This document shows, piece by piece, positions 1-64,000 of a DNA stretch of 64,000 nt (its first letter is position 1; each line of letters starts with the position of its first letter). The DNA is taken from the NCBI GenBank assembly GCA_012845835.1, contig JABAKD010000028.1, positions 6,744,296 through 6,808,295 of the forward strand, given 5' to 3'. This stretch comes from Undaria pinnatifida (taxonomy: Eukaryota > Sar > Phaeophyceae > Laminariales > Alariaceae). The notes under the pieces were generated by a model, which was not told the origin of the DNA, searched no databases, and was given only the letters and a program-made list of their open reading frames with translations. Both the position numbers and the translations under genes were made by a program.

Positions 1-103
1 GCCATTGCGGGCGCAGCATGTTCCTACTCGTACTTCTGCACGCTCACCCTACTTGTAGACGCTTGCAAATATCTTAACCTTGTTTTTTTTATATACATAA
101 CGG

Positions 104-388
104 TTAACGCAAACCACCGTAGGATACTCCCAGAAATTGCGCCTGGGCGTGAGACTGAACATCAAACTGGCGGCGGAGTGGGAGCGGAGTGGGAGCTCGA
201 CAACAACAAGCGAAAACCTGCGGGGCCAGCTGTGGGTAACACCTGCAGCGCCGTTGTCGGCATCACCTACAACGGGCTGCGCCTGTTTTGCTTGGTTCTC
301 GTCGTACCCCCACTTTGCCCCCGGTTTCGTGTCCAGTCTCACGCCACGGTTATGGACGTTGCTGGGACTACGGCGGTGGTTCACCTTA
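104..388. mobile_element. Foldback (long inverted repeat) element
   Basis: The left arm (about 107-182) and right arm (about 310-385) are reverse complements with roughly 75-80% identity. For example GGCGTGAGACTGAACATC on the left matches the complement of the segment near 328-345 on the right. Because of this symmetry both strands give similar short open frames around the arms, and I regard those frames as by-products. It is most likely a MITE-like or foldback DNA element. No target-site duplication could be read with confidence. Confidence 0.6.
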
Positions 389-770
389 GCAAGGAATGGG
401 CGTCACTATAAATGTACATCGAGTGACATGACGTGATGATTCAACAGAGCACCAATCATTTCGGAGGATCCGGTTCCAAGGGTTCCTGGGGGGTGAAATG
501 ACTGAGTCCCGCCAGTCCCAAGGATTCCTGTCGAACGGTTTAGTTATGAGCCGTCAAGGCGTCTTTAGAGTTATCATACTAGACTGTAGGTTTAGTTGTG
601 GAGTTCCCTAACGGCTGCGCGTCAAGGGGCAAGAGTGCCGTCAACCGTCAACCGACATAATTGGTTCCTGTGAATACATGGGGGGTTAAATGGCTGGGTG
701 TCGCCAATCGCAAAGGCACCCCGGGGCCGAAATGATTGGTATCCCGGAGGATTGGTACTCTGACAATATT

Positions 771-1158
771 GCACCATTGCCTGCCGCCAAGGTACCACCC
801 CGTTTTACTGATGCAGCAGGTACATACAACGCATTGGTGCTCTGACGATATTTGCACCATTGCCTGTCGCCAAGGTACAACCTGGTTTTACTGCTGCACC
901 AGCCATATACAATGCTACAAAAAAGCAGGGATGGTATTAACCTCGGTACCGGTGATCACCGGTTATGAATCTGCGGGGGGTGGGTTACATGAACAGTCCG
1001 CCTTTGCACCATTGCCTGTCGCCAAGGTGCAACTTGGTTTTACTGCTGTACCAGGCATATACGCTACAAAAAAGCAGGGATGGTATTAACCTCGATACCG
1101 GTGATCACCGGTCATGAATCTACTGGGGGTGGGTTAGGTTACATCAAGAGTCCGGGTG
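771..1158 (+). repeat. Direct tandem repeat, ~152-bp unit
   Basis: The anchor GCACCATTGCCTG occurs at 771, 854 and 1006. The last two units are about 152 bp apart and share the internal segment CTACAAAAAAGCAGGGATGG and a TACCGGTGATCACCGG palindrome. The first unit is shorter and degenerate. No coding role is seen. The stretch 390-770 holds nothing I recognise. Confidence 0.75.
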
Positions 1159-1568
1159 AATTTCTATATGATCCATGTTTCTTATCCTCGGGGTAAAAAC
1201 GCCTGCATATCCAATGGAAACCTTTCCTTCGTGCGGCCTAACTTGAGGCTTCTAACCCAGGACTGCACGAAGAATTCGACCCCCGGGTTATTTGGGTTAT
1301 CACCGGTGGGTAATGTAAAAAGCTGAAAATAGGCGATTTATCGTGCTGTAAAAAGGGTTTTTTTAGATCATGGGTACTATTATCCGTGCACAATGCTGCC
1401 CGGTACAGCAGTATCTGGTCTTCACTCGCTTTAGCACCTAACAGGTACGTATCACAACTCCTACGAGCACACCGGTTAGCCGATTACAAACAAGGCTGTT
1501 CTGTGTTCTGCAATCTGTGGAGGCATGCGCTGCTTGCTGCCTGCCTGCTGCGGTAGACTGCAACGGCA

Positions 1569-2399
1569 GTGCTCAACGACAGAGCGCAAGAAGACCCCCG
1601 TGCTGGTTGGAAAAATACCAGGTATCGCTCGTACGATAGGTACGATACTTCACCAGCAAAGAAGCGACAGCGGGTGCATCGGACCACCGAGCTTAGCGAC
1701 AGCACCGCCCCTACTACAACTCGTGCAACAAAAGGTGAAAAAGAAGCTTTTCGTCCAGTCAGCCCAGCAGCCCAGCTGTCAAGGTTACGAAGATAAAAGT
1801 TTCAGAGCTCAAAGCTAGCTACTCAAAGCGCGGCACGGCAGGAGCACTACAGCCGTCATATGGCGCGGAGACCAGACGCAAGGCACCACGCACGCGGAAT
1901 GAATCATCTTTACAGCTTTGGTGGTCCCCGCCCTCTCAGAAGAACGCTGGCACGGCGACCGTGCAAGCTATGAAGGAACAGGAACACGCACCGATTGCCG
2001 ATGAGCACAGCGGCAGCAGCCAGTTATGCTGTTGCTAGACTGGAGATGGCAGAATGCCGTTGTTCTTTCTGCAAGGGGGAAGGGAGTGCAATGTCGCGCA
2101 ACACCAGAGGTTTTCAAGCACAGCAGGCGCAACAGATGCTAAATGCAGCACAGACGGAACCACTGCCGAGGCTGAGGCGTACGTGGACTGTTCTCTCAGT
2201 GCCTCACCTTCTCAAGCGTGACCAGCTGGTGCAGATTGGCGGTTGCGGGGCACTGCGCCAAAATGTTTTCCTGCTCCTGCGCGACGAGATTGGGTTTCAG
2301 TGGTATACGAAAAATATTTCTATTGCGGAGACAGGGGATGAATATCAAATGCGTGTAACGGGTTTTCGTTCGTTGCAGTTGCGAGGTAAATACTCGTAG
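1569..2399 (+). pseudogene. Possible decayed or multi-exon SAP-like gene
   Basis: Three overlapping plus-strand frames each carry plausible protein sequence, but none is open throughout. At about 1740-2036 a frame without an ATG contains KIKVSELKASYSKRG, which resembles the helix-turn part of a SAP DNA-binding motif, followed by a basic Ser/Thr-rich stretch. At 1995-2399 another frame gives 134 residues including CRCSFCKGEGSAMSRN and LLKRDQLVQIGGCGALRQN. The frames could be joined by introns I cannot define, or could be relics of a transposon-borne gene with frameshifts. The SAP resemblance rests on about 15 residues and is weak. 1159-1568 and 2400-4180 show no gene; poly-C lies at about 2502-2514. 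Confidence 0.25.
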
Positions 2400-4180
2400 C
2401 TGATTGCCCTCCTAAATATCCCAACCAAGCAGACCCAAGCTCTCTCCCTTTTTTTGCTGTCCAGTCAGATATACCCACACCAAAGCACTCCTCTCTCCTC
2501 GCCCCCCCCCCCCCATCGTTCTTTTCATTTGTTGTGAGTGGTGACAGCGTGGCAACACGCATCATGATAATCAGCAGAGCAGAGCGGCAACGACGCAACA
2601 ACAACGAACAACGTGTACGACTGGAATCAATCGCAGGATCCTGAGACTGGAGAGAAACCGCAAATTTGAAACGGTATGATTCAACGAGCCCATCTATGTT
2701 ATAGAGCTCTCTGGTACGCATACCACATTTTGACCGTTTACTTGTCTCATCAAATAACTACCTCGGCGAGGAGAGCGCATCACACACATACATGTCATAC
2801 ATACCTTGTACACAGAATGGTTGGTTATGGAAAATCGTCCGCTTGACCCTGACTACATCCACGGGGGGAGTCACCGACCTATATCCTTCATGAGGACAAA
2901 ATACAGAACACACGCGAACGACCTTCCGTAAAAATTGTGAAGCTGTGTATTAACGACCAGGTTTATTTCACAAACACCATACAGTACTTGTACAAGTGTC
3001 ACAAAAAAAACACAGATCTAATAATGTACTACGCAGCATGCAAAGTTAAGTTTCAACCATCCAATCGTTCGTACTCACAGCTGACGTCAGACGTTCTTCA
3101 ATTTTGGTATAAAAAAAATACCCAATACATGCTGCTCTCCCCCCTCTCCTTTGAAGCAACACGCAGGCCTTGGGTTTGTTGTTGTTTGGGTGTATTGAGA
3201 CACGCGCGACACATTATTATACATAAATCAGGACAGGAAACAGAAAACGGGAAACAGGAAAAAACAAAAAAACAACAAACAAAATAATAGTCTAATGCAT
3301 GTGCGAGGGTCGTCTCGGCTGCTGCATAAAAAAAACGTGGTTGACAAGTTTATTGCGAATGATACGATTACCCGGACCTACTTGCACCTGCTCTCCTCCT
3401 ACCTGGTAGTTGTAACGGTTACATCTACTAACTGCAGCTGGTATCATGCAGTAGTATCACCAACATCATCAGCCGTCTCGTGAGAAACCTTAAATCCGGC
3501 TCTTCTACTAGACTATATCCTCCTTACTTAAACCAGGTTGGTGTTGTTAGGGCCAAACGCCAGAAATAATAACAAGATTTTTTTTTTTTGCGATCAATTT
3601 CTTATTTTCGTCGCCGAGGATACCAACAAGCTTCCTGGTGGACACGTAGTATCCGGGGGCCAGGCCACCCAGAGGAAGGGAGAGTTGGTCCTTTAAATCC
3701 TAGGCCGCGTGTAAGCTACGTACAACACTTCTTTTTTGTAAGTATTTGTAATTTCTAGGCTAGGCTGTTTTCGTACGAAAAGGCCGACATCTGAGGGGTG
3801 TTTGTTGTTCTGTGGGCACGAAGTTGTCCCGCGTGCGTAGGCAGTGGCTGCAGCAGCAAAAAAGAAGTGAGTGTAATCGACGCGCGGCGCATAGTGGCCC
3901 TCTCTACAGAACACGGAACGCAGCAAAAGTGGACCTTCTAGTAGTAGTGGTCTTCTCAGCAAGGGTGGAACGTCCTCGATTCGACCATCAAGAACTGGCT
4001 GGCTGGTTTACGTATAGTAAATAATCTGGACCTATCTACGAGTGAGTCTAAAGGTTCACTGTCAACCACGAAGCACCTAATAAGCCCCGTACGTAACGCC
4101 GTAACGCTAACTAACGTCGGTCCGTCCCATCCACCGAAACTAAAAAAGTAACGGGAAACATCCCGCGCGGAAGTGCTCGG
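2400..4180. other. Intergenic stretch, no gene recognised
   Basis: Short unconserved-looking open frames on both strands, AT-rich patches and one poly-C tract. CAGCTGACGTCA near 3078 resembles part of a dispersed ~75-bp repeat seen more fully near 18.4, 20.8, 21.05, 26.1 and 27.0 kb. Nothing else is supported. Confidence 0.5.
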
Positions 4181-4512
4181 CGGCAGTTTAGCCGGGATGT
4201 TGAGCGTTGCTTCTCAGTCATACAACAAAAGCGGCAGCACAGATATTAAATATTAGCATAGAAAGATTTTGCCGTACCATGGCCAACGTTCGCCGTCAAC
4301 ATTAATGAGAGGTAGATCTTGCCGTACGATAACACAAAGCGAACGCCCGCTGTCAACAACACGACCGAGATCAATCCTGCTGAAATATGACTTGTCCAGC
4401 GTTGTTGGTTGACATAATAACTGGTAAACAGGATGATGGGACTGTGCATTGCCCCTCACCAACCGTTTTGTCGAAGATAACTCCGTATCGCTGTAAAACA
4501 ATAAAGCTAGCG

Positions 4513-4798
4513 CCGGTAGAGCGGGGTGTTCTGCCCCAAACCTTTTTCGCCCCCCCACATCGGTTCAGCTGACGACTGTCGCCGGAGAACGGGTTTTGAG
4601 GGTTAACCGAACAAGGGGTACCCCAGGTTGTGATATTCAAGCTTCATTCAACATGTGTTTCACAAAAAAAGTGCTTCGCACAATAATATTTTCCGTTTGT
4701 GAGACTCCAGGCTAAAACCTGGAGAATACAAGAGAGCTCGCCCCGGTGGAGCGGCGTTTTCTGCCCCAAACCTTTTGCCCCCCCCACATCGGTTCAGA
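4513..4798 (+). repeat. Pair of ~55-bp direct repeats
   Basis: About 4513-4570 and 4742-4798 share TTCTGCCCCAAACCTTTT, a C-run and ACATCGGTTCAG, spaced by about 229 bp. Just upstream (about 4260-4360) a second short duplication repeats TTGCCGTAC with a following CGTCAAC. There is no gene here. 4800-5940 shows nothing recognisable. Confidence 0.55.
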
Positions 4799-6196
4799 TT
4801 ATTCATAATAATGCATACACGTCGACGGCAGCCCTCCCGCGAACGAACTCAATCGTTCTTCAAAGATACCAGGTATGCGCGTGTGATACATCCCTGGTAC
4901 TACAGGCGCACGTGCCGGCAACAAAATCCAGCCCACTCTAACCACCACAAGCTGACCGTTACATACCCAGTGGCCGCTACTTGCGCAGTGGTGTCAAACA
5001 AAATGTATGTGAAATCGTTTCCCCGCTGAAAAATGGCGCCAAAACCCGGTATGATGTCAAACGACAACGTCCGAGAAATTCCAAACAATCAAATGCGATC
5101 AATAAAAAAAGGTTGGGCGTCTAGTTGGCAAAATTGCAACCACATTATCCCTTTTATTATTTTCCCTCGCCCTGTTTTTGATCAATTAAACAATTCCATT
5201 CAAAAGCAATTACCATTTAGTAGACTGAAGCCGCGGATACGATTTCCCGATATGTCTCAGCAAACGAAAAAACGCCTTCCCAAACCCCCTAATCTCCTGC
5301 CAGCCCCGGTCCCCTGATGTCACGTGTCCCAAACTTACTTCCAAAGCAGCATGAAACAAAAACGGACGCCGAAAGCAAATGCCGGGGGACAATAAAAAGA
5401 AGGAATGGGTACCGTTCCCATTTCCTCCTCTGACGAATAGAAGAGGTGTGATTGCACACCAATTTTACTCTTCACACCTGCACCTGAGATTTTGACAAAT
5501 TATCGTGACATTCATAGTTCTCGTTGGCACAACGAACGCCCATTTCAAGCGATCTGCTATTGTCTTAATCGTCACCGGCCAGGCTCCACCTTGTTTCGCC
5601 ACGACTCTGTGCCAGCTGCCCGCGGTCGGAAACCGTTCCATCGGTTACAACCCTACCGGCTATATATCCCTACAAAATACAGTAACCTCTGACCTACAAG
5701 AAAAACAAAAGACAAAAAAGGCAAACAGGAAACAACACCCACGATGCTTGAAGTGCGTAGAACAGGTGTATAGGGGTACCTACAGCAAAACAAAACCAAC
5801 GTACTTGAAGCCTATAAGCGTACTACTGTCAAACCCCGGGATCAACGACATGTAAGGAACCCCCCTGCAAATCACGACGCAAAATACGCCATCGGGTTCA
5901 ATATCAACTACTTACTACGCACGCACGCACACGCGTACGAGCATATGAGGGCGGGCGGGTATCAAGGCGCCATCCCTACTACCACCACCGCGACTACCAG
6001 CGCCGCAGCGACTACCACCTCTCCCGCTAATACCGCCGCCACCGATGTTACCGCCGCCACCACTACCACCGCCGCCATTGTCAACCACCGGCACTACTAC
6101 AATCGCCCCTACCACCGCCACCACCATCCCGACCACCACCCCCACCAACACTACCACCGTCACCGCTGCCGTCACCCTCGCCTCCGTACATTCCGA

Positions 6197-6355
6197 TCAG
6201 ACCGCACCGTTTCCCCCAACCCCGGCCCGGACATCCCGGAACATATTCTCTATATCCGCAGCGGACACGACCGCATCCCCGCCGCCTTGCATCTTGGCCC
6301 GCAGGTGCTCCTTCACTACGTCCGCCATTCGTCTGTACCCTGCAGCCATCGCCAT
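6197..6355 (-). CDS. Small hypothetical protein or exon, 52 residues
   Basis: The minus-strand frame starts ATG at 6355 (in-frame ATG again two codons later) and ends at a TGA at 6197-6199. It reads as a compact helical protein with segments GYRRMADVVKEHLRA and SAADIENMFRDVRAG, a mix of charged and hydrophobic residues quite unlike the Gly/Thr/His low-complexity frames around it. The ATG directly follows GGTAG, so this could be an internal or terminal exon behind an AG acceptor instead of a complete gene. No family is recognised. The neighbouring 5945-6170 is an ACC/GCC triplet-rich stretch that produces long spurious frames on both strands. Confidence 0.35.
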   Translation of the reverse strand: MAMAAGYRRMADVVKEHLRAKMQGGGDAVVSAADIENMFRDVRAGVGGNGAV

Positions 6356-6359
6356 CTAC

Positions 6360-8678
6360 CAGCATAACAGAAAAGTCGTCGCAAAGGGAAGGAGGGAGGG
6401 GTGGAGGGAATAGAGCAGGGGGGAAAAGGAGGGTAGGGATCACCGTATGCTCCGGCAGCGGCGGCAGGATCAACCGACCGTACGGCAAAGAGGACCCGAC
6501 GACGGGTACGGCAAAAGGCGCTGGAGATGAGCGCGCGGGCGGCGAACAGGGGCCTCTGTATTTCTAGCTACACATACCTGCACGTGGTTTTGAGACGTGA
6601 CATCCTACAAAATACAGCCGGAACTTCCCCAAAGGTCACGAAAAAAAGTTAAAGCCGGAACTCTCCACAACCCCAAATTATCACACTTCGTCAACGGTTG
6701 TGCTCCAAAGGGACAAGGGGGCCTTATCAAGACAGCCAGTGTCGAGCGCCTTCAGAGAGAAGCGTGCACGAAGCGGGGCACTTAACGTGCTACACAAACA
6801 CCCTCCACCCGGCGGCCGGGCATACTCTGTAGGAAACCTCAAATGTTGGACCGCACGTCGGATGGAGGGTACGAGACAGTGTTGTGGGGCTGCACTCAGT
6901 ATCGACAAAAGTCGTAGTCTTAGAGAACATAGACCCTCGCATCCCCACAACGTCGAGAGTCTGCGGCGGGGAAGGGGGGGAAGGGGCGGGAGGGGGGTAC
7001 AAGCGGAAAGGAAAGAGGTGGACGGTGACAATAATCGGCGGACATGTCCGCGCCAGACGAACACCGACGGACACACGGCGAAAACCAATGAAAAAATCGG
7101 TGGAGAGACGGTTTACGCTTCCATCTGGTCTTTGTTGGATACACATTATACATAACAGCGGGGATGATGAGGTTATCAAAACTCGACCAAAAACTCAAAA
7201 AGCCAGGTGGCGCTGTGGACGTGTCGTGTTACGGCCAACAAGCTATCGAAACCCCGAGGCTAACGCCACATAACACGCAAGACACCACACCCCCGGAAAC
7301 GAAATTCAGAGACGATTTCCTCCAAAACCATGGGGAATACACAACAGAAATGGCGGCTTTTATTTGTTCACTCTCTCTGTTGTCGATAAAATAATCTTTT
7401 AAACAATAAAAATGTCCGAGGAGAGTTTACCTTACGTTTTGTATTTTTTTTAATTTTCAATTTTACTCTCAAGCCCAACTCGTATAGTACGAGGTCAGGT
7501 TTTGCCCTCGGCGACTTTCTGGACGAGCCGTAGTATACGCTATGCTGACTAAACATCATCGTCGGAGGTTAACGAAGTTCCCCTTTCGCACGAATCACGG
7601 AATGTGCCATAGGCATGTGACAGTTTTTCGTTTTATCTTCACCTGCTGGTGGTGGGGTAGCTGGGCAAGAGCGTTCATGCTCTGGGTCTCGATGCTTTCC
7701 CCTCCTTCGTCTGCGAGTTCCTCGTTCTGCGCCGCGATCACCTGCGAATGGTGGAGGGTCGCCGCGTCAGCGTCCCCTCCCCGACAACGGTGATCTTACA
7801 GTTGCAGTGCCTCAGTTAGGCGGTCGGAGTAAGGCGCTATCCCGATTTAAGGCGGTCATCGTGACCTGAAATGAACAAGCCGGCTTCCCCCAATAAGGCA
7901 GTCATATTGCTCTGGCACACCACCGCCTTTCCTGGGGGGGGGCTATATAGTGCTGTATCCCTTTTCCAACTATTAATGGTAACCTTTATCTGTTAGAAGC
8001 CTAGTAGCCGTTTATTTTTAGTTCCCATATCGGGAGTGCAGTGCTAAAAGGCATACACCTTTTTACAGTTGCACAGGGTTGGGGCCCAAAAACGCGGGCG
8101 CACATCTAGAGAGGTTAAAGGCGACATGTTTTTTTCTCATCTGCAGGATGGATTAAAGAAAATAAACACGAAACGAAACGAAAGACAAACGGGCGGTGCG
8201 GGGGCGACATTACCCTTTTTATTACCCTGGGCGGACCGCCGCGCAAAAACGAGAAGCCGCACGCACGGCGACGAATCGACGGGACCGGCTGCAGGCAATC
8301 GTTTGCGTTTGAGCTCCTCTTCGGGCTAACGCATTTCTCTGCTCTGGAGGGGAACAGGTTTCCTCCCCAAAAATGTACGAACTGACTGACTAGCTGTATG
8401 ACAAGCTAGCTGTATGGAACGGAACCTTGTTCCGTCTTGGTCTTGCGTCACCGTCATGCGCCCGTACAAATACGCATTTAGCACAGATGATTATCGACCC
8501 GAACAGTATCGAACTCACAGCTGACGTGCTAAAAATAAACCCATAAAGCACAAGCACGTTAGGGAAGGATATGGGACGGTACAAAGGGTGGATGGAAATT
8601 GCGTCAGGAGCCACCGCTTCTGTGGCCGTCGCGTGTACGAAAGCGACAATTCGGCCTTCTTCGCAACGGCATTTTTCT
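6360..8678. other. Intergenic stretch with one diverged dispersed repeat
   Basis: About 6890-6965 matches the dispersed C-tailed family described at 20.2 and 45.2 kb (ACTCAG, then CGTAGTC, then AGACCCTCGCATCCC), followed by the usual G-rich run near 6963-6995. The rest holds no feature I can support. Overlapping frames of up to about 150 codons here have no recognisable content. Confidence 0.45.
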
Positions 8679-10767
8679 TCAGAACGCGGAACCCAATAAG
8701 AGACGAAGGCGACAGCAAGCAATACAACCCTGCACACCACTATTCACAAGCATGTCAGCCTCCCCTCCTCCCCCCACTCCCTCCTCCGTTCCGTGTGGTC
8801 TCATCCCTTCACTGATGGCGACGGATACCTGTGAGTACGTACCACTCGGACAGATAGCTCCTTCCCCCGCCCCCGCCCCGTCACCGCCTCCTGCACCCCC
8901 ACCTCCCCCCGACCCCTCCAATCCCTCACTGCCCCGCCCCGACTCCCACCTACCCATTCCCCCTTCGCCCCACCTCCGCCAAAAGAAAACGAGAGCAGAG
9001 AAGAAAAAACTGACCTCCTGCAGGTCGACGTCCTCGCCCGAAAGCGAGGCCATCACGGCCTCCCGGTCGACCTCCCCCCCTTCCACCTTCCAGGTCATCT
9101 CCGCGCCGTCCTCGAGGTGGAGGAGGCGGTACTTGTCCACGAAGCATACGTCGTGGTCGGCCTCCTCGAAAGCCTCGTAGGCGTCGTAGTGCAGAGTGAA
9201 CACGGGGAGCTCGTCCTCCTCCCCTCCCCGCTCCCCGGTCTTGGAGCCGACGACGGAGCATCCCCACCACTGTTTTCGTGTATTTTTGTTGTCCGGTCCC
9301 CGGGTTTTTGGGGCGGAGGGAGTGTAAATTTGGGGGCGTAAGGCGCAGAATGGGGGAGAAAGGCGACGGTGTTACTATTGACAATGAGACGTGCGAGCGC
9401 GGAGTGCGAGATTTTGATGTCTTGGTTTTTATTTGCAAATGTCGTCAAGTTGTGTGCGTTGGTGTGTACTGCCGGGTCCGTCGAGACTGGAGGAGTTGTG
9501 ACGGGCATGACCTGACGCGCTACTTACTGCTTGTCGCATATAGCTGTAGGTATAGATACCGGTAGCAAATGTTAGGGGTTTCACATGTCCATGATCCCAT
9601 GTTACATCCAGGGGCACCGCCCATTCGAGTTCATCCGTAGTGCCGTAATTTCACTCGGGCGCGCAAAAAACGAAGCCCGAGCCATGTCAACAGGCAGCGG
9701 ATTGGGAGCAACCGTTAGCGAGTTATTGTACAGCAGCAGTACGTTTATGATATTAAAATTCACGGGACTCTTGCCTCAAGCAGGGGCGTCGTACTCTCCT
9801 GCTGCAATGTATTTACGGAATACGCCAGTCGTCGACGTCACGCATGTCTACAATGTCTAACATGTCTCGACCATTTTCGCTGTCTCGAGCCGGTTAATAG
9901 TTTAGACTACTGACTAGACTATTTACTGATTACTGACTGCATTGCCTGAGTCTGTGTAGTAAGGTGGTGTCATACTGCCGCTGTAAGACTGCATCCGCGT
10001 TATGCGAGACAAAACTACTTTGAATTACGAGTAGTGGGGAGTCATTTCGCAATCACAGCTCTACTAATTGGGTTGCAGGGCGCAGGGTGCAAGCGGTGCA
10101 TTTAGGTTACCTGGCAGGTGGTTCATGGGTTGGTAGACTACCATACTCACACGAGTAGGTTCCACAACGCCACCGGAGTCGATGCTACGACAAGACCATC
10201 CCCTTGCTGCTGCGGTAACGTTGTACCTGGTACCCGGCCTCCTGACTACATGACCAGACCTGGTTACACGACCAGCATACTCGTAAGCAGTACCTGGTAC
10301 GCATAGAGTAGAACCTTTTAACACTGACATGTGTCATTTCTGTGAGTGCTTGATGGGATCTTTCTCGGGCACAAACCACACCGCACCCTCCTCACCTTCT
10401 CAGTGCTTTTATCATCCTCCTCCAGAACCCACATCACCTCCAACCTCGACCCCACGGCCAGCCCTACCGATCGGAGAGCCTCCGCCTCCACCCTCTCCGA
10501 GTCCGTTGGCCCCGAACCCCCCCCTGAACCCCCCCCCTCCCCCATTGTAACCTTCTGCTGCTGGCAGGGTTCTTGCCCGTTCAGTGCGGCTTTCACGTCA
10601 AGCTGCTTACTATCCTCATCATCACCCGAGCTGGGTTTGGCGACCTTCGCTGGCGGAGGACCGCCCGCCACCCCGTCCTGGTTGGTGTCGTGTTCCTCCG
10701 GGGCCCTCTTGGCTCCCTGTTGTTCTCCGGTTGCGCTGGGCGCTGGCCCTGCCGCGCCGGATGACAT
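8679..10767 (-). CDS. Tudor/agenet-like nuclear protein
   Basis: Three exons on the minus strand. Exon 1 runs from the ATG at 10767 to 10396 (124 codons, donor GTGAGG). Exon 2 is 9269-9015 (85 codons, acceptor AACAG, donor GTCAGT). Both borders are phase 0. A tentative last exon is 8828-8679. The N-terminus is low complexity with a basic patch (KRAPEEH, PPAKVAKP) that could be a nuclear localisation signal. Across the exon 1/2 junction the frame reads VGSRLEVMWVLEEDDKSTEK then WWGCSVVGSKTG, then VFTLHYDAYEAFEE and VCFVDKYRLLHLED. This beta-rich layout, with paired Trp and an acidic/aromatic strand, is typical of Tudor or agenet folds that read modified histones or other ligands. The family assignment is by pattern only and the specific ligand is unknown. 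It is divergent from the gene at 11638. Confidence 0.65.
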
Positions 10768-11637
10768 GCTGCTGCTTGCGCTGTGTTTGGTGTGCTTATG
10801 TGTGCTTTGGTTCGCTCGACCTCTCCGGGAGTACGACCAGCGATAGAAACGAGAACCCTCTTGAATATTTTCGAAATTTCAATTTTCAAGTGTCAGGTTT
10901 CACAGTTTTGTTCCCTGCTGATGCTTGCCCCCTCTTTCGTTTACGTGTGTATTCCTAGGTGATAGTGGGCGTGGGCGCTTGTAGAGGCAGTACAGACGAC
11001 CTACTCCACGAACGACAGCTACGAGCGCTTTGTTGCGACGTGGTTTGAACTGCACCCGGGGGCGGGAACACCGGAAACGTTTGAAAACAAGGGGTTTGTA
11101 TAGTGGTTGGAAGCGTGCTTCTGATGATGAGAGGTTGATGATGAGGTTACGCCGCACACCGCATGAGGCAACCACAGCTCACAGGAACACAGGCAGCAAA
11201 CAGCAGACAGCAGACTACAGGCAGAATACAGAACACAGCAGGCAACCGGCAGAAAACCCTAGCCACACGCTCTAGTTGCCATCTGCTTGGCGGGAATAAG
11301 ATTAACCACAGGCTTGGGTGGAAGGCAGGGTGCCAGGGCGACCTACAAGGTGCCGCCCTAGTCCAGCGGAGCACTCCATTCAACAGTGGTTCTAACATTT
11401 GGCTGGGCACAGCTCGTCCCCTACCCATTGCACAGACTAGAGGGCTCAACCACCGACCACGACCACGACTACGACTGAGGCTAGTACTGCCGCTGCTGCT
11501 ACTGTTGTAGCAGAGGAGATATATAGAGGAGAGGAGAGGAGGGGAGAGATTCAGGCACTTGGTTGGACAAATCGCGGGTCCATAATAGTGGGAGCGGAGC
11601 AGGGCGAGCGGCGTAGCTGTCAACGGGCATAAGTATC
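10768..11637. promoter_or_regulatory. Shared intergenic region between divergent genes
   Basis: 870 bp separate the ATG at 10767 (minus) from the ATG at 11638 (plus). The stretch must hold both 5' leaders and promoters. It contains CAG/ACAG-rich sequence (about 11165-11265), like the leaders of the other genes here. No TATA box could be assigned with confidence. Confidence 0.4.
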
Positions 11638-12105
11638 ATGTCCGCTGCACCGTACTGGAATCTCTACTGCAGCGCGCGAGAAGCAATCAAAGAGGCAGCA
11701 GCAGCGACAGCACCAATGCCCAAGGGATCAAGCAAAGATGAAACTGGCGAGGCCGCCCCACCTCAACCAGAGCTAGAAGTGCAGCTAGAGCGTCTCGTGC
11801 AAGAGGCACACCGCAATAGCAGCAGCCAAAGGGGGAACCAGGCACCGATATCGTCAGCATCATCAGCTGCCGACACCCAGGAGAAGCGACCCGGCGTCTC
11901 GAAACGCGCAAGACAAGAGGACAGCGGTCCCGAGGGGTCAAAATGGGATGCTGAGGGTACCACCGCCGAGGAGGAGGGAGAGGACGATAAATGTTTAGGG
12001 GTGATCGCGGAGGCATTTGCGGACGACCTGGATTATCTTCGCAAGGATGAGCACTTCGGGGGGTCGGCGAGGGACGTGGCCGCCATGGCGGATATGATGC
12101 GGTGA
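11638..12105 (+). CDS. Acidic protein with Rsa3-like C-terminus
   Basis: Intronless frame of 155 residues from an ATG at 11638 to a TGA. The N-terminal two thirds are Ala/Glu/Ser-rich and probably disordered, with a basic stretch (EKRPGVSKRARQE) suited to a nuclear signal, then a run of acidic residues. The last ~35 residues contain CLGVIAEAFADDLDYLRKDE and an FGGSARDVAAMADMM tail. The pattern of a helix ending in F-x-DDL-x-x-LR followed by a short second helix resembles the C-terminal domain of the ribosome assembly factor Rsa3, which acts in 60S subunit maturation in the nucleolus. The match covers few residues, so the name is a suggestion. Reading frame and start are well supported by length, composition and the divergent neighbour. 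Confidence 0.6.
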   Translation: MSAAPYWNLYCSAREAIKEAAAATAPMPKGSSKDETGEAAPPQPELEVQLERLVQEAHRNSSSQRGNQAPISSASSAADTQEKRPGVSKRARQEDSGPEGSKWDAEGTTAEEEGEDDKCLGVIAEAFADDLDYLRKDEHFGGSARDVAAMADMMR

Positions 12106-13100
12106 GACATGCGACGGGCGGGGGTGGGGGAGGGGGTACTCAGGGGGGGGGGGTCAGGACTACAGCTTTGATGGGATTAGGTGGGGCGGTTTGTGGATTA
12201 ATCGCTTATGGGAGTACATAGCGGGGGGCGATACTTCTGTAAGGCGTGCTGAGAAGAGGAGCCTATTTCCATGGGTCGGGGCGTTGACTGTTTACGATTG
12301 TGCGGGGCTAGGAAGCACTTCCTACGGTGGGATCAAAGCACGGCTCTACGAGTAGACCCAGCCCAACCCCTGACCCTAACCCTGAACCCGACCCGAACCC
12401 GAAACGGACGAGAAACTGGAGAAGAGGGCTCAGCTCCATATCAGTACTGTACCAGGTACTCGAGAAGAGCGCGTTGCTGTGGGCCGCCGTATGTATACAG
12501 AACACGCAAGGTGATATCGATATCGACTACGTACAGCAGTACCCCACAGGAAAAGGCAAACACAAGCACAGTACTACTGCAGCTTTTTGCAATAGCAGTG
12601 CCTTGCCTATTCTAGTACTGCTCTTAGAATAGCTGTTCCTCTTTTTGCCTCTTGCCCACCTGTGTGTGCTCTTTTCTTTTCCTCGCCTTTTTTCTTGCCA
12701 AGCAATGACGCCGACCGCCACATGCGGTATAAGACACCAAGTCAGAAACAGGGCGCTAAGAAAGGCAGGATGGCATTTTCGGGAACGTTTGAAATCTGGG
12801 AGGCGTTATGCTGACGTTAGTGTAGAACGAACTACGAACCCTCTCCCAAAATAATAAACCCAGCCTGGATCAACATTACGGTTTGATATTGGCGCCCTGT
12901 ACTGCTGCACCACGCCTTACCTACTACCAGCGCATCGCATATATGCCAAACGCCTTGTCCCCCTCGAGGAGGCGCGCCATCAATCGTTTACCACTTACCT
13001 GCCTTCACGAACCAACCACTACATACCACTATGATATAGTGAATAGGTCAGCTCGAAAAAATGTATACACCGTGATTACTACCCAGTCGCTGCCTCGACG
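12106..13100. other. Intergenic stretch, no gene recognised
   Basis: G-rich run at about 12120-12150 and a degenerate CCCTAA/CCGAAC-type stretch near 12362-12405 (CCCTGACCCTAACCCTGAAC). No coding feature is supported. Confidence 0.45.
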
Positions 13101-13104
13101 AGCC

Positions 13105-13345
13105 AATCATGTCATGTACGCATTGTACCCCCCCCCCCCCCGTGACAAGCGGTTCTTGGAAGGATGCAGCTCGCCCTTCATCCGACTTGATGAACACCTC
13201 ACGGCGCTTCGCGCTTGGTGCAAGCTATGTCTGCCTGGTCAGCGACAACCCGACATGCCCCGTCACGGCTTTGCAAGAATGCGACGGTCTATGGTCTGAA
13301 AGACTACGGCCATGCACCGTATCACTAGTACGCCCCCTCCCCCCC
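13105..13345 (-). mobile_element. C-tailed retroposon-like repeat, copy
   Basis: Reverse-orientation copy of the family best seen at 20.24-20.72 and 45.23-45.60 kb: AAGCGGTTCTTGGAAGGATG, then CTCACGGCGCTTCGCGCTTG, then a GACGGTCTATGG segment. It ends in a C-rich tail at about 13330-13355. A poly-C run also precedes it. Confidence 0.6.
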
Positions 13346-13416
13346 CCCCCTTACCCCGGGAGTAGGCCATTCGCGCGAGTTACTCGGATATCATCATTCC
13401 ATGAAAAAGCAAGTGC

Positions 13417-13563
13417 GACTGATTCTACGATGGCTCCCCCCCCCAAACCAGCTATTTCCTTTAACGAGCGTTTCATGGCTGCTCGACATGAGGGAGGTTG
13501 CTATTGTATCAAGGTCTCCATACGTTTCTTGTTTGCGTTGGGAGGGCTATCGTAGAACGACTC
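13417..13563 (+). mobile_element. MITE family 1, internally deleted copy
   Basis: Terminal inverted repeats ACTGATTCTACGATGGC on the left and GGGCTATCGTAGAACGACT on the right, with a C-run and G-run just inside. The interior (TTTAACGAGCGTTTCATGGC) matches the longer copies at 21.64, 23.38, 51.58 and 52.37 kb, but about 100 bp are missing. Confidence 0.7.
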
Positions 13564-14315
13564 GTGCGAAGAGTAGAAACAGAAAAAAAATGGCATATGT
13601 CCCGCGAGCTGGAGACGTGTTGTTGGTGTATCTCGGGTGCCTGGCCATTTTAATAAGCGCGTGCCCTGCTCCTTTCCTTTTTTTACGGTACGCTTTCGGG
13701 GTATTTGGACGGAGCGGGTTGACGTGGCCCGATCAACTCCCTGCGCGTGACACACGTAGACACCACCAACGGTTTATAGCGTCTCCCAAAAAATATACCA
13801 AATTTGTAAATGGAAAAATCACATCACCCCGTTAGAACCACAGCCGGACAATTAGTACCTAGGTACGCGAGTTTTGCCCTTTTTGTTTTTGTTTTGCGCT
13901 TTGTGTAATGGTTACAACAACGTGATTTTCGTGCTTTTGTTTTTGCGCTTTGGTTATTTTTGCAGGTGTCTGGCCGATGGACTCGATCCTACGGAGCAGA
14001 GACTTCTTTTGGGGACACGATAGAAACACACATTTTGCACGCGGCTGGGGAGCACGCGGGACGTACGACAACGAGATAAGAGGTCAATGCTTGTTGGGGA
14101 GAGGGCCACAAGGCGGGCAGGCGATCTTAGCAGCGGGGGCGCGCCTCGTTTTGATGCCCGCTGCTGCTCGTCCGAGGAACGGGCGTGGGGACGCGGGGGG
14201 GGAAGGGGGGCGGGGGGGGGCGTACTCGTTTATTGGCTGCCTCAAGTAATTTTACCATTGACCACGCATCGCTTTCGAGGCGGAGAACCGGGTGGGGGGC
14301 TAGGGGCGGGGGGTA

Positions 14316-14445
14316 TAATCATGTCATGCATGGCCGTAGTCCTTAGGACTGTAGACCCTCGCACCCCTGCAATGGTGGGATGGAGCATGTCGGATGTTCC
14401 CCGACCAGGCAGACAGTGCTTGCCCAAGCGCGAAGCACCGTGATA
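14316..14445 (+). mobile_element. C-tailed retroposon-like repeat, short copy
   Basis: Matches CATGGCCGTAGTC, TAGACCCTCGCACCCCTGC and GACCAGGCAGACA of the family at 20.24 kb, preceded by a G-rich run (about 14195-14315, the complement of a C-rich tail). It is truncated after about 130 bp. 13570-14300 otherwise shows nothing recognisable. Confidence 0.55.
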
Positions 14446-14730
14446 GTGCGACATGGGGGTCAAAATTGACACACGACGCGCGTTAAAAAACATGGGGGAG
14501 GGGGGGAACAAAAAGTGAGCCAAGGTAAAGCTTTATTTAAAGTTTTTTTCCCGATCCGCGTGATGACGATAAAAAGACTAGACGAGAGACGCGACACGCG
14601 AGCGCCTTCCCGAGGACAACACACGACGATGTATATATAGTCTACGCCCACGACATTCACAATAACATGAAAACTCGGACCGTAACGATATTTGTTGCTT
14701 TTGCGCACGCCAAGTGAGGGCGACGCGTGC

Positions 14731-15000
14731 AGTCTACTCTAAAGACTACGTCACCAGTCGTGCACTAAATATGCACCCGGTGTGCTCCGAGGTGCCATTG
14801 CTGACGTGTCTACTATACGTCGAATCAAAATTGTTTTCCTTCTGAACTTCCTGTGCTCTCTTGGAGGACAACCATAGCCTGCTGTAAAGACTACGTCACC
14901 AGTAATGCACTATAGGCACCCGCTGTGCTCTGAGGTGCTATTGCTGATGTGTCCTCTAAATCCCAAATCAAAATTGTTGTCCTCTACTTGGAGGACAACT
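14731..15000 (+). repeat. Direct duplication, ~147-bp spacing
   Basis: AAAGACTACGTCACCAGT, GCACCCG..TGTGCTC..GAGGTGC, AATCAAAATTGTT and CTTGGAGGACAAC occur in the same order at about 14740-14870 and 14885-15000. No gene is associated. Confidence 0.7.
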
Positions 15001-15129
15001 GCGTGGACAGCGGTAATCGCTATTTCTCGGTATTCCCCTCTTTCCCGCTGTTTCTCTCTCTGCTTGTGGCGCCTGGAACTGTCAAAAGTATAATTTCCCC
15101 TTCCCAACCACACCACGCACACCACTACA

Positions 15130-16200
15130 CATGCCACCGCTTCAAAATCGGCCCGTACTTCACCCCCCCCCACCACCACCACCAAACACACGCCGCTACT
15201 GCTGTTTTCGGCTAAAATCAGCTTAGCAATTCACGCGCATTCCCCCTATACTACATACACCACTACTTCTAGTCTCCGCCAAAATTGACCCGTAGTGTTC
15301 ACCCCCCAAACGCTACTACTGCTACTAAAGGCCAAAATCGGTCAACAGTTCACCCTCTCACCCCATCACACACGACACTACTGCTGTCTACGGCCAAAAT
15401 AGGCCAGCAGTTCACCCCCCCCCCCTTCCCCAACTGCACACGCCGCTACCAGCTAATATCGGCCATGATGAGCCAATAATTCACACCCTCTCCACACGAC
15501 ACACGCTACTTTGTTATGATGAGCCATAATCAGCCCGCAGTTCACCCGTAACCACAAAAAACAGCACGCCACACTCTACTGCTGCTGTGATCGGCCAAAA
15601 CCGCCCAGCGGTTCACCCCTTCCCCCCCCCATCACCACCACACAGCTTTTGTCGGCCAAAGCAGTCGGCCAGCAGGCCACCGCTCCTCCCAAACCTCCAT
15701 CACACACGCCACTGCTGCTGCTATCCGCCAAAGTCTGGTAGAAACCTCCCCCCCCCGCGCGCTACTGCTGACATCGGCGAAATCGGTCAGCTGTTCATCT
15801 CCCCCCCCCCAGCATCACACAGTTGGTATCGGCCAACATCGGCCAGCAGTTCATCCCCCCGCCCCCCAACCACACACGCCGCTGCTGTAGGACCACCAAA
15901 ATCGGTCAGCAGCCCCCCCCCCCCCCCCCTACACCACGCAGCTGTTATCGACGAAAAAAAACGGCCAGCAATTCAACTTCCCTCACGGACTAAAGGTGTC
16001 ATCGACCAAAAAAATCGTTCAGCAATTTATCCCCCCCCTCAACCAGGCAGCTGTTATCGATCAGCCAGCATTCCGCCCCCCGCCCCCTCACCACACACGC
16101 CACTGCTGTAAACCTACAAAATCGTCCCGCAGTTCACCCTTCCCCCCTCCACCACCACCACCATACAGCTGTTATCGCCCCCCCCCCCCACCCCTTCAAC
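15130..16200 (+). repeat. Minisatellite array, ~50-60-bp degenerate units
   Basis: Roughly 18 units combine ATCGGCCAGCAGTTCACC, a C-run and CCACACACGCCACTGCTGCT in a loosely repeating order. Unit length and C-run length vary. Open frames across it are Pro/His/Thr-rich by-products. I see no gene. Confidence 0.75.
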
Positions 16201-16581
16201 TACCCACCGAGCCGCTAGCCGTCATGATCGACGTCGTCGTTTGCGATGGTGCTGAGAATCACGAAGAAGCCGGTCTCGAAAACGCTGCAAGCGAGCGGCC
16301 GCCAGCGAAGCGGTAGCACGTACTGCGTGAAGGTCTCCAGCGGTACCCAGTACTGTACACAGGGTATGCGCGTATCGTGTTTGTTTGTTTTTCCGTTCGT
16401 GTACACGGAAGGAGGAAGGTCATTTGTCACGATAGAGAACTATGCGAGTTTTCCAGTTTAATACGACGGCGACACAAACAGCAACGTAACAGGCGCGCTC
16501 CTTTTTCACCCTCGCTGGCATTTCCGATGATTTTTCCACGTCCCGTGCCCCGCCCGGCTACCGGACTCCCCCCCAAAAAAC

Positions 16582-16963
16582 ATGCTACGGTGCTACGGTA
16601 AAGAGAGGTGCACCATTTTTTTTCTGAGGTTCATAACCACTCAAGGAACTTCATGCCTCAACCCCCCAAAAAGAACTGATTTCAGGAGAAAAACAAAGCG
16701 CTTGGGGTATGTACGCACCCGGTGAACAGCCCCCATGGCCTACGTACGCAGGCATACAAACGAAAACACGTGCAAAACAAAAAAAAAGAGGTGAAACTCG
16801 CTGACGATTTTGCAACAACAACAAAAAAGAGGTCGAAACTCTGACGATTTCGAGGTCAACGAAAGGCACCCCCCGCGATTCAGGAAACAGTTTTTTAGCC
16901 AAAAAGAAAAAAAAGAAAAGAAGAACAGGCTTTACGAGTACCTCTATCGTACGAGCACGCCTC
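16582..16963 (-). mobile_element. MITE family 2, reverse copy
   Basis: Left end CTACGGTAAAGAGAGGTGCA and right end ACCTCTATCGTACGAGCACG are the inverted termini of family 2. The interior includes the family segments GACGATTTCGAGGTCAACG and TTCAGGAAACAG. It is larger than other copies because of A-rich expansion. 16200-16580 holds nothing recognised. Confidence 0.6.
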
Positions 16964-17062
16964 CGATACAGTAAAGCATATGGGGTTATGCATAGTATCA
17001 GTGTGAGCAGAATGATTATGGACCGAAGTTTTCCTTTGAGGCGAAGGCTTGGGTCGGTCGGG

Positions 17063-17330
17063 GACGCGTGCTGCGATAATAGAGGTATCACTCTTCGTCT
17101 GGAATGGTTCCTGAACGACGGCGCTCTTTAACCCAAAATCGTCGAAAACCGGTCACTTTTGTCGCATGATTCTCATCGTGCACCTCGAGGCCGTGCGATT
17201 TTTCATCCGGCAGAGCAGCCTTTTTATTTTCTCTCTCCCTGAAATCAGTTTTTGGGAGAGGTGTCTTAAGCTCCCAAAATGAGGAACCTCAAAAAAAAAA
17301 AGTGGTGTACCTCTACCGTAGCACGCGTCG
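17063..17330 (+). mobile_element. MITE family 2, full copy
   Basis: Starts GACGCGTGCTGCGATAATAG and ends CTCTACCGTAGCACGCGTC, giving inverted termini of about 25 bp. The interior carries AACCCAAAATCGTCGAAAA, TTTTTCATCCGG and GAGAGGTGTCTTAAGCTCCC. The uninterrupted TCTTAAGCTCCC serves as an empty-site reference for the TTAA element nested in the copy at 51.48-52.10 kb. Confidence 0.75.
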
Positions 17331-17645
17331 GGGATGCTCCAATTTTCACGACTGGGTTGGAGCCACCCGTACGAGTGACTTTCTACCTCACGGACAAAGG
17401 GGGCTTTAGGTTGTCGTCACGGCGCAGCGTGGCTTACTACTGGGTTCGAGCCACTCGCACGAGTGACTCTATGGGTAACTTAGGTCATCGTTAGAGGGCG
17501 CAGCGTCGCTTACCTCCCCCTTTCGGATTCGTATCGCAAAGGTAAAACAGGTTTGGTCATGCTCACGACATCTCAAGACGGCAAAGGAATAGGGTGGGGG
17601 TCACTCGTGTGCGAGTGACACCGAGCCACACCGCAAAAAAAAGCT
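17330..17645. repeat. Stretch with palindromic CACTCG-CGAGTG hairpins
   Basis: Near-perfect palindromes of the form CACTCGCACGAGTG occur around 17362, 17450 and 17606. Related ones occur near 21208, 21415, 50434 and 50675. They sit in short diverged repeats that also share GGCGCAGCGT. Function unknown. Confidence 0.6.
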
Positions 17646-17750
17646 CCCCCAAAGTGCCCCCTCTACTTCTGTAGGGCCCTTTGGAAAAACTGTCTCCTGT
17701 TTGACCCTGGCAGCACCCCAGGGAGACTCAGCGGCCTATATCCTCAGGCG

Positions 17751-18060
17751 GTCGCCCCGGTGGCGTATCAGGCTATCCTCGAGCCTGGTATAGGTCAGTT
17801 TCGTGAGTTCGAATCCCCTCGAGTGCATACTCGTAAAAAATCGTGGGGGCTTTTCTCTTGCGCACAAATTGACTTGCGGAAAGCGCGAGAGCGTGAGTTA
17901 GCAACACTCCATGAAGAATCGACGAGCAGTGGGATTGCTGAACCTTATATGCGCTATAAAAATTGAAAGCGAAAGCCGGGGGGAAGAAGGGACGACACCT
18001 GTGACCACGGCTTTTCCCGAAGCTGGAAAGTAGATGTGAGTGAATAAAAAATAAAAAACA
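17751..18060 (+). mobile_element. tRNA-derived SINE, copy 1
   Basis: The head carries a plausible RNA polymerase III A box TGGCGTATCAGG (17761-17772) and B box GAGTTCGAATCCC (17805-17817). Their separation, about 33 bp between boxes, is tRNA-like. The body is ~200 bp with ACAAATTGACTTGCGGAAA, ATCGACGAGCAG and CCGGGGGGAAGAAGGGA, and the end is A-rich. A second copy at 38303-38628 is about 85-90% identical along the whole length, which defines the element. Confidence 0.8.
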
Positions 18061-19210
18061 CTCAAAAGTTGAACGAATTCGCATCTGCAAAAACGCGCGA
18101 CTGCATGCTACGGTGCCCAAATTGTATTTGTGAGGCTCGTAACCACTTGAGGAGAGGTCCACACCTCGCGCCCGAACACACAAAAAAAAAACTTGGTGAA
18201 AAAAAAAAATGTAAGTGCACAGCCGATACACATTGCCGTGGCCTACTAGGTATACGACCGAGAACATTAACGTTTAGTTAAAACAAAAACAAAAAAATCC
18301 ACGGCGATGTTGGGGTAAGGGGCCCCCCGATGTTTCCGGAACAATTTCAGCCGAAAAGTGGTACCTGGTACGCTTTAAAACCTCCACGCCTCCCAGGGCG
18401 GCCCAAGCATCGCACAGCTTGCAAAAGACGAGTATCGGACTGGCCCACTCAATTCGTCGAACTCACAGCTGACGTAGCTGAAAAAACTTTTTTCCTTTCA
18501 CCAGAATTTAATCAAACACACTAAAATAATGAATGAAAAAAAAAATATATATATATATATCCATGCCATGTGCTTTTGATTGTCCAACCGTTTTGGGACG
18601 CACGCACCCCAACGCCCAAAAACGACAGCAGCGCGATTTACTTGGGCTGGGTTGCGATGTAGCACGGGTGGTGGGTGGGTGGGTGGGTGGGCGGGCGGCT
18701 GGCGGGGGGTTCCTGCCTTCCACCAAAGCAGACAGTTGACGACAGTTGAAAACATCCACCGCAGCGCGTTGTCCTCGGAACAGCTGCAGTAATCTTGCAG
18801 GGTCTGGCTATAGAAACGATGGCAAAACGTTTTTCGGTGGTTGGTGCTTGTGCTGCCGCATGGTCGTTCTTGTGCCGGTTGATCCTTGCTTTACAGAGCG
18901 TGCGGTATCTTACTCATCTTGCGTACTCTTGATTTCGTTTGATCAACATTTTTTTTGCGTTTGTTTGTTCCAGCGCTTGCACCGGACTCATTTTGACCGG
19001 ACACACTTGATCGCGGACGCATTTCGATACGACACATTTAGACCTTTAGGTTAAACACCTACGAAGTGTGGAATGGCAACGCACGCAAAGTGAGGGGGAA
19101 AACCTAAGAACTGTTAAGCTCAAGGCACTTGCTATCAATCGTACGGTGGAGGTGAGCCATTTTTCTCTTCTGAGGGTGGCTGCTTGAGGACCTCTACACC
19201 TCACCACCTG
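18061..19210. other. Intergenic stretch with repeat fragments
   Basis: About 18095-18260 holds a family 2 MITE fragment (GCTACGGTGCCC, AACCACTTGAGG). About 18415-18480 is a reverse copy of the ~75-bp dispersed repeat (TCGAACTCACAGCTGACGT). There is an AT dinucleotide run near 18545-18560 and a GGGT run near 18668-18700. No gene recognised. Confidence 0.5.
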
Positions 19211-19492
19211 GACGCTTGCTACGACAGAGGTATACCTTTTTTTGGCGAAAATGTTTTCTGAATGACGGGGTTACTTAACCTACTAGTACTATCGTCGGAA
19301 AAAAAAAGAATAATAGGCCATTGTTAGCGTGCTTCTCGTTGAGTACCTAGGCCATGGGATCTGTTTATCCGGTAGCGGTTTTCAGTTTTTTTCCAAATCA
19401 ATTTTTGGGATGGACATGCCTTACTAAGCTCCAAAATTGGGGGTAGTATTAAGAAAAAAAAGTGGTGCGAACCTCTATCGCAGCACGCGTCG
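19211..19492 (+). mobile_element. MITE family 2, full copy
   Basis: Begins GACGCTTGCTACGACAGAGG and ends CCTCTATCGCAGCACGCGTC. The interior has TTTTTGGCGAAAATGTTTTC, GTACCTAGGCCATGGGATC and GGTAGTATTAAG as in the copy at 23.67 kb. 19500-20230 shows nothing recognised. Confidence 0.75.
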
Positions 19493-20234
19493 AACTCCCC
19501 CACCCAACCTGATTTTGAGTAAACTGAAAGCGCGATCCGATGAACAAAACCATTTTATGGCCCATGTTTAAAAAAAAAAAACTAAGTCAAATCGCAAAAC
19601 AAGAAGGACAATTTCCGACATTTTTTTGGGGGGGTTGAGGAGCCCCGTCGTTCAGAAAACAAGAAAAAAAAAATGGCCGAAACGTTCTCCAGACATCGCA
19701 TGCACGCGTCCTTTTCAACCACCTCTGAGGAGCTACACACTCCACCTATGATCCAAAACAAAAACGTTCGCAAAATGAAACGAAAATGCCTTCCACGATG
19801 AACAAAATCCGCCATGGCCTTAGCCTAGGAATAAACACCACCAATAATGGGGGAATGTTAAGGTGCGGCCTTGAAAGGCCTGCAATTATCTGATTCGATA
19901 GGTAATTGGCCGTTTTTGTATGGTACGTTGGCGTTATCTACTAGGAGTAGTCAGGAAATGAAACCGAGGCATGCGCCTCGGCTCTCAGATGCAATCGGGG
20001 GCTCTTGTGAAAATAATAATAAAGCTGCTTCTCGACTACGCTACGGCTAAGAAAGTGAGAACTCACCGGGGACCTGCTCAATAGGCAGACCTGCAGGGGA
20101 CACTCTGTGTCCCCACCCCAATAACTTAAGAAATGGCGTCGTCGGCAGGACCTTTCGCAAGTGGTCAAACAGACTAATACCCCACTAATTTCTTAACAGC
20201 AACGCACTAAAAACCGAGGGTGCGGTGGGTGGGG

Positions 20235-20720
20235 GGGGGAGTACTCAGTTGGTGCATGGTCGTAGTCGTACGACCATAGACCCTCGCATCCCTACTATGC
20301 CGGGACGGAGCACGTCGGGTTTTCACCAACCAGGCAGATATTTGCTTGCACCACAAGCGCGAAGCGCCGTGAGGTCTTCGGGGAGTCGCATGAAGGGTGA
20401 ACTGCATCCTTCCAAGAACCGCTCGTAAGACGGACTTCGGCACCTTGTGCCTACTTTCTTGCTGATGGATGACAGCGCCAATGAGTTCCACTTTATTTTC
20501 TGGTGTGGCCACTCCAGAGACAGCAATGAAACGGGTTCTGTCATGGTATTCCCCTGGGAGCCTAACACGGCGTAAGATATGGGATACGGCTGGGTACAAA
20601 AGGGTTTCACATGCCTTTGAAGGCATGTGCGTATAGGATAAAGGGGATGATGCTTTTTTTTTACTCGCGGAATTGAACGCTTTTCAGTTCGTCCGTGGCG
20701 TGTGTGGAACTCGTACAAGG
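20235..20720 (-). mobile_element. C-tailed retroposon-like repeat, longest copy
   Basis: On the minus strand the element ends in ACCAACTGAGTACTCCCCCC, a C tail. Going up from the tail it contains CGACTACGACCATG, the complement of the CCCTCGCATCCCTACTATGC segment, and GAGTGGCCACACCAGAAAAT. A minus-strand frame ending in SPFMRLPEDLTALRACG..LPGW and a stop is matched at 45.3 kb (NSPFMRLAKHLTALRARC..LPGW). That allows a LINE 3' coding end followed by a short 3' tail, but both frames could also be chance. Copies share the C-tail end and differ at the other end, as expected of 5' truncation. Confidence 0.65.
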
Positions 20721-20832
20721 GCTTATATCTAGTACAGGTGAGTGACCAACGTGGAACCTGCCTAGTAGAGAAACCTGCTGAGGGTGGCCTGTGTCTGTAG
20801 CAGCCCCCATAATCTCACTTCATAAAAATATT

Positions 20833-21115
20833 TTAAGGACGTCAGCCCTGAGTTCGACGAATTTCGGGTCAATACTCATATTTTGCAAGCTACGTTGTTG
20901 GTACTCTTGTAATATACTACCAGGTTGGTGGGTGAGTTTTTCTAAATGGGAGAGGTTCTAGTCTTTTGTTTAAAAAAAATACCAGGTATTTACTCGTATA
21001 TATATCTGTATTTTTTTCTTCTCGACTATAACTAATTTTATAAATAATTCTCAAGGACGTCAGCCGTGAGTTCGACGAATTTCAGGTCAATACTCATCTC
21101 TGCAAGCTGCGTTGT
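20833..21115 (+). repeat. Two copies of a ~75-bp dispersed repeat
   Basis: GGACGTCAGCCCTGAGTTCG, GACGAATTTC, GGTCAATACTCAT and TGCAAGCT recur at about 20833-20895 and 21052-21115, with further copies near 26130 (plus) and 18415 and 27030 (minus). Hairpin CGCTCGCGCGAGTGAC lies near 21208. No gene in 20720-21500. Confidence 0.65.
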
Positions 21116-21499
21116 CATTTATACATGGCGTCGTCGGCAGTACGTTTTTTTTGTATTGCTTGGGCAGGGGGGTGGCTTCTGGGACCTTTAATTGCTGCGG
21201 CTCTGGGTCGCTCGCGCGAGTGACCCCCTTCTTCCTCTATTGGGGTGTCTTATCGAAAGCTTTTTCCGTGCCGTTATTCAACTTTTCTTCGCGCGCGATA
21301 TTACATGAATCCACGATGGAATAAATGGTACGCTACACGGTTAAGAGCGCCAACAAAAACAGTCGCCCTGCTTTCTGAATTTTTTTGTGGTCCGTGCGTG
21401 AGGAAGAGAAGAGAGTCACTCGCGTGCGAGTGGCTCAACATCTCAACATCCAGAAGTAGTGAAAATTGGGGCATCCTCCCCTAGCTTAGCCTTGGTCAC

Positions 21500-21999
21500 T
21501 CGGCGAAGCGGTTTCTGATTGACGGGGTGGAGGGCTCCTTAACCCAAAATCGTCGAAAATAGACAATTTTGTTCATTTGGCATATTTTGTTGTTGTATAC
21601 CTGAGCCAGGGGATTTTTCATCCGCGATAAAGCAGGTGACTGATTCTACGATAGCCCCCCCCCCCAAAACCAGCGATTTTTTTAACGAACGTTTCGTGGC
21701 TGCTCGATGCGATCAAAGATGCTATGAAAAATACATATTCATGCATGTTCTTGTTCGCGAAGGAATGTCGAACGATGACGTCGGGTGGCGAAGGGCACTG
21801 TATTTCAGGAGATAAGGCCGTGGGCTGGTTTCAAAACCGGCGATTTTATTCGAGAAAAGCTGAGGGCGCGACACCATAGAATGACTCGGGTTTATTTTTG
21901 TCCAAATCAGTTTTGGGGGCTAAGAAGGACATGTCTTAACCTCCGAAAGCGGGGAGCCTCAGAAAAAAAGTGGCGCACCTCTATCGTAGGATTCGTCGA
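21500..21999 (+). mobile_element. MITE family 2 interrupted by MITE family 1
   Basis: Family 2 sequence (AACCCAAAATCGTCGAAAAT, GGGGATTTTTCATCCG) stops at about 21635. A complete family 1 element occupies 21636-21890 (GACTGATTCTACGATAGCC to CCATAGAATGACTC). Family 2 resumes (TTTTTGTCCAAATCAG) and ends ACCTCTATCGTAGGATTCG at about 21999. Insertion order is therefore family 1 after family 2. Confidence 0.75.
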
Positions 22000-22687
22000 C
22001 TAAAAGGGAAACCCCAATGAAACGGATGCTTTTCGAGGGATTTGTGAGGAGCCACATGAGTCAGAAACAAATTTGACCAAGAACGAGAGCCACCTCTACC
22101 TATCGTAGAACGCGTCGAAAACCCCCCGAAAACCTCAACCTCTGGCTTTCTTGAATGCTGGCAACTTAATTAACTCCTTAACAACCGCGCTGTGACTCCT
22201 TTTTTTGGGACAAAACTATTTGGGGTTAGTATGGGGGGGGAAGGGCAGTTGTCGTCAAAGGGTCTTAATTTATCGACGAAAACACGCTGTCGAGCCGTCA
22301 GCACTGTACAAAAGAGTTGTAACGACTCGATCGATCGATAGAGATCGAGAGATCGAGAGATCGAGAGATCTCGAGAGATCTCGAGAGAGAGAGAGAGAGA
22401 GACAGCGTGACACAGGACGACATTACCAACAGCCCAAGAGATAAAGTTTCGTAGCTAGCAGCGCGTGCACCTGTCTGTAGCAGCCGCCCGTCGTTTTTTT
22501 AAGGCGGATTCTTCACATAATCCCCCCCCCCCCCCCTCGATTCTCGCACGAGGACAAGAGGCTGGGGTCAACGCCATATTTAGTGCCGTGTGGTGTGACG
22601 GGGTGATCTACACTCGACTAGCCTCTCGCCCCAGCTCTTTCCAACCGGCTACGTATCCGCAAAACGATAACGTAGATGACGATGATA

Positions 22688-22723
<36 letters not shown>

Positions 22724-23284
22724 GTGTTCTTGCACTAGAATACGGACGAGCGAGCGAAACGGTGAAAGTCGATCATGACGTTTTTACACTAGAACACGGA
22801 CAGGCGCGACCGCACCGAAAAGGAAGGTGGTGACATGTTGATGAAAATGTTCCCTGCATTAGAATGCGGCCAGAAACAGCGTACTGAGAGGGATGGGGGG
22901 TGGGGTCAACCCTTGCAGCACTGCACCCACATTTTAGGAACAAGCTGCCGGAAAATACTGCGGAACAACTGCATGCAGAACACAGAGCAGAGCGTGTTCT
23001 TCACATGAAACTGACTTTTCCACCCATCTACAACCAGCACAACCAGTGTCTGTGCCGATGGCTCCTACTAATAGCTAAAAGAGAGAAGCGCCTCTTCTGT
23101 GATTATAAGCTACGAGACAGAGATACACATGATTGCAAAATATAGCAAGGTGGTTTTTGGCCACGCAACGCACCGCAACGAACACGCCGGCAAAAAAAAA
23201 AGACGCACGCACGCCAGCACACCAGACTAAAATATTTGCAACAACAAAAAAGGGGAAAAAAAGGGGGGGGGGGGGGGGGGGGGG
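22000..23284. repeat. Simple-repeat-rich intergenic stretch
   Basis: GATCGAGA/GAGA repeats at about 22328-22402, poly-C at about 22521-22536, a GAT run at 22677-22724, three imperfect ~65-bp repeats sharing CACTAGAA-ACGGAC (about 22733, 22787, 22857) and poly-G at about 23264-23288. The poly-Asp reading of the GAT run is not taken as coding. Confidence 0.6.
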
Positions 23285-24545
23285 GGGGAAGACAGTCGCG
23301 GTCCCTCTATATAGTGCAGGGCGGTGCCTTGCCAGACGACGACAACCGCACTAAAGTGGGACCCCGCACTATCCCGGGACTGATTCTACGATAGCCCCCC
23401 CAAAAAAACAGCGATTTTCTTCAACGAACGTTTCATGGCTGCTCGATACAAGTATACTATTGAAAACATACTAGATATCCATACATTTTCTTGTGTGTGC
23501 AAAGGTCTATCGATCGGTGACGTCGGCGTGTCGAGGGACACCGTATTTCAGGAGTTACGATCGGGAACTGGTTTTTGAAACCGGCGATTTTCGTTAAAAG
23601 AAAAGTCGGGGGGGACTACCGTAGTAAGACTCCCGGGGGATGGTGCAGTACAGCAGTAGCATTATGTAGGACGAGCTGATACGATAGAGGTATTAAGGTA
23701 TACCTTTTTTTGGCGAAAATGTTTTCTGAAATACGGGGCTCCTCAACCTACCAATACTATCGTACTAATACTATCGTCGGAAAAAAAAAAAAAAAAAAAA
23801 TGGGCCATTTTTTTCGCATGATTCTCGTCGTGTCTGTCCCTAGGCCATGGGATTTGTCATCCGGTGTAGCAGTTTGATTTTTCTCCATAAAAAACAGTTT
23901 TCGGGAGAGGTCTTAAGCCCCCGAAACTTGAGCGGGGTAGTGTCAGAAAAATACTGGTGCACCTCTATCGTAGCACGCGTCGGCAAGCGATTCTGACAGC
24001 ACTAAACTGGGACACCGCACTACACCGCGCATTACTGCGGGATCACGACTTTGTAGCAAAAATTACCGCGGGACAATTTTAGCCGCACAACAGTCGCAGT
24101 CGTCCATCGTCAGTGCGGTGCCTTGCCAGACGATGAAAACGGCGCTCAAGTGGACACCCGCACTATCCCGGCTGGGGGATGGTGCAGCACAGTAGCACTT
24201 TATGTAAGACGGGCAAGGTCGTGGCAAGCGATTCTGACCACGCACTACACTGGGGCATCGCACTAAAGGGTACCGCATGACCGCGGGACCACGGCTGTAA
24301 TGAAACAAATTGCGGGACAATATTAGCCGCACAGTCGTCATCGTCCATCGGCAGTGCGGTGCCGGACGACGACTTCCGCACTAAAGTGGGACCCCCGCGC
24401 TATCCCGGCTGGGGTATGGTACAGTACAGGAGCACTCTATAGGACGCGCAAGGTCGTGACAACCGACTATCGCCGCACTAAACGGGGACACCGCAATCTA
24501 AAGGGCACTCCATTACCGCGGAACCATGGCTGCAGTAAAGGCTCA
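23285..24545 (+). repeat. Tandem ~240-bp repeat, first unit split by two MITEs
   Basis: Units begin near 23285, 24090 and 24325 with GTGCGGTGCC and share CGCACTATCCCGG, GCAAGCGATTCTGAC and ATTACCGCGGGA. In unit 1 a family 1 MITE (23379-23631) sits inside CGCACTATCCCGGG, and a family 2 MITE (about 23670-23982) sits between GTAGGACGAG and GGCAAGCGATTC. Units 2 and 3 lack both and serve as empty sites. Confidence 0.8.
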
Positions 24546-25639
24546 AAGCTGAACACACTTTCCAGAGTAGCGTGACCTCTATTAAAAGGCGTTGGTGGGT
24601 CTCGAGGCAAAAGGGCGTGCATCTGCTACCAGCGCCATCCCCCCATCCCGTACATTCAGGCAGAAGAAGAACGCCACCGTAGGCACGCTGAAGAGTTAGG
24701 TCTGCCCCCACCGCTGTTAACTAGATGGATTCGAATCACGAAACTTTATTATATACTGGTTCACTTCGGTACCAGGAAGCCGGCGGGCGAGACCAACCTC
24801 CACCAAAAAAAAGTCGCGTCTCCCAGCCGCCCGCCGCCTCCACACCACCTCAAAAAGTTACCGAATCGACGCAAGGAATCTGCGTCGCCAAGAATTTGCA
24901 AATACAACCTCTCCATACTTCTATCTCCCCACAACTCCCAAGTAAAACAAAAAAAAAAATCGCCGCACCGTACCGCGTTCCCGCGAATACCCCCCCCTTC
25001 CACATACGGATAAAATCGCGCTCGATACCCCGTAGACAGACGCCCCCTCCAGCAGTCTCCGATTATTTTCGCGATAACGTACAAACCCCCCCCGCAAAAA
25101 GGACGGAAACAATGGCATTACTGCCGCTGTAGCTCGGCCGCGACATCAAAGCAGCCCCCCCCACCGACCCACCCACCCACCCATTTACCAGATGGAACAA
25201 AAAATCACTCTCAAGTACAACGCCTCGATACCTACAGCGCGCCCATTTTCCCGTCGCTACCATACCCCCGCCGCAAAAACAAACAATTTCTCCACCGTTA
25301 CCAACACCACATCAGCACCGCCACCATGCCCTCACGAAACCCCTGCAAGTGTCCGCAAAGGGTGCCCCCGTAGCCCAGTGCCCATCCGCGCGCCTGCCGC
25401 GCCACCACCACCACACCACCAACGCCCCTCGAAAACGCCTCCGTGACCCAGCGCCCTCGCGCGCCCACCTGCCCCCCTACCGCGCCACCATGACCATACC
25501 ACCACCGCCATCATCCCCCCTTATAACCCCTTGAAGCGCAAAGGGGGGGCGCGCCCGTGGCCCTTCGCACCCATCCGCCCCCCAACCGCACTACCAACCA
25601 CCGCCACCACCACCGCCACCAACTCCCGTCGAAACCCCT
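24546..25639. other. C-rich intergenic stretch
   Basis: Dominated by CCACC/CCGCC-type low complexity on the plus strand. It lies just beyond the stop codon of the Mpv17-like gene at 25640 and probably includes its 3' untranslated region. No other gene recognised. Confidence 0.4.
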
Positions 25640-27635
25640 TTAACGGCCCGCAGATGGAGGCGCCCCTGTAGCCCGGCGACCTTTAGCGCCCATCTTTTCC
25701 CCCACCGCGCCAGCGGCACCTCTCGCCCAACGCGCCGCAAGCGGCACGGCGCGCTGTCCCAGTGATAGCGAGTCATCGGTGAGGTCGGTTGAAGAGATGA
25801 CGGCTAGCAGAGCCAACCCGCCGAGGTCGCCGGCGAGCGGTCGCCAGTGCTTCGGGAGAAGCCAGAAGCCGAGTATGTGGAAAGGTGGCCACATCTGCGC
25901 GTTTCGTTTGTCGTTTTTGTTTCGGTTATTGTTGTTGTGGTTGGTGTTGATGGTGGTGGCGCTGTTGGTGGTGTTGGTGGTGTTGGTGGTGTTGTGGTGC
26001 TTATTGCTTGTTGTTGATTGTTGTTGTTGGGGCTGTAGGTGTTGTTGTGGTTGATGTTGTTGTTAGTGCTGATGTCTGTGATGGTGGTGGTTGTGTTGGT
26101 GTTGCGGGTGTTACGTATTTTTAATAATTTTCCCCAAGTACGTCAGCTGTTACGTTCGACAAATTTAGGGTCGATACTCATCTTTGCGAGCTGCGTCATA
26201 CGCCGGCCGCTCGCTTCAACACACGTACTATCCTTCGAATGTGTATGACTCCTATGTATCTTGCCAGAATGAACATCAGCCATCAAAAACCTATCAATAC
26301 CAATGGTAGCTAACACACGTACTACTTTGAACAGCAACCTAAACATAAACGGAAAGAGATAAAAAGATACAGCCGAACCGCATAATTTGCACCACCGCCA
26401 AAAAAGAAGGGGGAGGGGGGGGGGGGGCTCATTGAGCTCGGTGAAGCCGGAAAACTGAGGCCGGAGATCTGAAGCCGAAAATATCCCATTATTGTCTGTG
26501 CCTTCCTGCAGCGCACATCGTTGACGACGACACTTACACACCAGTACGACTTCCTAGCGAGCGCTACCCCATCCTGTACCGTTATGAGCGTAAATATAAG
26601 GACCGTTGGGGAACCGATTATACTCGGAAACCGGTCCTTCCTTCGGTTTCGAGTGGTATGCCTCGCCGCCCTACCAGAAGAGCTGCTCTGATCACAAGGG
26701 CAAAACACAATATAAACAGTACGTCATTATGGACGATATATATTGATCCCTCTTGTTCAAACCCCGGCCCCCACGCCCTTAAAAATCCCGCCCTCTCCCC
26801 GCCGGTTATACGACTTACAGGATACAGTTGATAAATTGATGCATTTCCTTCCATAGCTGTCAGATTTTGTCCCCCTTAAAAACGGGTTTTATAGTTTCCG
26901 CGCATAGACTGACTAACATCACCCTGTTGACTCTGGTACAAGCTACACTGTAGTTCCAAGGGGAGTCGCCGACCTATAATCCTTGACGAGGACACACACC
27001 CAGTAGTAAGCGCGATCGGAGTATCACACACAGCTTGCAAAGACGAGTTTCGACAAAATTTCGATCTCACAGCTGGAGTGTATTTGTATTCTTATAATAT
27101 TGCAGGGTGTGTGCACAGACCTCTCAGCTAGATCCACCGAATATTTTACCTCGCAGCCCTATGTGGCGGAAGTACAGCCTGCTGCCTCAAGAATGGAAAA
27201 CATGAAAAGAAAACGTTAAAAAACACACACAACGAGTGCAGGATGGTCCAGGGTGTGCACAGATGGTTCCCCGCTCACCTCAAAATCTCGGATCGAGCAA
27301 ATCTTCAGTTGCCGCCCCCACTCCCCCCAGTTGAATGGAGCCTGTCCATGGGAAACACACACACGAAAAAAAGCGGGCAAGTGGTCGGTCCGCTGCAACT
27401 AAACTAAGCTTGGCATAGCTGGTGCTAGGAGCTCGCGCAGGAGGTAATTGGTAACTGTGATAACCTTGTGTGCGTTCGTGGTCGGGGCCCGTTTTAGGAA
27501 CTGAAAAGAGGTCTCTATTTTTTGGCGCGGACAAAGTTACAAGCTCGCATTCGCTTATGTAAGCGTATTGTTTGTTCAGAGTCGGCCCTTGCCGGCGTGC
27601 AACAACCACAACAACAACAACAACAGCAACAGCAA

Positions 27636-27667
<32 letters not shown>

Positions 27668-27765
27668 ACAAACAACAACAACCACAACAACCACAACCAC
27701 AACAAACAACAACAACAACCACAACAACCACAACAACCACAACAACCACAACAACCACAACAACC

Positions 27766-27832
<67 letters not shown>

Positions 27833-29152
27833 AAACCACCACAACCACAAAAAAAGAAAAGTTTTTTGAGCCGAACACACCTTGATTCCATAACGCAACA
27901 ATCGCGCGCCAGCGAGGAACATTCCGTTCGCGAAAGGGCCATAGATGGCGCTGGCAGCGAGGGCCTTCACAAAGGCCGCGGGTAGAGTCATAGCATCATT
28001 AACCTGATCCACCACGTTATACCAGCGCGGGGTAAAAACGCCGTCTGTGTGCGGCGGGGCGGGGGAGAGAGCATTAAGGAAGCCGGGGGGGGGGGGGGGG
28101 GGGGGGCGGGGGCGGGGCAGGGGGGGGTCTACCGTAGGTGCGCGTGCGAAAGGGTCGGGAGGGGGAAGTCGGGGGGGGGGGGGGGGGGGGTTCATAGCGG
28201 TAGTGTTAACACCATTGACCCTCGCACTCCTACCATGCCGGGATGGGGTACGTCGGGTTGTCACCAACCAGGCAGACATCACGCGCACCAGGCAGACATC
28301 GCTTCAGGAAGACCGCCGAGGGCAAAAGCTCCTACGGGTTCAGCTGACCGAGCAACAGCAATGACAAAAAGAAAAATACTCAAGAGTAGGCTATTTTTTA
28401 GTTGGCGGGTCCATACCATACTGCCGTGTTACAATACAGCAGGGTGTCCGATTTAAGAGAAAACAAGAGAAAACGGACTTAACGCCTTTTAAACTGGAAA
28501 CCTGTTTTGGGTAAAATTACTTGAAGTTAATATAGGAGGATTTTGCGGTTCTAAAGGGGGCAAGAGCAGTCGAATCGGCTTCGTCACGCCTTGTGACGTC
28601 CATACTAAAGCTTACCTAGTACATGACTCCCCATCTAAGAAAAGAGCGGGACGGAACCAAAAGCGGCGACACTGGCTTTTCCGAGGGGCTCTTAAATCCG
28701 GTATCCCACTGTATACGGCAAAAAAAAGCCCAACTCGCAGAATTCCAAGTAGTTCTTAGTTTCTTAGCGTCCCAGAAAGGGGACGAGTGGAGTTGCAACT
28801 GAGGCAAAAAAAATACTTACCTATGAGCATGCTCAGTATGCCAGCGTGCATCATGCGCTTCATCTCGAACCGCTGCCCGGGGTTCCACCTTCTCTCGAGA
28901 CGTTGCGCGATCGTGTCGCCGACAACGCCAAGCGCGGTCGCCTGAAAATGCAAGAGGACAAAAAACGAAATGGGGACAGCAACGCCGAGGGGGTTTCCAT
29001 CACACGCCCTCGCTTTACGATGATGAGGACGATAGCGCGGTGGGGTGGGGTTCTAGTACGCGCACTCACGACACACAGGCACAGACCCACCACGAAAAGA
29101 GTGATGCCCAAGCCGCCAAGTAACGAAGCTATCTCACGAAGACTCGGCGGTA
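25640..29152 (-). CDS. Mpv17/PMP22 family membrane protein (first exon missing)
   Basis: Five minus-strand exons join in phase: 29152-29070, 28941-28821, 28044-27881, 27341-27279 and 25894-25640 (stop). Donors GTGAGT, GTAAGT, GTGTGT, GTGAGC; all acceptors AG. Joined, they give the family order: a hydrophobic segment (SLLGGLGITLFVVGL), ATALGVVGDTIAQRLE with the GD-x-x-x-Q signature, RWYNVVDQVNDAMTLP (the WY..LD region), a membrane segment YGPFANGMFLAG, then WPPFHILGFWLLPKHWRPL, the C-terminal W-P..Q-x-N-F..P-x-x-R block. Relatives are small four-helix proteins of mitochondrial inner, peroxisomal or plastid membranes. Oddities: Phe/Leu replace the usual Asn-Phe, and there is a ~45-residue Ala/Arg-rich C-terminal extension. 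The start exon, likely with a targeting peptide, was not found upstream of 29152. The family call is secure; the compartment is unknown. Confidence 0.9.
25915..26200. repeat. GTT-rich microsatellite and ~75-bp repeat inside an intron
   Basis: About 25915-26110 is a degenerate TGG/TTG triplet tract. About 26130-26200 is a plus copy of the ~75-bp dispersed repeat (CGTCAGCTGTTACGTTCGAC). Both lie in the last intron of the Mpv17-like gene. Confidence 0.6.
27599..27850 (+). repeat. (AAC)n microsatellite in an intron
   Basis: About 250 bp of AAC triplets with AGC, ACC and AAA variants, in the intron between exons 27881 and 27341 of the Mpv17-like gene. All six frames are open and give poly-Gln, poly-Asn, poly-Thr, poly-Cys, poly-Leu or poly-Val. 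None is taken as coding. Confidence 0.85.
28070..28305 (+). mobile_element. C-tailed retroposon-like repeat, short copy in an intron
   Basis: After two poly-G runs (about 28086-28106 and 28171-28190) comes CATTGACCCTCGCACTCC, CATGCCGGGATGG and CACCAACCAGGCAGACAT, the terminal ~105 bp of the family, truncated there. It lies inside the intron 28045-28820. Confidence 0.6.
28479..28560 (+). mobile_element. TTAA mini-MITE, copy
   Basis: TTAACGCCTTTTAAACTGG to GGTTCTAAAGGGGG, with the family core ACTTGAAGTTAATATAGG. About 78 bp long, flanked on the left by TTAA; the right TTAA has decayed to CAAG. Intronic. Confidence 0.65.
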
Positions 29153-29265
29153 CTGGAGTCACAGGGAAGGGTATGTAGATGTAGACAGCAGTGTGGTGTT
29201 GTCATGCTTACGTGTGGTGACGGTTATTCAATACCAGGACTATGGTTTCGGATTGATGATTATAA

Positions 29266-29600
29266 CGATGATGATCCTGGCGACGATGATGCTGGCGATG
29301 ATGATGCTGGCGATGATGATGGTGATGATGATTGCAACGGCGATGATGATGCTATGATGGTGATATTGATGCACAAAACTATGATTTTTAGCAACATCAA
29401 TATCGCGATGACGATGATGGTGATGAGGATTACGACGGCGATGATGATGCTATGATGGTGATATTGATGCACAAAACTATGATTTTGAGCAACATCAACA
29501 TCTCGATGATGACGGTGATGACGATTACGACGGCGATGATGATGCTATGACGGTGATATTGATGCACAAAACTATGATTTTGAGCAACATCAATATCGTT
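29266..29600 (+). repeat. Three ~96-bp tandem units rich in GATGAT
   Basis: The unit CTATGATGGTGATATTGATG, then CACAAAACTATGATTTT, then GCAACATCAATATC recurs at about 29351, 29449 and 29543 (the last with CTATGACGG), separated by GAT-rich spacers. Frames across it are Asp- or Ile/Ser-rich and probably not coding. Confidence 0.75.
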
Positions 29601-32600
29601 TTGCCCTCCGATAAAGAGCATACGATACTTATCGAGAGCCGACATTGGGAGGGGTTGGGCTTCGCCAAACCACCTGTTGTCGAGATGGATGGATACATCT
29701 GACGCCTGTTGCGGTATGTGTATGATTTGTTTTTTCTTCTGAATCTCGTCACGCGGGCAGCTCTTAAGGGAGCCCATCAGACATTCTACATACACCACGT
29801 ATAAAAAACAGAACTTTTGTTTAAAAAAAATAAATAACCCGTCGTTGGTTCAAATCACTCGCCGGAAGAACCAACGAGCAGCTTTCTTGTTGAGACAACA
29901 CGAAGGGCCTTGCTACAGAATAAAGCACAATCAACGACATCCTGACAGCGACCCGCTTTAAACAACAACAACCATCGCGGCCCCTCAAGGGATCTAAACG
30001 GCCGCATGACCCAAGCGTGATCGTCACTGAAGTCCTCAGGCTTGTTTCTGGTCTGCGTGTCGACAAATCATGCCTCGCAGTATATTTTTTTGCGACGGTA
30101 CGATCGCAAGGTCTCCTCGGGCCAGGTACCTCGCTGGGGGCCGAGGGGATTCCCTCGTTTGTGTGCGGGTCGCCCAGTGAGCGAACGTGGGATACGTGTC
30201 CCCGTAGCTGATGGGCCACAGAGCAACTTGTATTTGCGGGAGTCGCACGAAATACGGTGTGGGCGGATCATTTGATGCCCGCCGTACGGGTCTCTTTGTC
30301 CTTGCTGAAAGGAGCGGCGCAATAGCGGGGAGGACAAGGACGCGCGACCTTCAGGCCGAGCAACGCCTTCTCCACTGCAAAGCTTTAGGGCACACCTCTC
30401 GAAGCACATTTCACGCAACCTCCCCGGAAACACAGCGCTCGGTGTGTCGATTTGAACTCATGCGATGTGCGTCCTCACAGAGGGCCCGTTTCCCGTTTGA
30501 CTGGCGCACGTCAATTCGGCCGAAATTTCCCGCTTTTCGAGGGAATGTTTAAACTATGCTCATAGATAACGCTCTCGAGGGAAGGGTGGCTGATGACGTG
30601 CTTGGCTTTCAGGAAAGACTACCAATCGTCGGTGCACTCTTAAAACTCCCGCAAGCGAAAATTTCGTTACCGCGAAGGTGTTTTTCGTTTTGTTTCTTGT
30701 GTTTTTTCGCTGTTGTGCACATCCGAATATGCCAATTTCAGCAGCTATTATACTACGATGTTTGGCCCGCAACAAATGTTTTTTGTCGGCGATTTTCGCG
30801 GATGATAAGACACAAAAAAAAAACAGGAGGTTAAAAATATCACGTATTTATGAGGGGGTCGGTCTAATAATGACCAACCCCTTAGCCCCGCAACAACAGC
30901 GAATTTGAAAGAAAAAAAAATGGGAATTCAACGCGACGAACAATCCGTTGGTCAAAGTGCACATTAATAAACAAAAAATAGTGCCAACTACGCGTTGTAT
31001 TATTCCAACAACATTGAGGTGCTTCCCAGCTGAGGACAGTTAACACTTTGGCCCAGAAGCGCTATTAATACTACGCCTCTCAATCTTAGCACGGGTCATC
31101 CACGGATGAATCGATATCAATGGATGGATCGTTGGAAAGGTACAAAGACGAGCTGCCCTTAAACAGGGCGACCAACCGTACGCATCGCCACACCCACATC
31201 GGGTTCTGTTCTATTCATAGACGGTAAATCTAAATATGAGTGAAACGTCTACCGACGGGGACAATCGGCGACGTCCCTCGAGGGTCCCTCCCCCCTTCCG
31301 CAAAAACTCATTAAGGCCGCCGGTGTGCAAGCCGCGGAGCAGACGCCACACGTGGACATTGCTTTTCACGTGAACGACGAGGACGCGCCAAAACCGGGGG
31401 AGGCACGCGTCAAAGGGGTATGCGGGATATAGCCTAGCCCATAGCTTTTCGTTTTTCGAGGAACTAGGATATCATCAGCTGTTTTTTCTGCACGGCGCCT
31501 GCACATGCAACACCGCGTGAAGCACCAATGCGGCGGACGGGTCGGGGCGGTCCGCTGGACACCCCTTCCGCGCCTTTCCATTACTAGATGACAAGCCTTG
31601 GCCTGCCAGGGTGACAGATATCCGCACGCACATTTCCGTGGGGCGTACGCCCCCGCCCTCGCCTAAACGAATTCCACTACTGATCTGCGATAACCGATCG
31701 CCACATCACCTCCTCAGAAACGCGGCGAAACCTAGAGGTGGACCATTTGTAGGGTTGATACATACTAAGAACAGTAACTACTAGTAAGTTAGCCGATGAG
31801 TTTTCAGTTGGCTAGGCATAGTAGCAGCGTATTGCAGTTAGTCGTGAGCGGCATTTTGCGGGGTGCTCGTCTCTTGGAACATGACATGCGCGCTGGTGAC
31901 TCGGCGTGTGGTGCCTATAAACAAGGACCAAAAACAGGGCAGTAAGTGGGCTTTTATTCCGCCACCCAAGTAAAAATTAACAACCCTATGATAGCAGGTG
32001 CCTGGTATAAAAAAACACATATATAAATGTATTTTTGTACGCACCCCTAGCGGTGTATACACGTCATGCACCCCTACGTAATATGCTCCTAGCAGTATAC
32101 CGATATACCTGGTACCAGGCCCCAACCCGACCAGAAGCCTAAGCCTCAATGCCTTTATAACTGGAAACCCTTTTGGGGGACAAAGTTACTTGGAGTTAGT
32201 ATAGGGAGGGATTTTGGGGCTCTAAAAGGGGTTAACCTAGCCCGAAAAATAGAAGGGGTGGGACCATGGTGTGCAAATAAAATGCAATACTTTGGGTAGG
32301 GGTGCATGGCTTCTTTACATCCCCAGGAGGTGCACAGAATTTTGGTCCAAGGTACTTGCTACAAGGCGCCACGTACTTGGTGACACATGCCGATCGTTCG
32401 GATCTGAGATCTGAACGGCTAAACGGCTGAACAGGTACAAGCACCTAACGCTAAACGACGGATGGTTGGATCGGAAGTGCGGCGCTATTGCCTAAAGATC
32501 TTCCATCAAGCACCCAGCACCTGCCCAGCAGCCCGCGAGTCCCAAGAACAATAGCAAAAGTTTGAAACGTTGACCATGCCGATGGTAATACGAAGCACTG

Positions 32601-32960
32601 GGGACGAAATAATATTCCAGTAATTTCAACGAATGAACCAAGTTGAGAACTCTCATGCACATATATACCAGGTGTTTTTATTTACTTATCTCATCCCATC
32701 TGTTTTTGTGCCCTTTTTCGCCCTCCCTAGATGCATAGCTCAAATCCAGGTCCCTAAGCAGGTTCTTCTCCCCCCTCCCCACTACGGTACGCGCCTTCAT
32801 TTTTATCGCAAGAAACCGTCTGCCCTTTCTTCCCCCGCCGGCTCAAATCGAATTTTATGAACCGAAACAATCGTCGAGTGATATACCGAATCACATCCCT
32901 GATATGACACTTACGCTATGCTAAGGCCAATTCGTATACGGTCGCATCCGTGCGTCGATA
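29601..32960. other. Intergenic stretch, no gene recognised
   Basis: Contains GTTGGTTCAAATCACTCG near 29850, which resembles a tRNA B box but has no cloverleaf around it, and a TTAA mini-MITE at about 32147-32232 (ACTGGAAACCCTTTTGGGGG, GTTAGTATAGGGAGGGATTT, then AAAAGGGGTTAA). Open frames of 60-130 codons overlap on both strands at 29.8-30.9 kb without recognisable content. Confidence 0.5.
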
Positions 32961-33650
32961 AGGGCCTTCGGCGACTGGAACAGTTTTCGATTGGGTTCTT
33001 CTGGGCCTCCTTCTTATGGCCAGTCGAGTCGACTTTATGGTGTTGTATTATTTTTTCCCGGAGGCGGTTGGTGTAAGGGAATACTGCTGTATGGCAGTCG
33101 AACGTCGGTTGGAAGCGTTGTGCTTCGTGCGTTCTCCGCGAGAAACGCGCACGCGCGACGAGTCCTCGACTGAGCGGGTTGGAGGCGTTGGGACCTGGCC
33201 CAAAGCCGCCAAAGCTACGTTGTTCGTCACGTCGCACTCAGCCGAGAGCCGCGAAAGATATTGCAAGCGTAGCTGTTGCTGGTGGAAAACTCACCGATAC
33301 CGCCTGCTGCTGCCATCTGCCATCGTGTGAGACACGCCGCTGGCGGGCTGGGACTACAAATGTGCCACGCTGACTTGCGGTAAAAAGTTGCAGCAGTGGC
33401 AGCAGCCAAGCCAGTGTGGGCGTTGTTGTACTAATCAATAGGATACTGCTGTGGTACCTGGTATTCCGCCAGTCGAAAACGACCGTCTTCGACTGGACTT
33501 TTTTTTCGACTGGATTCTTCTGGTCCATCTTCTTATCGTCAGTCGAGTCGATTTTATAGTTTTTGTGCTCTTCCTAGAGGCGGTTGGTGTGAGGGGGTAC
33601 TGCTGTATGGCAGTCGGGCGAGGCAATTTTTTACTGTCGGAGCATGCCGT
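32960..33650 (+). mobile_element. CGACTG-type element, two tandem partial copies
   Basis: About 32960-33425 and 33464-33650 match the full element at 40989-41746: GTCGAGTCGA, GAGGCGGTTGGTGT, TACTGCTGTATGGCAGTCG, AGCCGAGAGCCGC and CACGCTGACTTGCGG. The second copy stops soon after GGCAGTCG. Confidence 0.7.
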
Positions 33651-33779
33651 CGGAAACGTGTCGCACTATTTAACTCGCCATCGGTTTCGTGTCGCATTTG
33701 GTTTTACTTGATTAAGGTAGGGTTTCATACGCCTGGAACGCCAATAAAAAAGGAACAGGGAATACCATCGCTTTTAGAA

Positions 33780-34122
33780 CGAGGCAAGCCCGCCCCACCC
33801 GCAGCTCGCAGCAGTGTGCACGGAGCAGTAGTACCAGATGGAGGCAGCCAGCCGCCCCCGATGGCAACAAAGCTACCGCAGCAGCTACCGCAGCTGACGC
33901 AGCTGACGAGTATGACGATGGCTTGCAATGGACACCAGAGTTGGAAAGCGCGGTGACGTCAGCTGTGGCAGGTATAGAGAACAAAAGGTAGCAGCGACAT
34001 CAGCAGCAGCAGCAGAAGCAGCTAGTGACGCTGCCACACGAGAGCGCGAACATGTCATGGACGGTCTGAGAAAAACGCGGACACTAAATCCAACCAGGGA
34101 GGGCGATATCGGTGAGTTGTGA
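33780..34122 (+). other. Possible coding exon(s), unassigned
   Basis: One plus frame gives ADEYDDGLQWTPELESAVTS and stops at AACAAAAGGTAG. The next frame continues with AAAAEAASDAATREREHVMD and GLRKTRTLNPTREGDI, ending at a good donor-like CGGTGAGTTG (about 34107). The two read as one acidic-to-basic protein if an intron or frameshift lies near 33990. No family recognised and no further exon found, so this may be a relic. Confidence 0.25.
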
Positions 34123-34777
34123 GCTGGTTTTGTTTCGCTCTTGACACAGTCAGCAGCCATCTTGTGCCCATCTACAGCATCATGTAATATTTTTTGTCTT
34201 TGTTTGCCGAGTACAATGCAATCCTTGCTTGTGCTCGTATCCACGAACTGATTGGTGTGCCGTTGTTCATCGCTCGGGTAAAGGACACAGAGATTGAGTT
34301 GCGCCGCGCTTCGATCATAGCATAGCAGCAAAAGCTGCACGACGATCGTTCGATAGTATAGATCGCTGCAACAACAGCAGCAGTACTGGTATCAGGTGGA
34401 CATATAACCGCTGTTTTACAGCTGTACAGTACTGCCGTATATTTCGCTGTACCGGTGCTTCACACGGCGACGGTGCAGCGCGCGGAAGAGCGGTGCAGCG
34501 CACGGCAGAGCGGTGTAGCGCAACAGCACTACTATTACCGCCAAGAACCACACACTGCTGTATAGTACGAGGTAATTGGAAATGATGAGGCGCGACCTCA
34601 ACACCTGCAGTAGTTCAATCTGCAATGCTGGTGACCAGCTGCTGGGACTACTCTGTTGGTGACTACGGAAAACACTGATGTGAACTGAACAAACCAACAC
34701 GAACTAGCATCTACAGTACGCTGTTTGATATCTACGCTCTCTTTTCAAAGAAGAAAAAAAGAGTTGGCACCCGTTCT

Positions 34778-34803
34778 GTGTACCCGTAGCAGCAGCAGAA
34801 GCA

Positions 34804-34872
<69 letters not shown>

Positions 34873-35275
34873 GCAGAAGCAATGGTAGTAGTAGCGATGG
34901 TAACGGCAGCAGCAGGACACACGAGATCTGGGCCGGGTCAGCGTCGCTGTGCGTGCGTCTCGTCGATCAACCCCCTGAAAATGGCTACGCGCATTAGTAG
35001 TAGTTTCGTTTTGTTCAAACCAGCACGAGAAAGGCTCGATAGCATGTGTACCCGTAGCAGCAGAAGCAGCAGCAGCAGCAGCAGAAGCGGCAGAAGCAGA
35101 AGCAGAAGCAATAGTAGTAGCGGTAGTAACGGCAGCAGCAGGACACACGAGACCTGGGCTGGGTCAGCGTCGCTGTGCGTGCGTTTCGTTGATCAACCCC
35201 CTGAAAATGGCCACGCGCATCAGTAGCAGTTTCGTTTTTTTCCGGTTCAAACCAGCACGAGAAAGGCTCGATAGG
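34778..35275 (+). repeat. Tandem duplication, ~250-bp units with CAG tracts
   Basis: Two units each begin GTGTACCCGTAGCAGCAG, pass through a CAG/AGC tract, GGACACACGAGA-CTGGGC, GGGTCAGCGTCGCTGTGCGT, GATCAACCCCCTGAAAATGG and end with CACGAGAAAGGCTCGATAG. The CAG tract is longer in unit 1. Ser-rich and Cys-rich frames are by-products of the tract. Confidence 0.8.
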
Positions 35276-35814
35276 ATGTGTGCGTGCACAGAGCCAGACA
35301 GCAGTGGCATTGGTGCCGTGTACGTAGAGTGCGGTGGACAAACGTGGCCGATAAACATGTTGACTCACACATATACCCACAAACCGATACATTATTTCAA
35401 GGCAACCTACCCTCGTCTGCGATCCGATATTAAGAGGCTTTATTAGTTAGTTATGAAACAAAGAAAAAAAGACTCGCGCTTCGCGCTCGCGCGCCTCATT
35501 ATAAAATATTAGCAACTGTTGTCACAACTACCTGTGCAGGCAACATTAGTTTGTACTGCATCTCCGTCTCGTAAGAAATATTGCTGCCAAACGTCGATTG
35601 CCCATGTGTATTTCAGTGGTGTGGTGTTGTGGTCTTGCACACGATTTCGTTTATGTGCAGTGTTCAAATATTTATTTCATCGAGTTTTCCCGATCATCTC
35701 GTTATGTTGTCATGGTCCTGACTTCATCCTGTGTTCCCTGCTGTACGCTGTTTAAGTTGAAGGTTATTGGACCAGGAGCGAGGAAAGCTTCGCCACGTTG
35801 GCTCCGACCCCTTA

Positions 35815-36455
35815 TGCCATCATTCGGTACAGACGGGAGTGGGGACAGGGGCTGGGGCGGCGGGGGCTGCATCGACGGTGACTGTGGAGGCTGTGTGGTG
35901 GGGGCAGAGGGAGGCCTGTGTGGTGGAAGCGGAGCCAGATATGTCGTTCTTCTCGCTAACGCTGGGCGCCACGTAAACCAGGCGCGGGAGGGGGCTTCTG
36001 TGGGTGTGACGGTGACGGCGGCAGCCGGAAGCGTGCCCCGTGGAAGCGGGGCCAGCGATGGTGGTCTTCTTGCGGACACCGGGCGCCGTGTGTGCTAGAC
36101 CCACGCGGGGTCTGCTGTGGAGGCAGCGGTGACGGCAGCGGGGGGAGGTCTGCCCCATGGCAGCACGGACAGCGACGGCGCTCTTCTCGCTGACGCCGGA
36201 CGCCGCGTGTACTAGGCTCTCACGGGGGCTGCTGTGGGGGCTGCCGTAGCAGTGGCGGAGGGAGACCTGCCCCAGGGCAGCAGGACCAGCGATGGCTCTC
36301 TTCTCGCGGACGCCGGGCGCCGCGTGTACCAGGCCCACGCGGGGCCCACACGGGACCGCTGCGGGGGTGGCGGTGGCGGCGCCGGAGGGAGGCCCGCCCG
36401 GTGGCAGCGGAGCTAGCGTTGGCATTCGTATTATAGACGCATTGGAAGGGGGCAA
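35815..36455 (-). repeat. ~117-bp tandem repeat with an open minus-strand frame
   Basis: At least four full units (about 35930, 36049, 36166 and 36283) and a partial one share TTCTCGC-GACGC-GGGCGCC and a GGAGGGAG-CCTGCCCC block. Unit length is about 117 bp (39 codons), a multiple of three, and a single minus-strand frame of 211 codons stays open through all units, with the recurring motif VHAAPGV-EK..I.GPA. Plus-strand frames are broken by TAG in units 2 and 3. It could be a real repeat protein exon or a frame kept open by GC content. Confidence 0.6.
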
Positions 36456-36459
36456 ACAT

Positions 36460-37990
36460 CCTAGGGTTGTGATGTTTTGTACGAAAATATATATTACCGT
36501 CGATGCCGGAATGTTGGTGCCGGCATTCGAATCGGGGTGCGATGCAGTTTCTTTTTTTTTTCTCCTCTTATATTGTTATTGGTATTTTCTCCTTTTTTTT
36601 AGTTCCACCTCACGTTGGTATTCGGTCTCCTCAGTTCCTGTTGCAACTCGTAAACGTGGATATATCGATATCTCGTACCCTGTTACACACATTCGTACTC
36701 GTACACTGATTTCACTCTTATTTCTTGTCTGAGGCGTTCCATTTGCCTCAGTTGTTACTACGTAGTAGGCATACTACTTCTTCTTTTTTCGCTTGAGTTA
36801 TTATTTTCAGTCCAGAGTTTATTGTAGTAGGTACACTACTTTCTTTTTTCGCTTGAGTTATTGTTTCAGTCCAGAGTATATTTCAGAGTCGACGAGGGAA
36901 GAAAATGCTGAATTCTTCCACCGATAAATTTGAAGGCACGAACCGTAGTAGGGAGGGGGGGGGGGGAGGGCCCGCTATGTGACCCCGGACCCGAGATACT
37001 ACTGGGAGGGAGAGCGAGAGTAGTGCGAAGATACTAAATGGGACGGAGAAAAAGAAAAAGAAAAAGAAGAAAAACTGTATTATTGGAGCCTGTCCTGTGA
37101 CCATGGACTCGATTTTGGCGATGGGTTAACGTGATAACTGCAATAACAGCGGGGTTGCGATCGACAAAGCGGTTGTAATTTTACATACTTTTTGGGGCGC
37201 CATAGTAACCAGACCCCATGATTGACAAAAATAACTTGTATCCCCGTGTCGTATATGTACACACCATATTTGGTCCTGATTACCATCTTCGCCCGTAATG
37301 TTACAAGCAACCGCCGGCGTCGCCGCCTTCGTCGCCCGCCCGCCGCCGCCCGCCCGCTCGCTCGCTCGCCCGCCATCGTTCCATCGATCGCCGCCGCTCT
37401 TGTTAATATTAATAGTTATTTTATAAGGGGCTTGCGACTGGCAGCACGATATAAATATACCCAAACCTCTGTACGCAAGCGGCAAAATGTTTTAGCATCG
37501 CACTCCCGACAAATGGGGACCAAAGACTTGGAGTTAGGGTGAGATACTTCCTATACGCAATAAATTGAGGGCTCCCCCCTGTACTCGGCTCTACAATGAG
37601 CATGATCATGTTATCTTTAGATCTGTGTGTATGCATTTTCGTTAAGAGGGCAAATGTCTTGGAATTAGAGTTGGAAAAATCGTGCAGTGGTGGGAAAAGC
37701 AATAATAAGGCACACTTCACACCTTGTCCACACAGAGAACACAACAGATAAGAAACACAGTTCTCGGGGAATCAAAGCAAGGAGGCGTTGCATAAATAAT
37801 CCTTGACTCGGGCTGGTGCTACTCGCTTCAACTTGCGTGGCGCACGCGTCGCCGAGTCCATCTTTCTTTCCATTTATCGTTTTTTTTCGCGTGGGTAGGA
37901 CCCGCAGCCCCGGGCAGAAACGCCGGGAAAATAATACGAAATCTTTTCTTTTCCTTGAATATTTTTTTGATATGCGCCGCTATTAAAAAA
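36460..37990. other. Intergenic stretch, no gene recognised
   Basis: A short direct repeat (TTCTTTTTTCGCTTGAGTTA at about 36782 and 36841, each followed by CAGTCCAGAGT). CGCC-rich run at 37318-37375. A fragment with GACTTGGAGTTAG near 37527 resembles the TTAA mini-MITE. Nothing else is supported. Confidence 0.45.
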
Positions 37991-37993
37991 TTG

Positions 37994-38897
37994 CCCGAAA
38001 ATCGGTTGGCAGCTCTGTGCTTCGCGCGTTCTGCGAGAGCAACGCGTGCTCGCGCTCGACGAACCTTCGTCCCAGCGAGTTGGTGGCTTTGGGCTTACAG
38101 CCGAAAGCTACGTTCGTGGAGTTGCATTCAGCCGAGAGCCGCCAAAGCTACAGCAGGCGTAGCCGTTGTTGACAAAATGGGATCGATACCGCACGCTGCC
38201 GCCGTCGTGTGATACACGCTGCTGGCGAGCGGAGCTAGGAATGCGCCACGCTGACTTGCGGCGAGAAGCAACAGCAGTGACAGCCAAGCCAGCGTCAGCG
38301 CGGTCGCCCCCGTGGCGTATCAGGTTATCCTCGAGCCTGGTATAGATCAGTTTTGTGAGTTCGAATCCCCCCGAGTGCATACTCGTATAAATTCGCGGGG
38401 ACTTTTTTCTTGTGCACAAATTGACTTGCGGAAACCGCGAGAGCGTGGGTTTGCAACACTCGATGAAAAATCGACGAGCAGGGGAATTGCTGAACCCTAC
38501 GAGTACGCGCGATAAAAATTGAAGGCAAGAACCGGGGGGAAGAAGGGAAGATCTGTGACCAAGGCTTGTCCAGAAGCTGGAAAGTAGATACTGTACCTGT
38601 GAAAAAAAAAAATATATATATATACTGTGCTGTGTGGTACCTGGTGTGGGTGTGTGAGCGTGTGGGTGTGTGTTTGGTGGTGGGATGAGCGATGCGATGG
38701 GTTAAAAAACACGTGTAAAACTTTTTCGACTGAGTTTTTCGACTGGATCCCCCAGTCGGAAAACTCAGTCGAAAAAAGTTGAGTCGAAAAAGCCATTTTC
38801 GACTGGGTGTAAGAAAGCCCGATTTGGGCTTCAGTTGAAACAGGCCGTTTTCGACTGACAAATCCGACTGTGTAAGAAATGGCCTAATAGACTCTTC
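37994..38897 (+). mobile_element. CGACTG-type element split by a SINE
   Basis: Left-truncated copy (from CGAAAATCGGTTGGCAGCTC) matching 41161 onward of the full element. It is interrupted after GCCAAGCCAGCG (about 38297) by a SINE and resumes at CTGTGTGGTACCTGGT (about 38633). It ends AATCCGACTGTGTAAGAAAT and GGCCTAA. Confidence 0.75.
38303..38628 (+). mobile_element. tRNA-derived SINE, copy 2
   Basis: A box TGGCGTATCAGG (38313-38324) and B box GAGTTCGAATCCC (38357-38369) in the head, the same body as copy 1, and a 3' tail of A11 followed by TA repeats (38600-38628). It lies inside a CGACTG-type element whose sister copy at 41.44-41.48 kb lacks it. Confidence 0.85.
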
Positions 38898-38948
38898 TGG
38901 TACATACGTCGTGTGATATAAAACATTACTACTCGTACAGCAGTATAC

Positions 38949-39245
38949 CTGTGTGAAGGACATTTTCAGGTAGTGCTCCTCCAGCAAGGCGTCGTAGCTT
39001 TTTAGCATGCCTCCGAAAGGGTTTCCCCGGCCCGCATCCCCGGCCCGCCTTTTCGCCGCAGCGAAAAAACCATCACCGCTGCCTTTCGCCTTTGTTACAG
39101 GCGTCTCCGCCTCCCCGTCCGCGCCTGCGCCTCCCTCCTCGTCGACTGCTGCTGCTGCTGCCGCTTCTGCTTCTGTTGCTTCTGCTGCTGCTGCTTCTGC
39201 TGCTGCTGCATCTGCTGCTGCTGCTTCTGCTGCCGCCGCTGCTTC

Positions 39246-39283
<38 letters not shown>

Positions 39284-39803
39284 CTGCTTCTGCTTCTGCT
39301 TCTGCTTCTGCTGCTGCTGCTTCTGCTGCTGCAGTTACTTCTGCCGCCGCCGCTGCAGCTGCTGCTGCTGCTTCCCCAGCAATATCTGTCCCGTCTGCCT
39401 CTTCCTTCCGCTCGTCACCACTATGAGCAGCAGTAATCTCTGCAGGAATGGTTTCATCGACTCCATCGCCATCTCGCTCCCCCTCTTCCGGTTTATTATC
39501 CTCCTCCCCATCCTCCTCCCCATCTCCCCCTTCTTCCTCCTCTTTAAGGCCGGCTGTCTCCTCAGGAGCAATCGCGTCAACACTGCGATCAGATGTTTGT
39601 TCAGCATCCACAGCTGGGAGCTCCTTCTCACCAGCAGCAGCAGCAGCAGCAGCGGCAGCAGCAGGGGCTTCCAACGACCTGTCCTCGTCTTCGTCAACTG
39701 AGACCGTTGGAAGAGGAACCCCTTGCTCCCCTCGCGACGTCGTCGCGCATGACACCGCAAGGAGAAAGAGGACGGACAAGCAGCGAGGAGCCCTCATGGT
39801 CAC
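38949..39803 (-). CDS. Secretory Ala/Glu-rich protein, 5' exon
   Basis: The exon runs from ATG at 39803 to a donor CAG|GTATAC at 38949/38948, 285 codons in phase 0. The N-terminus MTMRAPRCLSVLFLLAVSCA followed by TTSRGEQ is a classical signal peptide with likely cleavage after the Ala/Thr/Ser stretch, so the product enters the secretory pathway. The rest is Ala/Glu/Asp-rich with long Ala and (Ala-Glu) runs encoded by GCA/GAA repeats. It is probably disordered or helical and strongly acidic. The last ~50 residues (AKGSGDGFFAAAKRR, GNPFGGMLKSYDALLEEHYL) are normal sequence. The same frame stays open for another 207 codons, but those codons lie in a CGACTG-type transposon and a SINE, so I end the exon at the donor. 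Downstream exons were not found. Function unknown. It is divergent from the exonuclease gene. Confidence 0.65.
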
Positions 39804-40044
39804 AGCTCCAGGCTGTCACACTCTAACTGCACTGCTACACCTCACACCCTGGGCACACACGCACCTGTCAGGTACAAACTGCACATGTGGAATTATGGGT
39901 CACCTCCTCTGAGCCCCGGATCTTGCATGCCTTCACAACTATAGCAACTCCTCGCCTCAAATTGACCGAAAGACGGCCATGTACAGCAGCAGTGTGCTGT
40001 GCTGAGCGGCGCCGGTACCGAACTGGTCGAGTAAGGCGACCAAT
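39804..40044. promoter_or_regulatory. Short bidirectional promoter region
   Basis: Only 241 bp separate the ATG at 39803 (minus) from the ATG at 40045 (plus), so the two genes very likely share a bidirectional promoter. A tiny upstream frame (ATGTACAGCAGCAGTGTGCT..., eight codons and stop) starts near 39978 in the leader of the plus gene and could damp translation. Confidence 0.5.
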
Positions 40045-42334
40045 ATGGCGACCGAGATGGACCAGTCCTTCGGCAAGGTTCTGGAGTCCCACCGCGATTG
40101 GCCGGCTCCGACCTCGATGGCGACGATTCGGGATCCAACGTTTACAGTGCAGAGGTCTTCGCTCGATGCTCCGTTTTTTGCAGAAATGGCCAGTATCCTG
40201 TCCTGCGAGCCGGTGGGCGAGCAGGTATACAAGGATGAACTACTGCTGTACGGTGGTATTGCTTTGTGCTATGATACATGTGTGTATGCTAAGTGCAGCG
40301 ATGTAGTGGACGAGTACGCTGTGCACCATCTTGGCGCTGGGTAAGGAGAGGCCCATCGTACGGCTGTGCGGCTGGCGCTTCGTATACGACTCGTGTATCA
40401 CGCGAAGGTTTAGCTTGGCACGGAACTGACTTGCTGTCTGTCCAGTGTATACCGTCAGTACTACTGTTCTGGCGCCTGGTGCTCACCAGATATCCTGGCG
40501 CACTCGCAGCAGCAACGTACTGGTAGCAGCAGTTGTGGCATGGCATCGTATATCGTTCCATATCATGGTTGATATATATGATAAAGAAGCTGGGCTTGAT
40601 GGCTTTCTTGCGGTTCTACTCGTGTGTGTTGGTGGTGTTGGTCTCAAGTTGGTAGTCTTTCAGCTGGTAATCTTGGTCTTCGGCTTGGAGCGAGCGGTGC
40701 GTATTGCTCCGCAGTTTTCTTACTCTGTGCAGCGCGCAGCCCGTGATACAGCACGGAGTGGAGGTCCCTCTATAGCGCCGGTTGAGCAGTGCCGGTTGCC
40801 CGATATAGCAACTGTGAAATCGCTTCGCACGAATGGGAACAACGTTTTTTAGTGGAAGTATGCGGAGTAAGTGCGGGTTGCCGCTGTATTGCCGGTATCT
40901 CCAACCATTGCAGGCACTACCGACTCTATCAGAGGGATTACCACTGCTGTAGTATCATATTTGTCAGTGGAGAAGGGTGGCGCGTGTATAAGGCCATTTG
41001 TTACACAGTCAGGTTCCGCCAGTCGAAAACGGCCCTCAACGACTGGGCTTTTTTTCGGCTGGATTCTTCTGGTCCTTCTTCTTATCGTCAATCGAGTCGA
41101 TTTTATAGTTTTTGTACTCTTCCTAGAGGCGGTTGGTGTGAGGGAGTACTGCTGTATGGCAGTCGAAAATCGGTTGGCAGCTCTGGGTTTCGCGCGTTCT
41201 TCGCGAGCAACGCGTGCTTCGCGCGCGACGAACCCTCGTGTTGGCGTTGGGCTCAGCCGAAAGCCGCCAAAGCTACGTTCGTGGCGTTGCACTCAGCCGA
41301 GAGCCGCCAAAGCTACAGCAGGCGTAACCGTTGTTGGCAAAAATGCATCGATAACGCGCGCTGCTGCTGTCGTGTGATACACTCTGCTGGCGAGCAGAGC
41401 TAGGAATACGCCACGCTGACTTGCGGCGAGAAGCAGCAGCAGTGATAGCCAAGCCAGCGTGGGCGCTGTTGTATGATACTGCTGTGTGGTACCTGGTATG
41501 GATGTGTGGGCGTGTAGGTGTGTGTTTTGTGGTGGGATGAGCGATGCGATGGGTTCAAAAAACAGGTGGAAAACTTTTTTGACTGAGTTTTCCGACTGGA
41601 GGATCTAGTCGAAAAGGTGTGAGACCCAGTCGAAAAAAGTTGAGTAGACAAATCCCTTTTTCGACTCTTTAAAATGCCCGATTTGGGATTCAGTCGAAGA
41701 AGGTAGTTTTCGATTGACAAATCCGACTGTGTAAGAAAAGACCTAATGCACAATCGTGCATATGCTTTGTGCCACATCCTCGCATCAGCTCTCGCACGTT
41801 CCACCTTCAACCGCCTCCCCCCCCCCTCGCCCCTCCCCCCTTCCTCCCTCCCCCTCCTTCCCCCCCCCCCCCCCCCACCCTCCCCTCCCTCCTTCCCCAT
41901 CCACGTCCGCAGAACATCAAACAGAAAAACCCGTTCGTTATGGTACAACGCCACCTCTCCACCGCAATGAAAAATTTCCTAGCGAATGATCGAATGAACC
42001 CGGCCGCCCGCCGGGCCGTGGCCACAGCATCCCTCAGCCTGTTCAGGAACTCTTGCAGCATTACCGTTCCTTCCAAGCTTTCCAAAATGGCGGCGAACGT
42101 TGTCCTCCAGGCGTTGGATGCCACCAGCAAGGAGCCCTGCAGGGGTGTCGTGCTGGGCTCCGAGGGTTTCCCGGAGTCCCAATTGGCGGCGTTTTTTTTA
42201 GACGCTACCCGGACGGATCCCCCCCCGCCTCCGGCGCCGGCCATTGTGGTGCCTGCCGGCATTGCTGTTAAGGTAACTACGAAGGGGGAGGAGAGGAAAT
42301 GATGGGGAGGGGGGGGGAGGGGAGGGGCGAGGAA

Positions 42335-42378
<44 letters not shown>

Positions 42379-45300
42379 CCCCTGTCTCCCTCCCCCCTCC
42401 GCCCGGCCCTGTTCCCCGACCCCCGCCCTCCGTCCCCGCCCGAACACTAATCTGTGCAGCTCCCTCGATAAGTTAAGCTTCAAATCCCGTGCGTCGAAGT
42501 GTTGCTGTTGTTGTTGTTGTTGTTGTTGTTGTTGTCGTTGTTGTTGTTGATGCTGTTGTTGTCAATGTTCGTGTAATTTTTGTCGTTCTTGTTGTTAGCG
42601 CTGTTGGTACTGATGTTGTATTGTTGCTTTTGCTGATGTTTATCAAGACCGCATGTCTAAAACATCGAACGTCTGCTGCTGCTGCTCTGACACTGGTGCT
42701 TCTATGATGCTGGTGGCGGTGCTGGTTCTCGCTGGTGGCACCGAAAAACAAAACCACACACAAACAACAGATCATCGTCGCGTTCGGGATCGGTAAGGCG
42801 CGACAGGACGCAGTAGCATTGGAGTGGGGAACCCCGACCGTCGCCGACTGCCTCCGCGGCTCCGTGAGGAGAGTAGCCGACCGACTACGGGAGGGCGGCG
42901 AATGGAAGACGATGGCGGAGCTAGTGGAGCACATGCAGACTCCCCGAGGGGTGGACGAGTGCGAGGGGGTCCTGGGGGTCCCGCTAGCGGAGGTGGGGTC
43001 AAGATGTTGAAAGAATATACTGTATAAAAAAACAAAAACGAGTGCGAGGGGGTCCTGGGGGTCCCGCTAGCGGAGGTGGGGTCAAGATGTGGAAAAAATG
43101 TACTTTGAAAAAAAATCAAAAACGCCAACTATTTGTCCAACCCCTAAAAATGTCCTGGTCTAGTTCCAAGTGTTTTTTCGCCCACACCGGGAGTGCCGTG
43201 CTGTCATAACAGGTTTACGTTCGACCGGTTGACTAGTCGATACACAGCTTGTTATTTACTCTTGGACAGGAGCTCGTGTGAAAAATTCACAGTTCAGACA
43301 CTACTATCTTGGGTTTAGTGTGTTTGGGGGTTTCAGTGTTGTCGGGTTACTCCCGCCCTTGACGCCCGTGTGACTTTCCCTCCCTCTCTCCCTCAGTGGT
43401 GGACGACCAATACCTCTTGCCGTGAGTGCACTGCGCATTCCCCTCCTTAACTCCCTCCCTCCCTCCCTCCCTCCCTCCCTGCCCCCCTCCCTTCCCCCCA
43501 CCCTCCGTCCCTCATAGACGACCAACGCCTCTTACCGTGAATGCACTGTGAATCCCCCCCCCCCCCCCCCCCCCCCTACAAATCCCTCCTTTCTTTAGAT
43601 AATAGCTTCGGCGATGCTTGGAGAACACTGGGAGCCGGCGCGGCGTCTGGTGCTGACGGCGGCGCCTGGCGTGCCGCGGCAGACGCTAGCGCGAGCGATG
43701 ATACCCGCGGCTTCGGACGCCGAGGCTTACGACATAGCGACAAGATTGATCGAGGAGAACAATCTGGTGTCCGAATTTCCCGACTACCGCGTCCTTCAGG
43801 TGTTTCTCCGTACCTGGTAGTTTTTTTTCCCTTCTATTTTCCACCGCTTCTGTCTCTGTCTGCCTGCCTGTCTTTCTGTCTTCCTTTTTTTTATGGCACC
43901 TTCGCTGTGAGATCGAGAATTTGCGTGTGATACTTCGATTGCGCGTGCTACGAGGTGTGTATGTCCTCGTGAAGCATATAGGCTGGCGACCCACCTGCTA
44001 GCACCAGGGTTAACCGGACGATTATGCTGTCTTGTCTCGCAGTCTACTCGTCTGCCCATCGCTCTACTGTATCTGCCTGTCTGTCTATTTGTCTCTTGTC
44101 TGCTCCTAACGCGCTCTCTTGCCTCATGCTTCTGGCCTCTTGATGGTCCTGGTGGAATGTCGGATTTCTTGGTGGTTTTGGTGGCGGCGGGTGCGTTCCT
44201 ACAGCAAAAGTCGTGGCTGAAGCAGAAGAAGCGGAAGCTGGAAGCAGTGGTGAAGAAGCCGGGCTGGAAAATGGCGCAGCAGATGCTCGACCGAGGTTCG
44301 CGAAATGAGCACGAACTGAGGATTTGGCTTGTGAGTTTCAGCTATTCTTATTATCGCACGGGAGCGGGCACGGGCGGACGAGGAAAAAAGGCGGGGCGGG
44401 TGGAGGGAGGAGGGGGCGGCGGGGGGGGGGGGGGGGGCTGTGCGGGGGGATGGATTTGAGCAAACGAGGCCGATGTTTTGCACCGCGCGCATAGCGCGTG
44501 CGTGCTCGAGATGCCGGGAAGCTACCCATACGGTTGTTGTGGCTCTGCGTGTCTGAGGTTATGGTTGCCCGACTGGTAAGTTGGCAAACGGAATCGACTG
44601 CCGCCCCTACCCCCCCGACCCCTCTCCCCCTCCCAAATAGAGTACATACAACGCCTCAGCAACCTGCCCCAACCCAAACCAGCTCAACCCAGCTCACCCC
44701 ACTCCGCCCCCGCCGCCTGCCAAGTGGAGCACATGCAGAGCCTCGGCGTCGCCCCCCCCCCCTCTCCCCCCCTCCCCTCCACGCCCCCCCTCCTCCGCCC
44801 CCCGCCCCCCCCCCCGCCCCAGGTGGAGTACATGCAGAGCCTCGGCAATCTTCCCGCAGCTGCGCAACTGATGGACTACTTCGATCTTCATCGAGATCTT
44901 CCCAAGCTCGACCCCAGGCTGGTCGAGGCTTCCGCCCGCAAACGCGCGGCCGCCCACCTCCGCCTGCCTATTAGCGAGTCCCGGGTGGTGCTCGTAGATA
45001 ACATGGGCACCCTAAAGTACGCACAGCAGGCTCTGCGGGACCCTCCCGGGATAGGGGAGCGGGGGGGGGCGCCGGGGGTGAGCTGTGTGGGGCTCGACGT
45101 GGAGTCATGCCCGGTTTCGGCGATGGCGACTCTGCTGCAGGTGTGGTTTGGAGGTGGAGGCGGGGGGTCGGATGGGGTCGGGTGGGACTCGTCGACGGAA
45201 ATGGGTTGGAGGGGGTTAGGGGTGGGGGGGGGTGTACTCAGTTTTTGCATGGCCGTAGTCGTATGACCATGGACCCTCGCATCTCTACTATGCCGGGACG

Positions 45301-48016
45301 GAGCACGTCGGGTTTTCACCAACCAGGTAGACATTGCTGGCACCGAGCGCGAAGCGCCGTGAGGTGTTTGGCGAGTCGCATGAAGGGTGAGTTGCATCCT
45401 TCCGAGAACCGCTCGTAAGATGGACTTTGGCGCCTTGGGCCTGCTTTCTCGCTTGTGGATGGCAGCGCCAATGAGCTACTTTGTTTTCTGGTGTGGCCAC
45501 TCCAGAGACAACAATGGGTATTACTATGTAACTGCCTCGTGGGTGCTTTACCATATTTACACTGCGTGATGCGATCCTTCCCCTTGTGCGGAGTTAGGGT
45601 TCTCCACCACGTACAACATGATCTAACTCGATCACCATCATGGTGACCGCCAAAAACAAAAAACAAAAAAACGGTACCCTGGTCGTCTAGCTCACGCAGT
45701 GATTGGCATGTTTTACAGCGTTGTTGCCAACCAACGCCAACTCCAATATACATATAATATGTTTTACAGCGTCGGTGCCAACCTAGGTCAACTATTATAT
45801 ATATATTTAGTTGGGGGGTTGCTCATTGTCATGCATGCTATATTGTTTTGACTATGGGTGGGGGTGGAGTTGAGTGGGATGGGGTGGGGTGAGGTTTGGT
45901 GTGGTGTGGTCTGGTGTGGTGTGGTGCGTACTGCGAAAATTTCCCCAGACAACGGCGAAAACATGTGTTTTTGTTACATTCTACCTACCTTGGAAATAAT
46001 GAAACTCTATCGCCAAGCGTGTGGGGTGGGGTACGTAGTGAGAAATAACCAAAAACCGGCCATAACTTGTATTTTGTTTTCATGTCTACCTTCCTTGAAA
46101 ATGTCAGCGCTCTATCAAAGCCAGGCACTCCCTAAACGGTGGCTCGCATTGCCGCCCCCCCCCTCCCCTCTTCGCCTCCCTCCCCGCTCCTTGCCCCCAT
46201 GCCCTTCGGTCGTGCAGGTGGCAACCAGCACAGACGTGTTCCTGTTTGACCTCGACGCTATCTGCGGCTACGGTGACAACGGCGACAGCAGGACAAGAGC
46301 TAACGCTACCGGTAGCGCCTACACCAACACTAACCGTAACGATGCTAGTAACAGTAGCAATGGCAATAGCAATAGCAGCAGCAGTAGCAGGCCTCCTTAC
46401 CGGCGAAAACCCCCGCCGCAGCAGCCGCGGCGGCCGCGCCACGACGAGCTCGCCCGATGCTTCGACAGCACGATCGGCGCCCTCTTCGCGTCCCCTCGCA
46501 TCGTCAAGCTCGGCTTCTCGTTCGACAATGACGCGGCCATGCTCCGCAAGACCTGGCCGCACGTCCGAGGATTCCGGCGAGTGGTGGCGGTGTTGGAGGT
46601 GGGGGAGCTAGGGGAGAGCGCGTTCGGGAAGACGACCCCGTCGCTATCGAGCACGTGTGAGGCGTGGCTGGGGAAGCCCCTGGATAAGACGGAGTGCGCA
46701 TCTAAGTGGAACTTGAGGTAATTTGTGGAAACACGGTACAGAGTGGGTACCCCGATTTTTATTAGCACCTAGTGACAAGCCGAAGGAGGCGTTCTTAAGT
46801 TCACATCGCTCATACCTGCGCTGGGAAACTTTATAGTGTTTGGTAGTAGACGGGGCACATGCTAAGGTAGGTAGAGATGCACTTTTTTTTATCCTGGGAG
46901 TTCCTCACATGAGGTAGCCCCCCCCCATTATACCCCCACTCCAACAGAAAAAAATCCCATCCGAGAAACCAAACCCTCGGCCCACGTGCATGCAAGAAAC
47001 TTTTTTTTGGCTAAACAAAACCTTTTTTTTTTTTCTCATGCGATTTGGTTGTTTAGGAGCCGCCACCATTCACCAATTTTTTTTGGCCCCGAAAAAACTG
47101 CGACCTCTGTCGATTGCACGCGTCGCGGGGTATGTCGATTTAGAGCTCTTGTGCTGGGATGCGCTTGATCCTGTTGGGACCGTATGTATTGACCAAAAGA
47201 ATTCGACGATATTGCGATATTTTGAAGCGTCTCTACTGGCCGGTAAGCATGAGCAAGCAGCAGTACTCGAGTAGGATCATGCTGCGCGGGCCCGTCCCGT
47301 AAGAGGCTTTGCTGTTGTTGTCGTTCGGACCTCCAAGTTTGTCGTCGCCAACTGGCAGTGGCCGATGATTCCGTAGTCGTCAGTTTTCGTCGTGAAGTTT
47401 TCCCTCTGAAGCCTGAAAGGGGTTAAATCGGGGCATCCACTGTATTAAAGGTGGCGTTCTCTGTAACGGCGGGCTCTTGGTGGTGGACCCGGACGAGGTT
47501 GTCCCCCCCCCCCGCCCTTCTCTGGCGCGGAAGTGATGAATTCGGTCGAAGCTGTCATCCGATATGCAAGAAAGTACGCGTGAGGGGTGGGAGTCCGCGT
47601 CACAAATTGGTTTCTTAGCAGAATGCAGCCCACCCCTTCATGCGACTCGCCGAGCACCTCACGGCGCTTCGCGCTTGGTGCACGCGATGTCTTGCCCGGT
47701 CGATGAAAACCCCCCGACGTGCTCCGTCGCGGCGTTTTAGTGACGGGAGGGTCTATTATAATACGCATGAAACGAGTGTACCCTCCCCACTTTTTACGAA
47801 AAAGTCCTCCTTAGCTTCAGTTTTTGCTTGTTCTCTATGCCGCGCTGTCGAGAGGTTAATCCGTCACGTTTGTGTGCTGTTTTCGGTTTCGTGTAATGAA
47901 CGGCAGACCGTTGACGGTGGACCAGGTGAGGTACGCGGCGTTGGACGCCCACTGCCTCGTCGGCATTTTCGAGGAGATGCTGCTCGAGAGGCGCGGGGAG
48001 CAGCTGCCGGAAGCAG
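40045..48016 (+). CDS. Mut-7/EXD3-like DEDDy 3'-5' exonuclease
   Basis: Eight exons join in phase: 40045-40224, 41913-42272, 42771-42992, 43599-43799, 44205-44330, 44823-45140, 46218-46717, 47907-48016. The first seven junction sequences include donors GTAACT, GTGAGT and GTAATT; the last donor shown is GTAAGA. The N-terminal ~460 residues are helical. The nuclease domain shows Exo I (GLDVES, paired D and E), then VATSTDVFLFDLDAIC, Exo II (KLGFSFDNDAAMLRK) and, across the exon 7/8 junction, SKWNLR-PLTVDQVRYAALDAH, which is Exo III of the DEDDy type (Y-x3-D). Family members trim RNA or DNA 3' ends; C. elegans MUT-7 acts in RNA silencing. A ~58-residue Asn/Ser/Arg/Pro-rich insert separates the Exo I strand from Exo II. 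At least one more exon must follow because exon 8 ends in phase 1. A candidate is 49169-49218, with weak support. Confidence 0.9.
40989..41746 (+). mobile_element. CGACTG-type non-autonomous DNA transposon, full copy
   Basis: About 758 bp inside intron 1 of the exonuclease gene. The left end TAAGGCCATTTGTTACACAG and the complement of the right end (GACTGTGTAAGAAAAGACCT) form inverted termini, followed inside by CAGTCGAAAA-type repeats at both ends. There is no protein-coding capacity of note. Flanking TA or AT could be the target site. The superfamily cannot be named from the sequence alone. Confidence 0.75.
42335..42377 (+). repeat. 43-bp uninterrupted poly-G tract
   Basis: Forty-three consecutive G bases, just inside intron 2 of the exonuclease gene, preceded by further G-rich sequence from 42300. 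It could form G-quadruplexes and is a likely sequencing or assembly trouble spot. Confidence 0.9.
42955..43120 (+). repeat. 83-bp tandem duplication across an exon end
   Basis: Unit 1 (42955-43037) contains the last 38 bases of exon 3 of the exonuclease gene, its GTGGGG donor and the start of the intron. Unit 2 (43038-43120) repeats it with a few changes, so a second donor-like site lies 83 bp downstream. Only unit 1 joins the open frame. Confidence 0.8.
45230..45600 (-). mobile_element. C-tailed retroposon-like repeat, long copy in an intron
   Basis: Matches the 20.24 kb copy over about 370 bp (CCTCGCATCTCTACTATGCC, AGCGCGAAGCGCCGTGAGGT, TTCTGGTGTGGCCACTCCAG), with the G-rich end at about 45215-45235, in the intron between exons 44823-45140 and 46218-46717. 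Confidence 0.65.
47600..47785 (+). mobile_element. C-tailed retroposon-like repeat, copy in the last intron
   Basis: Tail-forward orientation: CACCTCACGGCGCTTCGCGC, GACGTGCTCCGTCGC, GAGGGTCTATTATAATACGC and GAGTGTACCCTCCCC. It lies just upstream of the exon at 47907. A decayed family 2 MITE (to GTCGATTGCACGCGTCG) lies at about 46865-47128. Confidence 0.55.
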
Positions 48017-48019
48017 GTA

Positions 48020-48630
48020 AGATGGTTGGTTGGTTGGTTGGTTGGTTGGTTGGTTGGATGGGTGGAGAGGGCGTTGTTTGGATGCTTGGTCGGTTAGGTG
48101 ATTGGTTGGTTGGTTGACCAGTTGGTTGGTTGACCAGTTGGTTGGTTGACCAGTTGGTTGGTTGACCAGTTGGTTGGTGTGTTCGTGAGTTGGTTGATGG
48201 GTTGGGCGGTTCGTTAGTTGTTGGGGTGGTTGGTGAATTGGTAGTTGGTTCGTGAGTTGGTAAAGGCGTCCTACATTGTATTGCGTTTTTCACCATGGAT
48301 GAAACTAACCCTAACCCTAACACTAACCCATACGAAATAATCCGATGACTGCCCCCTAGTGACGTCACCGGGGTGAAATGGTTGAAAATATCACAATAAT
48401 GTGTACTGGTTGGTTGGTTAGTTGGTTGTTGAATAGGTTGATGATGTGGTTGGTTGAATGGCTGACTGGTTGTTAATTGTGTTTGTTGATCGGTCGATCG
48501 GCTGGTTGGTCGTTGGGTTGGTTGGATGTAGGTTGGTGAGTTGGTCGGTGTATTGGTTGAATAATCAGTAGGTTTGTTCGTTCGTGGGTTGGTTGATGGA
48601 TTGTTTGTTTGTTTGGTTGATTTGATTGGT
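48020..48630 (+). repeat. (TTGG)n-type minisatellite
   Basis: GGTTGGTTGGTTGG blocks, with a (GGTTGACCAGTT)n segment at about 48107-48172 and a short AACCCTAACCCTAACACTAA telomere-like piece at about 48306-48330. It directly follows the donor of the last recognised exonuclease exon. C-rich tracts fill 48690-48960. Confidence 0.75.
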
Positions 48631-49218
48631 TGATAGCCGCTTCTTTTTGATAATTCTGTCTCTCCATCTCTTCCCGCTTTTCGTTTTCTCCACGCCCCCC
48701 CCCCCCCCCCCCTCCTGAACAGACCTCCGCGTTCTCGCTCTGATTAACCCCATCCCACGCCCTCCGCCTCCCCCCTCTCGCCCTCCCCCCCGCTCTCGTT
48801 CTTCCCCCCTCCTTCCCTCCCCACTCTCCCCCCCCCCCCTCCCTCCCCGCTCCTCCTCCTTCCCCCCCCCGCCCCCCTCCTTCCCACCTCCCCCCTCCCT
48901 CCCACCTCCCCCCTCCCCCCCCCCCGCCCCCTCGTCCCCCGCTTCCCTCTCTTCCTTACCCCCACCCGAATGTTGTGTGGTTGCGCTGCTCATGCCTTTG
49001 CTGCTGCTCGGGCTGTTTGTGCTTGCTCCTGCTGCTGCTGCTGCTGCTGCTGTTGCTCCCACCCTCCTGCTGCTGCTTGTACTCCTGCTGTTGTTGATGC
49101 TGCTGTTTCTCCGTTCCTTCTCCCCCTCCTGTCTCTTCTTGTGCTTCTTGCAACGTTCGCTTTAAGGTATCGCCTGCCGAGACCGGTGGTGGACCCAGCT
49201 GTTAGGACACTGCAGTGA

Positions 49219-50250
49219 TTGATTCATCCTTCTTCGGCCTCCTCTCTCCTCCCCCCCCCCCCCCCGCCTTTCTCCCGCCTACATATCATCGCACCACACC
49301 GCGGCTTTAGCCCCCAACCCCATACCAACCGCAGACATCACAAGACCAGCGGAAGACCTCAAAGGGGGGCGAATTTCGCCGCACACAAAGCTAGTCGATT
49401 TTTTGGGGGAAACTGCTTATTTTTTCCCCGTAGAATCCAAAAAAACTTCTTAATCCGTGTGGAACTGGGAATAAAAAACGCTGGGGCAAATAAAATCGGA
49501 TTTGTTTCTGGGACAGCAGTAGCAAAAAGAAAAAGGGTCTATTTCTATCGGAAAAAGAAGAAAAACACCTTTTTTTTTTTACAGCCACTGCGGGAGCAAA
49601 CGTCGTCGTATCTTACGCGGCTGCAGCCAATTGCCAACCCTGCAGAAAAGCGTCGGCCTTGGGTTTGGTGGAGAAGGCGCGGGATTTTTCCGGCGAATTT
49701 TTTTGGCGTGTGTTTGTAGGCGATTCTTGTGTTTTGTGGCGGGCGTTTCGGCGGAGAAGGTTTAGACGCCGAGATTTTTTTTTTTTTTTCTGCTCGTCTT
49801 TTTTTTCCGTCTTTATTTTTTCTTGGTGCAGTCTGTGTCGTAATCGCACGTTGTTGTTTTCCTATGAATACCTATTGTACCTGGTATTTCGGGGTTTTGT
49901 ATTTTGCAAGTCGATTGCGCTGCGGTGTTTATCGTAGAACGCCGGGATTCTGCTGCCTTTGCTTCCCAACTGGCACGTAGAAGGTCCAGGGAGTGTTGGT
50001 GATCCCGCCAGGAAGGAGATGAGCAAGAGGGGGGAAGAGGAGAAGGAGGAGGAAGGGAGCACCATATTTATTTGCGTTGTTCGGTTCGCAAGGGGGTTCC
50101 AGATGTGCTGCCGGCTTTCTTGTGCTGGGAGTCGAAGGTCAGAAGGGTGTGGCCTGCACGTCGTGGGGGCATAACAAAGTTTATTTGTGGCGTATTTGAT
50201 GCGATTCGGGGGACACCGTCAAGACAATGTTCCGTTTGCCCGTCTGATTT
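49219..50250. other. Intergenic stretch, no gene recognised
   Basis: Poly-C at about 49249-49265, then T- and A-rich sequence. It probably holds the 3' end of the exonuclease gene, but no poly-A signal can be singled out. Confidence 0.4.
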
Positions 50251-50559
50251 GTCAAGCCAACGCGTGCTACGCGGTACGATAGAGGTCTTAACGGTATACC
50301 GTTTTCTGGCTTAACCGTTTCCAGAATGACGCCGCGGCTTCTGAAGAGCGAAGAGCTGCTGTTTGTTTTTTCGGGACCAAGGATGCGTGAGGGGGGGGCT
50401 GTACGCCCCGTCTTCACCATGAATGGGTTTTCATCACTCGCACGAGTGAGGTGACTCTGAACCTCACCAACGAAAGCACTTCAGGCGATGTGCTTGGCGG
50501 CAGCGTAGCTGACCGTTCCATTTCGGATCGATGTCGCAAAGATAAAGCAGCACCAAAGT

Positions 50560-50652
50560 TTAACGCCTTTTACAACTGGAAACCCTTTTTGGGGGGACGA
50601 GATTACTTGAAGTTAGTATAGGGAGGGATTTTGGGGGCTCTAAAGGGGTTAA
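50560..50652 (+). mobile_element. TTAA mini-MITE, best-preserved copy
   Basis: Flanked by TTAA on both sides (50560-50563 and 50649-50652). Ends CGCCTTTTACAACTGGAAAC and GGGGGCTCTAAAGGGG, with core TTACTTGAAGTTAGTATAGG. TTAA target duplication is characteristic of piggyBac-type transposition. Confidence 0.75.
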
Positions 50653-51102
50653 GACCGCATTGGAACAGGGGGGGTCACTCCCGCGAAAGTGACCCCCGAG
50701 CCGCCGCCAAAACGGCGTCTCAGAAGTGACCTCCCGGCACGGCAAGCTTGGCCACTTGCAATATATTGAGCAGTAGATCCCATTTGCAATTTTAACGTGT
50801 AATTTCATCGGTAGGCTCTCGAAAAGCCATGTATTGGGGTTGTTCTTGTGGGGTGCGCAAGCGTGCAACGGCGACACAGTGACAAAAAACAAAAACGTTG
50901 TGGCCGAAACATTTTGGACCGACGGATCCCGGGCAACCCCCCCCATGCCCCCCCCCCCGCCCTTTCGAGGGACTATCCAGCATATATCATCGTGGTCGGG
51001 AATCCCCCAGTAGTGCTCATCATAGAGCAATGATTTTCGTTGTTGTGTACCAGGGGGTGGGGTACTGTACCTTCGCGAAGGGATACTTTTTGCCCGTTAG
51101 AT

Positions 51103-51387
51103 GACGCGTGCTACGATAGTAGAGGTGCACCACTTTTCTATGAGGTCCCTCACTTTCGGAGCTCAAGACATGTCCTTCTTAAGCCTTGGAAAAACTGATT
51201 TCTCAAGGGAAAAAAAAAAACTGCTAGTAGAAGACCGGAATGAAAAATCCCATGGCCTAGGTATACAACGAGAATCATGAAAAAAGAAAGAGGCATATTT
51301 CCGACGAGTTTGAGGTAAGGAACCCCGTCGTTCAGTCACCATTTCAGACGCAAAGTGCTAGGTGCCTCTTTCCTAGCACGCGCGTCA
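51103..51387 (-). mobile_element. MITE family 2, full reverse copy
   Basis: Starts GACGCGTGCTACGATAGTAG and ends TTCCTAGCACGCGCGTC. The interior is the family sequence in reverse (AGACATGTCCTTCTTAAGCC, CCATGGCCTAGGTA, CCCCGTCGTTCAG). A partial copy lies at about 50255-50350. Confidence 0.75.
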
Positions 51388-51474
51388 GATGCCGAGCGAG
51401 GGCGTGTGGCATTGCTCACAAGAGTTAATAGCCCTTTTGTGACCCAGGCACTGCCTGTCTAGATAGGTGCTGCG

Positions 51475-52096
51475 GACGCGGGCTACGATAATAGAGGTGG
51501 CACTTTTCGCCTGAAATATTTTTTTCTGCATGACGGGGCTCCTTAACCCAAAATCGTCAAAATAGGCCATTTTTGAGGTTCATTCTACGGTAGCCCGCCC
51601 AACATTTCTTCAACGAAATCGCCGGTTTCGAAAAACCAGCTCTCGGCCGTATCTTCTGAAATACGGTTCGGCCCTTGCCCCCCCGACGTCATTGTTCGAT
51701 AGTCCTTTGAGCAACCAAGAAAATACATGGAAGTTTTCACATCATCCTTCCTCGTGTCGAGCAGGCCATGAAACTTTCGTTAAAAGAAAATCGCTGGTTT
51801 TCGGGGGGGCTATCGTAGAATCAGTATTTTCGGGGGCGTGGTTCTTGTTTGTGTACCTAGGCCCCACACGTGGCATTTTTTTTTCTCCGGTCGGTACGTA
51901 GCAGTTTTGATTTTCCTCCGAATCAGGTTTTGGGAGAGGTCTTGACCCCTTTAGAGCCCCCGAACCCCTCCCTATACTAAATCCAAGTAATGTTGTCCCC
52001 AAAAACGGGTTTCCAGTTGTAAAGGGGTTAAGCTCTCCCAAATTGAGGGGTAGTATTGAGAAAAAAAGTGGTGCACCTCTATCGTAACACGTGTCT
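51475..52096 (+). mobile_element. MITE family 2 carrying two nested elements
   Basis: The outer family 2 element begins GGACGCGGGCTACGATAATA and ends CACCTCTATCGTAACACGTG. Nested inside are a family 1 MITE (about 51577-51825, reverse, TTCTACGGTAGCCC to GGGCTATCGTAGAATC) and a TTAA mini-MITE (51946-52027) flanked by TTGA and TTAA. Confidence 0.8.
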
Positions 52097-52370
52097 GCGG
52101 TGGTGGAGGGTGCGCCAGTTTGTTTCTGAGCCTCCTAACCACTTGAGAGCTCTATCCCCCGCGCCCCCCCCCCCCAAATATGTATATTAAATATGTATTG
52201 GAGGGAAAAAAAATGAAAAGCGAAACTCGATAACGAAATCCCACATGGCCTGACGTAGGTAACAACACAAGCGAAAAAAGCATGTTGAGGGACACACAAG
52301 AATGGAGAATTCGATTCGCGGACGAAACACCAGTTTCTGTTTTACCAAAAAAAAAAGTTTTTTCAAGGGG

Positions 52371-52643
52371 TGACTGATTCTACGATAGCGCCCCCCCCCA
52401 AAGAAAAACTGCGATTTTCTTTAACGAACGTTTCGTGGCGGCTCGATACGAGGAAGGATGCTATGAAAAGTATGAATGTAATTTCACATATTTTCTTGTT
52501 CGCGAAGGGCTATCGACCGATGACGTCGGGGTGGCAAAGGGCACCGTATTTCAGGAGATACGGCCGAGGGCTGGTTTCAAAACCGGCGATTTCGTGTTAA
52601 AGAAAAGTTGGGGGGGGGGGGCTTCACCATAGAATGACTCGGG
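52371..52643 (+). mobile_element. MITE family 1, full copy
   Basis: Left terminus TGACTGATTCTACGATAGCG, C-run, then AACGAACGTTTCGTGGCGGC, GATGACGTCGGGGTGGCAAA, GGTTTCAAAACCGGCGATTT, a G-run and right terminus CCATAGAATGACTCGGG. A further decayed family 2 fragment precedes it (52100-52360). Confidence 0.75.
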
Positions 52644-53154
52644 TTTTGTTTAGAGCTCCTCAAAAGTGAAAAGGAACGCCTTAAGACAAAAAAAAATTGT
52701 GCACCTTCACCGTGCGAGCCAATTTGTGCTTTCGACAGCCCCGAAGGAGTTCAGTGAGTGGCGCCCTTCGCATGTTGCACAGTAACAGCGGCACCAGCTA
52801 CGTAGCCCCGGAGGAGTTGAATGACGCCCTTTGCATGTTGCACAGAACAGTGGCACCAGCTACGTACATTATAGCAGTGTAGAAGCTCATACCAGAGGCA
52901 GGCACGCACTTTCGAACGTTTTCGTCAGTTCCATTCATTATATCAATAAATACGGCAACAGCGACAACGACGACACCTACCCAATAAACCGAATCACACC
53001 ACACGCCGCAAAACAAGAAAGACAACAGAAAGACTCTGAAACGAGACGAAAACCCCCCGCCCCCTGCCCTGATACCGACAACAAAAACACCTTCAGGTTC
53101 GTGATGGCCACCAGCCGATTCTAACCAGGTCAATGCCCGAGGCAGGGGGGAGGG

Positions 53155-53284
53155 GCAGGGAAGGGGGTACTCATACCATGCACGGTCCGAGTCCTTGGGA
53201 TCGGGACCATCGACCCTAGCATGCTTACCATGCTGGGACGGAGCACGTCGGGTTTTCTCCACCGGGCAGAGGAAGGCGGGGGGC

Positions 53285-53315
<31 letters not shown>

Positions 53316-53453
53316 AACAAGGGTAGGCACGCATACACACACCAACATGATTGTTCCACCGGTACGCATAATCCAACCCGCAAACCGAAACTTCCACGAT
53401 GTCTTACCAAGGACATCACCAAAGTACATTTTGACACTAGTCCTGGCGAGCGA

Positions 53454-53489
<36 letters not shown>

Positions 53490-53490
53490 C
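53155..53490 (+). mobile_element. C-tailed retroposon-like copy with poly-G and poly-C tracts
   Basis: About 53160-53272 matches the family (GTACTCATACCATGCACGGT, ATCGACCCTAGCATGC, GGACGGAGCACGTCGGGTTT). Poly-G follows at about 53288-53314, and a separate poly-C run of about 34 bases lies at 53455-53488. Two more short family fragments lie at about 54005-54065 (plus) and 54915-55025 (minus). Confidence 0.55.
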
Positions 53491-55790
53491 GCGTCTCCGC
53501 CCCTCCCTCCCTTACCCTAGATGCGTACCAGGTACTAACATACAAATATGCTATTATAAGAGACCGGTTTATTTGGGCGCGTCAAGGTCTAATTTGACAT
53601 TAATATACTAGTTTTAGAGTAGGAGAGCGGTCAGTCACGGGGTCAAACCGCTGCCTCCCGGGATATTCGCTTGGTCGGGGCGCGTCAAGACCTCTTTGGG
53701 CCTCAACATACTAGTTTACGCGTAGGAGGGCCGTCAGTCAAGGTGTCAAACCGCGGTCTCCAGTCATACCAGGTAACATTTTATTACATATAGTACGTCC
53801 TGTAGAAAACAAAATTAAATCTCCTCTTCCCACCCTCACCTAAATATGAAAACAAAAACAGGGAGACATGCAAAATCTCAAAACTCCGCCGGTTGTACCG
53901 GGGGGGGGTATCTACGTACCATCCCCGCCCGTCCACCACGGTCCCTACTAAGGTAACACGCCAGGGGGGGGGGGGGGGGGGGGGTCAGGGGGGGACAGTG
54001 TGCGTATAACCATGGTCATACATGGCCGTAGTCTGCCAGACCATAAACCCTTGCATACCTACAGTCGGGGTGGGGGATGGGGTGGGGGGGGATTCTGCCG
54101 CGAGCATTCGCGGTCTTTGTCACTACCTCTCTGCACACACGCCCCCTATCCTATTGAAAACCCGACGCCCTTTTCCCCCGCGAAACCACGAAAGTCGTGC
54201 ACAACAAAGGGCGAGACCGATGGCGACTAAAGCCTGGGATACGCTAGATTGTCGTACGAGTAGATATCCAAAGGGCCCCACAGATACGAAGCACGGGAGC
54301 GCCGCACAGACAATGCAAATAATAAGAGGAAGGAGCGGAGGCGGTATGCAAAGCAGCAGCAGCTGCAGCAGCGAAACAAACGCGAACGAAGACTTCAAAA
54401 GCAAACTTTAAAAGCAGAAGCAACTTACAACCCCCCCCAAAAAAAAACAAGAAGCAAAAGAAAAATTCAGACGCAGAAGCAAAACCCAGAAGCAAAACCA
54501 AAAACCAGCCGATCTGCGGCTGAGGCTCTTTGCTTCTTTCACAAAAAAAAGCAGAACGGTAAGACCCTAAGCAAAAGGGAGAAGGAGAACAGCCAAAAAA
54601 AATAAAAAGAAGAAATGAACAAAAGAAGAGCACGTGTCGCACCCGATCGATCCCCAGCGGAACTCTACGCTGCTTCCACACGAAGGATAGTAAGTATCGC
54701 AAGAAAATACAACAGCCACAGCCGGCTTAAATCTAGTACTTGGACCGTTTGCCCCCATGGCTCCTAACCCCGTCTCTCGCTCTCTCTCTCCCCCCCAACA
54801 AGTGGAGCAGGGCTCTCCTCTTGTCGGCAACAAAAATAAAAAACAATTTATCCATGTCTTAACTGCACCCGCACCCTCCCACCCACCCCTACCCCTAGCC
54901 CCCTGTCCCCGCCTCCCTGCCTGGTCGGTGAAACCCTGATGTGCTCCATCCCGGCATAGTAGGGATGCGAGGGTCTATGGTAATACGACTAAGGCTGTGC
55001 ATCAAATGAGTACCCCCTACCGCCCCCCCGCGCCCCCGCGCGATGGTCGCACGCACTACGGCCACGCATGATGTGATGATTACACCCGCCCCCTGCTCTC
55101 CTCCTTCACCCCAGCCGTTGGATCTCCAAATGGTGGTGTAGTTGTGGTGGCGGTGGTGGTGGTGTTGGTAGCAGCGGAAACATTAGTTGGGGCCCAACGG
55201 CGGCGGCGGTGACAGAGCAAGCGGCTAGCAGACAGCCGCAGCACTCATGCCCAGCTTTCGGCATTCCGAGGTTGCTATACGGTGCCACAAGGACGGGAAG
55301 GTGGACATAGCTATACACTCATGCCGGCGTTGTTGTGAGCAGTGAAAAAGTGTCAACATATATCCCGGGAACGGGTAGAGGTAGCAGTAGCGGTAGTATC
55401 AGTGGCGATAGCGGTAGCAGTGGCGGTAGATATAGCAGCGGTGGAAGCAGGTCAGCCAATGGAAGAGGCTGGGGCTCAATGGCGGCGGCGGCGGTGGCGT
55501 CGGTGATAGCGCTAGCTTTTAGCCGTTTGCCGCAGCTCTAGCAGTCAGTGGCAGCTCTAGCAGTCAGCGGCAGCTCTAGCAGTCAGCGGAAGACCTAGTG
55601 GTAGCAGTGGTGGTGGCGGCGGCAGTGGTGGAACCAAATCGGTTACGTTGAGAGGAGCCATCACTGCCAAGCCGCGGCAGCAGCGGCGGTGGTAGCACTA
55701 GCAGCCAGCGCTAGCACTAGCGGTATCGCTATCGCTAGCACTAGCGGTAACCGGTAGCAGTGGCGGTAGTATTGGCAGCGGTGATACAAA
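53491..55790. other. Intergenic stretch with simple repeats
   Basis: An ~120-bp imperfect duplication near 53565-53760 (CATTAATATACTAGTTT-G-GTAGGAG and CTCAACATACTAGTTTACGC). A GGTAGCAGT-rich minisatellite at about 55375-55780 includes three 19-bp units CAGCTCTAGCAGTCAG-GG near 55533-55590. The last part probably includes the 3' untranslated region of the coiled-coil gene. No gene recognised. Confidence 0.5.
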
Positions 55791-55791
55791 A

Positions 55792-58700
55792 TCAGTTAGG
55801 GTAAGAGGCACCGCCACTAAGCCGCGGCGGCGGTGGCACCGCGGCCGTGCCGTCCGTAGACATCTTCCTCATAATCTCGTTTAGTTTCGCGTCTCTCTTC
55901 TTCTCGCTCGCCAGGATGAGCTCCGTGAGCCGGGTGGTTATCCCGGACTTCTGATTCACCTTCGCGGAGAGCAACTGTTTTCAGCGAAACAAAAAAAGTA
56001 GGGGATCGGTGAGGGGGCGGGGTGGGGGGGGAGAAGGATGGGGTAAAGAAAGGAGAGGGCAATGATGGGAGGGGGGGGGCTGTTGACCAAAAGAAGGAAG
56101 GAAGGAGGGGCTCGGGTGGGGAAGTTTTGCGGAGGGGGTGTCGAGAACGGGGGGAGGGGAGTGCGAAGGAGGGGGTGGGGAGGGTGTGTGAAGGAAGGGG
56201 GAGGCGGGTGTGTGTAAATCCGAGGTGTGGGGACGACGGTATCTCACCGTGCGGGCCTTTTCGAACGCCTCAAGCTTCCGCTGAGCGTCGCGGTCCAGAA
56301 ACGCCAGCTCTCTATCCACCACCTCCAGTCTTCCAGAACAACAAAAAAAAACGTTTGGCAGACACCATCAAAAGAGCGAGTGAGCGAACGAGGACAGGAC
56401 GTCAAAGCGGCAGCACACGAAAAGGCGACAAGAGGGAGGACACGAAAAAACACGACCAAGACCAAGACCACAAGGCAAGGCAATCTAAGGCAAGGCACGG
56501 CAAAAAAGCAAGAACAAAACATCACCCGTCGACTTGCCAGCACGGCAAAGAGCCCATTTATGGGTTCCATACTTTCTTGACAGCGGTGATGTGGGTTTCG
56601 TGAAAATCGCAAGGAAGCACCATAGACATAAATTCACAATAACTCTACACATCATGACTCACCAACGGGTGCACTCGGACAGCGTTTCCAATCGCCCCCG
56701 TAACCAAGAGCAAAACACAAGAGTCTGGAGAACGGGTTGGGACGACGACGACTAGATATTTGCAACCTTCCAGCACCGCCCCCTCCCCCTGCCTCGCCCA
56801 GAAGGCAAACAACCATGGTCACAACCACCCAGCATCCGCCCGACCACCCCACCTCCACCTCCCGCCAAAAACGTAAAACCTCCTACTTACCCCCCCCTCC
56901 CCCCCCCCCTCTTCTCCTCTTTCCCTCCGCCTCCCACCTATAACGTAAAACCCCTATTTACCCCCCAACCCCCCTCCTCTTCCCCTCCGCCTCCCGCCTA
57001 CAACGTAACCCATCTTTATAGCCCCCCCCTTCCCCCCTCCTCTTCCCCTCCGCCCCCGGCCCAGAAAGTCGAAACCGTTGGGTTCACTCCCCCCCCCAAC
57101 CCCATCTTCCGCCCCACTGTGCAAATAACGCCTCCCCCCCCCGGTTTACGCTTTGCTTCGCTTCATTGATTCCTCACGTTTTTCTGAGGTCGTTAACCTC
57201 CGTTTGGTGGTCCAAGGCGAGTTGCGCCAGCTCCCTATCCACGGTGGCCAGCAGCACAGACTCCTGTTTTGCGTTTTTTTGGGTCACGACGACGAGCGGG
57301 AACCGACAACCAACGATCAGCAAGCGACACACGCAAAATCGATATGCAACAATGAACAAGCAACAACCAACAAGGCGATACGGAGAAAGGTGTCTACCCA
57401 AAAGAAGTCTGCACGAGTTGGGTTTTGGGCAGCACATAATGTCGGAGGTATGTATTACTTTTCTTACAACAAACCGCTAGTGAGCGCGAGTCAAAAACTA
57501 AGCTTGCGACTTGGTCTGGACTGATCATCTAGTGACACAAGACAAACAGCACCAGCCACAAGCAGCAAGCAAGAGCCAACAACGATTTTACGCGACAAGC
57601 GACAAGCGCCAAAACGACAAGGCGCGTAAGGCATTCAACCATCCATATCGGAGGCGGTCTAATGCATGTGCGGCCATGCGCGGCGGTCGCGGGAATTGCG
57701 GCGGCAGCGGCCGCGCGAGTGGAAAGCGGCAGCGGCACGATAGCGACAGCGGTAGCAGTACCGGCACAGCGAAGATACATGTACACGAAGGACATTTCCA
57801 GCGCTCTGCCCCCCCAAAGATAAGAGAACGCACGTGTGCACGAGCGTGTTGAACACATTACCGCGCGAAAGCCACACCGATGTCTTTACACTGAGCATAC
57901 GCTCGCCGCGGTCGTCCCCGTCGTCAAAATCGCTCATGTCGTAATTGGCGTCGCCTCTCAGATGCATGCTACGGTAGGTGCACACCGTTTTTATTTGTAA
58001 TGCTCTTAACGTGAGCTCTATTTTTTGAACCCACAAAAGCGACTCTTGCAGAAATATTGACGATTATCCCGGTGGCTGACCTGAACGTCTTACAGGTGTC
58101 AAACGGATAACAACTAGAAAAAAAAACAAAAACACACACACAAACATGCGAAACAAGTTATGGTATCGGTGCCTCCTTTCATTTCTTCCCGGCAAGGTTC
58201 TCGACTTGAGGGGCTCCACATGCCCCACGCAAAAAAACTGATTCATGAGTACAATAAAAGTGGAAACCACTGCCTAAGGTACACAAAAGAAACACATATA
58301 GCCAAATCAGTGAGAACATTCCGACGATTTCTGGTCAACGCCTTAACAACTGGATTTTTTGGGGACAAATTTACTTGAAGTTAGTATAGGGAGGGATTTG
58401 GGGGCTCTTGAGGGGTCAATGAGCGGAGTCCCGAATTTCCGACAAGAAAAAAAAAAAAAAAAAAAAAATGCTTCCTCCATCGCAGCACGCGCCATATGGT
58501 GTCACCGTCTATCAAACGAGGAGCCTTGTCAGCCACAACCAGTTCCGCAAAAAAAAGCGCAATCATACCCCCTGTCCATGCACGCCTCCTCGCACCTGCT
58601 GCAGAGTCCGCTGCTTCTCCTTCAGGGCGTTCCGCACAGACTGCTCCTTCTTCTTGAGTGCCTCCTCTGATCTCTTCCAGGCCTCCTCCTCCTTGCTAGG

Positions 58701-61700
58701 CCCCTTGCTCGCGGCAGAGGCCGCGGGACTAGGCAGCGCCTGTGGCTGCATCGACAGTGGGCTCGCTCTGCCCCCCCCCCCGCCCGAAAACCCCGAGATT
58801 TTTTCCCCCAGGGGGGAGGGTCGCGGTCCAGCTACCTTCTCTCCGTTCGCTTGTAGCTTCGCCGGCCTCGCTCTCCCGTTGGGCGCGAGGCCGCCCGACC
58901 CCCCCCCCAGCCTTCTCTGATGCTGCTGCCATGGTTGCTGTCCTTGCTGCTGCTGTTGTTGCCCTTGCCCTTGCTGCCCTTGCTGCTGCTGCCGCCACTG
59001 CTGCTCCTGGTGTTCTTGTTGCTCCCGCTGCCATTGCTGCTGCTTTTGCTGCTGCTGGTCGTCCTGGTCGTGATGGTAATGTTCGTCGTCGTCACCATCG
59101 TCATCGCCATTACCATTGTGTTGCCGCCCTCGCTGCCGGGCCAAGGACGCCGCTCCCCCCGGGACAACAGGAAGCTGGAGCTCGCTTATGGTCCTGCCCG
59201 CTAAAACAGCTGTCGAGAAAGCGTTGACGGTTTCATCGGCGGGACAACGAGCGCGGGGGACAGGAGCGGGGGGTGGGTGGTGGGGAGTGGGGTGAGGGGG
59301 CGCTCGAGTTAAATGGGTTGCACAACATCCCTGCCGGGCGACCGTCGTCCCTTCGCACCTACCACCGTCATGTCGGACTCTTCGACAACCAAACATCGGC
59401 GGCAAATGTAGCGGGGGAGGCGACGGCGCCGGCGATGGCGGCGGTAGCGGCAGCGGCGGCCGAGGCGGCGGTTAAACGGCGTGTACTGCTGGAGCAACTC
59501 GGGAGCGAACTAAGGTTAGGTTGGCGTGATGTGCATAGATACACGTCCCGCAAACAAAAAGGGGATATCATACACACGGCTTGTTCCGGCGAAGCGAGCG
59601 GACGACGGCCGAAGAGTCGTGTCGCACCCACCTCCCGCCTCGCCCCACGGTGGCAGGGAATGCCACTTCGGAGGCAGGGAGTGCCAACGGGGGGGGCTTC
59701 CGCCTGCTGCTACAGCAGAGGTGAAGCGCTGGTTCTGGTTCAACCAGGTGCGATCGTTTGAGACGGCTTGCAGGCGCCACGATCTCCTTCCCCCTATGAA
59801 GTCATACAGTATGATGACAGCAAGCGGTGGAAGAAGCAGCACACAAGCCAATCCGTACATAAAAACGGGAATAAAAAGCAACAGAACAAGAGAACACGGC
59901 AAAAAGACGCGGCAAAAAGACATTGGGCATTGCCGAAAACATTTTGCACGATTCAAACGAAAAAGTTTTAGTGTCAGCGTCAGTGTCGGCGTGTCAGCAA
60001 CAACCACAACCACAAAACAACGAGAGACACGGTTCAAAAATCGAAACACCAGCAAAAACGCTTCAAATAGAAACGCTCAAGAACAGTTCAAAAATAGAAA
60101 CGCCATACAAGCCATACAAAGACCGTAAAAACGTGGAATGGTTAAAAAAAACGACTAAACATCAAATTCGTACGGGAACGTCAGCGTTCCATGATTCATG
60201 AGCGCGTGTCCGCTGGTCTTCGATGCACCGGTAACGGTAAATATGATACACACGAAAGCCTCGAGGCACTTCTTTATATTTTGCCACCTTCACAACAATG
60301 CAGAAATAAAAAGCACCTGTCAAATCACTAGAATAATGTATTGAGCTCTTGGAAACCCTTTGGGGAAAAATTACGTTTCGCGCAAATAAAAAAGCGTCAT
60401 GGTTTTAAAGAGTTGGAAACGACGTTTGGCAGGGTTGCACAGAATGCTCCCAGTATACCGCATATGCCGAGTATACTTCGAGTATTTGAAGTATTTGAAA
60501 CTGCGAATACTCGGGGATTTGCCAGTATTGATGGCCAAAATACTGCGAATATCAGGAGTACGAGCAGTACTGACGGCCGAAATACTGCGAATACCGGGAG
60601 TACTCACAGTACAAAACTCCCGAGTATAAGCAGTAATCCAAGTACAAACATCTGAAATACTGCAAATACTCAAGAGTATGAGCAGCATTGAACGCCGAAA
60701 TACTGCAGTATACGAGAAAAATACTACCGAGTATTACTGCCACGTGCAGTAACTCGCAGTATGAAACCCTGAAATACTCCAAGTATTACTTCACCTCGAG
60801 CAGTACAAAATTGTGAAATACAGCGAGTATTTGGAGCATAAGCAGCACCAACAGCCAAGTGTCAAGTATGAGAAGCACAGAACCGCAAAATACTTGAAGT
60901 ACTTGAAGTATCCACAGCAGTGTCGAACCCCGCACCACTTGAAGTGCCGGGAACATCCCCAGTATCAACCTTCTAAAAACTTGGAGTACCGGGAGTATCT
61001 GCAGTACAGAACCCTAATACTGCGAGTGCTTGCAGTATTCGCAGTACATAACCTCGAAATACTGACAGTACCACGAAGTACCTGCGGCGTTTGGTCTCCG
61101 GAGTACTTCACTCCGCGGTACTGGGATCTGTGCAGGGTCGCTCTTCATGACTATACGAACCTTTTTGGCGTTGGGCCCTCTGTGTTATATTTTCGGCCGT
61201 ACCCTTGGGTCGAAATTGCCGAAAAAAACAACATCGACCAAAACTACCTTTAGAAGCGCCCCCCCCCCCCCCCCCCGAAAAGGGCCAACATCACGCATCG
61301 CCTTGCCACGACGGACATTCCTGCCAAAATTGGCTTTCCAACCCTCAAAAAGCAATCGTGTTTTCTCTTCTAGACGTAACTTTCCATCTGTTGCTGGAAC
61401 CAGCTGGTAATGTGATGCGATATAAACTAGTACTTGGACTGCGGAATGACACGTCTCAGTCTAAGTCGGGACGGCGGGGAGGCGCAGAGAAGGGGGGGGG
61501 GGCGTAGCCACTGTTGACCATGGGCTTACTGCTGTACTGAAGAGTACTTATCACACTGCAGTAGTAATACTGCTTGTTTGACCCGTCTAAAAGCGGGGTG
61601 GGGGGGGGAAGGTGAGGAGGCGGAGAAAGGAGGGAGGGGGGTGGACACTTTGGGATAGAGAGACCGAACTACCAAACTGCAGCTAACCCGGAACACGCCT

Positions 61701-62950
61701 TTAAGCACAGGAAAACTCAGCTGTTCCGAATATTAAAATATTTACAAGTTATGGGCAAAAGAACCCAGGACCAAAAGTTGAAAAACGACTACCTGGTATA
61801 TACATACGTCGTTTAATCTAAAAAATGGAGGCGACCAACTCAGACCCACACCCATACCCATACCCATACCCACCCACGAGAGGGGTTCTACAGTAGTAAC
61901 ACTCCAAGCGTGCTTGCAAGGGAAGGAAGTGATATCGTACGGTCCCCTTCCACACTCGTATTATATTAGACAGCAGTAGCATCACATGGAAAAAAAAAAG
62001 AGGACTACATACTACCAAGTACACGATACTGTACGTAACCGCCGTTGTGCTTCTCGTCATTTGCTTTATTCACACCGCCAATCTCGCCAACCACAAAAAA
62101 CAAGCAACATCCCTGTCCGTGACAGCGAGAGCTCGCGCCGTGCGATGCGTGACAGGCCCTCTGTGTACGTTAGTATCGTACTTTGAGTAAGATGTGCTGA
62201 GAGTCCCAAAAGTGTTCCATAAAATATACCGGTACTTGGTGCGTACCTGCAAGTATTATGCCGGGTTTGTCTGCGGTACGTACGTCCGGGACAATTCGTC
62301 GCCATATACCCAGGCAGTCTGCATCACGAGTACTGCTGCTGTACTGCTGTTGCAGACTTCGAGTAGAGCTGTGGAGCAGGTGTCGACTAACTGAAAAGCG
62401 TTCCGATACATGGACTTCACCTACTGCTGCTTCTGGTGCTGCTGCTGGTGCAGAGCCTCCAGGACCACACTGCTGTCAGCAACTTACACGAGGAAACGCC
62501 AAGAAAAAACATACCAGGTGCCAGTGATACGTGTTATCACCTCTGATGCTACCGCTGCTATACACGCCCACTCACGAGGACTGCAGCAAAAACCTACCCA
62601 CGAGTACTCTCATACTACTGCTCGTACGTACTGGTAATGACAAACCATTATGGCTGTGGTAAGATACCTGCTGCTCGCTGCGGCGACCTTTGCCTCGCAC
62701 TTCCAGAGGAGCGGGACAAGTCGCCCGAAGACGACCCCGACGACCCCCGACGCAGACGGGTCGCGCCAGCGGCAGGGGCCGCCGAGTCCTCCCTCGCCTG
62801 CTGCTGTAGTGCCGCGACGTTGTTGATAGGTCTGGGCATGACCGTGACATTGGGGGTGGAAGCGGAGGGTAGGGTTGGGACGGGTTCAGCATTCTCAGCG
62901 GTGGGCGGTCTGCTGAGCCGAGCGATCTCCTCCTCTAGAGAGGAGTCCAT
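55792..62950 (-). CDS. Ser/Gln-rich coiled-coil protein, unknown function
   Basis: Five minus-strand exons join in phase to 415 codons: 62950-62668 (ATG), 59209-58596, 57263-57178, 56329-56248 and 55974-55792 (stop). Donors GTATCT, GTGCGA, GTGAGG, GTGAGA; acceptors all CAG or AAG. The N-terminus has a short helix (DSSLEEEIARLSR) and a Ser/Arg-rich region. The large second exon is Asp/His- then Gln-rich and ends in a coiled coil (KEEEAWKRSEEALKKKEQ). The coil continues through exons 3-5: ESVLLATVDRELAQLALDHQ, LEVVDRELAFLDRDAQRKLE and GITTRLTELILASEKKRDAK. The VDRELA-x-L motif recurs in consecutive exons. The C-terminus is Pro-rich. No known family is recognised; the layout fits a scaffold protein. 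Further exons inside the 3.4 kb first intron cannot be excluded. Another candidate exon (57966-57871, YDMSDFDDGDDRGERM) does not fit the phase. Confidence 0.75.
58335..58419 (+). mobile_element. TTAA-type mini-MITE nested in a MITE family 2 fragment
   Basis: Identical 4-bp flanks TCAA (58335-58338 and 58416-58419) enclose GGATTTTTTGGGGACAAATT, TACTTGAAGTTAGTATAGGG and GGGGGCTCTTGAGGGG. Surrounding sequence (CCGACGATTTCTGG, CATCGCAGCACGCGCC) is reverse-oriented family 2. It lies in an intron of the coiled-coil gene. Confidence 0.7.
60440..61085 (+). repeat. AGTAC/AATACT array with ~9-bp periodicity
   Basis: About 640 bp densely filled with AGTAC, AGTAT and AATACT words, often spaced 9 bp (AATACTGCG, AATACCGGG, AGTACTCAC, AGTAC). 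The motif occurs in both orientations. It lies in the first intron of the coiled-coil gene. Frames across it are by-products of the repetition. Confidence 0.65.
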
Positions 62951-63396
62951 GATTTCGGTGGGGGTGAAGGGCGGCAGCGGCGCTCGGGGAGTGTCTCTCC
63001 CAGGTATGAAGGTGTGCGCTCGTTTGCGCAGAGAGAGGGACAGTCGCCACCGACGGAGGCTGCTACCGCTGCTGCTGTTGTTGCTGCTGCTGCCGCCGCA
63101 ACGTGGAGCAATCAATCAATGTTCTTGAAAATGAAAATTGAGGTTTTATAAAACACGAGAAGCGTTTTTTAAAGGGGCTATTTTATGTTTAAATCTCACG
63201 TGAGCGTCGCGCGCCGGCCACCTCCCCCCCAACCAACTAAACACAAACCACGCAAACATCTAGCCCACGGGACTGACCACTGTATAACGCAACAAGCCGA
63301 GAAGGAGGGCCTGGAGCTGGGATCGTGCTTGTGGCAAGAGAACGCAGCAGAAGCAGCAGAGTGGCAACATCAACGGCATCAGCAGTTATAGTCAGC
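62951..63396. promoter_or_regulatory. Region between divergent start codons
   Basis: 446 bp lie between the ATG at 62950 (minus) and the ATG at 63397 (plus). Both candidate leaders are CAG/GCAGCAG-rich (63055-63100 and 63345-63395), as before the other genes here. No core promoter element could be assigned. Confidence 0.4.
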
Positions 63397-63486
63397 ATGT
63401 CTGCCTCAAAGTCTAAGCTACGGATGGAGCTCTTCAGCGAAGCCAAAGCCCACTGGGCTGCTCAGCACAGACAGATTTTTTGTCAG
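63397..63486 (+). CDS. First coding exon of an unidentified gene, partial
   Basis: ATG at 63397 begins MSASKSKLRMELFSEAKAHW and continues AAQHRQIFCQ to a donor CAG|GTGGGT at 63486/63487, 30 codons in phase 0. Codon makeup and the CAG-rich leader resemble the other first exons of the window, and the spacing to the divergent gene fits. An overlapping minus-strand frame here (SLDFEADMLTITADAVDV) is also protein-like, so the strand is not certain. Possible downstream exons up to 64000 could not be joined. The gene would continue beyond the window. No family recognised. Confidence 0.4.
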
Positions 63487-64000
63487 GTGGGTTGGTCTGT
63501 GTGGGGGTTGCTGCGCGCTGTGTGTGCGAGCTGTGCTTGGCGTGGGGTATCGTGCCGCGAGGGCAAACATGTAACGAGCGGCAGAGAGAGGAACGGAGAG
63601 AGCTCACCGTTACAAGTAGTTCTGCTGAATTGAGAATCGCCACTTCCTTCGTGCAGACTGCTGCGGCGGTTCTGCTGTTGTCGTTTGATGTTTTCGTTGT
63701 GACTGCTGTTTGCCAGCTGCTGGCTGTTGTACGCGTTATTACGTGGCTGTAGTTGGCATGATGCACGTGTTGGTTGAGCAGCAGTCTAAATATGCATCAT
63801 GCATACCTGAGACTCGTTGATGATGGCCATTACATACACCGCACCATGCATCAGGTTTGTTCCGCAGACCACCAGCAACAACAGACGACAACAACCAACG
63901 GTGCGGGTGTACCAGGTACACACCTTTGTATCTGCTATGGGCTATTACGGGCGGGGGCATGACGAGGCCGTCTGTCATGCCCTATAGAGTCGCATTTCGG

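Follow-up and report, generated by a model that had tools for sequence, protein, structure and literature searches.

Which process could have placed one and the same nine-base palindrome, TACCWGGTA, at so many positions of the Undaria pinnatifida genome? In the 64,000-bp stretch of DNA analyzed here (the window), we found 17 copies, while 100 dinucleotide shuffles of the window revealed a mean of 0.35 and a maximum of 2, and an order-3 Markov model led to an expectation of 0.31. All 17 copies carried A or T at the centre. When the 256 nine-base odd palindromes were ranked with any base allowed in the centre, TACCNGGTA came first with 17 occurrences, followed by runners-up with 6. The strong over-representation claimed in the original prediction was thus confirmed, and its 16 coordinates were all exact; a 17th copy, at position 3400, had been overlooked. 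A sample of 124 kb, consisting of the window and six 10-kb stretches picked without regard to the word, contained 30 copies (mean of 0.53 in 40 shuffles). For the whole genome (511 Mb), 85,263 copies were counted, i.e., one per 6 kb, compared with 3,475 for the reversed word as a control (c. 24-fold); the genome-wide count, proposed earlier as a check, therefore lies far above background. The form with G or C in the centre amounted to 9,212 copies versus 2,599 for its reversed control.

Flanks of the word were described as mostly unrelated, and our comparison agreed with this, since only 2 of the 30 copies in the 124-kb sample had a 12-base flank in common with another copy. Solely the directly adjacent base was biased, with a purine before and a pyrimidine after the word (38 copies). 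If the copies were the degraded termini of a single MITE or other interspersed repeat, which we regard as very improbable, the presence of a few of them within repeats (33455 and 41490) and a common continuation at some half-sites would be accounted for, but not the 28 copies without a common flank, nor the lack of a common continuation at most TACCWGG half-sites, nor the difference of just 7 bp between filled and empty sites described below. Among 59 fetched half-sites, 15 were not followed by TA, and four of these (L031, L037, L050, and L057) had a common right side, with a differing left side in L057.

A natural test was offered by a repeat copy at 20860..21110 (plus strand), for which at least 85 matching stretches were found, at least 22 others spanning all or nearly all of its 251 bases; these counts are lower bounds, as 40 of 1,725 candidates were scored. 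Most copies of this family read ATATAC-TA-TGTGGG, while some read ATATAC-TACCWGGTA-TGTGGG, so that the word arises as a clean 7-bp insertion (CCWGGTA) by which the TA is duplicated. The window copy itself carries a decayed form, TACCAGGTT, at this TA (20918..20926, plus strand). Alignment with seven genomic copies showed five of the eight without an insertion (four with TA, L020 with TC) and three filled, with TACCAGGTA, TACCGGTA, and TACCAGGTT, respectively. Across the genome, the site was found 521 times with 0–12 bp inserted; among the first 100 listed, 82 were empty and 18 filled, the latter including four 4-bp tandem duplications and one single extra T. Altogether, 46 TA-bounded fillings of 2–20 bp were collected, namely CCTGG (4), CCAGG (2), GTC (4), GAC (4), CTCG (2), CTTCGAAG (1), GACTAGTC (1), and others, nine of the 46 being 4-bp tandem duplications. 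At a non-TA control position four bases further on, none of the first 100 listed of 461 matches was filled, and a second non-TA control likewise revealed no filling among the first 100 listed, all on contig C1. At the positions compared, the insertions are specific to the TA target.

In a second repeat family, a SINE, the word was rare at the site tested, with 2 cases at c. 4,600 copies matching the segment. Its 29 fillings comprised TACCAGGTA (2), TACTGGTA, TACGAGTA, and TACGAAGTA (1 each), an ambiguous TATGGTA, and 23 tandem duplications or AT repeats; 4-bp tandem duplications accounted for 10 of the 29. TATGTA and TATCTA, considered as scars at the test sites, were discarded as plain 4-bp tandem duplications. 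In one repeat family, and in two cases in the second, the filling thus has a copy of the duplicated target TA on either side. More generally, TA was the commonest dinucleotide bounding insertions of 4–10 bp between compared repeats (16 of 118 entries, in which some loci are counted twice and some are AT repeats), followed by AA with 11.

Based on these observations, TACCWGGTA is very probably an excision footprint. The DNA transposon responsible would be of the cut-and-paste type, with TA as the target that is duplicated on insertion, and most likely non-autonomous and Tc1/mariner-like. Among the exact matches in the window, putative excision scars with the sequence TACCAGGTA are located at 1616..1624, 4867..4875, 12450..12458, 53526..53534, 53767..53775, and 63910..63918, and at 20980..20988 in an AT-rich, variable part of the repeat at 20860..21110, near which other copies of the family have other TA-bounded words. 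Those with the sequence TACCTGGTA lie at 3400..3408, 10224..10232, 10291..10299, 18362..18370, 43811..43819, 49878..49886, and 61790..61798. The TACCTGGTA at 32106..32114 appears to be part of a tandem scar, with CCAGG after it, and the one at 33455..33463 lies inside a CGACTG-type repeat. Repeat comparison placed the copy at 41490..41498 (TACCTGGTA) in the same type of repeat, with which it was inherited, as indicated by altered forms in homologous copies at 38638 (TACCTGGTG) and in L014 (TACTTGGTA). For the 17 exact window copies, no clean empty homologue was present among the sequences compared; the insertion is proven by other copies, together with the decayed scar at 20918.

The original prediction had offered three readings, of which the mobile-element scar is favored by the clean insertion with its duplicated TA, while a binding site or a methylation-linked word is not, since point mutation predicts no such insertion. 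A site of an abundant protein, e.g., a transcription factor, an insulator, or a replication or meiotic factor, maintained by selection and predicted to be bound, would fit the palindromic form, the preference at the adjacent base, the genome-wide density, and the mostly unrelated flanks. This is unlikely, given that the word appears as a 7-bp insertion at a TA left unfilled in most repeat copies, next to other TA-bounded fillings of that position; moreover, forms of the word with one mismatch, small in number, were scattered across all nine positions, revealing no protected core. From a rough estimate, the scars are c. 7% diverged, and some of them may later have been put to use. A link to a restriction-like system or to methylation at CCWGG, suggested by the presence of this motif inside the word, is extremely improbable, as the word arises by insertion with TA duplication and the same TA also accommodates TA-bounded words that lack CCWGG.

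Repair is able to produce palindromic insertions. Short TA-bounded palindromes might accordingly stem from error-prone repair of breaks without any transposon, and the plain tandem duplications described above, numerous in the first family and forming most of the 29 fillings in the SINE, would agree with that. Against this explanation, to which we assign about the same small likelihood as to a binding site, stands the genome-wide dominance of one word with a duplicated TA and with A and T in equal parts at its centre; random repair does not generate the same 5-nt filling at tens of thousands of places.

On the transposon reading, the element would insert at TA and duplicate it, and its departure would leave, on either side and next to the duplicated TA, a 3' overhang of CCAGG (or CCTGG). 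These ends could pair via CC:GG with a single A-A (or T-T) mismatch and be ligated, whereupon mismatch repair would fix A or T at random. Such pairing and repair would result in an odd palindrome with a W centre, bounded by TA and lying in unrelated flanks. The observed filling of 5 nt (CCWGG) suggests that the overhang was longer or that remnants from the two ends were joined. The centre is indeed resolved to either of the two complementary bases, with 22 A and 22 T in fixed context (44 of the 59 half-sites, ending in TA) and four CCTGG to two CCAGG at the tested repeat TA. Since either base occurs at fillings of one repeat, the word arose more than once; the number of independent excision events is uncertain, as repeat copies can inherit one scar. 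Because two TAs remain in a scar, a later insertion can strike there once more and produce tandem scars, which were also seen elsewhere (e.g., TACCTGGTACCAGGTA in L061).

Further TA-bounded words may have originated likewise from other families. In the 124-kb sample (40 shuffles), TAGWCTA occurred 24 times versus 7.9 in shuffled sequence and TACWGTA 26 times versus 9.5, while TAGSCTA (8 versus 8.2) and TACSGTA (11 versus 10.2) did not exceed expectation, so that these sibling words are enriched with one centre type only. A flank was common to another copy in 9 of 24 TAGWCTA and in 0 of 26 TACWGTA. Enrichment was also detected for TACTCGTA, which is represented at 38498..38505 by TACGAGTA as a 6-bp TA-bounded insertion compared with homologous repeat copies and is a possible second scar type. 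These three words may be scars of other transposon families. TACASTGTA (11 versus 0.7) was rejected as a sibling, because 10 of its 11 copies have flanks in common with another, indicating mostly ordinary repeat spread. The related set TACAGCAGTA/TACTGCTGTA, put at about ten copies in the original prediction, was indeed found 10 times in the window (shuffle mean of 0.07); three of these copies (33082, 33598, and 41147) have common flanks. Read as a candidate scar carrying a pair of A-A mismatches, TACAGCAGTA does not fit neatly, given these common flanks and the scarcity of mixed-repair forms (2 versus 13 in 124 kb).

An intact element with CCWGG ends was not found in the sequence searched. 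In the fetched sequence, no TA-flanked terminal inverted repeats (TIRs) starting with CCWGG were detected except for an inverted SINE pair, and a looser search of 153 TACCWGG sites with up to two mismatches resulted only in this pair, an internal repeat, CCAGGGTCAACAG, and one AT-rich pair. CCAGGGTCAACAG was dismissed as an element end: seen in context, it is an internal variant of a repeat, and the other copies of that repeat continue with the same left side. A DDE_3 element flanked by TA was identified, with the TIR TGGTCCGTGCACAAC and copies 98.7–99.3% identical. Its profile matched eight times, all six examples examined having TIRs other than CCWGG, and a CCWGG TIR was also absent from its relatives L029 (more distant) and L030 (nearer). 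The Transposase_1 profile gave no match, nor did its control anywhere, and a PDB sequence search with the frame of L027 was equally negative. In the window, a Pfam scan of eight ORFs of at least 200 aa, an Rfam search, and ARAGORN yielded nothing. The source family is probably old in this genome.

While insertions are catalogued, the other half of transposition, excision, stays hidden. TACCWGGTA, most likely a scar, offers a count of the past departures of a transposon whose own sequence was not found. Provided that each family has one scar word readable across the genome, past excisions become countable and datable by decay, even for vanished elements, and the preference for targets and the symmetry of repair become measurable. 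For motif finders, this is a warning that a palindrome may be strongly enriched and lie in unrelated flanks without being a binding site. A broader scenario, which we hold at slightly less than an even chance, is that a TA-target lineage with a 5-nt self-complementary overhang (CCAGG) left c. 80,000 surviving scars, c. 0.3% of all TAs, and is now gone or rare; that reused TAs stack scars into tandem arrays that may seed minisatellites; and that every extinct family is marked by a barcode word of its own, with which excisions over its lifetime could be counted and dated from one assembly.

In the open-licence literature, we found nothing on transposon footprints as over-represented palindromes or genome-wide k-mers, on MITE or mariner excision in Ectocarpus, or on mismatch repair of Sleeping Beauty excision overhangs, and among the matches listed for the string TACCAGGTA, none evidently dealt with TACCWGGTA scars. 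Palindromes of the HIP1 type are over-represented in cyanobacteria. Our word resembles HIP1 in being a short palindrome of high density with unrelated flanks, but differs by its origin as a TA-bounded insertion. Ectocarpus, a brown alga, is described as rich in Mariner-Tc1 elements, mostly non-autonomous, with 17 families and 11,912 copies (PMC12477816); the words "footprint" and "excision" do not occur in its main text. Excision by Sleeping Beauty produces 3-nt 3' overhangs (PMC7827188), and published excision overhangs measure 2–3 nt (PMC3878927), which disagrees with the 5 nt postulated here. The same paper gives C(A/T)GTA as the footprint of Sleeping Beauty and Frog Prince (Tc1/mariner), which our scars resemble in the duplicated TA and the short odd-palindromic filling with a W centre between the TAs. 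Unlike their 3-nt CWG, the filling here is a 5-nt CCWGG, present in tens of thousands of copies and with its source element not found. Footprints of Stowaway MITEs in Triticeae and of Osmar5 in yeast (PMC1925063) are also short TA-bounded remnants of TIRs, with several types per site and reinsertion at a used TA; those were recorded at single-gene sites and are 1–4 bp long and mostly asymmetric, whereas here one symmetric word dominates genome-wide.

The original prediction had listed 16 copies of the palindrome TACCWGGTA in the window; all of them were found, together with an additional one at 3400, and the resulting 17 exact copies compare with a mean of 0.35 (maximum 2) in 100 dinucleotide shuffles and an order-3 Markov expectation of 0.31. 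Among the 256 nine-base odd palindromes with any centre, the word ranked first in the window, the runner-up reaching 6. A search of the genome (511,146,479 bases, 68 contigs) returned 85,263 copies versus 3,475 for a control, the same word read backwards without complementing, while the G/C-centred form occurred 9,212 times versus 2,599 for its control. As this count lies far from chance, the over-representation stands. The TA density of 0.0497 per base, determined in 124 kb (the window plus six 10-kb stretches not chosen for the word), corresponds to about 25 million TAs in the genome, about 0.3% of which carry TACCWGGTA. That the flanks are unrelated was true for most copies, 2 of the 30 in 124 kb matching another copy over a 12-base flank (9 or more bases alike), and failed for a few inside repeats. 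Thus, the word at 41490 was inherited with its repeat, since homologous repeat copies at 38638 and in L014, a fetched stretch of the same genome, carry altered forms of it. Clear flank bias was confined to the adjacent base: in 76 readings (38 non-overlapping copies, both strands), the preceding base was G in 33, A in 27, C in 13, and T in 3, compared with A 0.30, G 0.28, T 0.21, and C 0.20 before any TA.

The repeat around the copy at 20980 (window 20860-21110) revealed at least 85 matching genomic stretches, at least 22 others covering the whole or nearly the whole query; scoring covered 40 of 1,725 candidates. When the window copy was aligned with seven others from the genome at ATATAC-TA-TGTGGG, five of these had no insertion after ATATAC (TA in four, TC in L020), while L019 read ATATACTACCAGGTATGTGGG, L022 ATATACTACCGGTATGTGGG, and the window at 20918 ATATACTACCAGGTTGGTGGG, a probable decayed scar, i.e., a footprint of transposon excision at a duplicated TA. 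Filled and empty copies are separated by 7 bp, and TA remains on both sides of the filling. Allowing 0 to 12 inserted bases, the site matched 521 times in the genome; among the first 100 matches listed, 82 were empty and 18 filled, four of the latter being 4-bp tandem duplications and one a single extra T. Demanding TA after a filling of 2 to 20 bases gave a full list of 46 genome copies, which do not equal 46 events, as repeat copies can inherit one scar. Recurrent fillings were CCTGG (4), CCAGG (2), GTC (4), GAC (4), CTCG (2), and CGA (2); CTG, CTTG, CTGG, GGC, GTT, CTCCG, CCTGC, CGAGG, CTTCGAAG, and GACTAGTC, among others, occurred once each. Nine fillings (TC 5, TG 4) were not counted as scars, being simple four-base tandem duplications. 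At a non-TA control position four bases on, using the same site letters and 0 to 20 inserted bases, no insertion was seen among the first 100 listed of 461 genome matches. These direct empty and filled cases are copies outside the window and the decayed scar at 20918, not the 17 exact window copies, for none of which a clean empty homologue was found among the sequences compared.

With orientation and left context fixed (TAATATACTACCWGG), 71 genomic sites were obtained and 59 fetched, omitting six scars from the 46-copy list, the copy in the window itself, and five sites closely neighbouring others in the set. TA followed in 44 of the 59 half-sites, with centre A in 22 and T in 22; for the first family alone, it followed in 23 of 25 (A 14, T 9). 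Both centre bases are therefore present, where a single inherited event would have left one. L061 carried a tandem scar at the same TA (TACCTGGTACCAGGTA), and L064, L075, and L080 a second, different TA-bounded filling there. A tandem array of TACTAGGTATGG units in L019 (2394-2517) looks like stacked TA-bounded scars turned minisatellite. The window itself holds three tandem copies (91-93% alike) of a 98-bp GATGAT-rich unit at 29312-29602 and many long C/G homopolymers, including runs of about 30-40 at about 53455-53487 and 42337-42377.

A second, SINE-like repeat, whose head we take to be tRNA-type, lies at 17748-17947 and 38300-38499 of the window, the latter copy nested in a CGACTG-type repeat, and in L009, L011, and L014; one 20-base segment of it matches 4,609 times, while ARAGORN found no tRNA in the window. 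At its TA (in GGTGGCGTATCAGG), 29 fillings comprised TACCAGGTA (2), TACTGGTA, TACGAGTA, and TACGAAGTA (one each), one ambiguous TATGGTA, and 23 tandem duplications or AT repeats. With the same letters, a search at a non-TA position allowing 0 to 20 bases matched 4,609 copies, and the first 100 listed, all on contig C1, held no insertion. TACCWGGTA was much rarer here, at 2 for about 4,600 matching copies, than at the first repeat (6 among 521), with exact-match probing biased towards young copies; this rarity suggests that the CCWGG activity predates most of these SINE copies. Comparison of repeats without site selection produced 205 entries for insertions of 3-22 bp, certain loci counted twice and certain TA cases being AT repeats; the 118 of 4-10 bp were bounded by TA (16), AA (11), TG (9), and rarer dinucleotides. 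Among these insertions were TACCTGGTA, TACCGGTA, TACGAGTA, TAGACTA, and repeat-borne TACACTGTA.

Words of the same build, counted in 124 kb against means of 40 shuffles, showed enrichment for one type of centre base: TAGWCTA 24 (7.9) and TAGSCTA 8 (8.2), TACWGTA 26 (9.5) and TACSGTA 11 (10.2). TACTCGTA or its complement occurred 20 times (2.1). Flanks were common to another copy in 9 of 24 TAGWCTA, 0 of 26 TACWGTA, and 3 of 20 TACTCGTA sites. TACASTGTA (11 versus 0.7; TACAWTGTA 2 versus 1.0) was dropped as a sibling scar, since 10 of 11 copies share flanks; its sites lie at window 26944 and in L009, L010, L011, L013, and L014, 10 of 11 in one repeat kind (CTACAGTGTAGCT). A further predicted set, TACAGCAGTA/TACTGCTGTA, was present in 10 window copies, three of which (33082, 33598, 41147) share flanks, and is not cleanly explained by the scar model.

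Altogether, TACCWGGTA very probably represents excision scars of a TA-target transposon, a confidence lowered slightly because TACASTGTA no longer lends support and none of the 17 window copies has its own empty homologue. The mobile-element origin, one of three that the original prediction offered, is backed by the TA-bounded 7-bp insertion in repeat copies, but the sequences searched yielded no element ending in CCWGG. A DDE_3 element flanked by TA, with TIR TGGTCCGTGCACAAC at both ends (termini at 651 and 2408 in L023) and four copies of about 1.75 kb that are 98.7-99.3% identical (L023-L026), shows recent activity of TA-target elements; as its TIR lacks CCWGG ends, it was rejected as the source. 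Longer copies have open frames of 771 aa (L027) and 767 aa (L028); for these two copies the right element end alone lies within the fetched stretch, that of L027 differing by one base. Transposase_1 gave no genome match, its control likewise matching nowhere. Four TACCWGG half-sites (L031, L037, L050, L057) have a right side in common (TTGATGTAAAGGAAAGGAA-like), and since the left side of L057 differs, this may be an element end. A TA-bounded inverted repeat of about 1.45 kb (window 50571-52021, ends CAACTGGAAACCC) is possibly a foldback element.

Sleeping Beauty and mariner transposases cut one strand three nucleotides inside the element, leaving its terminal bases on the donor flanks as 3' overhangs, from which end joining makes a footprint (PMC7827188). 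The CCWGG filling lies between two TAs, is specific to TA sites, and has A and T centres equally. Terminal bases CCAGG would let two overhangs pair C-G, C-G, A-A, G-C, G-C, and mismatch repair at A-A would give CCAGG or CCTGG; we infer that the filling derives from such 5-nt overhangs. Possibly, shorter remnants were instead joined with a one-base overlap. For Tc1/mariner in general, the overhang is given as 2 or 3 nt (PMC3878927); the filling here is 5 nt. One-mismatch forms gave 90 readings beside 76 exact ones, six control words averaging about 37; roughly 7% decay per base follows if this excess reflects scar decay.

Excision scars as such are already known. In Ectocarpus, 17 Mariner-Tc1 families with 11,912 copies, most non-autonomous, were described in a paper whose main text lacks the words "footprint" and "excision" (PMC12477816). 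The literature searched held no description of the 5-nt form, of this scale, or of a scar word topping a window's palindromes. Stowaway footprints are known at single loci, with several types per site (PMC1925063), and perfect excision was reported in 8 of 94 cases in rice (PMC4423477). TACWGTA equals the published Sleeping Beauty/Frog Prince footprint, in which C(A/T)GTA adjoins the TA of the target site (PMC3878927).
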